Assembly (NCBI GenBank): GCA_938028705.1
Contig: CALIZI010000120.1
Coordinates: 1 to 51,686, forward strand
Length of the DNA stretch: 51,686 bases
Reading direction: 5' to 3'
From: an uncultured Saprospiraceae bacterium
GTDB taxonomy: Bacteria > Bacteroidota > Bacteroidia > Chitinophagales > Saprospiraceae
The notes under the pieces are model-generated. The model made no database searches. It saw only the letters and a list, made by a program, of their open reading frames with translations, and was not told the origin of the DNA. The position numbers and the translations under genes were made by a program. This document shows, piece after piece, positions 1 through 51,686 of this stretch (positions are counted from its first letter, which is position 1; each line of letters opens with the position of its first letter).

Positions 1-493
1 TTAAAAATCAATTAAATACGAAAAAATGTATTTGTATTGCGTCCTACAACTTTTACATTTTAAATTTGATATTTTACATTTTACATTAATTTTATTACGG
101 CAACATGAATTTTACCATTATATTGATAGTCTTGCATTTTAGTAAAATTTAAATTTATATATTTTTATTTTATTAAAATTAATACATAGTTTATTTTTAA
201 TATAAAAATATAATTTATTTATAAAGGTAGTTTGAACTTTTTTGACTTTATTTTATCTTAAAAATAATATTCAAGAACTCCGTTTACTACTTCAAAGGGT
301 TTAATAAACACGCATAAATGACTGATAATTAAGTGATTACTAATATTGAAGATAGCCTTACGTTTACTAAACTCGAAAAGTTTAGTAAATGGGGTATATC
401 ATTTTTACTTGTAATAAAATGTCAACCAATTTTCTAAACATGTCAAAACATTATTAAAACATTATTAAAAAATAAAATAATATATATTTTCTA
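1..493. other. AT-rich intergenic region with degenerate repeats
   Basis: No gene is visible. The first 110 bases hold a short-period, T-rich repetition (variants of TTTTACATTT and TTTTAAATTT), which resembles the arms of inverted repeats elsewhere in the window; a partner arm could lie outside the left edge. A palindrome at 362-390 is listed separately, and a degenerate relative of it (CTCCGTTTACTA followed by TTTAATAAAC) lies at 279-309. AAAACATTATT occurs twice in tandem around 446-471, just before the start of paaK. Confidence 0.6.
362..390. repeat. palindrome, GTTTACTAAACT family
   Basis: GTTTACTAAACT (362-373) pairs with AGTTTAGTAAAT (379-390) around a 5-nt loop: 12 bp with one terminal G-T pair. 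The same element in the opposite orientation is at 43608-43644. The two loops, CTCGAAAAG and CTTTTCGAG, are reverse complements of each other, so this is a dispersed family and not two chance hairpins. It lies about 100 bp upstream of paaK. Confidence 0.7.
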
Positions 494-1777
494 ATGTATA
501 ATTCAAAATTAGAAAAAATGCCCTTGGAAGAATTGCGGGCATTACAAAATGACCGTCTTTCTGCATTAGTCAAACGGGTGTATCAAACTGTTCCGTTTTA
601 TAAAAAACAGTTTGATGCTATCGGCTTGCAGCCTGACGACATCCAAACCGTAGAAGATTTATCCAAAATACCATTTACAAAAAAAACGGATTTGAGGGAT
701 AATTACCCTTACGGGATGTTTGCCAAGCCCATGAATGAGATTAGGAGAATACATGCTTCAAGCGGCACTACGGGCAAACCTACGGTGGTCGGTTATACTC
801 AAAATGACCTTGATGTTTTTGACGAGGTTGTTGCCCGTTCATTGGCATGTGCCGGAGCGAGACCGGGCATGAAACTTCATAATGCTTACGGTTACGGCTT
901 GTTCACAGGTGGCTTGGGGATGCACGGCGGAGCGACCAAATTAGGTATGGCGGTCATCCCCGTATCGGGCGGCATGACTGAAAGGCAGTTGACTATTTTA
1001 CAAGATTTCAAACCCGAAGTGATGTGTTGTACACCTTCTTATGCACAGACACTTTCGGAGGAATTTGCAAAAAAAGGCATAGATACAAAAACATTAGCCG
1101 TAAAATATGCCGTACTTGGTGCAGAGCCTTGGACGGAAGCCATCCGCGAGCAAGTCGAAGCGGGCTTGGATGTTGCGGCAACTAATATTTATGGACTTAG
1201 TGAAATTATTGGTCCGGGCGTTTCGCAAGAAGATGTTGAAGAAAAAGGAACGGGTAGTTATATTTGGGAAGACCATTTTTATCCTGAAGTGGTGGATAAA
1301 ACAACGGGTTTGCCCTTACCTTATGGCGAAGAAGGTGTCTTGATTTTTACGACATTGACCAAAGAAGCCTTCCCCTTGCTCAGATACTGGACCAACGATA
1401 TTTGTTCTATTGATTATGATAAAAATGCCAAACGAACACATATCAAAATGTCCGCTATCAAAGGACGAGCAGATGATATGTTGATTATTCGAGGAGTCAA
1501 TTTATTTCACACTCAGGTGGAAGAGGTCATTCATCAAATCAATTTTTTAAGTCCAAATTACAGGTTGATAGTGGAGAAAAAAGGAGCGATGGACGCAGTG
1601 ACGGTAGAGGTAGAAACTATACAGGGTGTCGAAGTGGATAATGAAGAATTGAGCAAACAATTGCATGGAAAAATAAAAGATACCATTGGCTTGTCTATGA
1701 ATATAGCACTGAAAACACCCAATACGATTCCTCGTAGTCAAGGCGGTAAGTTGAGTAGGATTCTAGATAAGCGGTGA
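494..1777 (+). CDS. paaK: phenylacetate-CoA ligase
   Basis: ATP-dependent ligase that converts phenylacetate (or a related aryl acid) to its CoA thioester through an acyl-adenylate; cytoplasmic. The 427 residues match the usual length of the PaaK family. The AMP-binding P-loop motif SSGTTGKPT is at residues 89-97, the YGLSEIIGPGV stretch fits the adenylation motif, and the C-terminal part (GRADDMLIIRGVNLFHTQVE) is the PaaK C-terminal AMP-binding domain. The gene stands alone, with no other paa genes in the window, so it may serve general aryl-acid activation and not a complete phenylacetate pathway. The ATG at 494 is the first in frame and gives the standard N-terminus. The family call is firm; the exact substrate is inferred. 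Confidence 0.93.
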   Translation: MYNSKLEKMPLEELRALQNDRLSALVKRVYQTVPFYKKQFDAIGLQPDDIQTVEDLSKIPFTKKTDLRDNYPYGMFAKPMNEIRRIHASSGTTGKPTVVGYTQNDLDVFDEVVARSLACAGARPGMKLHNAYGYGLFTGGLGMHGGATKLGMAVIPVSGGMTERQLTILQDFKPEVMCCTPSYAQTLSEEFAKKGIDTKTLAVKYAVLGAEPWTEAIREQVEAGLDVAATNIYGLSEIIGPGVSQEDVEEKGTGSYIWEDHFYPEVVDKTTGLPLPYGEEGVLIFTTLTKEAFPLLRYWTNDICSIDYDKNAKRTHIKMSAIKGRADDMLIIRGVNLFHTQVEEVIHQINFLSPNYRLIVEKKGAMDAVTVEVETIQGVEVDNEELSKQLHGKIKDTIGLSMNIALKTPNTIPRSQGGKLSRILDKR

Positions 1778-1832
1778 GTGTTATAGCAAAGGACTAATCC
1801 ATAAATTTGTATTAAAGCATTATATCATAACC

Positions 1833-1863
1833 TTGTAAGTATGATTTTTTTTACGTATATTTG
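1833..1863 (+). promoter_or_regulatory. Bacteroidota-type promoter for the DUF3137 gene
   Basis: TTG at 1833-1835, a 20-nt spacer and TATATTTG at 1856-1863 fit the Bacteroidota housekeeping consensus (TTTG / TAnnTTTG). Transcription would start near 1870, about 37 nt before the ATG at 1907. Confidence 0.6.
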
Positions 1864-1906
1864 ATAGGTAAAAACATTTTAAGAAAAACAATGATGACAT
1901 TAAAAG

Positions 1907-3103
1907 ATGGAAAACATGCCAAACACTCAAACTCAACCCATAGAAAACTTCATACCTTCATTCGATAGTTTATACGATAATAACTTAGCACACTCTATAG
2001 AACAATTTGATGTAGAGCGTCAGAAATTACACCGATTTATTGGTTTTATAGTATTGGGTCTTATCCCATTATCTGCCGTACTGTTCTTATGTTTAAGGCA
2101 TATAGAAAATCCCGGCTCTGTATTTCTTGCATCATTCTTACTTGTTATCATCGTACTGCTTGTTTCAAGTTCTGTAATAGCAGAAGGAAGACCATCGAGG
2201 TATAAGGGAATTTTACTTATAAGTTATTTTCTCTTATTTTTTGTTACTTCCTTACTATATGGTTATTTAAACAGACAAGGTTTTAGGACAGGTGAATTAT
2301 TAGTTGCTGTCCTGATGATTTCGATAAGTATTGGTGTTTTGCTATTTGTCTTCTCAAAGCGGGCTTCGCGTTATGCACGTCAATATCAAGAACTTGTGTT
2401 GGCACCTTTAATAGAACATACTAAGGCAAATATCCGATACATGCCTCAAGAAATGATTAGTGAACAAACATTTATGGATTCGGAAATGCTTCAAAAGTCA
2501 TTTAGAAAATACGATGGTTATGATTTAATTGAAATCGAATATAAACACATCAATTTTGATATTTCCAACGTGATGATGACGGCTAGGTCAGGTAAAAATA
2601 ATGCACGACATGAGTATATTTTCTTAGTGGGCGATTTGAATAAAACATTGTCGGGTACAACGACTATCGAACCTAATAAGTTTTCAGGTCTTGGAAAAGT
2701 CGGTAAATTTATGTCAAACATCACTAATATGAATAGCTTTCCGATAGAAACAGATAACTCCGAATTTGAAAGACACTTTAAGGTATATAGCACTTATCCA
2801 GAGGAATCAAAAGGACTGTTGACCCCTGCTTTCATAGACAGACTACTTAAGATAGCCGATAAATTGAAACATACCAAATCTCCAAAAATACCGATTTTCT
2901 TTTTTAAGTTGAAGTTGGAAAATCAAAGAATATATATGCTCTTTAACTTTAATGGAGGAAACTCCAGAAGTATATTTCTTACTCCAAGAATGATAGGAAA
3001 AGTTGACCAACGCGAGGTACTTCAAAAGAATCATGAGCGTTTAGGGATAATTATGAATATCATAGATGATGTATATCAGAGCGATATTGAATGGACAGAC
3101 TAG
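1907..3103 (+). CDS. DUF3137-like membrane protein
   Basis: Protein of 398 residues with an N-terminal soluble part of about 45 residues and four hydrophobic segments between about 45 and 150: two before and two after the polar stretch SSSVIAEGRPSRYKG. A long soluble C-terminal domain follows. This arrangement and the central segment EIEYKHINFDISNVMMTA resemble the DUF3137 family, whose function is unknown. It is monocistronic, with its own TAnnTTTG promoter upstream. An ATG near 1890 is out of frame, so the ATG at 1907 is the best start. The family assignment is from pattern memory and is moderately sure. Confidence 0.7.
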   Translation: MENMPNTQTQPIENFIPSFDSLYDNNLAHSIEQFDVERQKLHRFIGFIVLGLIPLSAVLFLCLRHIENPGSVFLASFLLVIIVLLVSSSVIAEGRPSRYKGILLISYFLLFFVTSLLYGYLNRQGFRTGELLVAVLMISISIGVLLFVFSKRASRYARQYQELVLAPLIEHTKANIRYMPQEMISEQTFMDSEMLQKSFRKYDGYDLIEIEYKHINFDISNVMMTARSGKNNARHEYIFLVGDLNKTLSGTTTIEPNKFSGLGKVGKFMSNITNMNSFPIETDNSEFERHFKVYSTYPEESKGLLTPAFIDRLLKIADKLKHTKSPKIPIFFFKLKLENQRIYMLFNFNGGNSRSIFLTPRMIGKVDQREVLQKNHERLGIIMNIIDDVYQSDIEWTD

Positions 3104-3182
3104 CATTGAATCATATATAATATATTTGTTTAAAAAAGTATTTTTAAAATAAAATTATATAAATTTGAATTTTAATAAAATA

Positions 3183-3255
3183 TAAAACGATTTTATAAAT
3201 CGTCATTTAGGTTAGAATGTGGCTTATATGCGCTACGATTTACAAAATCATTTTA
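3183..3255. repeat. inverted repeat, ACGATTTTGTAAATCGT family
   Basis: TAAAACGATTTTATAAATCG at 3183-3202 pairs imperfectly with ACGATTTACAAAATCATTTT at 3234-3253. Each arm is itself close to palindromic. Related copies are at 26950-27009 and 32748-32770. It sits in the 236-bp gap between two convergent genes and might act as a terminator, although no T-tract follows directly. Confidence 0.65.
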
Positions 3256-3339
3256 CATCCACTACGCATTTTAAATTAAAATAATATTTTTGAAAATACA
3301 CTTACATTATACGAATATTTATTTTAAAAAAATATAAAA

Positions 3340-4800
3340 TTAATAATACCTCAACCTTCTCACCTGCGAAATATACTTAGCAAAACGAAGCACCTGACAA
3401 GTATATCCGTACTCATTATCGTACCATAAATACATCGTAATGGTTTTCTCATCTGCCGCAATTTTGGTAGAAGGTGCATCAAATACACAAGTAGATTCCA
3501 TACCCACTGCATCGCTCGATACAAAATCCTGTGAGGTGGAATAACCAATTTGCTCTACAAATGCGCCATGCAAGGCACTGTCTTTGATGAGTTGGTTGAC
3601 CGCTTCTACGGTTACTTTTTTACCGACCTGTAAATTGAGAATTGCCAGCGAGACATTGGGCGTAGGTACGCGAATGGCATTGCCGGTCAGTTTGCCTTCG
3701 AGGTGCGGAAGTACCTTAGCAATTGCCGTAGCCGCACCCGTAGAAGTGAGTACCATGTTGACCGCTGCACCGCGTCCGCGACGTGGTTTTTTATGAAAAT
3801 TATCAATCAGGTTTTGGTCATTCGTATAGGCGTGAATGCTCTCTACATGTCCTTGTTCAATACCATAAGCATCATCAATCACCTTAATGACCGGTGCTAT
3901 GGCATTGGTGGTGCAAGAGGCGGCACTTAATACCTTATCTTCTTTAAAATTGACGCTTTTTTGATTTACGCCATGTACGATATTGGGAACGCCCTTACCC
4001 GGTGCAGTCAACAAGACCTGACTGATACCCGGACGCAGGTGCAAACTCAAGCCTTCCTTGTCGCGCCACACGCCTGTATTGTCAATGACGAGTGCATTTT
4101 GGATACCATATTCGGTATAATCAATCTCGGTTGGATGTCCTGCAAAAATCATTTTGACGCGATTACCGTTGATGATTAATTCATCTTCTGCATCATGCGC
4201 TACGTTGACCGTTCCTCTGAATTTGCCATGCACCGAATCGCGGCGAAGCAAGGAAGTCCGCTTGCGGAGTTCTTCGCGGCGGTCGCTCATCTTAGGTCGA
4301 ATGACGATAGCCCGAAGGCGGAGTTGCTCTCCCCTACCCGTCATCTCGACAAGTCGGCGGGCAGCAAGGCGACCAATGCGCCCGAAGCCGTACAGAACAA
4401 CATCTTTCGGGGTCAACACCTTTTTATCTTTTCCGATATGTTCGCTCAAATGGTGCTGCAAAAACTCATCTATATTCGCAAATTGACCATTGGATTTGAG
4501 CCAGTGGGTAGCCAGCGTACCGATGTCGATACGAGAGGGCGCGAGGTTCATTTTTATAATGCCTTGTGCCAATTCGAGACTGGTATAAACGGAAATGGGT
4601 TGCTTGACGTAGTTCTTTCCATAGAGGTGATTGTTCAAGACTTCACTTGGGCGTGAATCGTATATCCTTCGTCGAAAAAGTAATAACTCAATGGAGTGGT
4701 CGAAGCGTAATTCACCAACGATTTGCAGGAGTTCCAATGCCGCCTTTTCCATCTCCCGCCAATCGGATAGTGCCATCTTGTGGAGCGATATTTCTTTCAT
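3340..4800 (-). CDS. gap: glyceraldehyde-3-phosphate dehydrogenase, N-extended form
   Basis: Cytoplasmic NAD(P)-dependent enzyme that oxidises glyceraldehyde 3-phosphate to 1,3-bisphosphoglycerate in glycolysis and gluconeogenesis. The Rossmann motif YGFGRIGR is at residues 137-144 and the catalytic cysteine is in SAASCTTNA (Cys296). Downstream signatures include AYTNDQNLIDNFHKKPRRGR and the C-terminal WYDNEYGY. At 486 residues it is about 150 longer than canonical GAPDH. The extra N-terminal ~130 residues are helical and charged, as in the long GAPDH variant known from many Bacteroidota and some Proteobacteria. The enzyme call is sure; the role of the extension is unknown. Confidence 0.95.
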   Translation of the reverse strand: MKEISLHKMALSDWREMEKAALELLQIVGELRFDHSIELLLFRRRIYDSRPSEVLNNHLYGKNYVKQPISVYTSLELAQGIIKMNLAPSRIDIGTLATHWLKSNGQFANIDEFLQHHLSEHIGKDKKVLTPKDVVLYGFGRIGRLAARRLVEMTGRGEQLRLRAIVIRPKMSDRREELRKRTSLLRRDSVHGKFRGTVNVAHDAEDELIINGNRVKMIFAGHPTEIDYTEYGIQNALVIDNTGVWRDKEGLSLHLRPGISQVLLTAPGKGVPNIVHGVNQKSVNFKEDKVLSAASCTTNAIAPVIKVIDDAYGIEQGHVESIHAYTNDQNLIDNFHKKPRRGRGAAVNMVLTSTGAATAIAKVLPHLEGKLTGNAIRVPTPNVSLAILNLQVGKKVTVEAVNQLIKDSALHGAFVEQIGYSTSQDFVSSDAVGMESTCVFDAPSTKIAADEKTITMYLWYDNEYGYTCQVLRFAKYISQVRRLRYY

Positions 4801-4848
4801 TTATTTTGATTGTGTTGATGTGTTGGGGTATCGTGGTGTTGTGGTTGG

Positions 4849-4856
4849 CAAAGGTA
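4849..4856 (-). promoter_or_regulatory. candidate -7 box of gap
   Basis: The minus strand reads TACCTTTG, a match to TAnnTTTG, about 50 nt upstream of the gap start at 4800. No convincing -33 box is seen, so this is tentative. Confidence 0.4.
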
Positions 4857-4893
4857 GGGATTCGTTTTGATATTTTGAAGCGTGTTTTGGAAA

Positions 4894-4925
4894 TGAAAAA
4901 GCGTTCTTGTCGATGACAAGAACGC
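4894..4925 (-). terminator. rho-independent terminator of the amidase gene
   Basis: GCGTTCTTGTC (4901-4911) pairs perfectly with GACAAGAACGC (4915-4925) around a 3-nt loop. On the minus strand the hairpin is followed directly by TTTTT. It lies 28 bp beyond the stop of the amidase gene and before the gap promoter, so it insulates the two. Confidence 0.85.
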
Positions 4926-4952
4926 CTTTTGTGTTTTTATATATTTTTAAAA

Positions 4953-7583
4953 TTATTCTTCAACAATAATTTTCTCATAAAAAATACCATTATTTATAAT
5001 AGCTTCAATCATATAGATACCTTGTGGTATATCAGAAACATTTATACTACCTGATGGGTACTCAAAAGTACGTACAATTTTTCCATTTATAGCAAATAAA
5101 ATCAATTGCTGTATCCGTTGATTATCAAGACCTACGATATGCAGGGTGTTTTTAACAGGATTAGGGTATAAGACTATGCCTTCACTCGTATAATTGACAT
5201 CGACTACATCGGAATAAGAAAAATTACCATCAAAATCCACTTGTCGAAGGCGATAATAAGATGTACCATTCAGCGGATTCGTGTCTGTATATGTGTAGGA
5301 TAATGGTGTGGGAGAATTACCCTGCCCTTCCTGCCAACTAATTTTTTCCCAATCCCTGCCATTGCTGCTTTTTTGTATTTCAAAACCTGCATTATTGGTT
5401 TCGGTTGCTGTTTGCCATCTGAGTAAAATGGTTTTATTTTTGACCTGTGCTTGTAATGGAGTGAGCATTTCTATCGGTAAGGGGCAATTGTTAATATCAA
5501 ACTCTATGGGTGTATTATCCCAATACCAAAATCCATTGTCAGTCTCATCACTTTCAGAGATTTCACCCAAATCATCAATGTAATAGCCTACGTAGTAAGT
5601 GCCGTTAGTCAGATTTTCATCACAAAGGTCAACCGTTGCATTTTCTGTGCCTCTTTCGCTGGGAGAAAGTGATGATATATTGTCTCTGGCAATTAAAACG
5701 GGATTGCTGAAATCAGAACTTGAAGAAGCATAATACCCAAGTCGGCATCTTTCAGATTCTGTCCCACCATTGTTTTCCACAGTGACTGAAAAAGACAGGT
5801 TTGTTCCATTGACATTAAGATTGTCCGCTCTCTTTTTTAGATTCGGCAAACCACCACCGCCACAAGCACTTGAAGAAATCACTATCGGCGTATTATCCCA
5901 ATACCAAAAACCGTTGTCAGTCTCGTCACTTTCAGAGATTTCGCCCAAATCGTCAATGTAGTAGCCTACATAGTATGTTCCGTTGGGTAGATTTTTATCA
6001 CATAGGTCAATTGTTCTGTTTTTGGTTTCTCTTTCTCCAGCGGAAAGTGAGGGAAGATTATCCGTTCCAATCAAAAAATAAGTATTTAAATCAGCAGTCG
6101 AAAAAGCATAATATCCGAGCCGACAAGTTCCCGATGTTGTACTGCCATCGTTCTGGACAGTAACCGAGATAGACACGCTTGTTCCATTGACTTCAAGATT
6201 GTCTGACCTCGTTTTGAGGTTGGGCGGATTGTTGTTACTACCGCCATTTATTAAACTGTAATAGTATTGCCAATTCCAGTTTGGTCCCGGATCCCAATGA
6301 TGGTTAGGATTGATACTTGACGGGTAATGGCAGTGTCCTTTTATTTTGACACTTGAAGGTTGCGGGTCTATTTGATTGGGCGGGTTGGAGGAACCGTTGT
6401 AACACCTTGTAGGCGAAATACCGTAACCGCTTTGTGTAATATCTTTGACCAAATCGGCAGAGGCGCGATACATAGCGTCAGTGTACCACGAGGCATCATT
6501 GGCAAAGCCTTCATGCTCAATTCCGATAGCATAAGAATTAGCATTTCCGATATGCCACGCTCTGTTAGCTTCTGATACAAGTTGGACAATAAATCCATCG
6601 GAACTTCTTATACAATAATGTGCGCTAACACTGTTGGAACAATTTTGAAAAAGGGTATAGGTTGTGTAAATAAAATAGCCTTCCATATCGTGAATGACAA
6701 CATCTGTTATTGGTGTTCCATTCCGGCTGTTGTAACAATTGCTACCAAACCATTCAGCCGCCGCATAATCAGGGCTTTGATTTCCGCTTTTCAGCGGTGC
6801 ATCTTCCTCGACTTCAATGATAGCTTTACCGCCATCTATCATTTTTAAAAATTGGTCATCAAAATAATCGGATAAATCAAGTATATAGATGGGTTCGGTA
6901 AATTTATAGCCATTCAACTCGACACCGTTTTTCATGCTCGTCAATATTTGATGTACGAACATATCTCTCAACATATTAGAAGTTTCGTCGTGTTCTGTAA
7001 AACCGATATATTTATGAATGGCAGGTAGCCAGTTTTTTAAATCTGACTTTGCTATACCAGTCGTATTGACCATATTATTTAGCCATGCGGCTGTACCGAT
7101 AATGTTTGCCTGCGGCGAATTTTTCAACACTTCAATGCTGTAGCCGGATGCTTCGGATACTTCCTGCATGGTGTTGAGTGTGATACCTTTTCCGTCAAGT
7201 ATCAGCCCCATAACACCGTAGAAGTTGGCATTTCCCATACAATTGGGTGCTGATTCGTCGGGTATTCTGTGCTTCAATCGTGTAGTGTTGTAGCTGATGG
7301 ATTCCAACAAACCTTTAGGTAATTGGGGATACATTGCATAAGCCTCCTGAAAGTAAACCTTCAAACTATCAAAATTGTGATTGGCGATTTTCTTTGACCG
7401 GAACTTGAGTTTGGTATCAGTCGGTTCAGGCTGTTTAGATTCAAATTGGAGTGTCTCTGTTTTTGATAAGGTTACAGGTGCTGTGTGTTTGATTTGCTGT
7501 GCGTGTATCGATGGTACATTCAGTAAAAATATAATGAATAGTGCAATCGTCGTCAATGTTTGTTTTTGAAAAAAAGTGTTCAT
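4953..7583 (-). CDS. secreted N-acetylmuramoyl-L-alanine amidase with CARDB repeats and T9SS tail
   Basis: An 876-residue exported cell-wall hydrolase. It has a signal peptide at 1-29 (cleavage after SIHA) and a helical region at 70-225 (KGLLESISYNTTR, GVMGLILDGKG) that may be lysozyme/transglycosylase-like. An Amidase_2 domain spans about 291-445, with probable zinc ligands His298 (VVIHD), a His in KGHCHYP (417/419) and Asp431 in HHWDPGP. Two CARDB-type beta domains follow at about 455-690, sharing the segment SESDETDNGFWYWDNTPI. A fibronectin-like stretch and a T9SS type A sorting domain (YPNPVKNTLHI to the end) finish the protein. The likely substrate is peptidoglycan, possibly of other cells. 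It is monocistronic with its own terminator. Confidence 0.87.
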   Translation of the reverse strand: MNTFFQKQTLTTIALFIIFLLNVPSIHAQQIKHTAPVTLSKTETLQFESKQPEPTDTKLKFRSKKIANHNFDSLKVYFQEAYAMYPQLPKGLLESISYNTTRLKHRIPDESAPNCMGNANFYGVMGLILDGKGITLNTMQEVSEASGYSIEVLKNSPQANIIGTAAWLNNMVNTTGIAKSDLKNWLPAIHKYIGFTEHDETSNMLRDMFVHQILTSMKNGVELNGYKFTEPIYILDLSDYFDDQFLKMIDGGKAIIEVEEDAPLKSGNQSPDYAAAEWFGSNCYNSRNGTPITDVVIHDMEGYFIYTTYTLFQNCSNSVSAHYCIRSSDGFIVQLVSEANRAWHIGNANSYAIGIEHEGFANDASWYTDAMYRASADLVKDITQSGYGISPTRCYNGSSNPPNQIDPQPSSVKIKGHCHYPSSINPNHHWDPGPNWNWQYYYSLINGGSNNNPPNLKTRSDNLEVNGTSVSISVTVQNDGSTTSGTCRLGYYAFSTADLNTYFLIGTDNLPSLSAGERETKNRTIDLCDKNLPNGTYYVGYYIDDLGEISESDETDNGFWYWDNTPIVISSSACGGGGLPNLKKRADNLNVNGTNLSFSVTVENNGGTESERCRLGYYASSSSDFSNPVLIARDNISSLSPSERGTENATVDLCDENLTNGTYYVGYYIDDLGEISESDETDNGFWYWDNTPIEFDINNCPLPIEMLTPLQAQVKNKTILLRWQTATETNNAGFEIQKSSNGRDWEKISWQEGQGNSPTPLSYTYTDTNPLNGTSYYRLRQVDFDGNFSYSDVVDVNYTSEGIVLYPNPVKNTLHIVGLDNQRIQQLILFAINGKIVRTFEYPSGSINVSDIPQGIYMIEAIINNGIFYEKIIVEE
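5490..5965. repeat. near-identical DNA repeat encoding two CARDB modules
   Basis: The segments around 5505-5600 and 5880-5965 are almost the same at DNA level, for example TATTATCCCAATACCAAA... and the coding of SESDETDNGFWYWDNTPI. They mark a recent internal duplication of roughly 370 bp within the amidase gene. Confidence 0.75.
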
Positions 7584-7778
7584 GGTTATCTTTTTTTTAT
7601 AGTTAGAAAATTTGTTTTTAATACATTTCGACTGTCGAATTATGTATCACAAATTTATGGGGATTGTTTTGTATTAAAAAAGACTATGAACTACTTTAAA
7701 TACTATTTTATTTTAGATTTTATTTTTATAAAATACTAATTATCAATTATTTATGATTTTTATTTTAAAATAAAAGTT

Positions 7779-9596
7779 TTAAAATTTACTTTTCAATTCT
7801 CTTATTAATTCATTTTTTCGCGGATAATTTTCAGATAATTTACTTGCCCATTTAATGGCGGTTTGATATTTTTTTAATTTATAATTTAAAATAGTGAGGT
7901 TGAATATCGTATCTTCATGTTGCGGATTGGTGTAGTGAGCTTTGGTGAAGTAGGTTATGGCTTCGTTGTGCTGCTTCAAATTGTCGTGGGCAACAGCAAG
8001 GTCGGTTAATACTCTGAAATTATAGGGATTGGCGGCGTAGGCTTTTTTGAAATATTCGAGTGCTTGATGTACTTGTCCTTCGTTGTTTGCGATAATACCT
8101 GCATACCAGTCCATCGGAAATCCGATATAATCAAGATTATAAAATGGTGATTTTGCCTTCTGTAATAATTCCTTTTTGAGTGTTGGTTCCGTTGCTTCAA
8201 GGTAAATAGGTTTCATTGTTGACTCTCCCTTGTAACGGTAGCCGCCGACTACCAAATTGAAACTCAAAACTAATAAAGTCAATCCGACTAATAATTGATT
8301 ATTTATTTTGAAAGTAAAAAGGCGTGTATTTTTTAACTCATTTCGCGCATAGTACGCCAATATTGCGAGCAGCATTGCCCACCATAATTGATGCTCGATA
8401 CGCTCTTTCGGGAAACTGAAATTTGCAATGACCACATAGCCAATAAGTCCACTAAGGAGTACCCAAATTTGGAGTTTTTCATTTTTAGAAGTACTTATAC
8501 GCATTGCCTTCCGAGCCAACCAAAATGATAATATAAATACGCCGATATATCCCAAAAATCCTAATAGACCAATTTCCGAAAAGACCCACAGAAAATCATT
8601 GTGTGGGCGTTGGAAGAATATATTTTGGTCAACTGCGGTGGTATTTTGTATGCCTTTACTTGGAAAAAATATTGACCAGTTCCCCGCACCTACCCCTTGC
8701 AAGGGTTTGTCTTGGATTAATTGGATGGTATTTTCCCATAATCGAAAACGCTCATTTGTTGTACCGGAATTGAAATATTTTGTGATGTTTATTTTTTGGA
8801 GATAAACCCGAAAATCATCATCTACCAAATTCAATCTTGCCCACAAGCCGCCAATTATCATTAGCAAAACCGATACTGCAATGAGTGTTCTTTTTAAATT
8901 AAAATAAGAGCTAATCCATTGAATACCCACAATAAAAAATAATCCTGAAACCAATAAACCCACATATACCGCACGTGTTTGTAGCATCAGCAGCATAAAA
9001 AGCTGTACAACTACCAAGCTGGCTAAAGTAATACGTTGTATTTTTTCTCGAAAGTAAAAAACAGAAAATACATTAAAAATAAGTGTGAGGTATAAAAAAG
9101 AACACAATAAGTTTTTTTGTGCTGAAAGTCCGGTCAAATCCCCAAAGCTATAGTACGCTAATCGAAAAAGCGTAGGAGATTTGCTTATTTGCCAGAAAGT
9201 TACTGTCAATACTGCCAATGTAGTCGCTACATTGCACCACAATAAAGTCGGTATTATTTTACGCTCATTTTTAATGAGTAAAAAGCGTAATAGCCAATAT
9301 GTCAGCAAAGTAGTTGCAACTTTTTGTGTAGAAAAAACGGCTTCCGCAGTATTCCAAGCCCATAGCGTTGATATCGCAGATACCCCTAACCATACTACAA
9401 AGCAGCCATCTACCCAATTCAGATATTTTTCTTTCGGAAAGTCTTTTGCAAATAAAATTATTCCTCCTACTAGGACCACCGACCAATAGATAAAGCGAGG
9501 TACTAAAGCAATATCCATCACCGTTCGCAATTGGAAAACAGGCGTAATGAAAAGCAGCGCAACCAGAAATATTTTTACACGTATATCTAAATTCAT
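7779..9596 (-). CDS. O-antigen ligase/polymerase-like membrane protein with C-terminal TPRs
   Basis: A 605-residue protein. Residues 1 to about 440 hold roughly 12 hydrophobic segments and the Wzy_C/WaaL features GVGAGNWSIFFP and RPHNDFLWVFSEIGLLG, whose conserved His and Arg lie in the large periplasmic loop. From about 490 to the end there are TPR motifs (AYAANPYNFRVLTDLAVAHD, then AHYTNPQHEDTIFNLTILNY). Family members transfer or polymerise lipid-linked glycans at the periplasmic face of the inner membrane. No other glycan genes are adjacent except gmhA 9 kb away, so the substrate (O-antigen, exopolysaccharide or a protein glycan) is open. Confidence 0.82.
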   Translation of the reverse strand: MNLDIRVKIFLVALLFITPVFQLRTVMDIALVPRFIYWSVVLVGGIILFAKDFPKEKYLNWVDGCFVVWLGVSAISTLWAWNTAEAVFSTQKVATTLLTYWLLRFLLIKNERKIIPTLLWCNVATTLAVLTVTFWQISKSPTLFRLAYYSFGDLTGLSAQKNLLCSFLYLTLIFNVFSVFYFREKIQRITLASLVVVQLFMLLMLQTRAVYVGLLVSGLFFIVGIQWISSYFNLKRTLIAVSVLLMIIGGLWARLNLVDDDFRVYLQKINITKYFNSGTTNERFRLWENTIQLIQDKPLQGVGAGNWSIFFPSKGIQNTTAVDQNIFFQRPHNDFLWVFSEIGLLGFLGYIGVFILSFWLARKAMRISTSKNEKLQIWVLLSGLIGYVVIANFSFPKERIEHQLWWAMLLAILAYYARNELKNTRLFTFKINNQLLVGLTLLVLSFNLVVGGYRYKGESTMKPIYLEATEPTLKKELLQKAKSPFYNLDYIGFPMDWYAGIIANNEGQVHQALEYFKKAYAANPYNFRVLTDLAVAHDNLKQHNEAITYFTKAHYTNPQHEDTIFNLTILNYKLKKYQTAIKWASKLSENYPRKNELIRELKSKF

Positions 9597-9615
9597 TATA
9601 TTTTTTTTATCAACG

Positions 9616-9651
9616 AAAAAGGTATCTCCGCAAATATAGCAGAGATACCTT
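9616..9651 (-). terminator. terminator of the S8 protease gene
   Basis: AAGGTATCTC (9619-9628) pairs with GAGATACCTT (9642-9651). On the minus strand the hairpin is followed by TTTTTCG. The loop contains CAAATATA, which reads TATATTTG on the minus strand and could double as the -7 box of the O-antigen ligase gene. Confidence 0.75.
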
Positions 9652-9689
9652 GTCGCTTATTATCTAATCAAATCATTCCGCCACATTGT

Positions 9690-12600
9690 TTACTTGGGAA
9701 CTCTTGAACTTATACCATTATTGGCAACCCAAAATATTTTATCCGCTCCATTAATATCACCATCCAGATTCACATCTGCCGGATGATAAATCAAGAAATT
9801 ACCGTTAAAACTACCCCAAAATGCTTTATCCGCTCCGTTAATATCATAGCCCTGTACATCTCCAATTTGCTCGCAATCACCTGCGTACATTGCCCATTTG
9901 CCATTTGGCAGTTGTTTTTGTCCTGCTCCGGTACCATTTGCGGTATAACCTTCTGCATTACGAAAATCATGAGTTAATGTGCGGTCAATTATTGGTATAG
10001 GTTGGGCAGTCATTACTGCTATATGGTTTCGATGTTGAATAGTAACATAGACAGGGCTAATTGCACCCGTAAATCGAATATCACCATCTGGAAAATAAAG
10101 GCTGCCATCTTTACGTAAAATCGCGGCGGCTTGAGCGATTTGAGTATTTCGTGTAATATCGGTATGGAAGGAGACCAAGACCCAATCAACAGTATTTGTA
10201 GGATAATCGGTAATCGTCCAGTCTAAGCCTTCCTGTCCTGAATAGTTCCACGGGGCTTCTGAGTAAGGCTGTTTGCCTTCCGGCAACAAGCTCAAACCTT
10301 GAAGGCTTGTGTTCATGATGTCATTAGTAGGATTGTATGCACCTTCGAGCAGAACATGAAGGTCAGGTAAGAAATAACCAAAGTTGGTTGTACATTCTAT
10401 CAAATCATTATTTTCGTCATATACAGGCTGGTATTGTCCATCAACATCAATACTAAATATCTCGGATTCGCCTGCATGGTCAGAGACCGTCACTTGATAC
10501 ACTCCGGCAGTAAGATTGTCGATTCTCTCGGTGGTTTCTCCTGTACTCCAAAGATAGCTGTAGGGTGCTGTGCCTCCTCTCACTGTGGCTTTCGCAGAAC
10601 CATATACAAGACATTGTGTATGAAATACAGATACACTTACAAGTAATTCATTACTGGTCTCAGTTCCTCTGGGGTAGATATCGTTTATACTTGTACCTAA
10701 AATATTTTCTAATGTTCCGTCAGATTCTATTTTGTTACCCCCTTTTATTTTCATTTCAAATGGAGGGTCATCATTCGTCGGAATGTTCTCTGTGATGATT
10801 ATAAAAGAGACAATTGGTCCATCACATAATATATCTTGTCCGTCCACACGAGTAACAGCACCATAAAATTTATTTTCGGCTTCATCAAATAATCCAAAAG
10901 CCTTTGGTTGTTGGAGTGAAGAAGCTGACACCCTCAGCTCAACACTAGAAACATTTAATGAATCAAAAGCCAATTCAAAAGCAAAGCCATGCGCCCAAAC
11001 CGGATTACCGTCTATATCTTCCACATAGAGGTCATATACCGGACTACCTCCATCTTCAGCTATTCTTTCCACCCGATAACTAAAGTCATTTGACACACTT
11101 TGTGGTGCGCCAAAGCTGTGGATATTATCAAAATTCAAGTAAATTACGTCAAGGTCAGTGCTGTCCACTATGCCGTCACCGTTGCCGTCTTGGTTCATTC
11201 CATTGATACCATCTACGTTTTGCACCCACACTGTAGCGGGTTGTGCAAACCAATCGGTTGTAGGTGTGCCTTGCGCCCATACGATGGTGGAAGTACCTTG
11301 CCGGAACCAGTTGCGTTTAGGTCCGGTAAAGTCATAAGCCAAACCCCAAGTCAAGACATCTTCTTTACTCACAATACCATCGCTGTTGTAATCACCGGGC
11401 CAGACCGATTCGCAAGCATCAGCCGTTGAATCCGTACAAAAATCTTCCCATGATATATCGAAATTATTGCCGTCTGTAATATAAGTGTTTTTGTTGAATG
11501 TCGGATTGATACGACTGCAAAGTACAGACAAATACTCTGAAAAACATCCGCTTAGTTGATTGCCGAATAACCACATCCTATCCAAATTATTCAAATTCTC
11601 AAATGTATAGGGAATGTTGCCACTTAACTGATTATTGGATAAATAGAGATTTGTTAGAACTGAGAACGTGCCTAATTCGAGCGGAATAGTTCCTGTCAAT
11701 GAATTGTCAGATAAATCAAGTGTGCTTAATTTGGTTAATTGACCTAATCCTGTTGGGATATTTCCGTCCAGTGAATTACCGGATAGATTGAGTGTGGTCA
11801 ATTTATCAAGATTACTTAAATTTGATGGAATATTTCCATTGAATTCATTATATAGTAAATCTAAGGTTACTAAGCGATTCATATTCCCTATTGATGCAGG
11901 GATATTACCTGACAGAAGATTATCACTCATATCCAGATTCAATAAATCCAAATCCCCTATTTCCTGCGGTAGTGTGCCGATTAAATCGTTATTAGATAAG
12001 TCCAACCCTGTTACACAGCCCACTATATTTGTAGTGACACCATACCAACTCTCCATAGGTTCATTGAGATTCCATCGATTGAGCCAAGATGCTCCATTTG
12101 TAGCATTGTATAGGGCTACTAAGCTCAAAGAATCACTTTGACGACAAGCAACAGTACTACAGGCTCCCGCACCTGTATTGCAGAAATCTGACCATGTGGC
12201 ATCGAATGTATTACCCACATCAATAGAGGAGGAAACATAAAGTTGATTGCATAGATTTATCAATTCAGGCGGAAAACAGCCTGTCATTTGATTGTTAGAA
12301 ATATTTATATACCTCAACTTAGATAGTTCCCCAATCGTATGTGGAATGCTTCCTATTAATTGATTGTATGATAAATCTAAATGTGACAAATATTGGAACT
12401 TTTCTATTTTTGACGGAATATAACCAGTCATTTGATTACCCTTTAGCGACAAATAGGATAGGCTGTATAACTTACTCAAAGGGCGCACTAAGTAATACGT
12501 ACCATAGGACATACTATTTACTTTATTATAAGATAAGTCTAAATGCTGAAGTGTCGTAAGATATTCTATTCCTTCGGGAATTTCGGAAAAGTCGTTCCAG

Positions 12601-14642
12601 CTTAAATTCAAATAGGTTAAATTTCTCAAATTATTTAATTCGGATGGAACATCTGACAAGCCACAACCTACCAAGCTCAAGCTTTTAAGATTATTCAAAT
12701 TACCAATCGTAATAGGTAAGCTATCAAGATGACCGGGTACTACATAATTATTTATTTCTAAATTTTGTAGGCTAGTCAGATTACCTATTTCTGGTGGAAG
12801 ACCATTCAGTTGTATATTTTGGTTTAGTTTCAAATATGTCAAATTAATCAGGTTGCCTATCTCGGGTGGGAGGTTGGAGATTCTATTGAATTGTAAATTT
12901 AACCTCTTTAAATTAATCAGGTTACCAATCTCTGATGGAAGTTCTCCAAGATTATTATTCTGAAGGTCTAAATTAGTTAAATTCACTAAATTACCAATTT
13001 CAGGTGGAAGGCTATTAAGATAGCTGTATTGTAATTTCAAGACCTTTAAATTCACTAAATTACCAATTTCAGGTGGAACTATACCAATAGATATATCTAA
13101 TATATCTACGCACCCCTCATTACTCAAATCAACTCCCTCCCAAGTATTCACAGGTTGGTTCAATATCCAAGGCAAATCAGGGTTTACTTCATAAATCGCC
13201 ACCAAAGCCAGCGAATCATTCTCCCGACAAAGCACAGGGCATTCCTCTTCGGGTGGTATCTGCGGTATCGGTACTGATGTATAGTAGGTCAGAGCATTAT
13301 ATAAATTGAGCTGTCCATCGCTGACGGTTTTATCATTCAATGCGGGTGATTTGGCGGCAGAGTTGATAATAGCAGTTTTTATTTCGGCGTGGTCTCTTTC
13401 ATGTTGCAAACTCCATAATAAAGCACAAGCACCCGCTACGTGAGGTGTAGCCATAGAAGTACCATCATCGTAACCGTAATTATTTACGGGCAGACAACTG
13501 TAAATCGAATCTCCGGGTGCGGCGATATGTACCATAGTGGGTCCAAAATTAGAGAAATTGGCAAGCTCTCCATCTATATCCGTAGCAGCTACCGCAATGA
13601 TATTATTGGAATTATACGAAGCCGGGAAGAATTTATAGGAGTCGTTGTTTGATCCATAGTTACCGGCACCCGTTACGAAGATATGTCCGGCAGTTGCAGC
13701 ATCTTGTATGGCTTCTTCGAGGAGTGCGTTGGAATGTCCACCGCCCCAACTGTTGTTACTAATCTTTGCTCCAGCATCTATGGCATAATTAAGTGCTGCA
13801 ATGATAGCAGAGACAGGTGCTAAATCTCCGGCATCATCAAAAATTTTCAAGGGGATTATCTGTATGTTTGGTACAACCCCGATAATTCCAATGTTATTAT
13901 TTCCTGTGGCACCAATAATGCCTGCTACGTGAGTGCCATGTCCTGTATCGTCGGTATCTTCCACATCATTATTATTATCTTCAAAATCCCAACCTACAAA
14001 ATCGTCCACAAGACCATTACCGTCATTATCTACTCCATCCAAGTCATCTTTATCAAATCGCCAGATTTGCCCGACTTTTTCGATGACTTTCCCATCTCCA
14101 TCGGCATCTTCACAAAGGTTTTGCCATATATTTCCGACCAAGTCTTCATGCTTCCAATCTACACCTGTATCCAGTACGGCTACTTTTATATACGGACTAT
14201 TATCAATAATATCCCATCCGGTAGGCGCATTGATGGTATCCATATTCCATTGAAGCCCGTAATCGCGGTCATTGGGTATATCATTCTGTACACCTTCAGC
14301 CGCTTTTTCACTATTGCTTATATCGGTACGATAATAGTAGTGGTCGGGTACTATATGTTCAATATCAGGATGATTGCGATACTGTTCGGTGAGTTGCTTG
14401 ATGTCAACTTTACCGTTGGTTTCATTGATTTGCCAAACTTCAATACCATTTTTGAGTAAGCGTTGTTTGGTGACACCCATTTGAATTTTGAGTGCATTTT
14501 TTTGTGCGATGGTTTTATCCTGTTTCATCTTGACTAGGACTCGCCCGGGTACATATTCGGGGTAGTTTTGTGCATAGGTAAATACACACATAAGGCAGCA
14601 TAGCCATAAGGCTAATGTTTTACAAATAGCAGAAGTGTTCAT
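9690..14642 (-). CDS. giant secreted subtilisin-like (S8) protease with LRR, dockerin-like and SprB modules
   Basis: A 1650-residue exported serine protease. It has a signal peptide at 1-24, an inhibitor I9-like propeptide, and an S8 domain with catalytic Asp158 (VAVLDTGVD), His235 (DTGHGTHVAG), an oxyanion Asn near 328 and Ser396 (DGTSMATPHVAG). A calcium-site-like DGDGKVIEKVG/DGVDNDGNG insert lies near 180-215. Two plant-type LRR blocks (about 470-870 and 880-1080) each start with a DSLALVA/DSLSLVA cap. Dockerin-like repeats (GDYNSDGIVSKEDVL, DGNGDGIVDSTDLD) follow, then an SprB-type repeat (YSYLWSTGETTERIDNLTAG). The Saprospiria-type C-terminal region (TVDWVLVSFHT, VTIQHRNHIAVMTAQPI) ends in two more D-x-N/D loops and SSRVPK. 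No classical T9SS tail is seen. Transcribed divergently from the 497-aa helical protein. Confidence 0.88.
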   Translation of the reverse strand: MNTSAICKTLALWLCCLMCVFTYAQNYPEYVPGRVLVKMKQDKTIAQKNALKIQMGVTKQRLLKNGIEVWQINETNGKVDIKQLTEQYRNHPDIEHIVPDHYYYRTDISNSEKAAEGVQNDIPNDRDYGLQWNMDTINAPTGWDIIDNSPYIKVAVLDTGVDWKHEDLVGNIWQNLCEDADGDGKVIEKVGQIWRFDKDDLDGVDNDGNGLVDDFVGWDFEDNNNDVEDTDDTGHGTHVAGIIGATGNNNIGIIGVVPNIQIIPLKIFDDAGDLAPVSAIIAALNYAIDAGAKISNNSWGGGHSNALLEEAIQDAATAGHIFVTGAGNYGSNNDSYKFFPASYNSNNIIAVAATDIDGELANFSNFGPTMVHIAAPGDSIYSCLPVNNYGYDDGTSMATPHVAGACALLWSLQHERDHAEIKTAIINSAAKSPALNDKTVSDGQLNLYNALTYYTSVPIPQIPPEEECPVLCRENDSLALVAIYEVNPDLPWILNQPVNTWEGVDLSNEGCVDILDISIGIVPPEIGNLVNLKVLKLQYSYLNSLPPEIGNLVNLTNLDLQNNNLGELPSEIGNLINLKRLNLQFNRISNLPPEIGNLINLTYLKLNQNIQLNGLPPEIGNLTSLQNLEINNYVVPGHLDSLPITIGNLNNLKSLSLVGCGLSDVPSELNNLRNLTYLNLSWNDFSEIPEGIEYLTTLQHLDLSYNKVNSMSYGTYYLVRPLSKLYSLSYLSLKGNQMTGYIPSKIEKFQYLSHLDLSYNQLIGSIPHTIGELSKLRYINISNNQMTGCFPPELINLCNQLYVSSSIDVGNTFDATWSDFCNTGAGACSTVACRQSDSLSLVALYNATNGASWLNRWNLNEPMESWYGVTTNIVGCVTGLDLSNNDLIGTLPQEIGDLDLLNLDMSDNLLSGNIPASIGNMNRLVTLDLLYNEFNGNIPSNLSNLDKLTTLNLSGNSLDGNIPTGLGQLTKLSTLDLSDNSLTGTIPLELGTFSVLTNLYLSNNQLSGNIPYTFENLNNLDRMWLFGNQLSGCFSEYLSVLCSRINPTFNKNTYITDGNNFDISWEDFCTDSTADACESVWPGDYNSDGIVSKEDVLTWGLAYDFTGPKRNWFRQGTSTIVWAQGTPTTDWFAQPATVWVQNVDGINGMNQDGNGDGIVDSTDLDVIYLNFDNIHSFGAPQSVSNDFSYRVERIAEDGGSPVYDLYVEDIDGNPVWAHGFAFELAFDSLNVSSVELRVSASSLQQPKAFGLFDEAENKFYGAVTRVDGQDILCDGPIVSFIIITENIPTNDDPPFEMKIKGGNKIESDGTLENILGTSINDIYPRGTETSNELLVSVSVFHTQCLVYGSAKATVRGGTAPYSYLWSTGETTERIDNLTAGVYQVTVSDHAGESEIFSIDVDGQYQPVYDENNDLIECTTNFGYFLPDLHVLLEGAYNPTNDIMNTSLQGLSLLPEGKQPYSEAPWNYSGQEGLDWTITDYPTNTVDWVLVSFHTDITRNTQIAQAAAILRKDGSLYFPDGDIRFTGAISPVYVTIQHRNHIAVMTAQPIPIIDRTLTHDFRNAEGYTANGTGAGQKQLPNGKWAMYAGDCEQIGDVQGYDINGADKAFWGSFNGNFLIYHPADVNLDGDINGADKIFWVANNGISSRVPK

Positions 14643-14744
14643 AATACTTTTTTAATGACTTGAATTGCGATAATCTCGGTAAGTATAAGATTGGTAGTAG
14701 TTTGAGTTAACCACAACTCAAATTAGATAATAAATTTGACAATA

Positions 14745-14752
14745 CAAAAGTA
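14745..14752 (-). promoter_or_regulatory. candidate -7 box of the S8 protease gene
   Basis: The minus strand reads TACTTTTG, matching TAnnTTTG, about 100 nt upstream of the protease ATG. A near match on the plus strand, TATTTTTTG, begins at about 14755 and could serve the divergent gene. A small hairpin, TTTGAGTT/AACTCAAA (14701-14722), would fall in the protease leader. Confidence 0.4.
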
Positions 14753-14849
14753 TAGTATTTTTTGTGTACATTTATCCATTAAAAAATAAGTAAAATACGA
14801 AATTATTTTTCACAATTTCAAACTAAGTCATTGATTATCAATTAGTATA

Positions 14850-16343
14850 ATGTCTAAAAATAAAAATAAAAAAGCGCGTCCATTTTTGGTTATCGAACTT
14901 TTAAATAGTTTTTCTAAGCGTGAATTAGTGAATTTAGGAAATTTTGTGTCGTGCAATTATCATAATACAGACACTCATGTAGTAGCTTTATTGAATGTGT
15001 TGCGCGAAGAAGTGATTCATAAAAAAAAATTTGACGATATGGTTCAGTGTGTTGTATATCGTGCCACATTTACTAAAAAAACTGCGCCAAAAAAGATCTT
15101 AAATCAGCGACAAAGAGAGGCACTTCGGGCAAAAATGACGATTTTGCTACGATTGATTGAAAGATTTTTAACCTATGAAGCATTGAACAAAAATACTGCA
15201 TACGGGGCAGACTTATTATATGAACAACTCCTTCAACGAGGGCAATTCTGGTTATTCAACAGACATATCGCAAAAGATACAAAAACACTAAATGCAAAAA
15301 GTGAAAAAGGAATTGAGGACTATGCTCACCAATTCAAAATGCAATCTGCATTACTAAAGTATTTACATCAAAAAGGACTTGTTATCACAAAAGATAATCT
15401 TCCCGAATTAATTAAAAACTTAGATATTTATTATTTGCTCAATAAATTGGAATTGCATGGTACTTGTATTGCACTTACTCATTTTTCAGCAAAGAAATCT
15501 TACGATTTTACTCCTATGAAAGCAGTTGATGCTTTACTTGAAATACCCGAATATGCCAATCATCCACTTATACGTATTCATCGGGTCGCATTAGATTTAT
15601 TGGAGAATAATACAATTGAGTTATATGAAAAATTAATTGCTTTACTCAATACATACGAATCGTCTATCTCACCAAAAAACTTAAATAACTTTTATAAAAT
15701 TGCAGGTAATTTTTGTGGCAAAAAAATTAAAGAAGGCAATAGTAAGTATTACAGGAAAGCATTTGACTTATATCTTGTTATGGATGACAAGAATTTACTG
15801 ATGGAAGACAGCTATATGCCCGTTGGTAAACTTAAAAACATTATTACTTTGTCTTGTCGTCTTAATGAATTTATATGGGCAGAAAAAACTATAGAAAAAT
15901 ACCGCCCTAACCTCGAAAAAGTACATGCTGATAGCGTTTACCAATTTAACATGGGGGCAGTAGCCTTCTATCAAAAGGACTTCAAGACGGCATTATCGCA
16001 CTTCATCCGTGTAGAAAAAGTCAATCTGGCTTATGATATAGATTGTCGCATCATGCTCCTCAAGTCTCACTATGAACTCGACAAGGAATACGACGAGCGC
16101 ACCATACGTACCTTTCTACTCTCCGAGCGATTTATCCAAAGTCATAAAGGCTTGACCTCAAATAACAAAAAAGCCTACAAAAATTTCGTTCGCATACTAA
16201 TCAATATCTATAATATGCGGCATGGTGTAGGTAAGATGACACCAGAGAAAATCCGGCGAAAGTTAGAAAAATTAGAATATGTGAGCGATAAACAGTGGTT
16301 ATTGAAAAAGATAGAAGAATTGGAAAAAAAGATAAAGCGATAA
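14850..16343 (+). CDS. uncharacterised helical protein, paralog of the gene at 45.8-47.3 kb
   Basis: A 497-residue, lysine-rich, alpha-helical cytoplasmic protein without signal peptide or membrane segment. The N-terminal part (LLNSFSKRELVNLGNFVSCN) resembles a short conserved domain. The second half looks TPR-like (VYQFNMGAVAFYQKDFKTAL, then KSHYELDKEYDERT). I do not recognise a named family. The 491-aa protein encoded at 45792-47267 is a clear paralog along its full length (YHFNMGAIAFYQGDYKRAL; KSHYETDQEYDERT). Both paralogs lie head-to-head with a giant exported protease carrying LRRs, which suggests a linked function such as regulation of, or preparation for, export; this is inference. 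The ATG at 14850 follows a stop-rich AT region and is the natural start. Confidence 0.85.
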   Translation: MSKNKNKKARPFLVIELLNSFSKRELVNLGNFVSCNYHNTDTHVVALLNVLREEVIHKKKFDDMVQCVVYRATFTKKTAPKKILNQRQREALRAKMTILLRLIERFLTYEALNKNTAYGADLLYEQLLQRGQFWLFNRHIAKDTKTLNAKSEKGIEDYAHQFKMQSALLKYLHQKGLVITKDNLPELIKNLDIYYLLNKLELHGTCIALTHFSAKKSYDFTPMKAVDALLEIPEYANHPLIRIHRVALDLLENNTIELYEKLIALLNTYESSISPKNLNNFYKIAGNFCGKKIKEGNSKYYRKAFDLYLVMDDKNLLMEDSYMPVGKLKNIITLSCRLNEFIWAEKTIEKYRPNLEKVHADSVYQFNMGAVAFYQKDFKTALSHFIRVEKVNLAYDIDCRIMLLKSHYELDKEYDERTIRTFLLSERFIQSHKGLTSNNKKAYKNFVRILINIYNMRHGVGKMTPEKIRRKLEKLEYVSDKQWLLKKIEELEKKIKR

Positions 16344-16346
16344 AAC

Positions 16347-16382
16347 AAAAAAGCGTCCTTACCATCGGCAAGAACGCTTTTT
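16347..16382. terminator. bidirectional terminator between convergent genes
   Basis: AAAAAAGCGTCCTT (16347-16360) pairs with AAGAACGCTTTTT (16370-16382) with one mismatch. T-runs flank the hairpin on both strands. It lies directly after the helical-protein gene and 22 bp before the stop of the S74 protein gene. Confidence 0.85.
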
Positions 16383-16404
16383 ATAAGTTTATATATTTTA
16401 AAAA

Positions 16405-17616
16405 TCACTTTGCAATGACCATACGCTTCGTATCCACTATATTACCATTGACCACCAATGAGTAACTATACGTACCCGCTGCAATAGTTCCGGCTTTGAT
16501 TTGAAGTTGACCTGCGCCCATCTGTGCAATACGCTCACTGTGAATGAGTTGACCATTGGTATCAAAAATATTGACGACCGCCTGAGTTGCATCCGCAGGA
16601 ACGTGATATTTGATAAGTGTATTACCATTAAACGGATTGGGTTGGTTTTGCTCCAAGTATGCGCCACGTCCGTCAAGGTTGATGCTTTGCGTATTGATAG
16701 TGCCGTTTGAATTGTTTAAGACCGCACTCATCATTTCTTTCATATCTGCCAATTCTTGTTCTAAACTTTCAATTTTATCCTGCTGTTCTTTGACGGCATT
16801 GATCAGCATGTACTTGATAGAAGATTCATTGATGTGCAGATATGTTTCCGATGATTTCTTTGTATTTGTTCTAACATCTATCTCCTCACCATTTTCAACA
16901 ACTTCTATCTCCGTTTCTTCATATTTAAATTCTCCGACCAATTCGGGGGCGACTTTTCTAAGCTCTTGTGCATAAATACCGACATGCACCAACTCTGAAT
17001 CTGTACCCGCTTTACCATTATAGTTGTAGGAGATAGGTGACAAGGCAAGCACTTCCTCTAATCCATAATCAAATTTTGTGGTATTGGTTTTCAAACGTTT
17101 ATCACTTGTATTGAGCAATGTACCTGTATAACGTACTACCCCATTTACATCAAGTAATGCCGCTGCATTAGGATTAGTCGTTCCGATACCTACTCTACCC
17201 GATGAGGTAATCGCCATTCGGTTGGTAGAAGCTGTACGGAAATAAATAGAAGCCGCTTCGGTGGCTTGAATCAAGAACGGATTGGTGCCTCTGTGGAACA
17301 TAATACTACTTCCCGCACCGGTATAACCAAATCGGAAACCATACAGAGGATAAGCAGTCGTACCAATACAATCAATGGCGGCAGTACCATTTCCTGTTCT
17401 GCCGGAGCCGATTCTCAAATAAGCCGCAGCGGTACCTGCATCCTGACCTACATTTAAGAAATTGCCACGCACATTGGCATTGCCATTGACATCCAGTTTT
17501 TGAGTAGGTGTGTCAATACCTATGCCTGTATGTCCATTAGGAGCTTTAACGTAAACTTGTGAAAAAGCTAACATTGGGAGAAGGGTCATTAAAATGATAT
17601 AAATAATATTTTTCAT
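16405..17616 (-). CDS. secreted tail-fibre-like protein with S74 chaperone domain and T9SS tail
   Basis: A 403-residue exported protein. It has a signal peptide at 1-19 and a Gly/Thr-rich beta region (GIGIDTPTQKLDVNGNANV, VGIGTTNPNAAALLDVNG) typical of trimeric fibres. A Peptidase_S74 intramolecular chaperone domain starts at TSDKRLKTNTTKF, with the Ser-Asp pair where S74 domains self-cleave. A coiled coil (EQQDKIESLEQELADMKEMM) and a T9SS sorting domain (NQPNPFNGNTLIKYHV to the end) follow. S74 domains usually fold and cleave off phage spikes; in Bacteroidota the combination with T9SS tails is common and not a sign of prophage. The surface role is unknown. Confidence 0.87.
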   Translation of the reverse strand: MKNIIYIILMTLLPMLAFSQVYVKAPNGHTGIGIDTPTQKLDVNGNANVRGNFLNVGQDAGTAAAYLRIGSGRTGNGTAAIDCIGTTAYPLYGFRFGYTGAGSSIMFHRGTNPFLIQATEAASIYFRTASTNRMAITSSGRVGIGTTNPNAAALLDVNGVVRYTGTLLNTSDKRLKTNTTKFDYGLEEVLALSPISYNYNGKAGTDSELVHVGIYAQELRKVAPELVGEFKYEETEIEVVENGEEIDVRTNTKKSSETYLHINESSIKYMLINAVKEQQDKIESLEQELADMKEMMSAVLNNSNGTINTQSINLDGRGAYLEQNQPNPFNGNTLIKYHVPADATQAVVNIFDTNGQLIHSERIAQMGAGQLQIKAGTIAAGTYSYSLVVNGNIVDTKRMVIAK

Positions 17617-17684
17617 AATGTACTATTTTAAAATGTTTGAATGATTTTTATAAAAAAAATGTTAGATAATATATTTGAGATATG

Positions 17685-18062
17685 TTATTGAGGACAATCT
17701 TCGATTTCGGCGGAGAAATCAGCGTTGGGTGTTACGGTAAACCCCTTTTCAAATATGATCGTTTCGCCGGCTTTAAATTCTACATCGGTACCTCCTAATA
17801 TTATACCATTAGAATTTACTGTCGTATTTGCATGGTAGGTATCAGTAGTTACTATACCATTTGGCGTAAGTAAAGTAGGGCAGAGATTGATATCGAGTGT
17901 AGGGCATAGAATTATATCGCCGTTTTCATCATAAGGCTCAGTCAACAATCCCTCTACTTCCACAGTCAGCGTATCCATAAGGGTATTCGCATCTGTCACT
18001 ATGACGGTATATTCGCCCGGAGTAAGGTTGGTAATTTCAGCTGTATTGGCAACATTATCAAG
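17685..18062 (-). pseudogene. 3' remnant of a secreted SprB/3-coathanger-stack protein
   Basis: Reading minus from a TAA at about 18062-18064, the open frame encodes LDNVANTAEITNLTPGEYTV, then TDANTLMDTLTVEVEG, which is the second half of an SprB-type repeat. It ends in a 3-coathanger-stack-like domain (AGETIIFEKGFTVTPNADFS...EIEDCPQ). The tail matches the C-terminus of the M4 protease (KAGQIIELKQGFKVQPDAGF...EIEDCQ). There is no start codon with signal peptide; the first in-frame start is GTG at 17999, inside the repeat. Upstream lies about 120 bp of AT-rich noncoding DNA. I read it as the surviving end of a larger gene cut by deletion or rearrangement, although an unrecognised short gene starting at 17999 is possible. 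Confidence 0.75.
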
Positions 18063-18195
18063 TTAAAATTAAAATACAAAAATTGAGTTATTATTTTGCA
18101 TTAATTATATTCAATATTAATATAATATTTAATAATCATTAAATTACAAACATATTGAAATAAATATAGACTGCCCGACTATCGACTGATAGCCT

Positions 18196-18783
18196 TTATC
18201 TCTCCTCCGATTCATACATATTTTTCTCTACGATTTCACAAATAATATGCCCGATTAGGATATGACATTCCTGAATACGTGGTGTATCATCGGAAGGTAT
18301 ATTGAGTAAGTGATCGCAATATGCCTTGACAGCACCACCACTTTTTCCGGTCATCCCTACGGTGCTTATGCCTTGTGTGCGGGCTTGTTGGAGTGCGCGG
18401 ATAATATTCGGAGAATTGCCGGAAGTCGAAATACCCATCAAGACATCGCCCTTGCGTCCTTTGGCGCGTATCATGCGTGCATAGATTTCGTCAAAGCTGT
18501 AATCATTTGCCACTGCCGTAAGGAAAGACGAATTGACATGCAGAGCCTCTGCGAAAAGCGGATTTCTCTCTAAATAAAATCTGCCGGATAGTTCCGCAGC
18601 CAAGTGTTGGGCATCGGAAGCACTACCGCCATTGCCGCAAAAAAGCACTTTGCCACCGTCTTGTAAACTTGTGGTCAATAACTCACTTACGGTCTGTATT
18701 TTTTTTATAAAAATCTCATCATTAAGTAGTTGTGATTTTAACTTAATACTTTCGCTGATAATATTTTTAATCTTATTATTCAT
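18196..18783 (-). CDS. gmhA: D-sedoheptulose 7-phosphate isomerase (SIS domain)
   Basis: A 195-residue single SIS-domain protein that converts sedoheptulose 7-phosphate to D-glycero-D-manno-heptose 7-phosphate, the first step of LPS or S-layer heptose synthesis; cytoplasmic, typically tetrameric. The phosphosugar-binding stretches FCGNGGSASDAQHLAAEL (residues 48-65) and GISTSGNSPNIIRAL, plus RIQECHILIGHIICEIVE near the C-terminus with the family's metal/catalytic His, fit GmhA well. No hldE or gmhB neighbours are present. The candidate promoter (TATATTTG on the minus strand at 18830-18837) lies in the loop of a 13-bp inverted repeat. Confidence 0.92.
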   Translation of the reverse strand: MNNKIKNIISESIKLKSQLLNDEIFIKKIQTVSELLTTSLQDGGKVLFCGNGGSASDAQHLAAELSGRFYLERNPLFAEALHVNSSFLTAVANDYSFDEIYARMIRAKGRKGDVLMGISTSGNSPNIIRALQQARTQGISTVGMTGKSGGAVKAYCDHLLNIPSDDTPRIQECHILIGHIICEIVEKNMYESEER

Positions 18784-18807
18784 CAGAAGTGATAGAGGAA
18801 GGGCAGG

Positions 18808-18879
18808 AGTCAGACCATTAAATTTTTTTCAAATATAGTACAAAGCGGGAGCATTGCATTAGGTTCTAATGGTCTGACT
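18808..18879. repeat. inverted repeat flanking the gmhA promoter
   Basis: AGTCAGACCATTA (18808-18820) is perfectly repeated inverted as TAATGGTCTGACT (18867-18879). The loop holds CAAATATA (18830-18837), which reads TATATTTG, a -7 box for gmhA on the minus strand. Confidence 0.65.
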
Positions 18880-18900
18880 TCTGAGGGTGTATTAGTCTTA

Positions 18901-19092
18901 GACTTTGGGCAGAGGAAATTGGGGAATTGGGAAATTAGGTAATCCCGATAACTATCGGGACTTTTTTAGATTTTTACAAAAAAAATAATTACATGTTTTA
19001 TTTTACGAATAAAATTTATTCAATTGATTATCAATGAATTGCGGTTTTAAACCGAATTTCCCAATTCCCTAATTCCCATTTTGTCCAAAGTC
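18901..19092. repeat. MITE-like element, GGACTTTGG family, copy A
   Basis: An element of about 190 bp with long imperfect terminal inverted repeats. The left arm begins GACTTTGGGC and continues GGGGAATTGGGAAATTAGG. The right arm, read inverted, starts GACTTTGGAC and continues GGGAATTGGGAAATT. The core is AT-rich and holds the palindrome CCCGATAACTATCGGG and the segment GGTTTTAAACCGAA. Copy B at 40430-40617 shares arms, palindrome and core layout, and a half copy is at 28266-28311. It fills the gap between gmhA and the M43 gene, ending 4 bp from the latter's stop. No coding capacity. Confidence 0.8.
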
Positions 19093-19096
19093 CAAA

Positions 19097-20587
19097 TTAG
19101 TTACCAATAACTATTTTTTTGCAGAGAACGCCATTTTCAGAACTGACTTTAAGGATGTAAGTGCCTGCTGTGGCATTGGCTGTATGGAGTTCGGCAAGGT
19201 TGTTCCCTGTACCGAAATATTGTTGGAAATTCAAGACTGTTCTGCCTTGTATATCGTATAAAGTAATCTCTGCATCGAAAGGATCTAAGGTGTTGATTTC
19301 CAGTGTAATGGTTTCGTTACGATTAGCAGGATTCGGATATACGTCAAAGGATTCGACTGCTTCAATTGGCGTGACGGCTGTAGCCTCGTCTGTTTTGAAA
19401 GATGCGCCTTCGGTAAAATCAGTACAGACATAATGCTCGTTAAATGGTCTGATGCGCCAGTAGTGAGTCGTGTTAGCTGTCAAGCTGCTGACAGTAAGCG
19501 AATTGGTAGTCGCTACACTTTTGTGTACAGTAAAACTCGGACTAAAGTTGGGCAGACGATTGACTTCTACCAAATACATATTAGCACCTGCGGTAGCCTC
19601 CCAAGTCAATACGGTATTTTGTGGTGGTGAAATAGCTCCGTTGATAGGTGAAGTTAAGACGGACTGTGTAGTGACACTTGCTGTATTGGGCGAACCACCT
19701 GTAAAGGTGCGGTCCTCAATATCCGCTACCATGACCTCACCTTGCATGGTGCTGAAATGGTGTTGGTCACAATTAAAAAAATAACCCATATAATTTTCTT
19801 CATCCGGGTCAACGGGTTCTCCGTCAGGGTCAAAAGCGTCAGGTGTATAGTCACAGCTATTCCAACCCAATCCAAAACCATAATCAGGTGGCGTATCGCA
19901 TATCCGGTCGGCGGCTATGGCACAGTTGCTGCCATCAGCAAATTCTACGCGAATATTATTACCGACAGTAGTAGGTGTAGGGTTGCTACTGTCATAATTT
20001 TCATTTTCCCAACCCCGAAAGGTGTGTTGAAGACTAAAAAAATGCCCCAATTCATGTGTCAATGCAAAGGATTCGCTATCAACTGTACATTTATCTATGG
20101 CAACATAATCTCCAAAAGGACTGTAAAAACCTAATATACCCGTACAACTTCCTGCTCCCGGTCCGCCATTAAATACTTCGCTGACAAAAATATTTATTGT
20201 ATTGGGAATTCTGATACTTGCCGGATTGGAACTACCGTCTTTACCAATGAAATAATAATCCGAATCGTCAACATAACGAAACCCACCTTGTGTATGCAGG
20301 TAAAATTGGATTCCTATACTTGCAAAATTTTCGTTCAAAGCACAGAAAGCATCCAAAGCACTTGCTTCATCTACACGATTGGAGCCATCATCTTGTGCAA
20401 GTAGGGTCATCGTAACAGGTAGATACTGTACGCCACGCGATTCTAAAGAATTGACATTATTAATATTTCGGATAAGACGATCCATGCCTGCACCGTCCGG
20501 TGTACCGCATTCAAATCTAGTGTATTGTTGTGCAAATATGGTTGATGTCAACATGCACAAAACAATAATATAAGCAGTTTTTTTCAT
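19097..20587 (-). CDS. secreted M43-type zinc metalloprotease with T9SS tail
   Basis: A 496-residue exported protease of the pappalysin/cytophagalysin (M43) type. The start at 20587 is chosen because it begins the signal peptide MKKTAYIIVLCMLTSTIFA; upstream in-frame codons to 20653 give no sensible leader. The zinc motif HELGHFFSLQH has Ser where the HExxHxxGxxH consensus has Gly. It is followed by CDTPPDYGFG and the Met-turn region NYMGYFFNCDQHHFSTMQ. A fibronectin-like domain (TTHYWRIRPFNEHY) and a T9SS domain (VYPNPANRNETITLEI to the end) follow. It lies 65 bp downstream of a paralogous M43 gene on the same strand, so the two are probably co-transcribed. Confidence 0.9.
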   Translation of the reverse strand: MKKTAYIIVLCMLTSTIFAQQYTRFECGTPDGAGMDRLIRNINNVNSLESRGVQYLPVTMTLLAQDDGSNRVDEASALDAFCALNENFASIGIQFYLHTQGGFRYVDDSDYYFIGKDGSSNPASIRIPNTINIFVSEVFNGGPGAGSCTGILGFYSPFGDYVAIDKCTVDSESFALTHELGHFFSLQHTFRGWENENYDSSNPTPTTVGNNIRVEFADGSNCAIAADRICDTPPDYGFGLGWNSCDYTPDAFDPDGEPVDPDEENYMGYFFNCDQHHFSTMQGEVMVADIEDRTFTGGSPNTASVTTQSVLTSPINGAISPPQNTVLTWEATAGANMYLVEVNRLPNFSPSFTVHKSVATTNSLTVSSLTANTTHYWRIRPFNEHYVCTDFTEGASFKTDEATAVTPIEAVESFDVYPNPANRNETITLEINTLDPFDAEITLYDIQGRTVLNFQQYFGTGNNLAELHTANATAGTYILKVSSENGVLCKKIVIGN

Positions 20588-20652
20588 ATTTATATAGTTA
20601 GGTGGTCGGTAATTAGTATCAGGCAGCTGAGATGAACTGACTGCTAATAACA

Positions 20653-22140
20653 CTACTGACTAATAATTAACTTCTGTTGTACCGAGCCTTCTTCAAAATC
20701 AAGTTGTACGATATATAGACCTGTTGCCAGGTCTTGTACATTTACCGAATATAAATTAGCTGATGAAAGTACATTAATCTCTTGCCGATGGAGGAGTTGG
20801 CCGGTGACATTATACAAATTGAGCGTACCTGCCATACTTCTGTTACTTTGCAGTGTGACGGTTACAGATTGCTGATTCATTGCTGGATTTGGTGATACTT
20901 CAAAGGATTCAAGTCCTGTTACATCTTCTATATCTACGCTTTGGTCATTGGTCATAAAACTACCGCGAACTTCAATGCCCGGACAAGGTACAGCACCATT
21001 ATAAGGTATGATCCGCCAGTAATAAGTTGTGTTAGCTGACAAGTCTGTACTGTTGTATTGAGTATCGGATACAAAATGCGATTCTATGGTAAAGCTGGGA
21101 GAAAAATTACTCAAACGATTGATTTCAAAATAATATATACTGGCATGTTCTACGGGAGTCCACGAAAACGACACATTATCATAAGGTTTTTCTTCGCCTT
21201 CAAGCGGTGAATTGAGTTGAGTGGTTTCGACGACAGGGCTGTAATTCGGTGGTGTATCAGGTAAGAAAGCCTGTCGATAGGTTTCTATATGGTCAGTGAC
21301 GACTGCTTTTTGTCCGTCTGTAAATTTATCCAGACATCCATCATCAAAATAAGACATATAGTTGGTCGGGTCAGGATTAAAAGCTACGCTATCTCTGTCA
21401 TATTGCATACAACCCGTTCCGCCCGGACAGTTCAATCCGCCCAGTGCATTATTATCCGGTGGGGTATCGCATATACGGTCTGCTTTTGTAGCACAATTCG
21501 AACCATCTACTTTTTCGCCATCAGTGACATATACGCCACAGTTATCTCCGGTGCCTTCAAGTCCAAAAAAAGTATGGGGCAGGGATAAGAAATGTCCGAT
21601 TTCGTGAATCGTTGTTGCTGCATTAAAACAAGCACTGCTGTTCAGTGCCAACACATCATATTGTGGTGAATAATATCCGCACAATACTCCGTTGGGTTGG
21701 CTTGCCGGCGGCGGAAGTGTCTTGAACATATAGATATTCATGGTATTATCCACGTCATTGAGAAAAGTAATTGTACTCAGTGCGTTGTGTGTGGTCCAAC
21801 TGGTGTTATCATGGTTGAGAATTTCATCTATGTATAAATTGACACCAAACTCTGCATAAAATTCAGTCACGTCACACATAAAATCAATGAAGGTAAATAT
21901 ATTGGCACCGCCTGAGCCGTCATCATTTCTCATATTGTGTACCGTAATCGGAAAGTCATATTCCATGCGGGAGCGTACCATATTACCTTGCAGGTATTTT
22001 TCAGTAGAGATTTGGACGCGGTCCATGATTTCATTCGTAAATTGTGTACCGCACCAATTACCTTGTTTTTCAGTTTGTGAGAAGCCTGAAAAACAGATAG
22101 TTATAAATAAAATAGTAAATAGTAGATTAAGATTTTTCAT
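20653..22140 (-). CDS. secreted M43-type zinc metalloprotease with T9SS tail, tandem paralog
   Basis: A 495-residue paralog of the following gene with the same order of parts: signal peptide at 1-21 (cleavage after CFSGFS), M43 domain, fibronectin-like domain, T9SS tail (SPNPAMNQQSVTVTLQ to the end). The zinc motif is HEIGHFLSLPH, again Ser in place of the third-motif Gly, then CDTPPDNNALGG and the Met-turn NYMSYFDDGCLDKFTDGQ. The two genes most likely arose by tandem duplication. Products should act outside the cell on proteins. A minus-strand TACTTTTG at 22163-22170, 23 nt before the ATG, is a plausible -7 box for the pair. Confidence 0.9.
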   Translation of the reverse strand: MKNLNLLFTILFITICFSGFSQTEKQGNWCGTQFTNEIMDRVQISTEKYLQGNMVRSRMEYDFPITVHNMRNDDGSGGANIFTFIDFMCDVTEFYAEFGVNLYIDEILNHDNTSWTTHNALSTITFLNDVDNTMNIYMFKTLPPPASQPNGVLCGYYSPQYDVLALNSSACFNAATTIHEIGHFLSLPHTFFGLEGTGDNCGVYVTDGEKVDGSNCATKADRICDTPPDNNALGGLNCPGGTGCMQYDRDSVAFNPDPTNYMSYFDDGCLDKFTDGQKAVVTDHIETYRQAFLPDTPPNYSPVVETTQLNSPLEGEEKPYDNVSFSWTPVEHASIYYFEINRLSNFSPSFTIESHFVSDTQYNSTDLSANTTYYWRIIPYNGAVPCPGIEVRGSFMTNDQSVDIEDVTGLESFEVSPNPAMNQQSVTVTLQSNRSMAGTLNLYNVTGQLLHRQEINVLSSANLYSVNVQDLATGLYIVQLDFEEGSVQQKLIISQ

Positions 22141-22162
22141 GTCAAATTTATTTAATATAGAA

Positions 22163-22170
22163 CAAAAGTA
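22163..22170 (-). promoter_or_regulatory. candidate -7 box of the M43 protease pair
   Basis: The minus strand reads TACTTTTG (TAnnTTTG) close upstream of the ATG at 22140, implying a short leader. No clear -33 box. Confidence 0.4.
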
Positions 22171-22206
22171 AGAAAAATATTATCATTATGCTGTCCATAG
22201 ACCGAC

Positions 22207-22295
22207 AATTGTTGTATTGTTGACTGTTGTTGTAATATACAAAATTTTACTTTGCAAAATTCTAACAATAAAACTATACAACAATGCAACAATAT
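22207..22295. repeat. imperfect inverted repeat with TTGTTG-rich arms
   Basis: AATTGTTGTATTGTTG (22207-22222) faces CAACAATGCAACAATAT (22279-22295), with 14 of 16 positions paired. The arms are themselves short-period repeats. It lies between the divergent M43 and mdh genes; the remaining 319 bp of this gap hold the promoters and the mdh leader hairpin. Confidence 0.55.
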
Positions 22296-22316
22296 GAAAA
22301 AGAACAAATTTTTTTC

Positions 22317-22324
22317 TACTTTTG
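22317..22324 (+). promoter_or_regulatory. candidate -7 box of mdh
   Basis: TACTTTTG matches TAnnTTTG. Transcription from about 22331 would give a leader of about 130 nt containing the complete hairpin at 22351-22442. Confidence 0.45.
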
Positions 22325-22350
22325 TCCGATTTTTAAAATTACGTTCATTA

Positions 22351-22442
22351 TAGTTCATGGTTCATAGTTGATAGTTCATAGACAAACGAGAGAAAAAACA
22401 CTTATTTTAATCTATAAACTATCAACCATGAACCATGAACTA
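22351..22442. repeat. long leader hairpin upstream of mdh
   Basis: The 26-nt arm at 22351-22376 (TAGTTCATGGTTCATAGTTG...) pairs with 22417-22442 (...CAACCATGAACCATGAACTA) at 25 of 26 positions. The arms are built of a ~7-bp unit (GTTCATA/GTTCATG). The right arm ends exactly 17 nt before the mdh ATG, so the hairpin is likely in the mRNA leader. Confidence 0.75.
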
Positions 22443-22459
22443 ATATTTCAACTAATAAA

Positions 22460-23392
22460 ATGAGTAAAGTTACTGTTGTAGGTGCAGGAAATGTAGGTGC
22501 TACCTGTGCCAATGTATTAGCACATGCAGATCTGGTCAAACAAGTTGTTTTGTTGGACATCAAAGGCGATTTTGCCAAAGGCAAAGCACTTGATACCAAC
22601 CAGCAAGGTTCGGTGGACTACTATAGCACCAAGACTATTGGTACGGATGATTACGCACATACTGCCGGTTCGGATATTGTCGTTATTACGGCAGGTATTC
22701 CGCGCAAGCCGGGTATGAGTCGTGACGACCTTATCTCTACCAATGCAAAGATTGTTTCTTCCGTGACCAAATCTATCATGGAACATTCCCCAAATCCAAT
22801 TATTATCGTTGTGTCTAATCCGCTTGATGTGATGACCTATGCTGCCCACAAAGCATCGGGGCTGCCTTCGTCGCGTGTTATGGGTATGGCGGGTATTCTC
22901 GATACGGCGCGTTATCGTGCCTTCCTGTCTATGGAATTAGGCATTTCGCCAAAAGATTTTCAAGCAGTACTTATGGGAGGACACGGAGATACCATGGTTC
23001 CCCTACCACGCTACACCACTGCGGCAGGTATTCCGATTACCGAACTCATTGATGCCGACAAGCTAGATGCCATAGTAGAGCGCACCAAAAAAGGCGGCGG
23101 AGAACTCGTCAAACTCATGGGAACTTCCGCATGGTATGCTCCCGGTGCCGCTGCTGCCCAAATGGTACAAACCATTCTGCGTGACGAAAACCGCATCTTT
23201 CCCTGCTGTGCCAAACTCGACGGGCAATACGGTATCAAAGATATGTTTTTGGGTGTTCCTGTCAAATTGGGCAAAGAGGGCATCGTTGAGATACTCGAAC
23301 TGAAACTCAATAAGGACGAAATGGCACTGCTTAATAATTCTGCTGAACATGTCCGCGAAGTTATTGGAACATTTGAGGCGATGAAGATATAA
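22460..23392 (+). CDS. mdh: malate dehydrogenase
   Basis: A 310-residue LDH-like NAD-dependent malate dehydrogenase of the TCA cycle, cytoplasmic, which interconverts malate and oxaloacetate. The dinucleotide motif VGAGNVGAT is at residues 7-15, Asp33 follows the second strand (NAD preference), the substrate-loop arginines are in IPRKPGMSR (82-88), and the catalytic His175 is in GGHGDTMVP. The Arg in the IPRKPGMSR loop, where lactate dehydrogenases have Gln, supports malate as substrate. It starts 17 nt after a 26-bp hairpin. The stop is followed by a GAGTA-type tandem repeat. Confidence 0.95.
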   Translation: MSKVTVVGAGNVGATCANVLAHADLVKQVVLLDIKGDFAKGKALDTNQQGSVDYYSTKTIGTDDYAHTAGSDIVVITAGIPRKPGMSRDDLISTNAKIVSSVTKSIMEHSPNPIIIVVSNPLDVMTYAAHKASGLPSSRVMGMAGILDTARYRAFLSMELGISPKDFQAVLMGGHGDTMVPLPRYTTAAGIPITELIDADKLDAIVERTKKGGGELVKLMGTSAWYAPGAAAAQMVQTILRDENRIFPCCAKLDGQYGIKDMFLGVPVKLGKEGIVEILELKLNKDEMALLNNSAEHVREVIGTFEAMKI

Positions 23393-23440
23393 GGAGTAAC
23401 GAGTAGTGAGTATAGAGTAGCGAGTGTGAGAGTGGAGAGT
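23393..23440. repeat. short-period GAGTA-type tandem repeat
   Basis: Immediately after the mdh stop the sequence repeats variants of a ~7-bp unit (GAGTAAC, GAGTAGT, GAGTATA, GAGTAGC, GAGTGTG). It resembles a single arm of the window's inverted-repeat elements without its partner. Confidence 0.5.
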
Positions 23441-23476
23441 TGTGTGGAGAACATGGCTGTCCACTTTTGTTTTTTT

Positions 23477-23646
23477 TAACCCAAGTTGAATATGTAGGCC
23501 CCAAGTTTTTTATGTGGTATAGTTGTCAGACGAATTCTTTTTTTGAAAACGAAGATCTTATCAAATATCGGTGCATTATAAAACAACATTCGTCTGACAA
23601 CTCTCCCCGCTCTGATTTTTGGGAACTACATATTCAACTTGGGTTA
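23477..23646. repeat. nested perfect inverted-repeat element
   Basis: The outer arms of 21 bp (23477-23497, beginning TAACCCAAGTTGAATATG; 23626-23646) are perfectly complementary. Inside, AGTTGTCAGACGAAT (23521-23535) is perfectly inverted at 23588-23602. A third partial copy of the outer arm (CTCAAGTTGAATAT) follows at about 23666-23679. It lies between convergent mdh and the beta-helix gene; the 370-bp gap holds no gene. The same two-tier plan is seen at 43263-43513. Confidence 0.85.
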
Positions 23647-23694
23647 GGACTTTCAACAACAAAACTCAAGTTGAATATCTGTGCTTTTTTACAA

Positions 23695-23730
23695 AGAAAA
23701 AGGTCACTCCGACAATACCGGAGTGACCTT
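23695..23730 (-). terminator. terminator of the beta-helix protein gene
   Basis: AAGGTCACTCCG (23700-23711) pairs with CGGAGTGACCTT (23719-23730). On the minus strand the hairpin is followed by a T-rich run (TTTTTCTTTG), 33 bp beyond the stop codon. Confidence 0.8.
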
Positions 23731-23762
23731 TATTATGATAAAACTGAGAACTCATTTTTCAA

Positions 23763-26705
23763 TCAGGAAAAAGCAACTTCTTTTTCTCTCTGACGAATAC
23801 TCACCACACCAACAATCAACATCAATAAAGCGAGTATAATCAAACTCCATTCGCCGAGCGTAGGTATCTCTTGTATTACACAATCAGCGGTACTTTCAAA
23901 AGCACCAATATCTCTGACACCACCCTCAACGGCTGAACCGTTTTGTGCAGTGGCATTATCTGCTGAATTACCTGCATCAATAGCCGAACTCATACCGCAC
24001 AACAAAGCGTGGGTTTGAGTAGGTCCGCCGTTATCTGCCAAAGGCGTAAGACCTGCACTGCCGATTAAATCCGAACTTTGAGCGGGAAATACTCCGGCAT
24101 CATCTTGCCCTACAAGATTAAAACCATTGGAAACCAAATTGGCTCCGGCTACATCCTGTCCTGCACCGCCGGATGTATTGTCCGCTACTATTGAACTCAA
24201 AAGACTAACTGTATTTGAAAGATTGTTGATGCCACCACCGTTTCCGGCTGCGCTATTATTCGCAATTGTTGTGGCATTAATCGTAATCATTCCGTCGTCG
24301 TTGTTGACACCACCGCCTGTTCCGGTACTTGTGTTGCCCGATACGGTCGTATAATCAGTCGTAATCGTACCACCTGCGACATTCTGAATACCACCACCTG
24401 CACCGGCTGCACCGTCAGTGATGTTATTAGAAATCGTGGTGTAGGTAATATTAATCGTACCACCATTATTGAATACACCGCCACCGCCTTGGTCGGCAGG
24501 GTCACCGCTTGCTGTGTTGCCATCTATGGTTGTAGTGGTGATAGTCATCACGCCGCTACCGTTCCATACGCCACCACCTTCGGCTGAGGCTGTATTGCCA
24601 TTGATAGTGCTTTGTGCAATATCCATATCGCCGGGACCTGTGATGTGAATACCACCACCATTTCCGGGAGATGCGCCCGTGCTGTTATCATTGATAATAA
24701 CATTTGTAATCGTCACGACTGTACCTGCGCCTGAATTGTCTTCAATACCACCACCTGCACGTACAGATGTATTGCCATTTATAGTTGTGTTGGTTACGGT
24801 CAATGTTCCGCCTGCATCATTCAAGATACCACCACCGCTACCGGCTGCACCGTCAGCTACATTATTATTAATGGTACTCATATCAATTACAATCGTACCA
24901 CCTGCGTTGAAAACACCACCACCGCCTTGGTCGGCACCTGCACCGGAAGCTGTATTATTATTAATCGTAACATTGGTAACAGTCATTACGCCTGTACCGT
25001 TCCACAGTCCACCGCCTTCGGCGGCTGCTGTATTGCCATTTACTGTACCACCTGAAATATCTAAATCGCCGGGTCCTGTGATGTGAATACCACCACCATT
25101 TCCGGGTGAGCCACCTGTTGTATTATTATCAATAATGCAATCGGTAACAACGAAAGTCGTACCTGCGCCGGAGTTATCTTCGATACCACCACCTGCGCGT
25201 ACTGATGTGTTACCTGTGATAGTTGTATTAGTTACGGTCAAATTTCCACCTGAATCATTCAAGATACCACCACCACTTCCGGCTGCGCCATCTGCTACAT
25301 TATTGGTGATTGTTGACATATCAATGATGACTGTACCGCCTACATTGAATACACCACCACCGCCTTGGTCGGCACCTGCACCACTTGCTGTATTGCTGTC
25401 AATGGTTACATTCGTAACGGTCATCGTACCTGTACCGTTCCACAGTCCACCGCCTTCGGCTGTTGCTGTATTACCATTTACTGTACCACCTGAAATATCT
25501 AAATCGCCGGGTCCTGTGATGTGAATACCACCACCATTTCCGGGTGAGCCACCTGTTGTATTATTATCAATCGTACAATCGGTAACAACGAAAGTCGTAC
25601 CTGCACCGGAATTATCTTCAATACCACCACCTGCACGTACTGATGTATTGCCTGTGATGATGGTATTCGTGACGGTCAGGCTTCCACCTGCATCATTCAA
25701 AATACCACCACCTGAACCGGCTGCACCGTTGGCTACGTTATTGGTAATTGTACAATTGTTCACATTGACGACACCGCCGCCACCAACGTTGAAAATCGCG
25801 CCACCGCCTTGGTCTGCACCTGCACCGCTGGCTACGTTGGTATCAAAAAGAACGCCATCTACATTCGCAACACCATTGCCATTCCAGAAACCACCGCCTT
25901 CGGCTGCGGCTGTATTGCCTGTGAATGAACCGCCTGTGAGGTCAATATCGGTCGGTCCGGTGATGTGAATACCACCACCGTTGCCGGGAGCTGCGCCCGT
26001 AGCGTTGGTATCGAATGTACAATTAGTAATCGTGAGCATTGTACCTGCACCGGAATTGGATTCGATACCACCACCTGCGCGTGAAGCTGAGTTGCCTGTA
26101 AAAGTAGAACCTGTAACAACAAGGTTTCCACCTGTGGCATTGAGAATAGCACCACCGCTACCGGATGCACCCGTAGCTGCGTTGTTGACAAACATTGAAT
26201 TGGTGACTGTCACCATACCGCCTGTATTGTGAATCGCGCCACCGCCTTCGATTGCTGCTGCACCTGCTGCTGTATTGCCATTGAACATGGTATTGCTGAC
26301 GGTCAATGTTGTATTGACGGAAAGGATGGCACCACCACTGACGGCTGCTGCTCCATTGATGAGGCTCATATCGGCTACATCAACTGTTCCGGCATTTTGG
26401 ATGTCAAAAATACCACTCGCACCACCACCGTCAACGATGGTTACGCCCATTCCGTTTCCGGTAATGGTAACGGCTGCTGCGAAGCTAATAGCACCACTCG
26501 TAAGTACAATAGGTGTACCATCAGTAGCTGCTGCGAATACAATGTCATCACCCGCAACGGCTACGGCTGCAGCATCGCGAAGCGAACCTGCACCCGCATC
26601 GGCTGATGTGGTGACTGTGATAACTGCCGCATTTGCGGAGAAGGAAAATATTGCCATAAATAGCAATACTGACATAGAACGTATTAGTCTTTGGTTCATG
26701 GTCAT
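23763..26705 (-). CDS. secreted right-handed beta-helix protein with IPTL-CTERM sorting signal
   Basis: A 980-residue, Gly/Ala/Thr/Asn-rich exported protein. A signal peptide at about 1-27 ends FSFSANA. The body is made of short coils such as GGGIHITGP, AEGGGLWNGTG and GGGILNDAGG, typical of parallel beta-helix (Pbl/choice-of-anchor) adhesins. Coils are arranged in super-repeats of 146 residues. The C-terminus reads IPTLGEWSLIILALLMLI, then an Arg-rich tail, which is the IPTL-CTERM type of sorting signal and not a T9SS domain. The likely role is surface adhesion or a structural coat; no catalytic motif is seen. The coding region is visibly richer in GC than its surroundings, as the Gly/Ala composition requires. 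Confidence 0.88.
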   Translation of the reverse strand: MTMNQRLIRSMSVLLFMAIFSFSANAAVITVTTSADAGAGSLRDAAAVAVAGDDIVFAAATDGTPIVLTSGAISFAAAVTITGNGMGVTIVDGGGASGIFDIQNAGTVDVADMSLINGAAAVSGGAILSVNTTLTVSNTMFNGNTAAGAAAIEGGGAIHNTGGMVTVTNSMFVNNAATGASGSGGAILNATGGNLVVTGSTFTGNSASRAGGGIESNSGAGTMLTITNCTFDTNATGAAPGNGGGIHITGPTDIDLTGGSFTGNTAAAEGGGFWNGNGVANVDGVLFDTNVASGAGADQGGGAIFNVGGGGVVNVNNCTITNNVANGAAGSGGGILNDAGGSLTVTNTIITGNTSVRAGGGIEDNSGAGTTFVVTDCTIDNNTTGGSPGNGGGIHITGPGDLDISGGTVNGNTATAEGGGLWNGTGTMTVTNVTIDSNTASGAGADQGGGGVFNVGGTVIIDMSTITNNVADGAAGSGGGILNDSGGNLTVTNTTITGNTSVRAGGGIEDNSGAGTTFVVTDCIIDNNTTGGSPGNGGGIHITGPGDLDISGGTVNGNTAAAEGGGLWNGTGVMTVTNVTINNNTASGAGADQGGGGVFNAGGTIVIDMSTINNNVADGAAGSGGGILNDAGGTLTVTNTTINGNTSVRAGGGIEDNSGAGTVVTITNVIINDNSTGASPGNGGGIHITGPGDMDIAQSTINGNTASAEGGGVWNGSGVMTITTTTIDGNTASGDPADQGGGGVFNNGGTINITYTTISNNITDGAAGAGGGIQNVAGGTITTDYTTVSGNTSTGTGGGVNNDDGMITINATTIANNSAAGNGGGINNLSNTVSLLSSIVADNTSGGAGQDVAGANLVSNGFNLVGQDDAGVFPAQSSDLIGSAGLTPLADNGGPTQTHALLCGMSSAIDAGNSADNATAQNGSAVEGGVRDIGAFESTADCVIQEIPTLGEWSLIILALLMLIVGVVSIRQREKEVAFS
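24180..26060. repeat. 438-bp tandem super-repeats inside the beta-helix gene
   Basis: The segment encoding PGNGGGIHITGP recurs near 24625, 25061, 25499 and 25940, a spacing of about 438 bp (146 codons). Copies around 25030-25180 and 25466-25618 are almost identical at DNA level; the outer copies are more diverged. The pattern suggests recent unequal recombination or gene conversion. Confidence 0.85.
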
Positions 26706-26827
26706 AAAAATTTTAGTTTGATACTTTTCGTAGTTGGAAGGGGAAGGTTTCGGAAAAGTTTTATGTTAATAAATTAAGTTCAATATTATATTTACGAAGT
26801 AAAGTATTCATTCAGTTTTTTTCGTTG

Positions 26828-26835
26828 CAAAAATA
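26828..26835 (-). promoter_or_regulatory. candidate -7 box of the beta-helix gene
   Basis: The minus strand reads TATTTTTG (TAnnTTTG), about 120 nt upstream of the ATG. The 310-bp gap is otherwise AT-rich and empty except for the repeat at 26950-27009. Confidence 0.4.
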
Positions 26836-26949
26836 GCAAAATAATATTGAGTATATTAATTTTTTAATTTTTAAAAAATTCATTTTCAGATATTTATTAA
26901 ATAATTAATAAATTATGCAATAAAAATAAATTTAAATACGCTTTGAGCG

Positions 26950-27009
26950 TAAAACGATTTTGTAAATCGTCATTCGAGTATGGGTAGGACGCTTTACAAA
27001 ATCGTCTCA
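26950..27009. repeat. inverted repeat, ACGATTTTGTAAATCGT family
   Basis: TAAAACGATTTTGTAAATCG (26950-26969) pairs with CGCTTTACAAAATCGTCTCA (26990-27009) with few mismatches. ACGATTT-TGT-AAATCGT is itself a palindrome. Related copies are at 3183-3255 and 32748-32770. It lies 6 bp beyond the stop of the next minus-strand gene and could terminate it. Confidence 0.7.
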
Positions 27010-27015
27010 CATAAT

Positions 27016-28227
27016 TTACTGTTTGACAAAACGCTTGCTCGTCAATTGGTCTTTGGTGGCAACGCTCAAAAAATAGATGCCGGACGGATAAGCACTTACC
27101 TCAAAAGTAAGCGGTACCGCACCTGAAATCTGCATAATTTGCTGATGCACAATCTGCCCCGAACTATTAAAAATACGGACATCTGCATCACCGATTTCAT
27201 CCTCAAATTGTAGGTAAATATAGTGCCGGGCAGGGTTCGGAAAGATAGCAAATGAGGGCATTTCGGGCTGTGTGATGGAGACAAGGCAGCCTGTTTCTTG
27301 TGGCGTATTGCATCCGGTACTATTGCCGTATATATCGTAAGTTCCCATATTTTCCAGATAATTACAAATGCTCGGTACGCCACAGAGGGCAAGGTTGGGA
27401 TTTTCAAACAAGCGGAGGTCGGTAATAGAAGTGTGGTCGATATTGTCAAGACCTGTGAGGGCGGTCAGGTTGGCGTTATTATCGATGTCGAGATAGCCGC
27501 CGATTTGAGTGAGGTTTTGGAGTGCCTCCAAGCTGGCGAGGGCTGCGCTGAATTGCACGATGAGATTGCCACCAATCGTATTGAGTTGATTCAACCCGTC
27601 GAGACTCGTGATACCCGAATTGAATTGTAGAATTAGATTGCCCTCTATGCCCGTCAGCCCTTCCAATCCACTCAAATCCGTGAGGGCATTATTGACGGAT
27701 AAGCGCAATTCGCCACCAATGTTGTTGAGTTGTTGCAGCCCGTCGAAGTTGGTGAGTACGCTATTGTTGGCAAAAGAAAAATCGCCGCCAATCGCGCTGA
27801 GATTATCCAGTCCACTCAAGTTCGTCAAATCGGAATTGAACTGTACTCGTAGGTCGTCGTCGATAGTTGTGAGGGCATCCAAACCGGATAGTTCTGTCAG
27901 AGTACTTCGGGAAATATTGAGTGTACCACCGATACTGTTCAGACTGTCCAAACCATTCAGATTGTTCAAGTTGTCATTAGAATCTATACGTAAATCCCCC
28001 TCAATTAACCGAATCTGACTAAGTGGCGCAAGGCTCTGAATATCAGACGCAAGACCAAACATACCTATCTCTACATTGCCCTCTATTTGGGTGCAGTTGG
28101 GATAGGTCATCGCAAAATCTTCTAATTCTTGTTGAGAAAGGAAGAGGATGTCGTCTGGCGGGCATTGGGCGTGGGCATTTAGACAGTAGATTAAGCCGAG
28201 TAGTAGGTGTAGAAGTGAATATTTCAT
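27016..28227 (-). CDS. secreted L-domain/leucine-rich repeat protein with T9SS tail
   Basis: A 403-residue exported protein: signal peptide at 1-20 (cleavage after LNAHA), then repeats of about 23-24 residues of the type LTDLSGLEGLTGIEGNLILQ and LTSLDGLNQLNTIGG-like, as in receptor L-domain repeats found in marine Bacteroidota. A disulfide-prone stretch (LCGVPSICNYLENMGTYDI...TGCNTPQETGC) caps the solenoid. A T9SS sorting domain (IFPNPARHYIYLQFEDEI to KRFVKQ) ends the protein. Probably a cell-surface binding protein; ligand unknown. Signal peptide and sorting domain are clear; the repeat family name is less certain. Confidence 0.87.
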   Translation of the reverse strand: MKYSLLHLLLGLIYCLNAHAQCPPDDILFLSQQELEDFAMTYPNCTQIEGNVEIGMFGLASDIQSLAPLSQIRLIEGDLRIDSNDNLNNLNGLDSLNSIGGTLNISRSTLTELSGLDALTTIDDDLRVQFNSDLTNLSGLDNLSAIGGDFSFANNSVLTNFDGLQQLNNIGGELRLSVNNALTDLSGLEGLTGIEGNLILQFNSGITSLDGLNQLNTIGGNLIVQFSAALASLEALQNLTQIGGYLDIDNNANLTALTGLDNIDHTSITDLRLFENPNLALCGVPSICNYLENMGTYDIYGNSTGCNTPQETGCLVSITQPEMPSFAIFPNPARHYIYLQFEDEIGDADVRIFNSSGQIVHQQIMQISGAVPLTFEVSAYPSGIYFLSVATKDQLTSKRFVKQ

Positions 28228-28265
28228 TTTTATTTACTTAAAAATTTAGTAGTGCTTGGCTAACT

Positions 28266-28311
28266 GGACTTTGGATATTTTGGGAATTGGGAAATTGGGT
28301 TTTAAATCGTA
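28266..28311. repeat. half copy of the GGACTTTGG MITE-like family
   Basis: GGACTTTGGATATTTTGGGA continues ATTGGGAAATTGGGTTTTAAATCG. This matches the inverted right arm of copy B (40430-40617) for more than 20 consecutive bases. The opposite arm is missing; a different inverted repeat follows at 28329. Confidence 0.7.
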
Positions 28312-28328
28312 ATAGTTCATTTAATATG

Positions 28329-28468
28329 TTCGCCAAATTGAAAATTGAAAATTGAGAGTTGATAATTAATTTATTTTTTATTTCATAAAAAACTTAAAAT
28401 TAAATAATTACAAATTATAAAATAAAATTAGCTATCAATTATACATTCTCAATTCTCAATTTGGCGAA
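28329..28468. repeat. inverted repeat with AATTGAAA-type arms
   Basis: TTCGCCAAATTG (28329-28340) and CAATTTGGCGAA (28457-28468) are perfect inverted ends. Inside, the arms continue as short-period repeats (AAAATTGAAAATTGAGAG against CATTCTCAATTCT) around an AT-rich core that resembles the core of copy B. With the half copy before it, this accounts for most of the 482-bp gap; the rest holds a palindrome AAAGCGGAT-A-ATCCGCTTT (28626-28644) and the terminator at 28571-28604. Confidence 0.7.
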
Positions 28469-28570
28469 GACATTGTTCATTATCAGTTTTTTTATTAAAA
28501 ATGAAGTCAAAAAAGTGTCAACTACTTTTCTGCGAAATTTAAACATGCTCTAAAGTCATTTTACCTATTA

Positions 28571-28604
28571 CAAAAATGGATGACCGGAAAAATCCAGTCA
28601 TCCA
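28571..28604 (-). terminator. probable terminator downstream of the DUF4331 gene
   Basis: TGGATGAC (28577-28584) pairs with GTCATCCA (28597-28604), extended by CGG/CC-A. On the minus strand the hairpin is followed by TTTTTG. It is about 105 bp beyond the stop at 28710; a second hairpin, CAACTGCAA/TTGCAGTTG (28681-28705), lies right after the stop but lacks a T-tract. Confidence 0.65.
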
Positions 28605-28709
28605 CTTTATAAAACCGTGTTCCTAAAAGCGGATAATCCGCTTTGTTGTACCTAACACTATGAGAACTTTTTTGTAACCTCAACTGCAAGTAAAAATTGC
28701 AGTTGCCAT

Positions 28710-30842
28710 CTATTTTTGAACAATAAATTTCTGTTGTATCGTAATCGGTTCATTACCGTTTTTGATAAAATACACGCCATTCGATAGCTCGCTGACATCA
28801 ATATCTGCCTGATTTTTACCTACTGAAGAAGTGACAGCTTGAGTAGCCACCAATGCCCCCAAAGTATTGTAAATATACAACTGCGTTGGTGCGCCTTCGG
28901 CACTTTCAAAAGTCACTTGAAGGAGGTCTTTGACCGGATTGGGATAAACTATTGTTCCGGTTGACGGCTTTCTGTTGAGGACAGCATCTTTGATTTCGTC
29001 ATAAACGCCCTGATTCACCACAGGTGCGCTCATTTGCAGACCTTCTACGGGCGGTATGCCCTCGTCGTCGTCTTCACTCACCAAGCCGAGTGTGCCTACA
29101 TAGAGGTCACCACTACAAGGTCCATCGCCGCTATGCGGAAGCGCGACATACGGGAAGGCAGTTCTGAAATTCAAGTCGTTGGACTCTACGCCTGTCGTGT
29201 AAGTGAGTACATCCACGAGGTCTTGCGTAACGGGGTTGGGTCCGCCTGCGGTATAGTCGTCATAAAACAGCCCGATTGCTGCCAGAACAATACCCGATAC
29301 TGCCTGCAATTCGATGAGCGTTACATCATCTTCAAGTCGTCTTCCGTTAGGAAATCCATCCATATTCGGGATGAGTTGGAGGGCAGCACTGCCGTTGTAA
29401 GTCGGGTCAGTAAGTCCGAGTACAGCGGCTTGTATGAGTCCGAGTTGGCTAAAGGCAGGGTCGTTACGGTCTGTCGGTGGTACTGCCATATTGAGACGCA
29501 GCATATCACCGCCATTCGGCAAAAAGTTGTTTACAAACGGTTTACCTGCCGCGAGTGGGTTGCCGCCTTTTCCGGTAGCAAGTTGGTAAGGTGGAAAATT
29601 GGGTACGCCTGTATGAAAAGCGGGCCAAATATCCACCGAGCGCGGTTGTCCGGCTGCGGGTAGTAAGAGTGTACCAAAAATAGCATCATCAAGAGCGGTA
29701 CCGGCTACTGCGGCAGAGCCTTTGAGCGGAAATAGTCCGTCGTTGCCATTACCAAAATCAAATGCTTGGAGCGAGTTGCGTTGTACCCGTAATGGAGTAA
29801 AGGAAGGTACTGCACCACCGAACAAGGCATCATCCATATAGAGTGCGAGTTCGGGATTGTAGAAATATTGGTCGAGTGTTGTTTCTGCAAACTCGTCGTG
29901 CGGACTGATAGCATTCCAGAAATCTTTGCGTCCGATTGGAATGACAGCTTCGTTGGTCAAAGGCATTCCAAGACGCGATACCTGCACCCATTGTCCGGTG
30001 TGTCTTTCGCCTTGTGGCGTGAGGGTTCTGAATTTGCGACGGCTGGCAGATGCCCATACACCGATGACATAATCAGAATCCAAGATGCTCGTTGGTGTGG
30101 CAGGTGCGCCCGCTTTGAGCAAATCAGTGATTGGCACTTGAATAGCAATCGTACTGACATTATAACAAGCGACACCGTCTCTCGGTGCTTCACCGTTGGC
30201 ACGTGGCGCATCGCCTAAGTCAAAAATACCACCCAAATCTACAAAAAACGGGTCATCAGATGTACCACAAAATACGCGCTCTCCGGTAGAGGCATTCGTA
30301 ATAGCATTGTTTGAAATAGTCGCATAAGGCATACCCAATCCAATAGGAGATTCAATCGAACGGTCACCAATATTGGGTGGCGGTACTATACCTCCGCTGA
30401 TGATTCGGCTGAAAAATGCACCATTGTTAGTACTTTTGAATGCCTTATAAGTTGTCTTGAGATTTTCTGCACCCAAGCGAATGGGGAAGAACGTCGAAGG
30501 GTCTTCGTTTTCCTGACTGAATACGAAGCGATAGATGATTTCGTCGCCCGGAATGGTCGCGTCATTGTCAATGTGTATTTCGTATGAAATGTTTTCTCCG
30601 AAGGAATAATAATTGGGACCGCCATGCGGCAATTGTGCAGGCACGTAGGTCGCAATGAGCGTGACCATGCTTGGGTCGTCAGGACTGACGAAGGCATAGA
30701 CATCTACATTATCTGCAAGGGGGTCGTTGGCGATGAGTGGTGCTTCTCTGTGACTCGATGCCGTAGCTGCAAAGTAGCCGAAGAACATCAACGCCAGCAC
30801 TAAGGTATTCAGGGAATACTTGGTTTGGAATAGTTTTCTCAT
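28710..30842 (-). CDS. secreted DUF4331 protein with T9SS tail
   Basis: A 710-residue exported protein. Its signal peptide is at 1-28, and the mature part begins SSHREAPLIANDPLADNVDVYAFVSPDD, split by the SSHREAP signature that marks DUF4331. The body carries other family stretches (GDEIIYRFVFSQEN, WVQVSRLGMPLTNEAVIPIG, YLPNGGDMLRLN-like FLPNGGDMLRLNMAVPPT). A T9SS sorting domain (VYPNPVKDLLQVTFESAEG to the end) follows a short linker. The function of DUF4331 is not established. In Bacteroidota such genes often neighbour a TPR protein, as here (next gene upstream, 31391-32623), but 548 bp and repeats separate them. Confidence 0.88.
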   Translation of the reverse strand: MRKLFQTKYSLNTLVLALMFFGYFAATASSHREAPLIANDPLADNVDVYAFVSPDDPSMVTLIATYVPAQLPHGGPNYYSFGENISYEIHIDNDATIPGDEIIYRFVFSQENEDPSTFFPIRLGAENLKTTYKAFKSTNNGAFFSRIISGGIVPPPNIGDRSIESPIGLGMPYATISNNAITNASTGERVFCGTSDDPFFVDLGGIFDLGDAPRANGEAPRDGVACYNVSTIAIQVPITDLLKAGAPATPTSILDSDYVIGVWASASRRKFRTLTPQGERHTGQWVQVSRLGMPLTNEAVIPIGRKDFWNAISPHDEFAETTLDQYFYNPELALYMDDALFGGAVPSFTPLRVQRNSLQAFDFGNGNDGLFPLKGSAAVAGTALDDAIFGTLLLPAAGQPRSVDIWPAFHTGVPNFPPYQLATGKGGNPLAAGKPFVNNFLPNGGDMLRLNMAVPPTDRNDPAFSQLGLIQAAVLGLTDPTYNGSAALQLIPNMDGFPNGRRLEDDVTLIELQAVSGIVLAAIGLFYDDYTAGGPNPVTQDLVDVLTYTTGVESNDLNFRTAFPYVALPHSGDGPCSGDLYVGTLGLVSEDDDEGIPPVEGLQMSAPVVNQGVYDEIKDAVLNRKPSTGTIVYPNPVKDLLQVTFESAEGAPTQLYIYNTLGALVATQAVTSSVGKNQADIDVSELSNGVYFIKNGNEPITIQQKFIVQK

Positions 30843-30995
30843 ATTTACTATTTTTGAATTTTATTTATAGAGCAAATGAAAATATCATCTTTACGATGTG
30901 TATGCCGGTAATGCCGGAGTGATTTAGATTTTTGGGAGGATTACCTACCAGACATTTTGTTGGTTTTTGAATAAATACTTCACATTATTTTACAG

Positions 30996-31153
30996 GCGCA
31001 TTGCACCGACCCCATTTGTAACACTCCCAAAGAAACCCAATCAAGCTGCGTAGCTGCGTCACCCTTTGATACGTTTCAATAGTGCCGACGCTATGCGCCT
31101 TAGGAGACTTTACTTAATACTTATTACAAATGGTGTCGTCGCTACGCGCCTAT
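30996..31153. repeat. three-armed AGGCGC inverted-repeat element
   Basis: The arm AGGCGCATTGCACCGACCCC...(30996-31025) is inverted at 31124-31153 (ending GTCGTCGCTACGCGCCT) with scattered mismatches. A third arm in the same inverted orientation lies at 31074-31102 (ending GCCGACGCTATGCGCCT). It fills the middle of a 548-bp gap without genes; the flanks are AT-rich and show nothing else I can support. Confidence 0.7.
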
Positions 31154-31390
31154 TTTGAAACATTTATTGTGAATCCAATTCAATATTCGACAAGCGCATG
31201 TGTGATATTTTGATATGAAATTATTGATTACAAATAATTATTTAAATTTTTTATAATAAATTAATTTCAAATAAATTATGAGAAAATTATTGTCGTTTGA
31301 CATCTTAAAAATGCCTTACGACTTACGTTTATTCTCCAATTCAAATCTAAATGTTACATCACAAAAGAAGACGTTTAATTTGCTCTGATT

Positions 31391-32623
31391 TTACTTATTA
31401 ATATCAGCTTGTAAATTTGTCAAATCGGGATGTTGGAAGTTGGTTTTTGAAGCCACTTTGAGGTGTTGTTTGGCTTTTTGTATATCACCTATTTTTTGAT
31501 AATATTTTGCCATAGACATGTTGACCTCAATGTTTTCGGGGCGCATGTTGTATTCATTATCCAAATATTTTTTGGCTTCATCGTCTCTATCGGTCAGCGA
31601 CAATAAGGTATTGGCATAATCCAAATCCATATTGTGTCCGCTTTTTCTATCATCTTCAAACATCTCGTCAATATCTGCCATGATTTCCGCGAATTTTTCC
31701 GTCTGATTTTTCGATTTATATATTTCGGCAAGTTGAATATAAAAACCAATTTCGGGTATTACCGCGATAGCTTGTTCCAATAAATGAGTAGCTTCATCCA
31801 ACTTTCCTTCGTCTGATTTGAGTTGGGCAAGGGCAGCCGTGGCAAAAGGATAATTTTCGCGGTGTGCAAGTATATCTTCGTAAGTTGCACGGGCATTTTC
31901 GGTGTTTCCGTACATGCGGTAGAGGTCGCCGAGTGTGAGTTGTGCCCAAGCGGTTTCCTCACTTCCGGGATAACCGGCTTGTACGGCGTACTGCATGATT
32001 TCGATAGCACCTTGCGTATCGCCATGCAATTCGCGTAGGTAAGATGCCCGCGAGTAGGAGCGCAAATCGGGTCGAATATCCATCATCCGGTCGGTAGCTT
32101 TTACAGCATTTTCGTAATCGCCCATTTCCAGATACGCATCTGCCAGTACACCGTGAGCCTGTGCGTTATAATCGTTCATTTCAATAGCTTCTTTGCTGAT
32201 TTCCAATGCTTTATCAAATTGATGCAAAGAAAGTAATACGCCGGCTTTGAGCGTGAGTGCGCTGAATTTGAGGTCTTCGTCCAATTCTTTATCGCTCAAT
32301 AATTTTTCAATAATCTCTAAGGCAGCCGGATAATAATGCCCGTGTTCGCCCGTAATACGCGCTTCCGAAACGAAGAGTGCCGCAAGGTTGTAATGCGCCA
32401 TAGGGTCGTTTTTGTCAACGATTTTATTTCTACTGGCAACATAGATATTCTGACGGTCTGCCCATTCACTGCCGGATTGCAGGTCTTTATTTCTATCCAA
32501 CAATTTGGGTATGGCATTGATAGCACTTATTCTGTCAGTGGGAGCATCTTTACCTTTGAAAAGCGTAAACGCCGCTACTGTCATTGCCACTGCCAAAAAG
32601 AGGATAATCTTGAGTTGATTCAT
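31391..32623 (-). CDS. TPR protein with N-terminal membrane anchor
   Basis: A 410-residue protein with an N-terminal hydrophobic segment (LKIILFLAVAMTVAAFTLF) and at least six TPR-like helical pairs from about residue 75 to the end (AHGVLADAYLEMGDYENAVK, TLGDLYRMYGNTENARATYE, KYYQKIGDIQKAKQHLKVAS). It is likely periplasmic or inner-membrane anchored and a scaffold for protein interactions. No enzyme motif. It could be linked with the DUF4331 protein encoded downstream on the same strand. Confidence 0.85.
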   Translation of the reverse strand: MNQLKIILFLAVAMTVAAFTLFKGKDAPTDRISAINAIPKLLDRNKDLQSGSEWADRQNIYVASRNKIVDKNDPMAHYNLAALFVSEARITGEHGHYYPAALEIIEKLLSDKELDEDLKFSALTLKAGVLLSLHQFDKALEISKEAIEMNDYNAQAHGVLADAYLEMGDYENAVKATDRMMDIRPDLRSYSRASYLRELHGDTQGAIEIMQYAVQAGYPGSEETAWAQLTLGDLYRMYGNTENARATYEDILAHRENYPFATAALAQLKSDEGKLDEATHLLEQAIAVIPEIGFYIQLAEIYKSKNQTEKFAEIMADIDEMFEDDRKSGHNMDLDYANTLLSLTDRDDEAKKYLDNEYNMRPENIEVNMSMAKYYQKIGDIQKAKQHLKVASKTNFQHPDLTNLQADINK

Positions 32624-32677
32624 GGTGAATGTTTCTTTATTCGTTTTATGATTTTTTATACTTTATGTTTTTAAACA

Positions 32678-32805
32678 TTCGTAATGACGATTTTAGCTAT
32701 CCAGTTTTATTGTTCCGCGACGGCTAAAGTCGTCGGTACACAGAGAGGACGATTTACAAAATCGTTTTACGTGTAAGGCACAAGGCATCCTTGGATACCT
32801 TGTGC
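32678..32805. repeat. nested hairpins including an ACGATTTACAAAATCGT copy
   Basis: GACGATTTACAAAATCGTTT (32748-32767) is a third copy of the family seen at 3183 and 26950. Before it, GACGATTTTAGC (about 32683) faces GGCTAAAGTCGTC (32722-32734). After it, GCACAAGGCATCC (32778-32790) pairs with GGATACCTTGTGC (32793-32805) with one mismatch, close to the stop of the IPTL-CTERM gene. Confidence 0.6.
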
Positions 32806-32860
32806 GAAAAAATCAAATTAAATCCTGAAAATGAATGTACGTTTGTATTTCTATGATAAA

Positions 32861-34126
32861 TCAACTGTATTCGTGTGCCTCTTCTCCTTTGCTACTGCGT
32901 ATGCCGACAACTCCGGTAATTGACATCAGCAAAGCGAGTATAATTAATCCCCACTCACTCACTGTCGGTACGTCTTGCGGATTGGCGGAACAGGCATCGG
33001 GGGCAGTAATTTCTTGTGTAAGTGTACACGTCGGATTGTCGTTGCTAGTGACGGTAATCGTGAATGTCGCACCATTAGCGGGTACGCCCATGATGATGAG
33101 TGGCGAGCCATAAGTACCATTGGCAGTAATATCGCCTGATACGGTGTAATCTCCCGTTGTATTGTCGCCTACCGGATTGATAGTGAGGGAGAATGTATCA
33201 TCATTAGCGGTATCGAAGTCGCCGGTAGTGCCTGCATTGTCGCAGGGGCTTGCTTCCAAGCCCAAGTCGTTGATACAGGCTGCCATCGTCTCGCACGAAC
33301 CTACTTCAATACAAGCTCCAACCGTTGGGTTGTAGCCTGTATTGACTACGGAAATCGTACCTGCATCACTAATCATGACTTCTATCCAACCGGGATAGGT
33401 GTTGCCATCGCCGGCAGTAAATTCTACGCCGATGAAGTGGTTTTGTCCGGCAGCAAAATTGCCGGCACCGGGGTTACTTGGGAAATTGGTATCCATGTAG
33501 GGACCGAGGGGTCCGGGATTGGAGCCCAATTGGCTTGTCGTGAAGAAACATGGCATTGTGGTGCCAGCTTCAAATATGTCAGCTACCGTCATTATGTTGG
33601 CGAAAGCCACGCTGTTGGCGTAGCTACTGTACAAGCCATACAAACCACATGATGTAGCGACACCTGCACCTGCACATACCGAACCACTTGTACCTACGGG
33701 TACGGTAATCGCGAGATTATTGTACGGTTCGAGATAGACGGAGTTGAAGGCGAATGTACCCAACTGCGTGTAGAATTGTTTGACGCTGTAAGAGAGTGGC
33801 AATGTACCGCAGGTAGCACCTACGTAGTAGCTGGCTGTACCTAAAGGAAATGGTCCGGTTTCGATACAGAGTTGTGTGGATGAATTGGAGAGTACGTTGT
33901 AAGCACCAACGGCAAAATCCACCACGCCATCGCCATCAAAATCTATTTGTGTGACGGTGCCGTTCTCGAAATTGCCCGGCATATCGGGCATGACGCTCAC
34001 GGCTTCGCATTGTGCATTGGCATCGGGCGAAAAGGCAACAAAGGCTGCCGCCATACCGGAGTATGCGGCTAATCTTGATGCAAGATTGCCAACGATATTT
34101 TTACTATGTATATTTGATTTATTCAT
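32861..34126 (-). CDS. secreted protein with IPTL-CTERM-like sorting signal
   Basis: A 421-residue protein of unknown function. The N-terminus (RLAAYSGMAAAFVAFSPDANAQ) is the long, Ala-rich leader seen on many Bacteroidota exported proteins. The body is Gly/Thr/Asn-rich beta sequence with Cys residues and a segment VDFAVGAYNVLSNSSTQLC that resembles an FG-GAP/EF-like loop (DFDGDGVVDFAVG). A beta domain before the end (TFTITVTSNDNPTCTLTQEI) looks like an immunoglobulin fold. The C-terminus VPTVSEWGLIILALLMSITG plus a basic tail is IPTL-CTERM. It lies 20 bp downstream of a small gene on the same strand, so the two form an operon. Confidence 0.82.
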   Translation of the reverse strand: MNKSNIHSKNIVGNLASRLAAYSGMAAAFVAFSPDANAQCEAVSVMPDMPGNFENGTVTQIDFDGDGVVDFAVGAYNVLSNSSTQLCIETGPFPLGTASYYVGATCGTLPLSYSVKQFYTQLGTFAFNSVYLEPYNNLAITVPVGTSGSVCAGAGVATSCGLYGLYSSYANSVAFANIMTVADIFEAGTTMPCFFTTSQLGSNPGPLGPYMDTNFPSNPGAGNFAAGQNHFIGVEFTAGDGNTYPGWIEVMISDAGTISVVNTGYNPTVGACIEVGSCETMAACINDLGLEASPCDNAGTTGDFDTANDDTFSLTINPVGDNTTGDYTVSGDITANGTYGSPLIIMGVPANGATFTITVTSNDNPTCTLTQEITAPDACSANPQDVPTVSEWGLIILALLMSITGVVGIRSSKGEEAHEYS

Positions 34127-34146
34127 AATGTTATTGGATTATTTGA

Positions 34147-34479
34147 TTAATTTGTTTGTTTTCTGTTTTTGAATCGGGCAGCGGCAGCTTTGCTTTTAGC
34201 CGTTCTTTCGGCTTTTTGTGCTTCCATACGGGCAGCTACTTTTGGCTTTATTTTGCTATATAGTGCTGTCTTTTTTTGTGCAGAAAGTGGCTTGCCGGAG
34301 TTGGCTTTGCGAGTAGCCGTCTTGGCTTTGGTAGCTTGAGTAGTTGCCTTCTTATTTTGGATGTAGGCTTTGTACTCGGAGGGTTTGGTGGTTCTTTTCA
34401 TCTGGCTTTGTGCAAAGGCACTGCCGGATATTATAACCATAAGTAGTATGATTAATGGGAATGATTTGGATTTTTTCAT
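34147..34479 (-). CDS. small, very basic exported protein
   Basis: A 110-residue protein with a clear signal peptide (MKKSKSFPLIILLMVIISGSAFA, cleavage before QSQ). The mature part is almost only Lys, Ala, Thr, Arg, Gln and Ser (TTQATKAKTATRKANSGKPL, AQKAERTAKSKAAAARFKNR), with the composition of histone H1-like proteins. I do not recognise a family. It is the first gene of a two-gene operon with the IPTL-CTERM protein. Possible roles are binding of anionic polymers (DNA, polysaccharide) outside the inner membrane, but nothing in the sequence proves this. Confidence 0.8.
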   Translation of the reverse strand: MKKSKSFPLIILLMVIISGSAFAQSQMKRTTKPSEYKAYIQNKKATTQATKAKTATRKANSGKPLSAQKKTALYSKIKPKVAARMEAQKAERTAKSKAAAARFKNRKQTN

Positions 34480-34565
34480 TTTTTATATTTTTTAATTAAT
34501 TTTCTTAAAAACTGAAAATGAGGGGAAATGAAGGGGAGAAATTTTGAGAAAAAATTAAACTCAAT

Positions 34566-34627
34566 ATATTACTTACGAACTATAAGGTGTGTTTGGATTT
34601 TTTTTACCAAAAAAAAATGTATTTATT
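34566..34627 (+). promoter_or_regulatory. shared upstream element, copy 1 (before the MscS gene)
   Basis: ATATTACTTACGAA (34566-34579), 13 nt, TTGGATTTTTTTT (34593-34605), ACC, then nine A. An identical arrangement with the same 13-nt spacing is at 35639-35699 before the sigma-factor gene. TTGG and the following TATTTATT are 24 nt apart, so it may be a promoter; the T8-ACC-A9 stretch can also form a weak hairpin. Confidence 0.55.
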
Positions 34628-34700
34628 TTATTTGTTGGATATATCAGAAATTGAATGATAATTTTGCGTTTGTTTTTTACCAAACATTAAAAATATTTCA

Positions 34701-35540
34701 ATGGAAAATATAGAAAAGTGGATACCTTATATTATCAGTATTGCTATCATCATTATTGTATCAATTATCATTGCTCGTATTTTAATTGGGATAATCAATG
34801 CAATGATTAAGCGAGAGCAACGACAAGCAAATCCGAATGTGACGCAGTTAAATTTTCTGAAAAATTCGGTTCGGGTCGTCATTTATTCGGTGGCTACAAT
34901 AATGATTATCAATACGATACCAACGCTAAAAAGTCTTGGTACCGCACTGTTTGCCGGAGCGGGTATCTTGGCAGCTATCATTGGTTTTGCTTCTCAACAG
35001 GCATTTGCAAATGTGATAGGCGGTATTTTTATCATCCTGTTTAAGCCCTTTCGGGTGGGCGATACGATTGAGATTGGTGGTTCGGTAGGCAGGGTGTTGG
35101 ATATTACGCTGCGGCATGTGGTGATTCGGGATCTGGAAAATCGGCGGATTATCATACCGAATAGTCGCGTAAGCGAAGAAAAAATTATTAATAGTACAAT
35201 TGACGATGAACGGATTTTGAAACATATTACTTTTGGTATCAGTTATGAGTCGAATATTGATAAAGCAATGGAGATTATTCAAGAGGAAATTCGACAGCAT
35301 CCTTATTATTTGGATAATCGGACGGAGGCAGAGCGCGAAGCTAATGAGCCAAGTATTAGAGTGAAAGTGATTGCGCTGTCAGATTCGTCGGTAGATTTGA
35401 GGGCATTCGCATGGGCACAGACCAATCCAAAAAGCCTTGAAATGGAGTGGGATGTGCTAAAATCCGTGAAGGAGCGTTTTGACCGCGAAGGCATTGATAT
35501 TCCTTATCCGCATCGTACTATCGTGCAAAAAAATAAGTAA
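34701..35540 (+). CDS. MscS-family mechanosensitive channel
   Basis: A 279-residue inner-membrane channel protein that releases solutes on hypo-osmotic stress. A first hydrophobic segment is at about 8-30, a second at about 55-75, and the pore helix TM3 at about 80-110 (GTALFAGAGILAAIIGFASQ QAFANVIGG) with the Gly/Ala pattern of MscS. The beta domain (FKPFRVGDTIEIGGSVGRV, IPNSRVSEEKIINST) and C-terminal alpha/beta domain follow. The size is typical of small MscS proteins. It carries the same upstream element as the next gene, an ECF sigma factor. Confidence 0.92.
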   Translation: MENIEKWIPYIISIAIIIIVSIIIARILIGIINAMIKREQRQANPNVTQLNFLKNSVRVVIYSVATIMIINTIPTLKSLGTALFAGAGILAAIIGFASQQAFANVIGGIFIILFKPFRVGDTIEIGGSVGRVLDITLRHVVIRDLENRRIIIPNSRVSEEKIINSTIDDERILKHITFGISYESNIDKAMEIIQEEIRQHPYYLDNRTEAEREANEPSIRVKVIALSDSSVDLRAFAWAQTNPKSLEMEWDVLKSVKERFDREGIDIPYPHRTIVQKNK

Positions 35541-35563
35541 AACGAGCTGATAGCCCGTTTTAC
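35537..35563 (+). terminator. hairpin after the MscS gene
   Basis: GTAAAACGAGCT pairs with AGCCCGTTTTAC around GAT with one mismatch. It overlaps the stop codon; the T-rich stretch (CATTTGTTTTTT) comes 10 nt later, so termination is plausible but not canonical. Confidence 0.5.
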
Positions 35564-35638
35564 TGGATTTCATTTGTTTTTTAGCCAAGAACACAATTAA
35601 AATTCAATTTCATTTGATGTCGGAAAAATTACCAACAC

Positions 35639-35699
35639 ATATTACTTACGAAAATAAATCTCACATTGGATTTTTTTTGTTAAAAAAAAGCTATTTTTG
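35639..35699 (+). promoter_or_regulatory. shared upstream element, copy 2 (before the ECF sigma gene)
   Basis: ATATTACTTACGAA (35639-35652), 13 nt, TTGGATTTTTTTT (35666-35678), GTT, then eight A and TATTTTTG (35692-35699), a perfect TAnnTTTG box. Transcription would start near 35706, which argues that the sigma factor starts at the TTG at 35742 and not at the TTG at 35697. Confidence 0.6.
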
Positions 35700-35741
35700 T
35701 CGCACCCAAAAAATCATATAACCATACAGAATTTTAAATTA

Positions 35742-36332
35742 TTGAATAATAAACATACAAATACGGAGTCTAAAATTGTCGCTTTGCTCAAGCAAAGGGA
35801 CAAGGAGGCTATTGAGTTGTTGTATGAGCATTATTCGCCGGCACTTTATGGGATGATTCTGAAGATAGTTTCGTCAGAAGCCCTTGCACAAGAGGTACTT
35901 CAGGATGTTTTTGTGAAAATCTGGAAAAATGCCGACAAGTACGATACCGACAAAGGAAGGCTGTTCACATGGTTGGCACAAATCGCCCGAAATGCCGCCA
36001 AAGATACCCTGCGTTCGAGCCGTCACAAGCAAGACATCAAAACCGATAGTCTCGCTGACAACGTAGGTAATGACAGTTCCCTTTCCCACAATCCACGCAT
36101 TGCAGACTCCGGGCTTCGCAAAACCATTGATGGTCTGGATGAAAAATATAGAGAAATAATAGACCTGTTGTACTTTCAAGGCTATAGCCATTCGGAAGCG
36201 GCAAAGGAATTGAATATACCCATAGGTACGCTCAAATCAAGGGTGCGAAAAGCCATCCTTGAATTGAGAAAATTATTGGGTAACGAACTGATAACTATTT
36301 TATTAATCATAAAAACAATAACGAATTTGTAA
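35742..36332 (+). CDS. ECF-type RNA polymerase sigma factor
   Basis: A sigma-70 family regulator. Region 2 spans YEHYSPALYGMILKIVSSEA to FTWLAQIARNAAKDTLRSSR and region 4 is EKYREIIDLLYFQGYSHSEA to PIGTLKSRVRKAILELRKLL, with the helix-turn-helix in the latter. It is followed after 17 nt by an RskA-type anti-sigma factor, so it is probably a SigK-like ECF factor held inactive at the membrane. No ATG exists in frame at the 5' end; TTG at 35742 (residue LNNKHTNTESK, 196 aa) is chosen because the TATTTTTG box overlaps the only other candidate, TTG at 35697 (211 aa). The start is uncertain; the function is not. Confidence 0.9.
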   Translation: MNNKHTNTESKIVALLKQRDKEAIELLYEHYSPALYGMILKIVSSEALAQEVLQDVFVKIWKNADKYDTDKGRLFTWLAQIARNAAKDTLRSSRHKQDIKTDSLADNVGNDSSLSHNPRIADSGLRKTIDGLDEKYREIIDLLYFQGYSHSEAAKELNIPIGTLKSRVRKAILELRKLLGNELITILLIIKTITNL

Positions 36333-36349
36333 TCGTTTTAGATGAATAA

Positions 36350-37159
36350 GTGAATATTCAGGAATACATAGCATCAGGAATTTTGGAGCAATATGTGCTT
36401 GGCAGTCTTTCTTCGGGAGAGGAAAGAGAAGTCTTGGCGAATGCTGCCCAATATCCCGAAATCCGCGCTGAACTCGACAAAATTGAGGCGGCATTGGAGG
36501 AGTATGCCATGCGGAGTGCCATCACGCCACCCGAAGGACTGAAAGCCGATATTCTAAAAAAAATAGATGACAACTCGTCCTCTGCACCAAGACGACGAAA
36601 CGACGATACATCCGACAAATCAGGTGGTGGTTTCTTAGCTACGCTACTCTCTTGGTTGCCTTATATTTTGTTGCCTTTATTAGTGTTGACAGCTATATGG
36701 GGTTATTTCGGGCATCAAGGCAATAAAGAAGCACAAGAAGCCCGACTAAAAATGGGGCAAGACCTCACCGACTGCCGCACAAAAAGCGGAAACTTGAGGG
36801 ATACGATTAATTTTTATCGTGCCGCCATCAGGTTTGTAAATGACGAAAACACCCGTGCCATTGCTATGAAGGGCAACGAAAAACTGCCGGGTGCTTCTAC
36901 TACGATACACACGAATACAGCATTTAAAATCACTTATTTTGCCGTCAATGAACTGCCCGAACCACCCGAAGGCAAACAATATCAACTATGGGCTATCAAA
37001 AACGGTACTCCACAAAGTCTAGGCGTATTTGATATTTCGCCCGACCCGATTGCGGTAGATTATGTGTCGAGTCCTGACGCTTATGCTGTTAGTCTTGAAC
37101 AAAAAGGTGGTGTCGCTGTGCCTACCGATGTGCGGATTGTGGGGGCAGTGAAGTCTTAG
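36350..37159 (+). CDS. RskA-type anti-sigma factor
   Basis: A 269-residue single-pass membrane protein. The N-terminal cytoplasmic part (IQEYIASGILEQYVLGSLSS, then EEYAMRSAITPPEGLKADIL) is the zinc-less anti-sigma domain. A transmembrane helix lies at about 102-123 (LPYILLPLLVLTAIWGYFG), then a coiled linker and the C-terminal RskA domain (PEPPEGKQYQLWAIKNGTPQ...GVFDISPDP). It should bind the preceding sigma factor and release it on a signal outside the inner membrane. The GTG at 36350 is the first start after an in-frame stop at 36347; an ATG at 36342 is out of frame. Confidence 0.9.
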   Translation: MNIQEYIASGILEQYVLGSLSSGEEREVLANAAQYPEIRAELDKIEAALEEYAMRSAITPPEGLKADILKKIDDNSSSAPRRRNDDTSDKSGGGFLATLLSWLPYILLPLLVLTAIWGYFGHQGNKEAQEARLKMGQDLTDCRTKSGNLRDTINFYRAAIRFVNDENTRAIAMKGNEKLPGASTTIHTNTAFKITYFAVNELPEPPEGKQYQLWAIKNGTPQSLGVFDISPDPIAVDYVSSPDAYAVSLEQKGGVAVPTDVRIVGAVKS

Positions 37160-37290
37160 TGGCTTTAATAATTTTCTTCAAAGCTATTCTTTAAATTTAT
37201 AAAAATAAATCGTATTTGTTTTTACATATTGTGTGGGTTGGTGTATTTTAGTATAAAAAAATACATAGTATAAAAATAAATAATTAATCA

Positions 37291-38160
37291 TTACCGATTA
37301 ATCACTTCATGTTGAGGGAAAACTTCGTAAGCCATTTCCATAGCGGTATTAAAAGAAGTGCGATTGAGTTGAGTATCAACCTTGGTGCGGTCAAAATAGG
37401 AGAGTAGATTTTCGGTTGCCATATTTCCGGTGAGTTTATCTTTTGCCATAGGGCAGCCGCCATAGCCTTTCATTGCCGAGTCAAATCTTCGGCAGCCGTT
37501 TTCGTACGCTGCGACAATTTTTTCTTCCCAATTATGCGGTGGCGTATGCAGGTGTGCGCCAAAAGTAACATCCGGATAAGGCGGTATCAGATTGCTGAAA
37601 AGGTAGCTGATATTTTCGGGCGTAGAAACACCGATAGTGTCAGAAATAGAAAGAATTTTGATGCCCATTTCGGCAAGTTCGTCCACCCAATGTTGCACAA
37701 TTTCGACATTCCATTCATCGCCATAAGGATTGCCAAACCCCATAGAGACATAGACCACCAATTGTTTATGATGCTTCTGGCAAAGGTCTTGAATATCTTG
37801 TACACGCTTCACCGATTCGGCGATAGTTGCATTGGTATTACGCACCTGAAAAGTCTCTGAAATAGAAAAAGGATAACCCAAATAGGTGATTTCGTCAAAC
37901 TGTACAGCATCATTTGCACCGCGTTGATTGGCTACGATAGCGAGCAATTTGGACTTGGTCTTATCAAGGTTCAGTTTGGAGAGTACTGCGGCGGTATCCT
38001 GCATTTGCGGAATGGCTTTGGGCGATACAAAACTCCCAAAATCAATCGTATGAAAACCGATGTCAAGCAGCGTATTGATATATGCTGCCTTTTTTTCGGT
38101 CGGTATAAATTCCTTGATGCCTTGCATCGCATCGCGCGGACATTCTATGAGTTGTAACAT
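37291..38160 (-). CDS. hydroxymethylglutaryl-CoA lyase
   Basis: A 289-residue HMGL-like TIM-barrel enzyme that cleaves HMG-CoA to acetyl-CoA and acetoacetate, in leucine degradation. The N-terminal ECPRDAMQGIKEFIPTEKK includes the metal/substrate-binding RD pair, HLHTPPHNWEEK holds the metal-binding histidines, and GGCPMAKDKLTGNMATENL is the signature with the catalytic cysteine. Nearby leucine-catabolism genes are absent from the window. Related homocitrate synthase-like enzymes have a similar fold, but the GGCP motif and length support HMG-CoA lyase. Confidence 0.9.
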   Translation of the reverse strand: MLQLIECPRDAMQGIKEFIPTEKKAAYINTLLDIGFHTIDFGSFVSPKAIPQMQDTAAVLSKLNLDKTKSKLLAIVANQRGANDAVQFDEITYLGYPFSISETFQVRNTNATIAESVKRVQDIQDLCQKHHKQLVVYVSMGFGNPYGDEWNVEIVQHWVDELAEMGIKILSISDTIGVSTPENISYLFSNLIPPYPDVTFGAHLHTPPHNWEEKIVAAYENGCRRFDSAMKGYGGCPMAKDKLTGNMATENLLSYFDRTKVDTQLNRTSFNTAMEMAYEVFPQHEVINR

Positions 38161-38169
38161 ATATTCAGA

Positions 38170-38253
38170 TTGTTTTATTGCTAAATTGTTTTATTGATAA
38201 TTTTTGAGAATAGTGCGACAATAAAACAACACAACAATTCAGCAATAAAACAA
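38170..38253. repeat. imperfect inverted repeat with TTGTTTTATTG arms
   Basis: TTGTTTTATTGCTAAATTG (38170-38188) faces the inverted TTGTTTTATTGCTGAATTG (38235-38253), with a second TTTTATTG/CAATAAAA pair nested inside. It lies directly upstream of the HMG-CoA lyase gene. Confidence 0.65.
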
Positions 38254-38398
38254 TATAAAATCTATACACAAAGGTAAGGTTTTTTTAGCGATTTTTGCGC
38301 TGTTAATAACATTTCAACATTGCACTTGTTACCATTAAGACAACTGCTATCTTTATCTCGAAAAATGAATATACGAATTGACGAATCACGACATTATT

Positions 38399-38632
38399 AT
38401 GAATAAAACACTGTGGACTTTTGTAGGCTTTGTCCTTTTTATAACCGGTATGATTGCTTTGGTATTGAGTTTGGTCGGCGTAGAACTGGTCTTTTTAAAT
38501 TGGCTGCAAGAACTTGGCGGCTTGATTGCTTTTTTGGCTAAAGTAAGTTTGGTGGTAGCGGGTGTAGTCGTAGTGGCTTTGGCACGAACAGATTGGGAAC
38601 AATCGGAAGAAGAGTTTGAAAGAGAAATTTAA
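38399..38632 (+). CDS. small two-helix membrane protein
   Basis: A 77-residue hypothetical protein with two hydrophobic helices (WTFVGFVLFITGMIALVLSL and LIAFLAKVSLVVAGVVVVAL) and an acidic C-terminus (DWEQSEEEFEREI). The ATG at 38399 is preferred over a TTG at 38378, since it leaves the first helix directly after MNKT. No family recognised. Composition and codon use look genuine, and the next gene is a tRNA with its own promoter. Confidence 0.7.
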   Translation: MNKTLWTFVGFVLFITGMIALVLSLVGVELVFLNWLQELGGLIAFLAKVSLVVAGVVVVALARTDWEQSEEEFEREI

Positions 38633-38702
38633 ATATATTATTTTATTTAAAATACAAGAAACAATGAACTTGAATAATTACTGAAAAAAAATTAATCACT
38701 AA

Positions 38703-38735
38703 TTTGTTATATCGTTTTTAAAAAGTGTATATTTG
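38703..38735 (+). promoter_or_regulatory. Bacteroidota consensus promoter of the tRNA gene
   Basis: TTTG (38703-38706), a 21-nt spacer and TATATTTG (38728-38735) match the TTTG/TAnnTTTG consensus completely. Transcription would start near 38742, about 20 nt before the tRNA. Confidence 0.75.
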
Positions 38736-38762
38736 CAGCCGAATTTATAAAACACACTATAC

Positions 38763-38836
38763 GGCGAGGTAGCTCAGCTGGTTAGAGCGTCGGATTCATA
38801 ATCCGGAGGTCGAGAGTTCAAGTCTCTCTCTCGCTA
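38763..38836 (+). tRNA. tRNA-Met (CAT), elongator type
   Basis: All arms pair: acceptor GGCGAGG/TCTCGCT (two G-T pairs), D stem GCTC/GAGC, anticodon stem TCGGA/TCCGG with loop TTCATAA (anticodon CAT), variable AGGTC, T stem GAGAG/CTCTC with loop TTCAAGT, discriminator A. CCA is not encoded. The anticodon stem lacks the three G-C pairs of initiator tRNA and position 1-72 is paired, so it is not fMet. tRNA-Ile2 (lysidine-modified CAT) cannot be excluded by eye. Confidence 0.95.
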
Positions 38837-38839
38837 CAA

Positions 38840-38866
38840 AGCTCCTGATATTCAGGGGCTTTTTTT
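38840..38866 (+). terminator. terminator of the tRNA gene
   Basis: AGCTCCTGA (38840-38848) pairs with TCAGGGGCT (38852-38860) around TAT with one G-T pair, followed by a run of T. It begins 3 nt after the tRNA end. Confidence 0.9.
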
Positions 38867-39001
38867 ATGGAAATTCCAAAAAAGAAATTCTAATTCAAAC
38901 ATGTCTCGTCTAATATTTCTGAAAACTAGCACCCTCGCATCATATCGAAACTAAGCACTACAACACTACGAACCAAGAACTTTTTTAAATAAAAAATTAT
39001 A

Positions 39002-40012
39002 ATGCCTGTAAATCGCAATGCTTTAATTCGTTTTAGAACGATAGATAAATGTCTGCAAAACCGTTTTCGTAAATGGACTTTAGAGGACTTGATTGATGCT
39101 TGTTCGGAGGCATTGTATGAGTACGAAGGTATTGACAAAGGAGTGAGTAAACGCACCGTGCAGGGCGATATTCAGATGATGCGAAGCGACAAATTGGGCT
39201 ATAATGCACCGATAGTAGTACGCGAAAAAAGGTATTACACTTACGAAGAACCGGACTATAGTATTACGAATATTCCCTTAACAGAACAGGACTTGGGAAA
39301 GCTAACCGAGGTGGTAGAGATACTTCGACAATTCAAAGGATTTTCACACTTTAAGGAGTTGGACGGTATGGTACAAAAACTCGAAGACCATGTGCATACC
39401 CAAAAGACCAAACAACGCCCAATTATTGATTTTGAAAAAAATGAAAACCTAAAGGGCTTGCAATATTTGGATGTCTTGTATCAAGCGATTTTGCATAAAA
39501 GAGTATTGCGGGTCAGCTATCAATCTTTTAAGGCAAAGCTACCACAAGAGTTTTTGTTTCATGCTTATTTGTTGAAAGAATTTAACAACCGTTGGTTTTT
39601 ATTGGGCGCACAAGGCGAGCAAGAAAAAGTAATGACCTTGGCTTTGGATAGAATTGTCAGTATAGAGCAGGACGAAACAACACGCTACCGCGAAAATGAA
39701 AATTTTGACCCTGCAACGTATTATAAAAACACCATAGGTGTAACAGTCAATGAAGGTGCAACAATACAAAAAGTAGAAATTCTTATTGACAAATATAATG
39801 CACCTTATGTCCTTACAAAACCTTTGCACCACACGCAGAAAGTATTGGAGACGACCAAAGAAGGAGTCATGATACAAATAGAAGTCATCATTAATTTTGA
39901 ATTGGAACGATTAATTTTAGGTTTTGGAGATGGCATGAAAGTCATCAAGCCAAATCATTTGCGTAAGCGGATGATAAAGAAATTTGAACAGGGATTGGAG
40001 AATTATAATTGA
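39002..40012 (+). CDS. WYL-domain transcriptional regulator
   Basis: A 336-residue regulator. The N-terminal part (LIRFRTIDKCLQNRFRKWTL, then VSKRTVQGDIQMMRSDKLGY) is a winged HTH of the DeoR/HTH_11 type, and the middle and C-terminal part holds the WYL domain (VLRVSYQSFKAKLP, FNNRWFLLGAQGEQEKVMTL) and its WCX-like extension (VEILIDKYNAPYVLTKPLHH). WYL domains bind nucleic acid or nucleotide ligands; many regulate DNA repair or phage defence, but no such genes are adjacent here. The ATG at 39002 gives the usual family N-terminus. Confidence 0.88.
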   Translation: MPVNRNALIRFRTIDKCLQNRFRKWTLEDLIDACSEALYEYEGIDKGVSKRTVQGDIQMMRSDKLGYNAPIVVREKRYYTYEEPDYSITNIPLTEQDLGKLTEVVEILRQFKGFSHFKELDGMVQKLEDHVHTQKTKQRPIIDFEKNENLKGLQYLDVLYQAILHKRVLRVSYQSFKAKLPQEFLFHAYLLKEFNNRWFLLGAQGEQEKVMTLALDRIVSIEQDETTRYRENENFDPATYYKNTIGVTVNEGATIQKVEILIDKYNAPYVLTKPLHHTQKVLETTKEGVMIQIEVIINFELERLILGFGDGMKVIKPNHLRKRMIKKFEQGLENYN

Positions 40013-40020
40013 AAGGGAAT

Positions 40021-40156
40021 TTTACCACTAAGTTCACTAAAAGCACTAAATCAAGCTAACATGAAAGAAAACTAAGTTTTAATAAAATCTTTACAACTAC
40101 TTGTGTTCTTCTGCGTTAATTCGATTTTTGTGTGCTTAGTGAAACTTAGTGGTAAA
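40021..40156. repeat. inverted repeat with TTTACCACTAAGTT arms
   Basis: TTTACCACTAAGTTCACTAA (40021-40040) faces GCTTAGTGAAACTTAGTGGTAAA (40134-40156). The pairing needs two small bulges. It starts 9 bp after the WYL stop. The 811-bp gap downstream holds this element, the terminator at 40343 and MITE-like copy B; no gene is visible. Confidence 0.65.
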
Positions 40157-40342
40157 TATTTCATTTATGTGATTAAAATATATTCATCTACGATTCATCG
40201 ACCTTATACAATAAAATAACGTCAAAAACGCATTATTCGTCGATTTTTTACAACAAGGCACAGTCTTTGTTGTTTAATGACAACAAGCTGGTGTGAAAAT
40301 TTAATTTTGACCATCAGTTTTGTGATTGGTTAGTTAGATGAT

Positions 40343-40377
40343 AGCGGTTTCAAGGACAACTTTGAAACCGCTTTTTT
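40343..40377 (+). terminator. rho-independent terminator
   Basis: AGCGGTTTCAA (40343-40353) pairs with TTGAAACCGCT (40362-40372), followed by TTTTTG. It is 330 bp beyond the WYL stop, so it ends either a long 3' UTR or an unseen small RNA; the hairpin is canonical. Confidence 0.8.
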
Positions 40378-40429
40378 GTTTAAAAATCCAAATTTCAAAA
40401 AACAAATTCCAATGCCTTTCTATTATCCC

Positions 40430-40617
40430 GGACTTTGGACATTGGGGAATTTGGTATTAGGTATCCCGATAGGTATCGGGATTTTTATTAAATAATTATA
40501 AAATAAAATTAATTAAATATTTTTTAATTTTAATGAAAATAAAACAACTGATAATCAATTACTTACGGTTTAAAACCGAAGATCCCAATTTCCTAATTCC
40601 CAAAATATCCAAAGTCC
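40430..40617. repeat. MITE-like element, GGACTTTGG family, copy B
   Basis: GGACTTTGG (40430-40438) and CCAAAGTCC (40609-40617) are perfect inverted ends of a 188-bp element. The left arm continues ATTGGGGAATTTGG, the right arm (inverted) ATATTTTGGGAATTAGG. The core holds the palindrome ATCCCGATAGGTATCGGGAT and CGGTTTAAAACCGAAG, both shared in position with copy A. No ORF. Confidence 0.8.
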
Positions 40618-40823
40618 AGTATTATCGCATTACAGCATTATCATCTTATCGCATCACTTCTCCTTACACGAATGGCTTTTTTATATTAATATTATTAAAA
40701 AATATTCTTTTTAAATCATTAATTTTTAAATTATTACAAATACGAAAAAATATTTTTCAATAAATTTCAAAAAAATACGTAATTTCGTTCATTTAAACCA
40801 TAACTTTTTACCAATAAATAAAT

Positions 40824-42770
40824 ATGAAGAAATTACTGACCCTCCTTGGTGCGCTTTGCCTATTTATCACATCAAACACCTTCGCGCAACCCACTGACTG
40901 TCAGTCAGACCGTTATCAACAACAAGTATTCAACAACATTCGCGTGACCACCGATATTACTTACGGCTCGGCGCAGAATGTACTTGGATTTAATCAAAGC
41001 CTTGAATTGGATTTTTACGAACCCGACCCCACCGAAGAGTATCTCGGAAAACGTCCGCTTGTCGTCATGTTTTTTGGTGGTGCTTATATCTTGGGCAGCA
41101 AGGGCGATGCCGATATGGTGGCTTGGTGCGATAGCCTTGCCCACTACGGATATGCCTGTGCATCAGTCGAATATCGCTTGGATAATGCCCCTAATTTTGC
41201 CTTGCCGGGTAGAGGCGTTCGGGCTGCGTATCGTGCTATTCAGGACGGACGCGCAGCTATTCGCTACCTGCTCGAAGACCCCAATGGCTTCGGTTTCAAT
41301 GTTGACCCCGACCGCATCTATACAGGCGGCGAAAGTGCCGGAGCGATTACCGCCATTCATATTGCTTACATGGAAGAATCCGAGCGACCTGCCGATACCT
41401 ATTCCAGTTTTCTCTTATCTGATCAAGGCTGTATTGACTGCTCCGGCAACAGCTATGTGCAGCCTTTCACTATTGCCGGTATCATCGACCTTTGGGGCGC
41501 AACGCTTGATCTTGATTTCTTAGATGTTGCCGAAAATGTACCCATGGTCATCATTCATGGTGAAGACGATTTTATTGTGCCTTACACATCGGGTGCGCCT
41601 TTTAATGTACCCTTATTTCCGACCATGTACGGTGCAGTGCCGATGGATGCCGAGCTGACCGCAAAAGGAATTTGTCATCAATTTTTCTCGTATCCGGGCG
41701 AAGGACATGTTTTTTATGGCTTACCGACAGGCGTAGTCACCTTCCCGAATCAATATTGGGAACCTGTATTTACACAAGGTCACGAATTTTTATATGACAA
41801 AACAATGCAATTTGATTCGCCAGTACCCGCAGGCGAACTCATGGTTTGTCAGGATGCCACAGAGACCTATGAAGTTCCTGCTACGGCGGGTTCTATCTAT
41901 TGTTGGGATGTGGTCAATGGAACTATTCTTTCCACCAACAACAACCAAGTCACCGTTCAATGGGGCAGTTCGCCGGGCTTCCTGACGCTGACCGAAACCA
42001 ACTGCATTGATGTAGTCGGTACATCACAAACGATTGAAGTTCTGCCTTTTAATTGTTGCGCTCCGGTGAATTTGACGATTCAATTTGATGGCTTCCCAAG
42101 TCAGACCAGTTGGGAAATTCTGGATGCAAACGGCAGCGTTGTGGCTTCCGGCGGCACTTATGCAGGTGCGTCCGGCAACAGTTCCGTTACCGAAAGTACC
42201 TGTCTGCTTGGTGGTTGTTATACCCTCAATTTTTATGATGCCATAGGCAACGGCATGTGTCCGTTCCAGAGTGCTGCGACAAGTGCAGGAACATTTATCA
42301 CGCCCGGAACACTGATTACGCCGGGAAGCGTGGTGGCTACTTTGGGGTCGGTAGTCGCGCCGGGCTTATGTGGCAATTACGCCTTGTCTGATGCTACCGG
42401 AACACTGACCTCTGGTGGCGGTGGTTTTGGAAGTAGTCAGAGCAATACTTTTTGTGTCAATGGCATCACGCCATTTACCCAAGACAATCAGACGGCTTAT
42501 TTTAAAACAAATCAAACAAACACTTCGCAGGTAAGCATACAGCCGAATATAGTCAGAGACCAGACAATCTTGTATTATTATTTTGATAATGAGGCTGATA
42601 TACAGATTAATGTCGTCAATATGTCGGGGCAAACAGTTCAGCAATACATTCGCAGTGCAGAAGATGCTCCTCAATTGGTACTTGATGTCAATGACCTACA
42701 TTCGGGGATTTACTTCGTTCAATGTATTAATAAAGAAAAAATTATTACTAAAAAAATTATTAAGAAATAA
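40824..42770 (+). CDS. secreted carboxylesterase-like alpha/beta-hydrolase with T9SS tail, paralog 1
   Basis: A 648-residue exported hydrolase: signal peptide at 1-21 (cleavage after TFA), alpha/beta-hydrolase fold with oxyanion stretch VVMFFGGAYIL, nucleophile Ser171 in GGESAGAIT, Asp in HGEDDFIVPY and His in GEGHVFYG. A PKD-like domain (TETYEVPATAGSIYCWDVVN) and a repeated-beta region with the pattern FYDAIGNGMCPFQSA follow, then a T9SS domain (VSIQPNIVRDQTILYYY to KKIIKK). Probable extracellular esterase or peptidase; substrate unknown. The next gene, 1 kb downstream on the same strand, is a full-length paralog. Confidence 0.9.
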   Translation: MKKLLTLLGALCLFITSNTFAQPTDCQSDRYQQQVFNNIRVTTDITYGSAQNVLGFNQSLELDFYEPDPTEEYLGKRPLVVMFFGGAYILGSKGDADMVAWCDSLAHYGYACASVEYRLDNAPNFALPGRGVRAAYRAIQDGRAAIRYLLEDPNGFGFNVDPDRIYTGGESAGAITAIHIAYMEESERPADTYSSFLLSDQGCIDCSGNSYVQPFTIAGIIDLWGATLDLDFLDVAENVPMVIIHGEDDFIVPYTSGAPFNVPLFPTMYGAVPMDAELTAKGICHQFFSYPGEGHVFYGLPTGVVTFPNQYWEPVFTQGHEFLYDKTMQFDSPVPAGELMVCQDATETYEVPATAGSIYCWDVVNGTILSTNNNQVTVQWGSSPGFLTLTETNCIDVVGTSQTIEVLPFNCCAPVNLTIQFDGFPSQTSWEILDANGSVVASGGTYAGASGNSSVTESTCLLGGCYTLNFYDAIGNGMCPFQSAATSAGTFITPGTLITPGSVVATLGSVVAPGLCGNYALSDATGTLTSGGGGFGSSQSNTFCVNGITPFTQDNQTAYFKTNQTNTSQVSIQPNIVRDQTILYYYFDNEADIQINVVNMSGQTVQQYIRSAEDAPQLVLDVNDLHSGIYFVQCINKEKIITKKIIKK

Positions 42771-43012
42771 AATAGTTTATATTTTAATTAATATTAATAA
42801 ATTATAAATGTAAATTTGTTAAATATTTACATAAAATTATTTTTAATATTAATAATTAATTTAATAAAAAATATTACTTGGTATTTTATAACAGAACTTT
42901 TGCATTATAATTATTTAAATATTAATAATATTTTGATTTAAAAATTATTATAAATTTTAAAATTATAAATTATAAATTTATTAGTCAGTATTTTAGCCGG
43001 CATCTATTCTTA

Positions 43013-43110
43013 AATTTGGATTAAAACTCGTCAGACATTTTCTAAATTCACCGATGATCTCATATTTTTTCGGGCAAAATCTAAATGTCAGACGAGTTTT
43101 AACCCAAATT
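43013..43110. repeat. inverted repeat of the GTCAGAC palindrome family
   Basis: AATTTGGATTAAAACTCGTC... (43013-43040) is inverted at 43083-43110 with 26 of 28 positions paired, loop 42 nt. The arm is closely related to that of the perfect palindrome at 43164-43220. Confidence 0.8.
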
Positions 43111-43163
43111 CGGAAAAAATAAGAATATATCTTTATTTGAAATAAGAAATCTGCGCTGAATTT

Positions 43164-43220
43164 ATTTGACCTAAAACTTGTCAGACATTTTGAAAATGTC
43201 TGACAAGTTTTAGGTCAAAT
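43164..43220. repeat. 57-bp perfect palindrome with 1-nt centre
   Basis: The 28 bases at 43164-43191 (ATTTGACCTAAAACTTGTCA...) are perfectly complementary to 43193-43220, separated only by G at 43192. A perfect palindrome of this length with a single-base centre would normally be unstable in DNA replication. Confidence 0.9.
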
Positions 43221-43262
43221 TTAGAACGAAGTACCTTATCTATATTTAATAAAAATTCAAAG

Positions 43263-43513
43263 GAGTGTGACACACATTCATGGACATATAATATGAAATT
43301 AGAAAAAGCCAAGATTAGCATGAGCCTCCGTAATGACTGCTTTAGCTGTCAAGTGGATAGTAATTTGTTACAAAGCAATGATTTTCAAATAATTGAATGT
43401 TGAGTTAAAACCACACTTGACAGCTAAAGCAGTCATTACAGCACGCTCAATCTATATTTATTAAATCAAAGAATCATTTTGACATTATAAATCCACTTAT
43501 GTGTGTCACACTC
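43263..43513. repeat. nested perfect inverted-repeat element
   Basis: Outer arms GAGTGTGACACACAT (43263-43277) and ATGTGTGTCACACTC (43499-43513) are perfect. Inner arms of 26 bp (43330-43355, GTAATGACTGCTTTAGCTGT...; 43414-43439) are also perfect. The two tiers and the noncoding spacers copy the plan of the element at 23477-23646, with different sequences. The rest of the 1,020-bp gap 42771-43790 is AT-rich and without a gene. Confidence 0.9.
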
Positions 43514-43607
43514 AATTCAATTTAACATTATCAAGTTATAAATTATTTAAAATAATAATATTATTTATAAAAATAGTTGAGATTTTGAATGAGCAAAAAA
43601 TGACTAA

Positions 43608-43644
43608 CTCCGTTTACTAAACTTTTCGAGTTTAGTAAACGAGG
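43608..43644. repeat. palindrome, GTTTACTAAACT family, inverted copy
   Basis: GTTTACTAAACT (43612-43623) pairs perfectly with AGTTTAGTAAAC (43629-43640), extended by CTC/GAG with a bulge. It is the reverse-orientation partner of 362-390. It lies 147 bp before the second hydrolase. Confidence 0.75.
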
Positions 43645-43790
43645 TTTTGAATATTGTTTTTCATTTTAGAAAAGAAGTATCTACTATTTTTTAATAAAAT
43701 TTAAATATAATAAATTATTTTAATGATAATTTTATATATAATTAAAAATAAACGACTAACCGCAAATCATTAAACCATAAACTACTCAAC

Positions 43791-45719
43791 ATGAAAAAAA
43801 TTTATATTTCGCTTGCAGTATCACTTTTAATGTGTCTCCCAAATATGGAAGCACAACCTACTGACTGTGTATCAGACCGCTATCAAGCACCAATATTCAA
43901 TAATATTCAACGCACCAATGACATTACTTACGGCTCGGCAGTCAATGTATCGGGTGCTACACAAAGCCTTGAACTGGATTTTTATGCACCCGCCCCTGCC
44001 GATGAATACCTTGCCAAACGTCCTCTGGTCGTGATGTTTTTTGGCGGGTCATTTTTGGGAGGCGATAAGCAATATGCAGATATGGTGGCTTGGTGTGACA
44101 GCCTTTCCCGCTATGGATATGTCTGTGCATCAGTTGAATACAGATTAGATAATGCTTTCAATTTTCTGTTTCCCGACCAAGCGGAACGTGCGGCATATCG
44201 TGCCATTCAAGACGGACGTGCTGCGATTCGTTTCCTGCTCGAAGACCCCAATGCTTTCGGCTTCAATATTGACCGCGACCATATATATGTAGGCGGCAAT
44301 AGTGCGGGGGCGATTACGGCAATTCATATTGCTTATGCCGATGACTCGGAGCGACCTGCAGCAACTTATGCAGCACCGGATCAAGGTTGTGGAGATTGCT
44401 CAGGGAATACTTACGTACAGCCTTTTACGATTGCCGGAGTAATTGACCTTTGGGGTGCGATATTTGACCCTCAAATGATTGATGCTGCCGATAATGTGCC
44501 TATGGTCGTTGTGCATAGCGATGATGATACTACGGTGCCATACAATACCGGACCGCCTTTTGGTGTAGGACTTTTCCCGACAGTGTATGGCGCAATACCT
44601 ATGGTGGCAGAAATGACTGCCTTGAATATTTGTCATCAGTTTTATCCGTATCAGGGAGTGGGGCATTCCTTTTATCTTTCGGGTAATAGTATGAATGGTT
44701 TTTGGCCCGCTGTTTTTAATCATGGACAGACCTTTTTATATGACAAAACACTTCAATTTGACTCGCCTGTACCTGCGGGGGCATTGACCGCCTGTGTGGG
44801 GGATACGGAAACGTACAGCGTACCCGCCAATGCGGATTCGTATTTCTGTTGGAATGTGGTGAACGGTACGGTGATTTCTACGAATAATGAGCAGATTACA
44901 GTGCAATGGAATGCGGCAGGTACAGGTCAGTTGGAGTTGACGGAAGCCAGTTGTCTTGATGTCATCGGTACGGCACAAACGATTGATATAGAAGTGAGTG
45001 CGTGTAGTTGTGCAAATGTAGATTTAGCGATTCAACACGATGGATTTCCGAACCAAAACAGTTGGGATATAGTGGATGCCAACGGTGCGGTTGTGGCTTT
45101 GGGCGGTCCTTATGGCGGACCTGCTTATGGTAATACCGCCGAAATCGCTTGTCTGCCTGACGGTTGTTATACTTTGAATTTTTATGATTCGCTCGGTAAT
45201 GGTATGTGTCCGTTCAATTCTGTTGCAGCGAGTAGTGGAATATTTATCACCCCCGGAACGCTGATTACGCCGGGGAGCGTAGTGGCAACATTGGGGTCGG
45301 TCGTGACACCGGGCTTATGTGGCAGCTATACCCTGACCGATGCACTGGGCGGAACACTGGCTTCGGGCGGCGGTGCGTTTAGTGGTACACAAGTCAGTAC
45401 CTTTTGTTTGAGTGGAGGTATCGCTCCATTGTGGCATGATGATACAGAGGTTGCTATGAAACTACATACTCAAACTACTGCCTTGAAGGTGTATCCGAAC
45501 CCTGCACATCATCAATTGACGGTTGATTATGTGCTGGAAATTTCCGGTACTGCACAACTGCGTATCATCGATATGGCAGGAAAAACGATACAAGAACTCC
45601 CGCTTTCTGTAAATGTGGATGAGTTGCAATTTGATGTGAGTGACTTGGTGCCGGGTATGTACTTTGTGCAGTTGATGAATGGTGATGAATTGGTGACTGA
45701 AAAATTTGTCAAGCAGTAA
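43791..45719 (+). CDS. secreted carboxylesterase-like alpha/beta-hydrolase with T9SS tail, paralog 2
   Basis: A 642-residue paralog of the gene at 40824, colinear over its full length: signal peptide at 1-21, VVMFFGGSFLG oxyanion stretch, nucleophile Ser171 in GGNSAGAIT, Asp in HSDDDTTVPY, His in GVGHSFYL, a PKD-like domain, the FYDSLGNGMCPFNSV region and a T9SS tail (VYPNPAHHQLTVDYVLE to KFVKQ). The near-identical stretch GTLITPGSVVATLGSVV is shared by both. The catalytic triad is intact in both copies, so neither is dead. The stop is followed directly by a 20-bp perfect inverted repeat. Confidence 0.9.
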   Translation: MKKIYISLAVSLLMCLPNMEAQPTDCVSDRYQAPIFNNIQRTNDITYGSAVNVSGATQSLELDFYAPAPADEYLAKRPLVVMFFGGSFLGGDKQYADMVAWCDSLSRYGYVCASVEYRLDNAFNFLFPDQAERAAYRAIQDGRAAIRFLLEDPNAFGFNIDRDHIYVGGNSAGAITAIHIAYADDSERPAATYAAPDQGCGDCSGNTYVQPFTIAGVIDLWGAIFDPQMIDAADNVPMVVVHSDDDTTVPYNTGPPFGVGLFPTVYGAIPMVAEMTALNICHQFYPYQGVGHSFYLSGNSMNGFWPAVFNHGQTFLYDKTLQFDSPVPAGALTACVGDTETYSVPANADSYFCWNVVNGTVISTNNEQITVQWNAAGTGQLELTEASCLDVIGTAQTIDIEVSACSCANVDLAIQHDGFPNQNSWDIVDANGAVVALGGPYGGPAYGNTAEIACLPDGCYTLNFYDSLGNGMCPFNSVAASSGIFITPGTLITPGSVVATLGSVVTPGLCGSYTLTDALGGTLASGGGAFSGTQVSTFCLSGGIAPLWHDDTEVAMKLHTQTTALKVYPNPAHHQLTVDYVLEISGTAQLRIIDMAGKTIQELPLSVNVDELQFDVSDLVPGMYFVQLMNGDELVTEKFVKQ

Positions 45720-45732
45720 GACGGTGGACGAC

Positions 45733-45800
45733 GGACGGTAAACGGCTAACGAAAAATGGGTTTGATTATCAAATCGTTTATCGTTAGCCGTTTACCGTCC
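45733..45800. terminator. inverted repeat acting as bidirectional terminator, overlapping the next gene's 3' end
   Basis: GGACGGTAAACGGCTAACGA (45733-45752) is perfectly inverted at 45781-45800. The right arm contains the stop codon (45792-45794) and last codons of the minus-strand gene, which therefore ends in DGGR, unlike its paralog. The loop holds TTTGATTATCAAA. It lies between convergent genes. Confidence 0.7.
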
Positions 45801-47267
45801 ACCATCTAGTTCTTCTATCTTTTCCATCAACCACTTTTTATCACTATTGACTTCCTGCCGTTCTAATTTGTCTTTGATATTTTCCAATTTCATTTTAGTT
45901 GCCCGATGACGAACACGATAGATGTTGATAAGCATACGAATAAAATTTTTATAGGCTTTTTTGTTTCTTGGTGTGAGTTCTTTATTTTCATTGAAGTATT
46001 TTTCGGTGGAGCGGAAGATTTGGAGGGTGCGCTCGTCGTATTCTTGGTCGGTTTCGTAGTGGGATTTGATAATCATATTGCGGCAATCAATATTATACGT
46101 CAGGTTAATATGTTCTACCCTCACCAAGTGATGCAAAGCCCTTTTATAATCACCTTGATAAAAAGCAATCGCCCCCATATTAAAATGATAAACACTCTCC
46201 CGAATCGGTTTTTTAACCGCATTTTTGTATTTCTCCGTCAATACACTTGCCCATGCAAACTGACCTACACGACAGCCTGCCGTAATGGTATTTTTGAATT
46301 TACCTATCGGAATATAATTGCCTTCAATAAGTAAATCCTTCTCATCCATTATCCGGTATAATTCAAATGCTTCCTTATAACCCAATTTTCCTTCCCGAAT
46401 CTGTTGAGCGCAAAAATTAGTCGCGGCAATATAAAAACCGTTCAAATCACCTCTTGGAATAGCTGCCTCATTATGGTGAAGTATTTTGAGTAGTTTGTGG
46501 TAGTTTTTGTCTGTACCGTTTTTTATCAAATCTATTGTTGCCCGATAGATTTGAACTAAGGGATGAGAAGCATATTGCGGTAAATCCAACATCAAAAACA
46601 TCAGCCCCACAGAAGTCATATCATACTGACGCAAAGTAAGATTTTGCAAAGTGAGTGCAGACATATACAAACTCAATTTCTTTAAAAAATACTGAATATC
46701 CGTATGATACATCAATTCATTGAGGTTATCACGATTCATTAATTCACCGCTACGGTGCAGATAATTTAAAGTATTTTCTTCGATAAATTGTTGATGCCGA
46801 TGATGTTCAAAATCTTTATACAATTGAGCCTCAAGCTGTTTTTTATTTTTATTAATATGTCGTTGAAATAAACTGAATTGTTGTTTTTCCAATATTTTTT
46901 GTAATAATAAATCACCACCGTAAGCATTATTCTCATTAAGGGCTTCCAATTTTAAAAATTGCTCTGCCAATCGCGTGAGCACACTCATCTTGGTACTCAA
47001 TTGCTTCTTTTCCAATGCACTCAATCCATTCTTTTTACTTTTTTTATTAAATAATTTATTATAAATAATTCCCTCTAATTCAACATTAAATTGACGCTTG
47101 CGCCACACATCCCGCTTAATGATGTCCAATAATGCTACGATAGTTTTATCCGTATTAAAATAGCTGCAAGAAGCCAAATGCCTTAATCCGTCCAATTCCT
47201 TTTCCGAAAAAGCATTTAATAAATCAATACAAGTATTTTTTCGATTATTTTCAGATTTTTTATTCAT
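45792..47267 (-). CDS. uncharacterised helical protein, paralog of the 14.9-16.3 kb gene
   Basis: A 491-residue, charged, alpha-helical cytoplasmic protein, related to the 497-aa protein encoded at 14850-16343 over its whole length (LLNAFSEKELDGLRHLASCS against LLNSFSKRELVNLGNFVSCN; ENNAYGGDLL against KNTAYGADLL). No signal peptide, membrane helix or known catalytic motif; the C-terminal half is TPR-like. It is divergent from the M4 protease gene, as its paralog is from the S8 protease gene. Its last four residues come from an inverted-repeat arm. Function unknown. Confidence 0.85.
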   Translation of the reverse strand: MNKKSENNRKNTCIDLLNAFSEKELDGLRHLASCSYFNTDKTIVALLDIIKRDVWRKRQFNVELEGIIYNKLFNKKSKKNGLSALEKKQLSTKMSVLTRLAEQFLKLEALNENNAYGGDLLLQKILEKQQFSLFQRHINKNKKQLEAQLYKDFEHHRHQQFIEENTLNYLHRSGELMNRDNLNELMYHTDIQYFLKKLSLYMSALTLQNLTLRQYDMTSVGLMFLMLDLPQYASHPLVQIYRATIDLIKNGTDKNYHKLLKILHHNEAAIPRGDLNGFYIAATNFCAQQIREGKLGYKEAFELYRIMDEKDLLIEGNYIPIGKFKNTITAGCRVGQFAWASVLTEKYKNAVKKPIRESVYHFNMGAIAFYQGDYKRALHHLVRVEHINLTYNIDCRNMIIKSHYETDQEYDERTLQIFRSTEKYFNENKELTPRNKKAYKNFIRMLINIYRVRHRATKMKLENIKDKLERQEVNSDKKWLMEKIEELDGGR

Positions 47268-47351
47268 TTTTTAATTAAAAATTATTAATAATCAAATTTT
47301 TATACAATAAAATAAAAATAAATTATAATAGGAAAATGCAAAATTAGTGTA

Positions 47352-47381
47352 CAAATATATCAAAAATCCCCTTTACATTTG
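47352..47381. promoter_or_regulatory. candidate divergent -7 boxes
   Basis: CAAATATA (47352-47359) reads TATATTTG on the minus strand, for the helical-protein gene. TACATTTG (47374-47381) is on the plus strand, for the M4 protease. Both match TAnnTTTG. The -33 boxes are unclear. The plus-strand start near 47388 would give an ~85-nt leader containing the hairpin at 47401-47455. Confidence 0.5.
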
Positions 47382-47400
47382 TATTGTAAGTAAAACAAAA

Positions 47401-47455
47401 CCGTACAGGCGACTTCAATCGCCATGTGACAGTGCGATTAAAATCGCCTGTACGG
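47401..47455 (+). promoter_or_regulatory. leader hairpin of the M4 protease mRNA
   Basis: CCGTACAGGCGA (47401-47412) pairs perfectly with TCGCCTGTACGG (47444-47455), and AATCGC (47417-47422) with GCGATT (47434-47439), giving a stem of about 22 bp with two mismatches. It ends exactly 17 nt before the ATG at 47473, the same distance as the hairpin before mdh. Confidence 0.7.
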
Positions 47456-47472
47456 GTAAAAACAAATCAACC

Positions 47473-50400
47473 ATGAAATATGTAATCAAAACGCTACTAT
47501 GTTTGCTGATAATCAGCCAACTATACGCCCAAGACGACCCACCCAAAGACAAAACAAAAAGCACCAACTGGCTCACCCTAAAAGCCGCCGACCAAGCCCC
47601 CGCCTCCAACTTGGCGACCAACAAAGCCGCCCTGTACCTCGACACCGACGACGAACTGACACTTTTCTCTACAAACGACGATGCACTCGGCTATCGCCAC
47701 TACCGCTACCAACAAAGCTACAAAGGCATTCCGGTAGAAGGCGCGATTTACCTCATGCACGAAAAAAACAATCGCGTACAACATGCTAACGGCAAACTCG
47801 TCCACGACCTCGACCTCTCGACCAGCCCTGCGCTAAGTGAAGCAAGCGCATTGCAGGCTGCGCTCGCACACGTCGATGCCACGCTATACGCATGGGATGA
47901 ACCCACGCATGAGCGTAGCCTCAAGGAAGTCAAAAAGCGCACAGATGCGACCTTTTACCCTTCGGGTGACTTGGTGATACTTGACCCCGACTTCAAGCAA
48001 AAAGCCGCGAATCATCGCTTGGCGTATAAGTTTGACATCTATGCCGTAGAGCCACTCACGCGACAGGTCGTGTATGTAGATGCGATAAACGGCACGGTCT
48101 TGAAAACCCTCGAAAAAATCCACGACTGCACCGATACGCCCGCTTCCGGTACGACCAATTACTCTGGCAATCGAAGCCATACCGCTTGTCAGGCGGGCGG
48201 CACTTATACCTTGAAAAACAGTATCGGCGGCGGTATGCAAGTCTATAATGCCAATAATACCACAGGCAATCCACAAATTCCCTTTACCGACCCCGATGGC
48301 TTTTTTGAAGCTGACCCAACGGCAAATGAAGTCCACTGGGCAACCGAAAAAACCTACGAATATTTCCTCAACACACACGGCAGAAACAGCCTTGATGACA
48401 ATGGCATGGCTTTGTTCAGTTGGATTCACTTCCGTACAAATTATAATAATGCCTTTTGGAATGGCTCATGGATGACCTACGGCGATGGTGATAATAACAC
48501 CTTCAGCGCACTCACCGCACCCGATGTGGTGGCACACGAAATGGCGCATGGCGTGACGGATTTTTCTGCCGACCTGATTTATAGCTACGAATCGGGCGCA
48601 CTCAATGAGTCTTTTTCGGACATCTTCGGCGAAGTCGCGGAAAACTACATGCGCGGCACTAACGACTGGCGCATGGGCGCAGATTTCACCGTAAGACCCG
48701 GCAAAACCTCACTCCGCAACATGAGCAATCCCAATGACCCCAATGCCCTCACCCAACAACCGGACACCTATCTCGGTGATTTTTGGTACTCAGGCTCTGG
48801 CGATAATGGCGGCGTACACTTCAATAGCGGTGTACAGAATTTTTGGTTTTACTTGCTCTCCGAAGGTGGCAGCGGTACAAATGATAATGGAGACGATTAT
48901 ACGGTCAATGCCATCGGTATGACCAAAGCCGCTGCCATCGCATATCGTAACCTCACTGTTTATCTAAGCCAAAATTCCCAATACGCAGATGCACGTACAG
49001 GCGCGATACTGGCAGCGACGGACTTATACGGCGCAGGCTCTGATGAAGTGGCGCAAGTGACAGCGGCTTGGTGTGCTGTGGGTGTGGGAGGCTGTAACAC
49101 TCCGCCTGACCCCGAACCACCTTCTGGCTCTTGCGACAGACAAAGTGACTCACTGGCTCTTGTGGCTTTGTATAATTCTACGAATGGACCGAACTGGACG
49201 AATACTTGGGATTTGAGTCAGCCTATGGATAGTTGGTATGGGGTGAGTCTTACTGATGAAGGTTGTGTTCGATATTTAAGTTTATCGTCCAATAATTTGA
49301 TTGGTACTATTCCTGTAGAAATTGGTGATTTAATAAAATTAGAAAGTATATATTTGCCTATTAATCAATTAACAGGAGGCATACCAGTAGAAATTGGAAA
49401 TTTGGATAAGTTGAGGTATTTAAATTTATACAACAATCAATTGTTTGGTAATATTCCTTCCGAAATCGGAAATTTAAGTAGTTTAGAAGACTTATGGCTG
49501 AATAATAATCAACTATCAGGTAGTATTCCTTCTGAAATTGGAAATTTATTTAATTTAAAAAATATACATTTGTATAATAATCAATTATCTAGTATTCCTT
49601 CTGAAATTGGAAATTTGCCTGAGTTGATTCAGTTATCTCTGGGTAATAACCAATTGTCCAGTAATATCCCCGCCGAAATCGGAAATTTGATTAAGTTAAA
49701 AGTTTTAAACATACATTCTAATCAACTAACTGGTAGTATCCCTTTTGAACTTGGTAACTTAGCGAATTTAGTCTCTTTAAATTTGAGTAATAACGAATTG
49801 ACTGGCGGCATACCTAGAGAATTAGGAAATTTAAGTAGTTTGTCATCCTTACACTTAGGTGGCAACCAACTGACTGGCAGCATACCAGAGGAAATTGGAA
49901 ATTTGAGTAATTTGTTACAATTATTTTTAGGTCAAAATCAACTTGCTGGTTGTTACGAGTCAAATCTATCAAATTTGTGTTCCCAATTAAATTCCCTTTA
50001 TATATCTGGTGGCAGCAACAACTTCGATGCCCCCTGGGAAGACTTCTGCCTCAACGGTTCAGGCAGTTGCGACGGTTCAGCCCCTGCCCCTGTCTGGCCC
50101 GGCGACTTCAATACCGACGGCATCGCTGATATTCAAGACTTGCTCTACTGGGGCATAGCATCAGGTTTTACGGGAGCTACTCGCCCCAATGCCTCCTTCG
50201 CGTGGTCTGCCCAAGACTGCCCCGATTGGTCATCCTCCGTCAATGGCATCAACTCCAAGCACCAAGACGGCGACGGTGATGGCACGGTCAACACCAATGA
50301 CCTCAATGCCCTCATCCAAAACTACGGCAATACGCACAATATCGCACCACTCGCATACGGCACCGGAGCCATACAGTATCGCCTCGAACTCGTCAGTAGC

Positions 50401-51267
50401 GTACCAAGCGGCAGTACGGTTACGAATACTTATGACTTATATGTAGAATCTCCATCGGGTGTGCCGGTGAGTACGCATGGTTTGGCGTGTAGTCTTGATT
50501 TTGATGACTTACCTGTCGTGAGTACGAGTGTCGATGTCAGCAATTCATCCCTGATGCCCGACGAGCATATCGACATCTATCTCAGCACTCAAAACCGTCT
50601 CGACCTCGCCCTCACCCGCACCGACCAAAACAATCAAACTCTTGATGGTCCGGTAGCAGGTATTATTATGGTTTCAGACAATATTGCGACCGGTGATGAC
50701 TTTGAAATACACATCGGCAGCGGACGCATGATGTCTGCCGATGGTGCATTGACCGTAATAAGTGATGCGACTTTTTATGGTGGATTTACAGGAGGTCCTA
50801 CTATCACAGATAATCTTTCTGTCAATGTTTCTGTCATACATGAGGGTTGCGATACACAAGGCTCGGCTACGGCGCAAGTTACAGGTGGTACAGGGTCTTA
50901 CACTTACGCATGGAGTACAGGTGCGACTATAGATGCTATCTCTGGTCTGTCATCTGGTCTGTATGCTGTCACAGTTAGTGATGCTGCCGGACTTAGTATT
51001 ACTACATCTTTTAATATCATTGGACAAACGCCTATCTATGATGCCACCGGAAATTTACTTTGTGGTAGTATCTGTCCCGATTATCTCGCTCCAAGCGGTA
51101 TTACAGGTAGCGGATTGTACAGTGCAGGCAATGCGCTCAACGCCGATGCTACCATTCCCGCAGGAAATACCGCTGAGTACAAAGCCGGACAAATCATAGA
51201 ACTCAAACAGGGTTTTAAGGTACAGCCTGATGCAGGGTTTTCGGCAGAGATTGAAGATTGCCAATAG
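47473..51267 (+). CDS. giant secreted thermolysin-like (M4) protease with LRR, dockerin-like and SprB modules
   Basis: A 1264-residue exported zinc protease. The ATG at 47473 is chosen because it begins the signal peptide MKYVIKTLLCLLIISQLYAQ; the frame is open further upstream but that runs through a leader hairpin. An FTP/PepSY propeptide precedes the M4 domain with HEMAH (355-359) and third ligand Glu379 (ALNESFSD), then GGVHFNSGVQNFWFYLL. From about 600: a CDRQSDSLALVALYNSTNGP cap and ten or more plant-type LRRs (NLSSLEDLWLNNNQLSGSIP), dockerin-like loops (GDFNTDGIADIQDLL, DGDGDGTVNTNDLN), an SprB-type repeat (YTYAWSTGATIDAISGLSSG) and a 3-coathanger-stack-like end (QGFKVQPDAGFSAEIEDCQ). 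Module order after the protease matches the S8 protein. Confidence 0.9.
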   Translation: MKYVIKTLLCLLIISQLYAQDDPPKDKTKSTNWLTLKAADQAPASNLATNKAALYLDTDDELTLFSTNDDALGYRHYRYQQSYKGIPVEGAIYLMHEKNNRVQHANGKLVHDLDLSTSPALSEASALQAALAHVDATLYAWDEPTHERSLKEVKKRTDATFYPSGDLVILDPDFKQKAANHRLAYKFDIYAVEPLTRQVVYVDAINGTVLKTLEKIHDCTDTPASGTTNYSGNRSHTACQAGGTYTLKNSIGGGMQVYNANNTTGNPQIPFTDPDGFFEADPTANEVHWATEKTYEYFLNTHGRNSLDDNGMALFSWIHFRTNYNNAFWNGSWMTYGDGDNNTFSALTAPDVVAHEMAHGVTDFSADLIYSYESGALNESFSDIFGEVAENYMRGTNDWRMGADFTVRPGKTSLRNMSNPNDPNALTQQPDTYLGDFWYSGSGDNGGVHFNSGVQNFWFYLLSEGGSGTNDNGDDYTVNAIGMTKAAAIAYRNLTVYLSQNSQYADARTGAILAATDLYGAGSDEVAQVTAAWCAVGVGGCNTPPDPEPPSGSCDRQSDSLALVALYNSTNGPNWTNTWDLSQPMDSWYGVSLTDEGCVRYLSLSSNNLIGTIPVEIGDLIKLESIYLPINQLTGGIPVEIGNLDKLRYLNLYNNQLFGNIPSEIGNLSSLEDLWLNNNQLSGSIPSEIGNLFNLKNIHLYNNQLSSIPSEIGNLPELIQLSLGNNQLSSNIPAEIGNLIKLKVLNIHSNQLTGSIPFELGNLANLVSLNLSNNELTGGIPRELGNLSSLSSLHLGGNQLTGSIPEEIGNLSNLLQLFLGQNQLAGCYESNLSNLCSQLNSLYISGGSNNFDAPWEDFCLNGSGSCDGSAPAPVWPGDFNTDGIADIQDLLYWGIASGFTGATRPNASFAWSAQDCPDWSSSVNGINSKHQDGDGDGTVNTNDLNALIQNYGNTHNIAPLAYGTGAIQYRLELVSSVPSGSTVTNTYDLYVESPSGVPVSTHGLACSLDFDDLPVVSTSVDVSNSSLMPDEHIDIYLSTQNRLDLALTRTDQNNQTLDGPVAGIIMVSDNIATGDDFEIHIGSGRMMSADGALTVISDATFYGGFTGGPTITDNLSVNVSVIHEGCDTQGSATAQVTGGTGSYTYAWSTGATIDAISGLSSGLYAVTVSDAAGLSITTSFNIIGQTPIYDATGNLLCGSICPDYLAPSGITGSGLYSAGNALNADATIPAGNTAEYKAGQIIELKQGFKVQPDAGFSAEIEDCQ

Positions 51268-51432
51268 ATTAGCAGGAGAGATAGAACGTGAATTTTGCAG
51301 ATTAAACAAATAATATAGATTTTTTATTTAAAAGGTTGCACTAAAATAAGTAAAAAAACAAATAAACTATTTTTGTGTGTATAAAATGCTTAAATTTGTG
51401 TTGACAGAGTAGTATCATAAGACGTATCATTT

Positions 51433-51686
51433 ATGTTCCATGCCAATGTAGTTAATGAGGATGCCCTTCTATCAAGTTGGGAATCAATACTGGGAAAGGA
51501 TGCTTTAGAAGCCCTTAAGCTTAGTCCAGAGTATTTGTTCTACAAGTTAATCTTTAGTAAGATTTGTGAAGAAGATTTTAGCGTACTGTATTCAGCGAAG
51601 GCTCAGACGAAGAACCGTCCGGTGAATTGTTTGGTATCGACCTTAATTTTATTGGAAATGAAGAACCTCTCGCATAAAGAATTTTT
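51433..51686 (+). CDS. transposase, 5' part (IS1182/IS5-like, DUF772), cut by the window edge
   Basis: The frame from ATG 51433 is open to the edge and encodes 84 residues: FHANVVNEDALLSSWESILG, then FSVLYSAKAQTKNRPVNCLV and STLILLEMKNLSHKEF. The pattern 'LYS...NRPV..LV..LILLE...LSHKE' is the N-terminal DUF772 segment of IS1182-type transposases. The left inverted repeat of the element must lie in 51268-51432; the stretch from about 51330 is a candidate, but I cannot fix its end without the right end. Confidence 0.75.
   Translation, partial: MFHANVVNEDALLSSWESILGKDALEALKLSPEYLFYKLIFSKICEEDFSVLYSAKAQTKNRPVNCLVSTLILLEMKNLSHKEF

Follow-up and report, generated by a model that had tools for sequence, protein, structure and literature searches.

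The receptors of the RRNPP group, Rap excepted, carry an N-terminal HTH. In the passages of the literature that bear on these receptors, a size of 250-500 aa is given as a criterion (PMC10075063), and NprR is described as activating the exported metalloprotease NprA (PMC4873490). Here we describe, from a window of 51,686 nt (the whole stretch of DNA analysed), two genes for paralogous helical proteins, each lying head-to-head with the gene of an exported protease. With Rap, NprR and Rgg these proteins share a receptor-like size (about 490 aa), a predicted TPR superhelix and an adjoining gene for an exported product; the two in the window (497 and 491 aa) fall within the RRNPP size range, which the longest members of their family (538 aa) exceed. 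Unlike the RRNPP receptors, they have no DNA-binding domain or HTH recognised by Pfam and begin with a helical domain that found no clear structural match, no small (10-100 aa) secreted propeptide gene was found beside the helical gene, their partners are mostly large, and the host is a Gram-negative of class Bacteroidia. The pairs also recall PorA-PorXY-SigP of the type IX system, in which an exported C-terminal-domain protein is tied to transcription control; that route, however, consists of a sensor kinase, a response regulator and an ECF sigma factor, and the passages describing it name neither a TPR protein nor a divergent pair (PMC7712824). The genome to which the window belongs also holds pairs resembling sigma and anti-sigma genes, where at five loci exported genes with an LRR-cap protein lie opposite a divergent sigma-like gene and the second gene carries TPRs (L176 and L182 exceed the Pfam cut-off, L179 and L180 match weakly). 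The helical proteins of the window differ in having no sigma region by Pfam and in standing alone. Among open-licence PMC papers, preprints aside, we found no literature on the pair or the family. The helical family is thus far undescribed, and its nearly constant head-to-head position with a gene for an exported protein points to a dedicated two-gene unit that would control surface and secreted proteins.

Two divergent pairs in the window

The two pairs proposed in the first-pass annotation are present, with all four open reading frames. In pair 1, an exported S8 peptidase of 1650 aa with a signal-peptide-like start, LRRs, DSLxLVA caps and a SprB-like repeat (9690..14642, minus strand) is separated by 207 nt (14643..14849) from the 497-aa helical copy 1 (14850..16343, plus strand). 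In pair 2, the 491-aa helical copy 2 (45792..47267, minus strand), 46% identical to copy 1 across 488 alignment columns, faces an exported thermolysin-type M4 peptidase with LRRs, a SprB-like repeat and a GCX_COOH C-terminal domain (47473..51267, plus strand). The M4 frame is open from 47347 (47347-51267, plus strand, 1306 aa), but its start is very likely 47473, at Met43, judging by the signal-peptide-like stretch that follows; with that start the second intergenic region (47268..47472) measures 205 nt, so that the two gaps are nearly equal. By Pfam the catalytic domains are different, S8 (E 1.6e-55) with a Fervidolysin prodomain in one and M4 (E 3.5e-35) with M4_C (E 2.6e-47) and FTP in the other. 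In the common downstream order claimed for them, LRR_14 matches both (E 4.6e-44 in the S8 and 5.5e-44 in the M4 protease) and the SprB repeats reach 27.8 and 26.1 bits, slightly below the Pfam cut-off of 28; dockerin-like loops can be made out by eye, but no dockerin model of Pfam matched. In NCBIfam searches the M4 partner matched GCX_COOH at 50.8 bits (cut-off 26) and the S8 partner matched no T9SS C-terminal sorting domain; Por_Secre_tail of Pfam was found in neither. At the Rfam gathering threshold, tRNA was the only known RNA element in the window.

The window helical proteins had no match above the cut-off in Pfam (TPR_2 in copy 2 stayed below it, at E 0.0023) and none in NCBIfam, and other members of the family gave weak TPR, ARM and stray Pfam matches, the best at E 8.3e-5. 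A profile of the family, A1, matched an engineered TPR protein at E 1.1e-9. On a structural second look, the C-terminal two thirds of the predicted model bore the best likeness to Rap/NprR receptor folds: the top 12 VIA-align rows were all Rap or NprR (Z 13.2-15.4, rmsd 4.5-11.9, 272-299 residues), led by RapI (Z 15.4, rmsd 4.5, 284 residues), although LGN follows 0.2-2.4 Z below these rows and values up to 14 can arise with unrelated helical models. With the whole model, Foldseek returned generic TPR rows, none at E ≤0.001, and the small N-terminal helical domain had no clear PDB match (best Z 5.0); in such comparisons, absence of a family from the result rows does not exclude it. Loci L154-L171, some of which share their genomes with G001, G004 and G025, served for the structure alignments only. 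No signal peptide was seen on the helical protein, which is therefore probably cytosolic. A defence system was rejected, as PADLOC gave no match at E 0.01 among 37 members.

Spread and neighbours of the helical family

Of 198 genomes sampled from the class, 48 had a match to the helical family (own genome included; a few matches weak). A single genome can have as many as 38 or 39 matches, the own genome has 38 places, and the proteins of the family measure 448-538 aa (median 485). Among 127 distinct copies from the 48 genomes, 118 are divergent from their upstream gene and 106 are divergent and face a signal-peptide protein, compared with 70 and 34 of 277 background genes; divergent copies form the majority in 45 of the 48 genomes. 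In these counts genes are the longest open reading frames, signal peptides were called by a custom rule, tuned once, in place of SignalP, and neighbours shorter than 110 aa lacking a signal peptide were skipped. The set of 127 omits identical copies, those shorter than 400 aa (L042, for example) and those whose stretch holds no upstream gene (L142, L143 and L145 among others), and the L120 copy was lost by the gene caller; the 60 regions from relatives were picked among the matches listed, leaving out G002, G003, G005 except one and one of G004. The circumstance that would have made the two window pairs a matter of chance, a numerous family lying next to random genes, thus applies in its first half only: the family is numerous, but its neighbours are not random, and the pairing recurs in many genomes.

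The neighbours differ on the two sides. In comparisons of copies from different genomes at 35-55% identity, upstream neighbours were homologous in 444 of 968 and downstream neighbours in 9 of 853; part of the upstream signal is inflated by shared domains, since homologous upstream neighbours also appear in 269 of 1739 distant copy pairs. The distant loci come from 29 of the 48 genomes, 24 of them with one match and 28 from other families than that of the window, and there too 28 of 30 copies are divergent and 25 of 30 have a partner with an export signal. The genes opposite these distant, mostly single-copy relatives encode unrelated exported proteins. On a quick tree of the helical proteins, in which 37 of 124 inner branches stay open, all 37 partners with S8, M4 or LRR caps fall within one clade (49 rows), and 12 of the 17 short partners sit together in a branch of 16 rows. 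The proposal that the pairing outlived exchange of the catalytic domain is borne out by 31 S8 or M4 partners, with at least three S8/M4 changes on this tree.

The further proposal, that the helical protein is linked to the shared LRR/SprB chassis itself, found no support. That chassis is rejected as the common factor because the S8, M4 and LRR-cap queries all failed to match 81 of the 118 divergent partners, a number in which partners truncated by a contig end are counted, as are a few cases (such as L035 and L040) with the LRR gene second in line. Conversely, 11 of 21 LRR-cap contigs of the own genome have no helical gene, and one LRR-cap gene of this kind encodes an S8-LRR-SprB protein (L174). 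The exported partners range from 80 to 2092 aa, most of them large, and have no mature domain common to all; for many, among them LRR-only and short cysteine-bearing proteins, no match indicates an enzyme. A scan of 89 partner C-termini at E 0.001 found the T9SS type A sorting domain in 50 and GCX_COOH in 9, and a good part had no recognised sorting tail.

A box pattern between the divergent genes

Both window pairs share an intergenic core, located by a genome pattern search and alignment, in which two TAnnTTT(G/A) boxes face outward with 14 nt between them. In pair 1 (ACAAAAGTA-N14-TACATTTA, 14744..14774), a partner-facing TAnnTTTG box lies back-to-back with a helical-facing box ending in A, and the core is kept in alignment with L134, L135, L149 and L150; in pair 2 (ACAAATATA-N14-TACATTTGT, 47351..47382) it matches on both strands and coincides with inverted repeat I11. 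In alignments of the intergenic regions, the core is the best-kept block in both window subclades and is conserved between species; the subclade with 280-aa partners showed no long conserved block. TAnnTTTG is given as the Bacteroidota -7 box in the relevant parts of two papers (PMC2483708, PMC7366714). By its sequence, the core is a candidate operator or bidirectional promoter, and it may also be two overlapping promoters with no operator.

The pattern CAAAnnTA-N14..16-TAnnTTT(G/A) occurs in 8 of 32 own, 8 of 55 relative and 1 of 27 distant intergenic regions, against 0.13, 0.03 and 0.03 in shuffles. A spacing of 25-32 nt is also above shuffles (4/32 vs 0.40; 7/55 vs 0.50), and the helical-facing box alone is modestly enriched (17/32 vs 11.5; 25/55 vs 14.5). 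Among the genus loci the core lies in 14 of 63 family regions, compared with 1 of 46 other divergent and 4 of 192 co-directional regions, a count that missed window pair 2 because its frame runs over the core and whose control includes L212-L219, chosen for holding the pattern. Twelve of the 14 belong to copies of the LRR/protease branch. When a leading A is required, 23 distinct sites remain across 8 Mb; helical intergenic regions contain 9 of these, and the 4 that match on both strands are all in such regions. Eight of the remaining core sites in the genome had no helical gene in the stretches inspected; two are inside open reading frames away from the gene start and one is inside the start of a large exported frame. 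In six relatives the pattern gave 100 matches and its control 88, so that most matches there are due to chance. A TAATNATCA-like string 5' of helical starts was noticed by eye.

Possible roles of the helical protein

Considering the head-to-head layout, the export signals of most partners, the core of the LRR/protease branch and the TPR-like predicted fold, we favour, at a probability of about 0.5, the interpretation that the helical protein acts in the cytosol as the dedicated regulator of its head-to-head exported partner through a shared bidirectional promoter region. The protein, with its small N-terminal domain and Rap/NprR-like superhelix, would read a signal in the TPR groove and switch transcription from the shared region, thereby tuning the amount of the exported partner; the pairs would then have been duplicated, the exported domain being swapped while the control end stayed. 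We infer a contact with DNA or RNA polymerase and likewise a signal and a direction of regulation. The earlier suggestion that the helical protein acts on expression would agree with the shared core. Against the regulator reading count the unrecognised DNA-binding domain and the N-terminal model that matched no PDB entry clearly, the presence of the core in 14 of 63 family regions of the genus loci, its spacing, which is not unique, and LRR-cap genes that occur with no helical gene. The selection of surface and secreted proteins for production in Bacteroidota is largely open; with a one-to-one partner gene, each exported protein would be controlled individually, and a regulator role would give a function to a family for which Pfam, NCBIfam and PADLOC yielded no name.

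The same layout could be read as that of a dedicated escort, a cytosolic TPR solenoid that binds the partner, either at its signal-peptide end or along its unfolded body, and so maintains its competence for export by Sec and the type IX system, with a shared promoter matching the amounts. TPR solenoids often bind peptides, and both the signal-peptide proteins opposite most copies and the sorting domains on many partners fit, but we consider this unlikely, as the partners have neither a common mature domain nor a common size, a good part lack a recognised tail, LRR-cap proteins of the same genome do without a helical gene, and the intergenic core is not predicted; elsewhere, moreover, most T9SS cargo is not known to depend on a dedicated escort. 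That the groove, as in Rap, NprR or Rgg, binds a peptide from the exported partner or its activity, giving feedback, is a sensing version of the regulator reading and a quite doubtful one: the top structural rows, the receptor size, the adjoining exported gene and the NprR-NprA precedent (PMC4873490) speak for it, while the partners are mostly large and the search for a Phr/NprX-like small gene was negative, a small exported frame following the helical gene in 1 of 127 cases (control 24/278) and lying between the genes, by a loose rule, in 9 of 106.

It is improbable that the orientation is merely the relic of one ancestral divergent pair, duplicated and inherited, whose products have no working link. 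The clustering of partner types on the helical tree and the 38 places in one genome are what such a cassette would leave, yet conservation is seen on the upstream side and not on the downstream side, the layout persists in distant cases with unrelated partners, and the core is conserved between species. Neutralisation of the partner's protease or other activity before export, suggested by the two window peptidases with their own paralogues, is highly improbable, given the many partners that are no enzyme and the prodomains that S8 and M4 enzymes have and that both window proteases contain; immunity genes, moreover, are usually in the same operon.

Returning to the dedicated regulator, a wider and tentative extension, which we think rather unlikely to hold in full, is that Bacteroidia have locus-dedicated Rap/NprR-like cytosolic receptors, each promoter-wired to one exported (often T9SS) partner and informed by its peptide or status, a one-to-one feedback on the surface proteome, amplified in a single Saprospiraceae-type genome to almost 40 pairs. 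A functional likeness to Rap/NprR, if there is one, would extend peptide-receptor logic to a Gram-negative class. We count it for the regulator that sigma-like genes occupy the divergent slot at some LRR-cap loci lacking a helical gene. The pI of the helical proteins (median 9.0, n=127, vs 6.3 for 95 cytosolic background proteins) agrees with a regulator as well, and would also fit other kinds of binding.

Head-to-head pairs and their neighbourhood

The four genes of both head-to-head pairs were confirmed, with the peptidase and LRR domains named in the first-pass annotation: an S8 gene (9690-14642, minus strand) faces helical copy 1 (14850-16343, plus strand, 497 aa), and helical copy 2 (45792-47267, minus strand, 491 aa) faces an M4 gene running to 51267 on the plus strand. 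Pfam places LRRs beside the peptidase in each partner, with a SprB-like repeat slightly below cut-off in both, and the two helical proteins share 46% identity. The M4 gene probably begins at 47473, which would make the intergenic gaps 207 nt (pair 1) and 205 nt (pair 2). Its leader carries a hairpin at 47401-47455 with 27-nt arms, 85% complementary (CCGTACAGGCGA...TCGCCTGTACGG), a member of a dispersed REP-like repeat with 165 half-site matches genome-wide against 0 for a control, many of them inverted pairs ~40-90 nt apart. Just before pair 2 lie two BD-FAE esterase paralogues in the same direction, both with T9SS sorting tails (40824-42770 and 43791-45719).

It had been proposed that a numerous family lying next to random genes would make the two protease neighbours a matter of chance. 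The family is indeed numerous: its own genome, an 8.0-Mb assembly of 483 contigs in which the window makes up contig 120, contains 39 matches, and 38, one of them a contig-end fragment, reach E 1.1e-5 or better. Its neighbours, however, are not random: for 118 of 127 pooled copies the nearest upstream gene is divergent, against 70/277 background genes at the same loci. By genome group, the divergent copies number 35 of 38 distinct copies in the own genome, 56/60 in relatives and 28/30 at 29 distant loci, and form the majority in 45 of 48 genomes. An exported partner is faced by 34/38, 48/60 and 25/30 copies respectively (106/127 pooled; background 34/277), where export signals were called by our own rule. 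That rule clearly missed some partners scored as non-secreted; other copies, such as those at L114 and L107, truly lie opposite a housekeeping-type gene. On the downstream side, 75 of 125 neighbours are convergent.

Of the two neighbours only the upstream one is conserved, as judged by counting homologous neighbours between helical copies of different genomes. At 25-35% helical identity, 560/2517 upstream neighbours were homologous vs 14/2461 downstream; the counts were 378/853 vs 9/754 at 35-45%, 66/115 vs 0/99 at 45-55% and 31/39 vs 10/36 at 55-80%. Random distant pairs gave 269/1739 upstream and 5 downstream, so part of this signal comes from shared domains, sorting tails among them.

The family was found in 39 of 40 genomes sampled (own included), with 21 to 38 matches in each same-genus genome and 39 in the own (up to 39 candidates scored per genome). 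Class-wide, 48 of 198 genomes had a match, mostly one each (up to 8 candidates scored per genome), four by weak partial matches only (G050, G097, G226, G227); the named relatives are MAGs of Saprospiraceae and Chitinophagales. At L043:5693-8677 two copies are neighbours, the second having the first upstream instead of an exported partner, and at L171 two copies lie 1.5 kb from each other.

Partner types and sigma-like genes

In a quick tree of the 127 helical proteins, with partners classed by phmmer using S8, M4 and LRR-cap (DSLxLVA-capped LRR block) queries, one clade of 49 rows (SH-aLRT 100) contains all 37 S8 (n=17), M4 (n=14) and LRR-cap-only (n=6) partners; 81 divergent partners fall outside these classes and 9 copies are not divergent. 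S8 and M4 require 3 changes on the tree, against a mean of 10.6 and a minimum of 7 in 300 shuffles, which indicates that partner type descends with the helical lineage, yet was swapped more than once. Among the 89 complete C-termini of the 106 partners with signal peptide, 50 carry Por_Secre_tail and 9 GCX_COOH (E 0.001). Another branch (16 rows, support 100) has 12 of 17 partners labelled short. Exported proteins of ~120-170 aa lie opposite one helical branch (L052, L053, L054, L056, L058, L059, L061, L037:10624-11043), several with a C(T/I)V(V/I)-type tail, and paralogous genes beginning MKTLKVKSILFSLLA are often close by.

Six of the 11 LRR-cap contigs that lack a helical gene carry a sigma-like gene near the LRR-cap gene; it scores above a Pfam sigma cut-off in L175, L176 and L182 and is weak in L173, L179 and L180. 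L173 apart, the sigma-like gene lies divergent from exported genes: in L179 from the LRR gene itself, in L175, L176, L180 and L182 from an exported cluster to which the LRR gene belongs. A scan of the second gene beside it in L176, L179, L180 and L182 gave TPRs, weak in L179 and L180 and above cut-off in the other two. The stretches read at L172, L174, L177, L178 and L181 had neither a helical nor a sigma-like gene; L174:5729-11440 encodes a window-like S8-LRR-SprB protease.

The intergenic core

The partner-facing box, CAAAnnTA (TAnnTTTG towards the partner), occurs in 24/32 own, 43/55 relative and 10/27 distant intergenic regions (shuffled regions 8.7, 11.9 and 5.1), and the helical-facing box in 17/32, 25/55 and 10/27 (shuffles 11.5, 14.5 and 5.0). 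The two stand back to back, 14-16 nt apart, in both window pairs and in 8/32, 8/55 and 1/27 regions overall, against 0.13, 0.03 and 0.03; spacings of 25-32 nt also exceed shuffles (4, 7 and 1 regions vs 0.40, 0.50 and 0.17). Fifteen of the 17 back-to-back regions listed belong to the LRR/protease clade, the others being a fragment (L042) and a distant locus (L183). This core, two back-to-back TAnnTTT(G/A) boxes, is the best-kept stretch in intergenic alignments of both window subclades.

With a leading A, the core pattern gave 27 rows, or 23 distinct sites, in the 8-Mb genome, nine of them within helical intergenic regions, including all four that match on both strands; a control pattern gave 18 rows, so the sites elsewhere look like chance. 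No site fell on any of the 11 LRR-cap contigs that lack a helical gene. In six relatives 100 matches stood against 88 for the control, and the majority is thus chance; sites right upstream of helical genes occur in genomes G001 (contigs C79, C194, C290), G003 (C346), G004 (C14 twice, C84, C111) and G005 (C13, C166 twice, C419). The genus loci separate core from background less sharply: it is present in 14/63 family regions (12 of the 14 in the LRR/protease clade), 1/46 other divergent and 4/192 co-directional regions. Since TAnnTTTG is described as the -7 box of Bacteroidota in passages of PMC2483708 and PMC7366714, the simplest reading of the core would be two back-to-back promoters on common DNA. 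Several branches also show, by eye, a recurrent TAATNATCA-like string some tens of nt before many of the helical start codons.

Predicted structure and function

AlphaFold models the 497-aa protein as nearly all helix (mean pLDDT 89.3). Foldseek returned generic TPR rows. VIA-align rows 1-12 were exclusively Rap or NprR (RapI 4i1a, Z 15.4, rmsd 4.5, 284 residues) and the next was LGN at Z 13.0; as rows less than 1 Z apart count as ties and scores up to 14 can arise with unrelated helical models, the resemblance to the Rap/NprR fold is a lead. Residues 1-165, modelled separately (pLDDT 87.5), had no clear structural match.

The helical protein could escort its partner as a dedicated export chaperone, or it could be a dedicated regulator of the partner. 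From gene order, motifs and models, a regulator would account better than an escort for the divergent layout, the core, the exchange of exported domains and the presence of sigma-like genes in the same divergent position. A propeptide gene of the kind seen with RRNPP receptors (the peptide receptor group including Rap, NprR and Rgg) was not found downstream of helical genes or between the pair genes, so the family is not counted as a member of that group, and the likeness would lie in a possible way of working.
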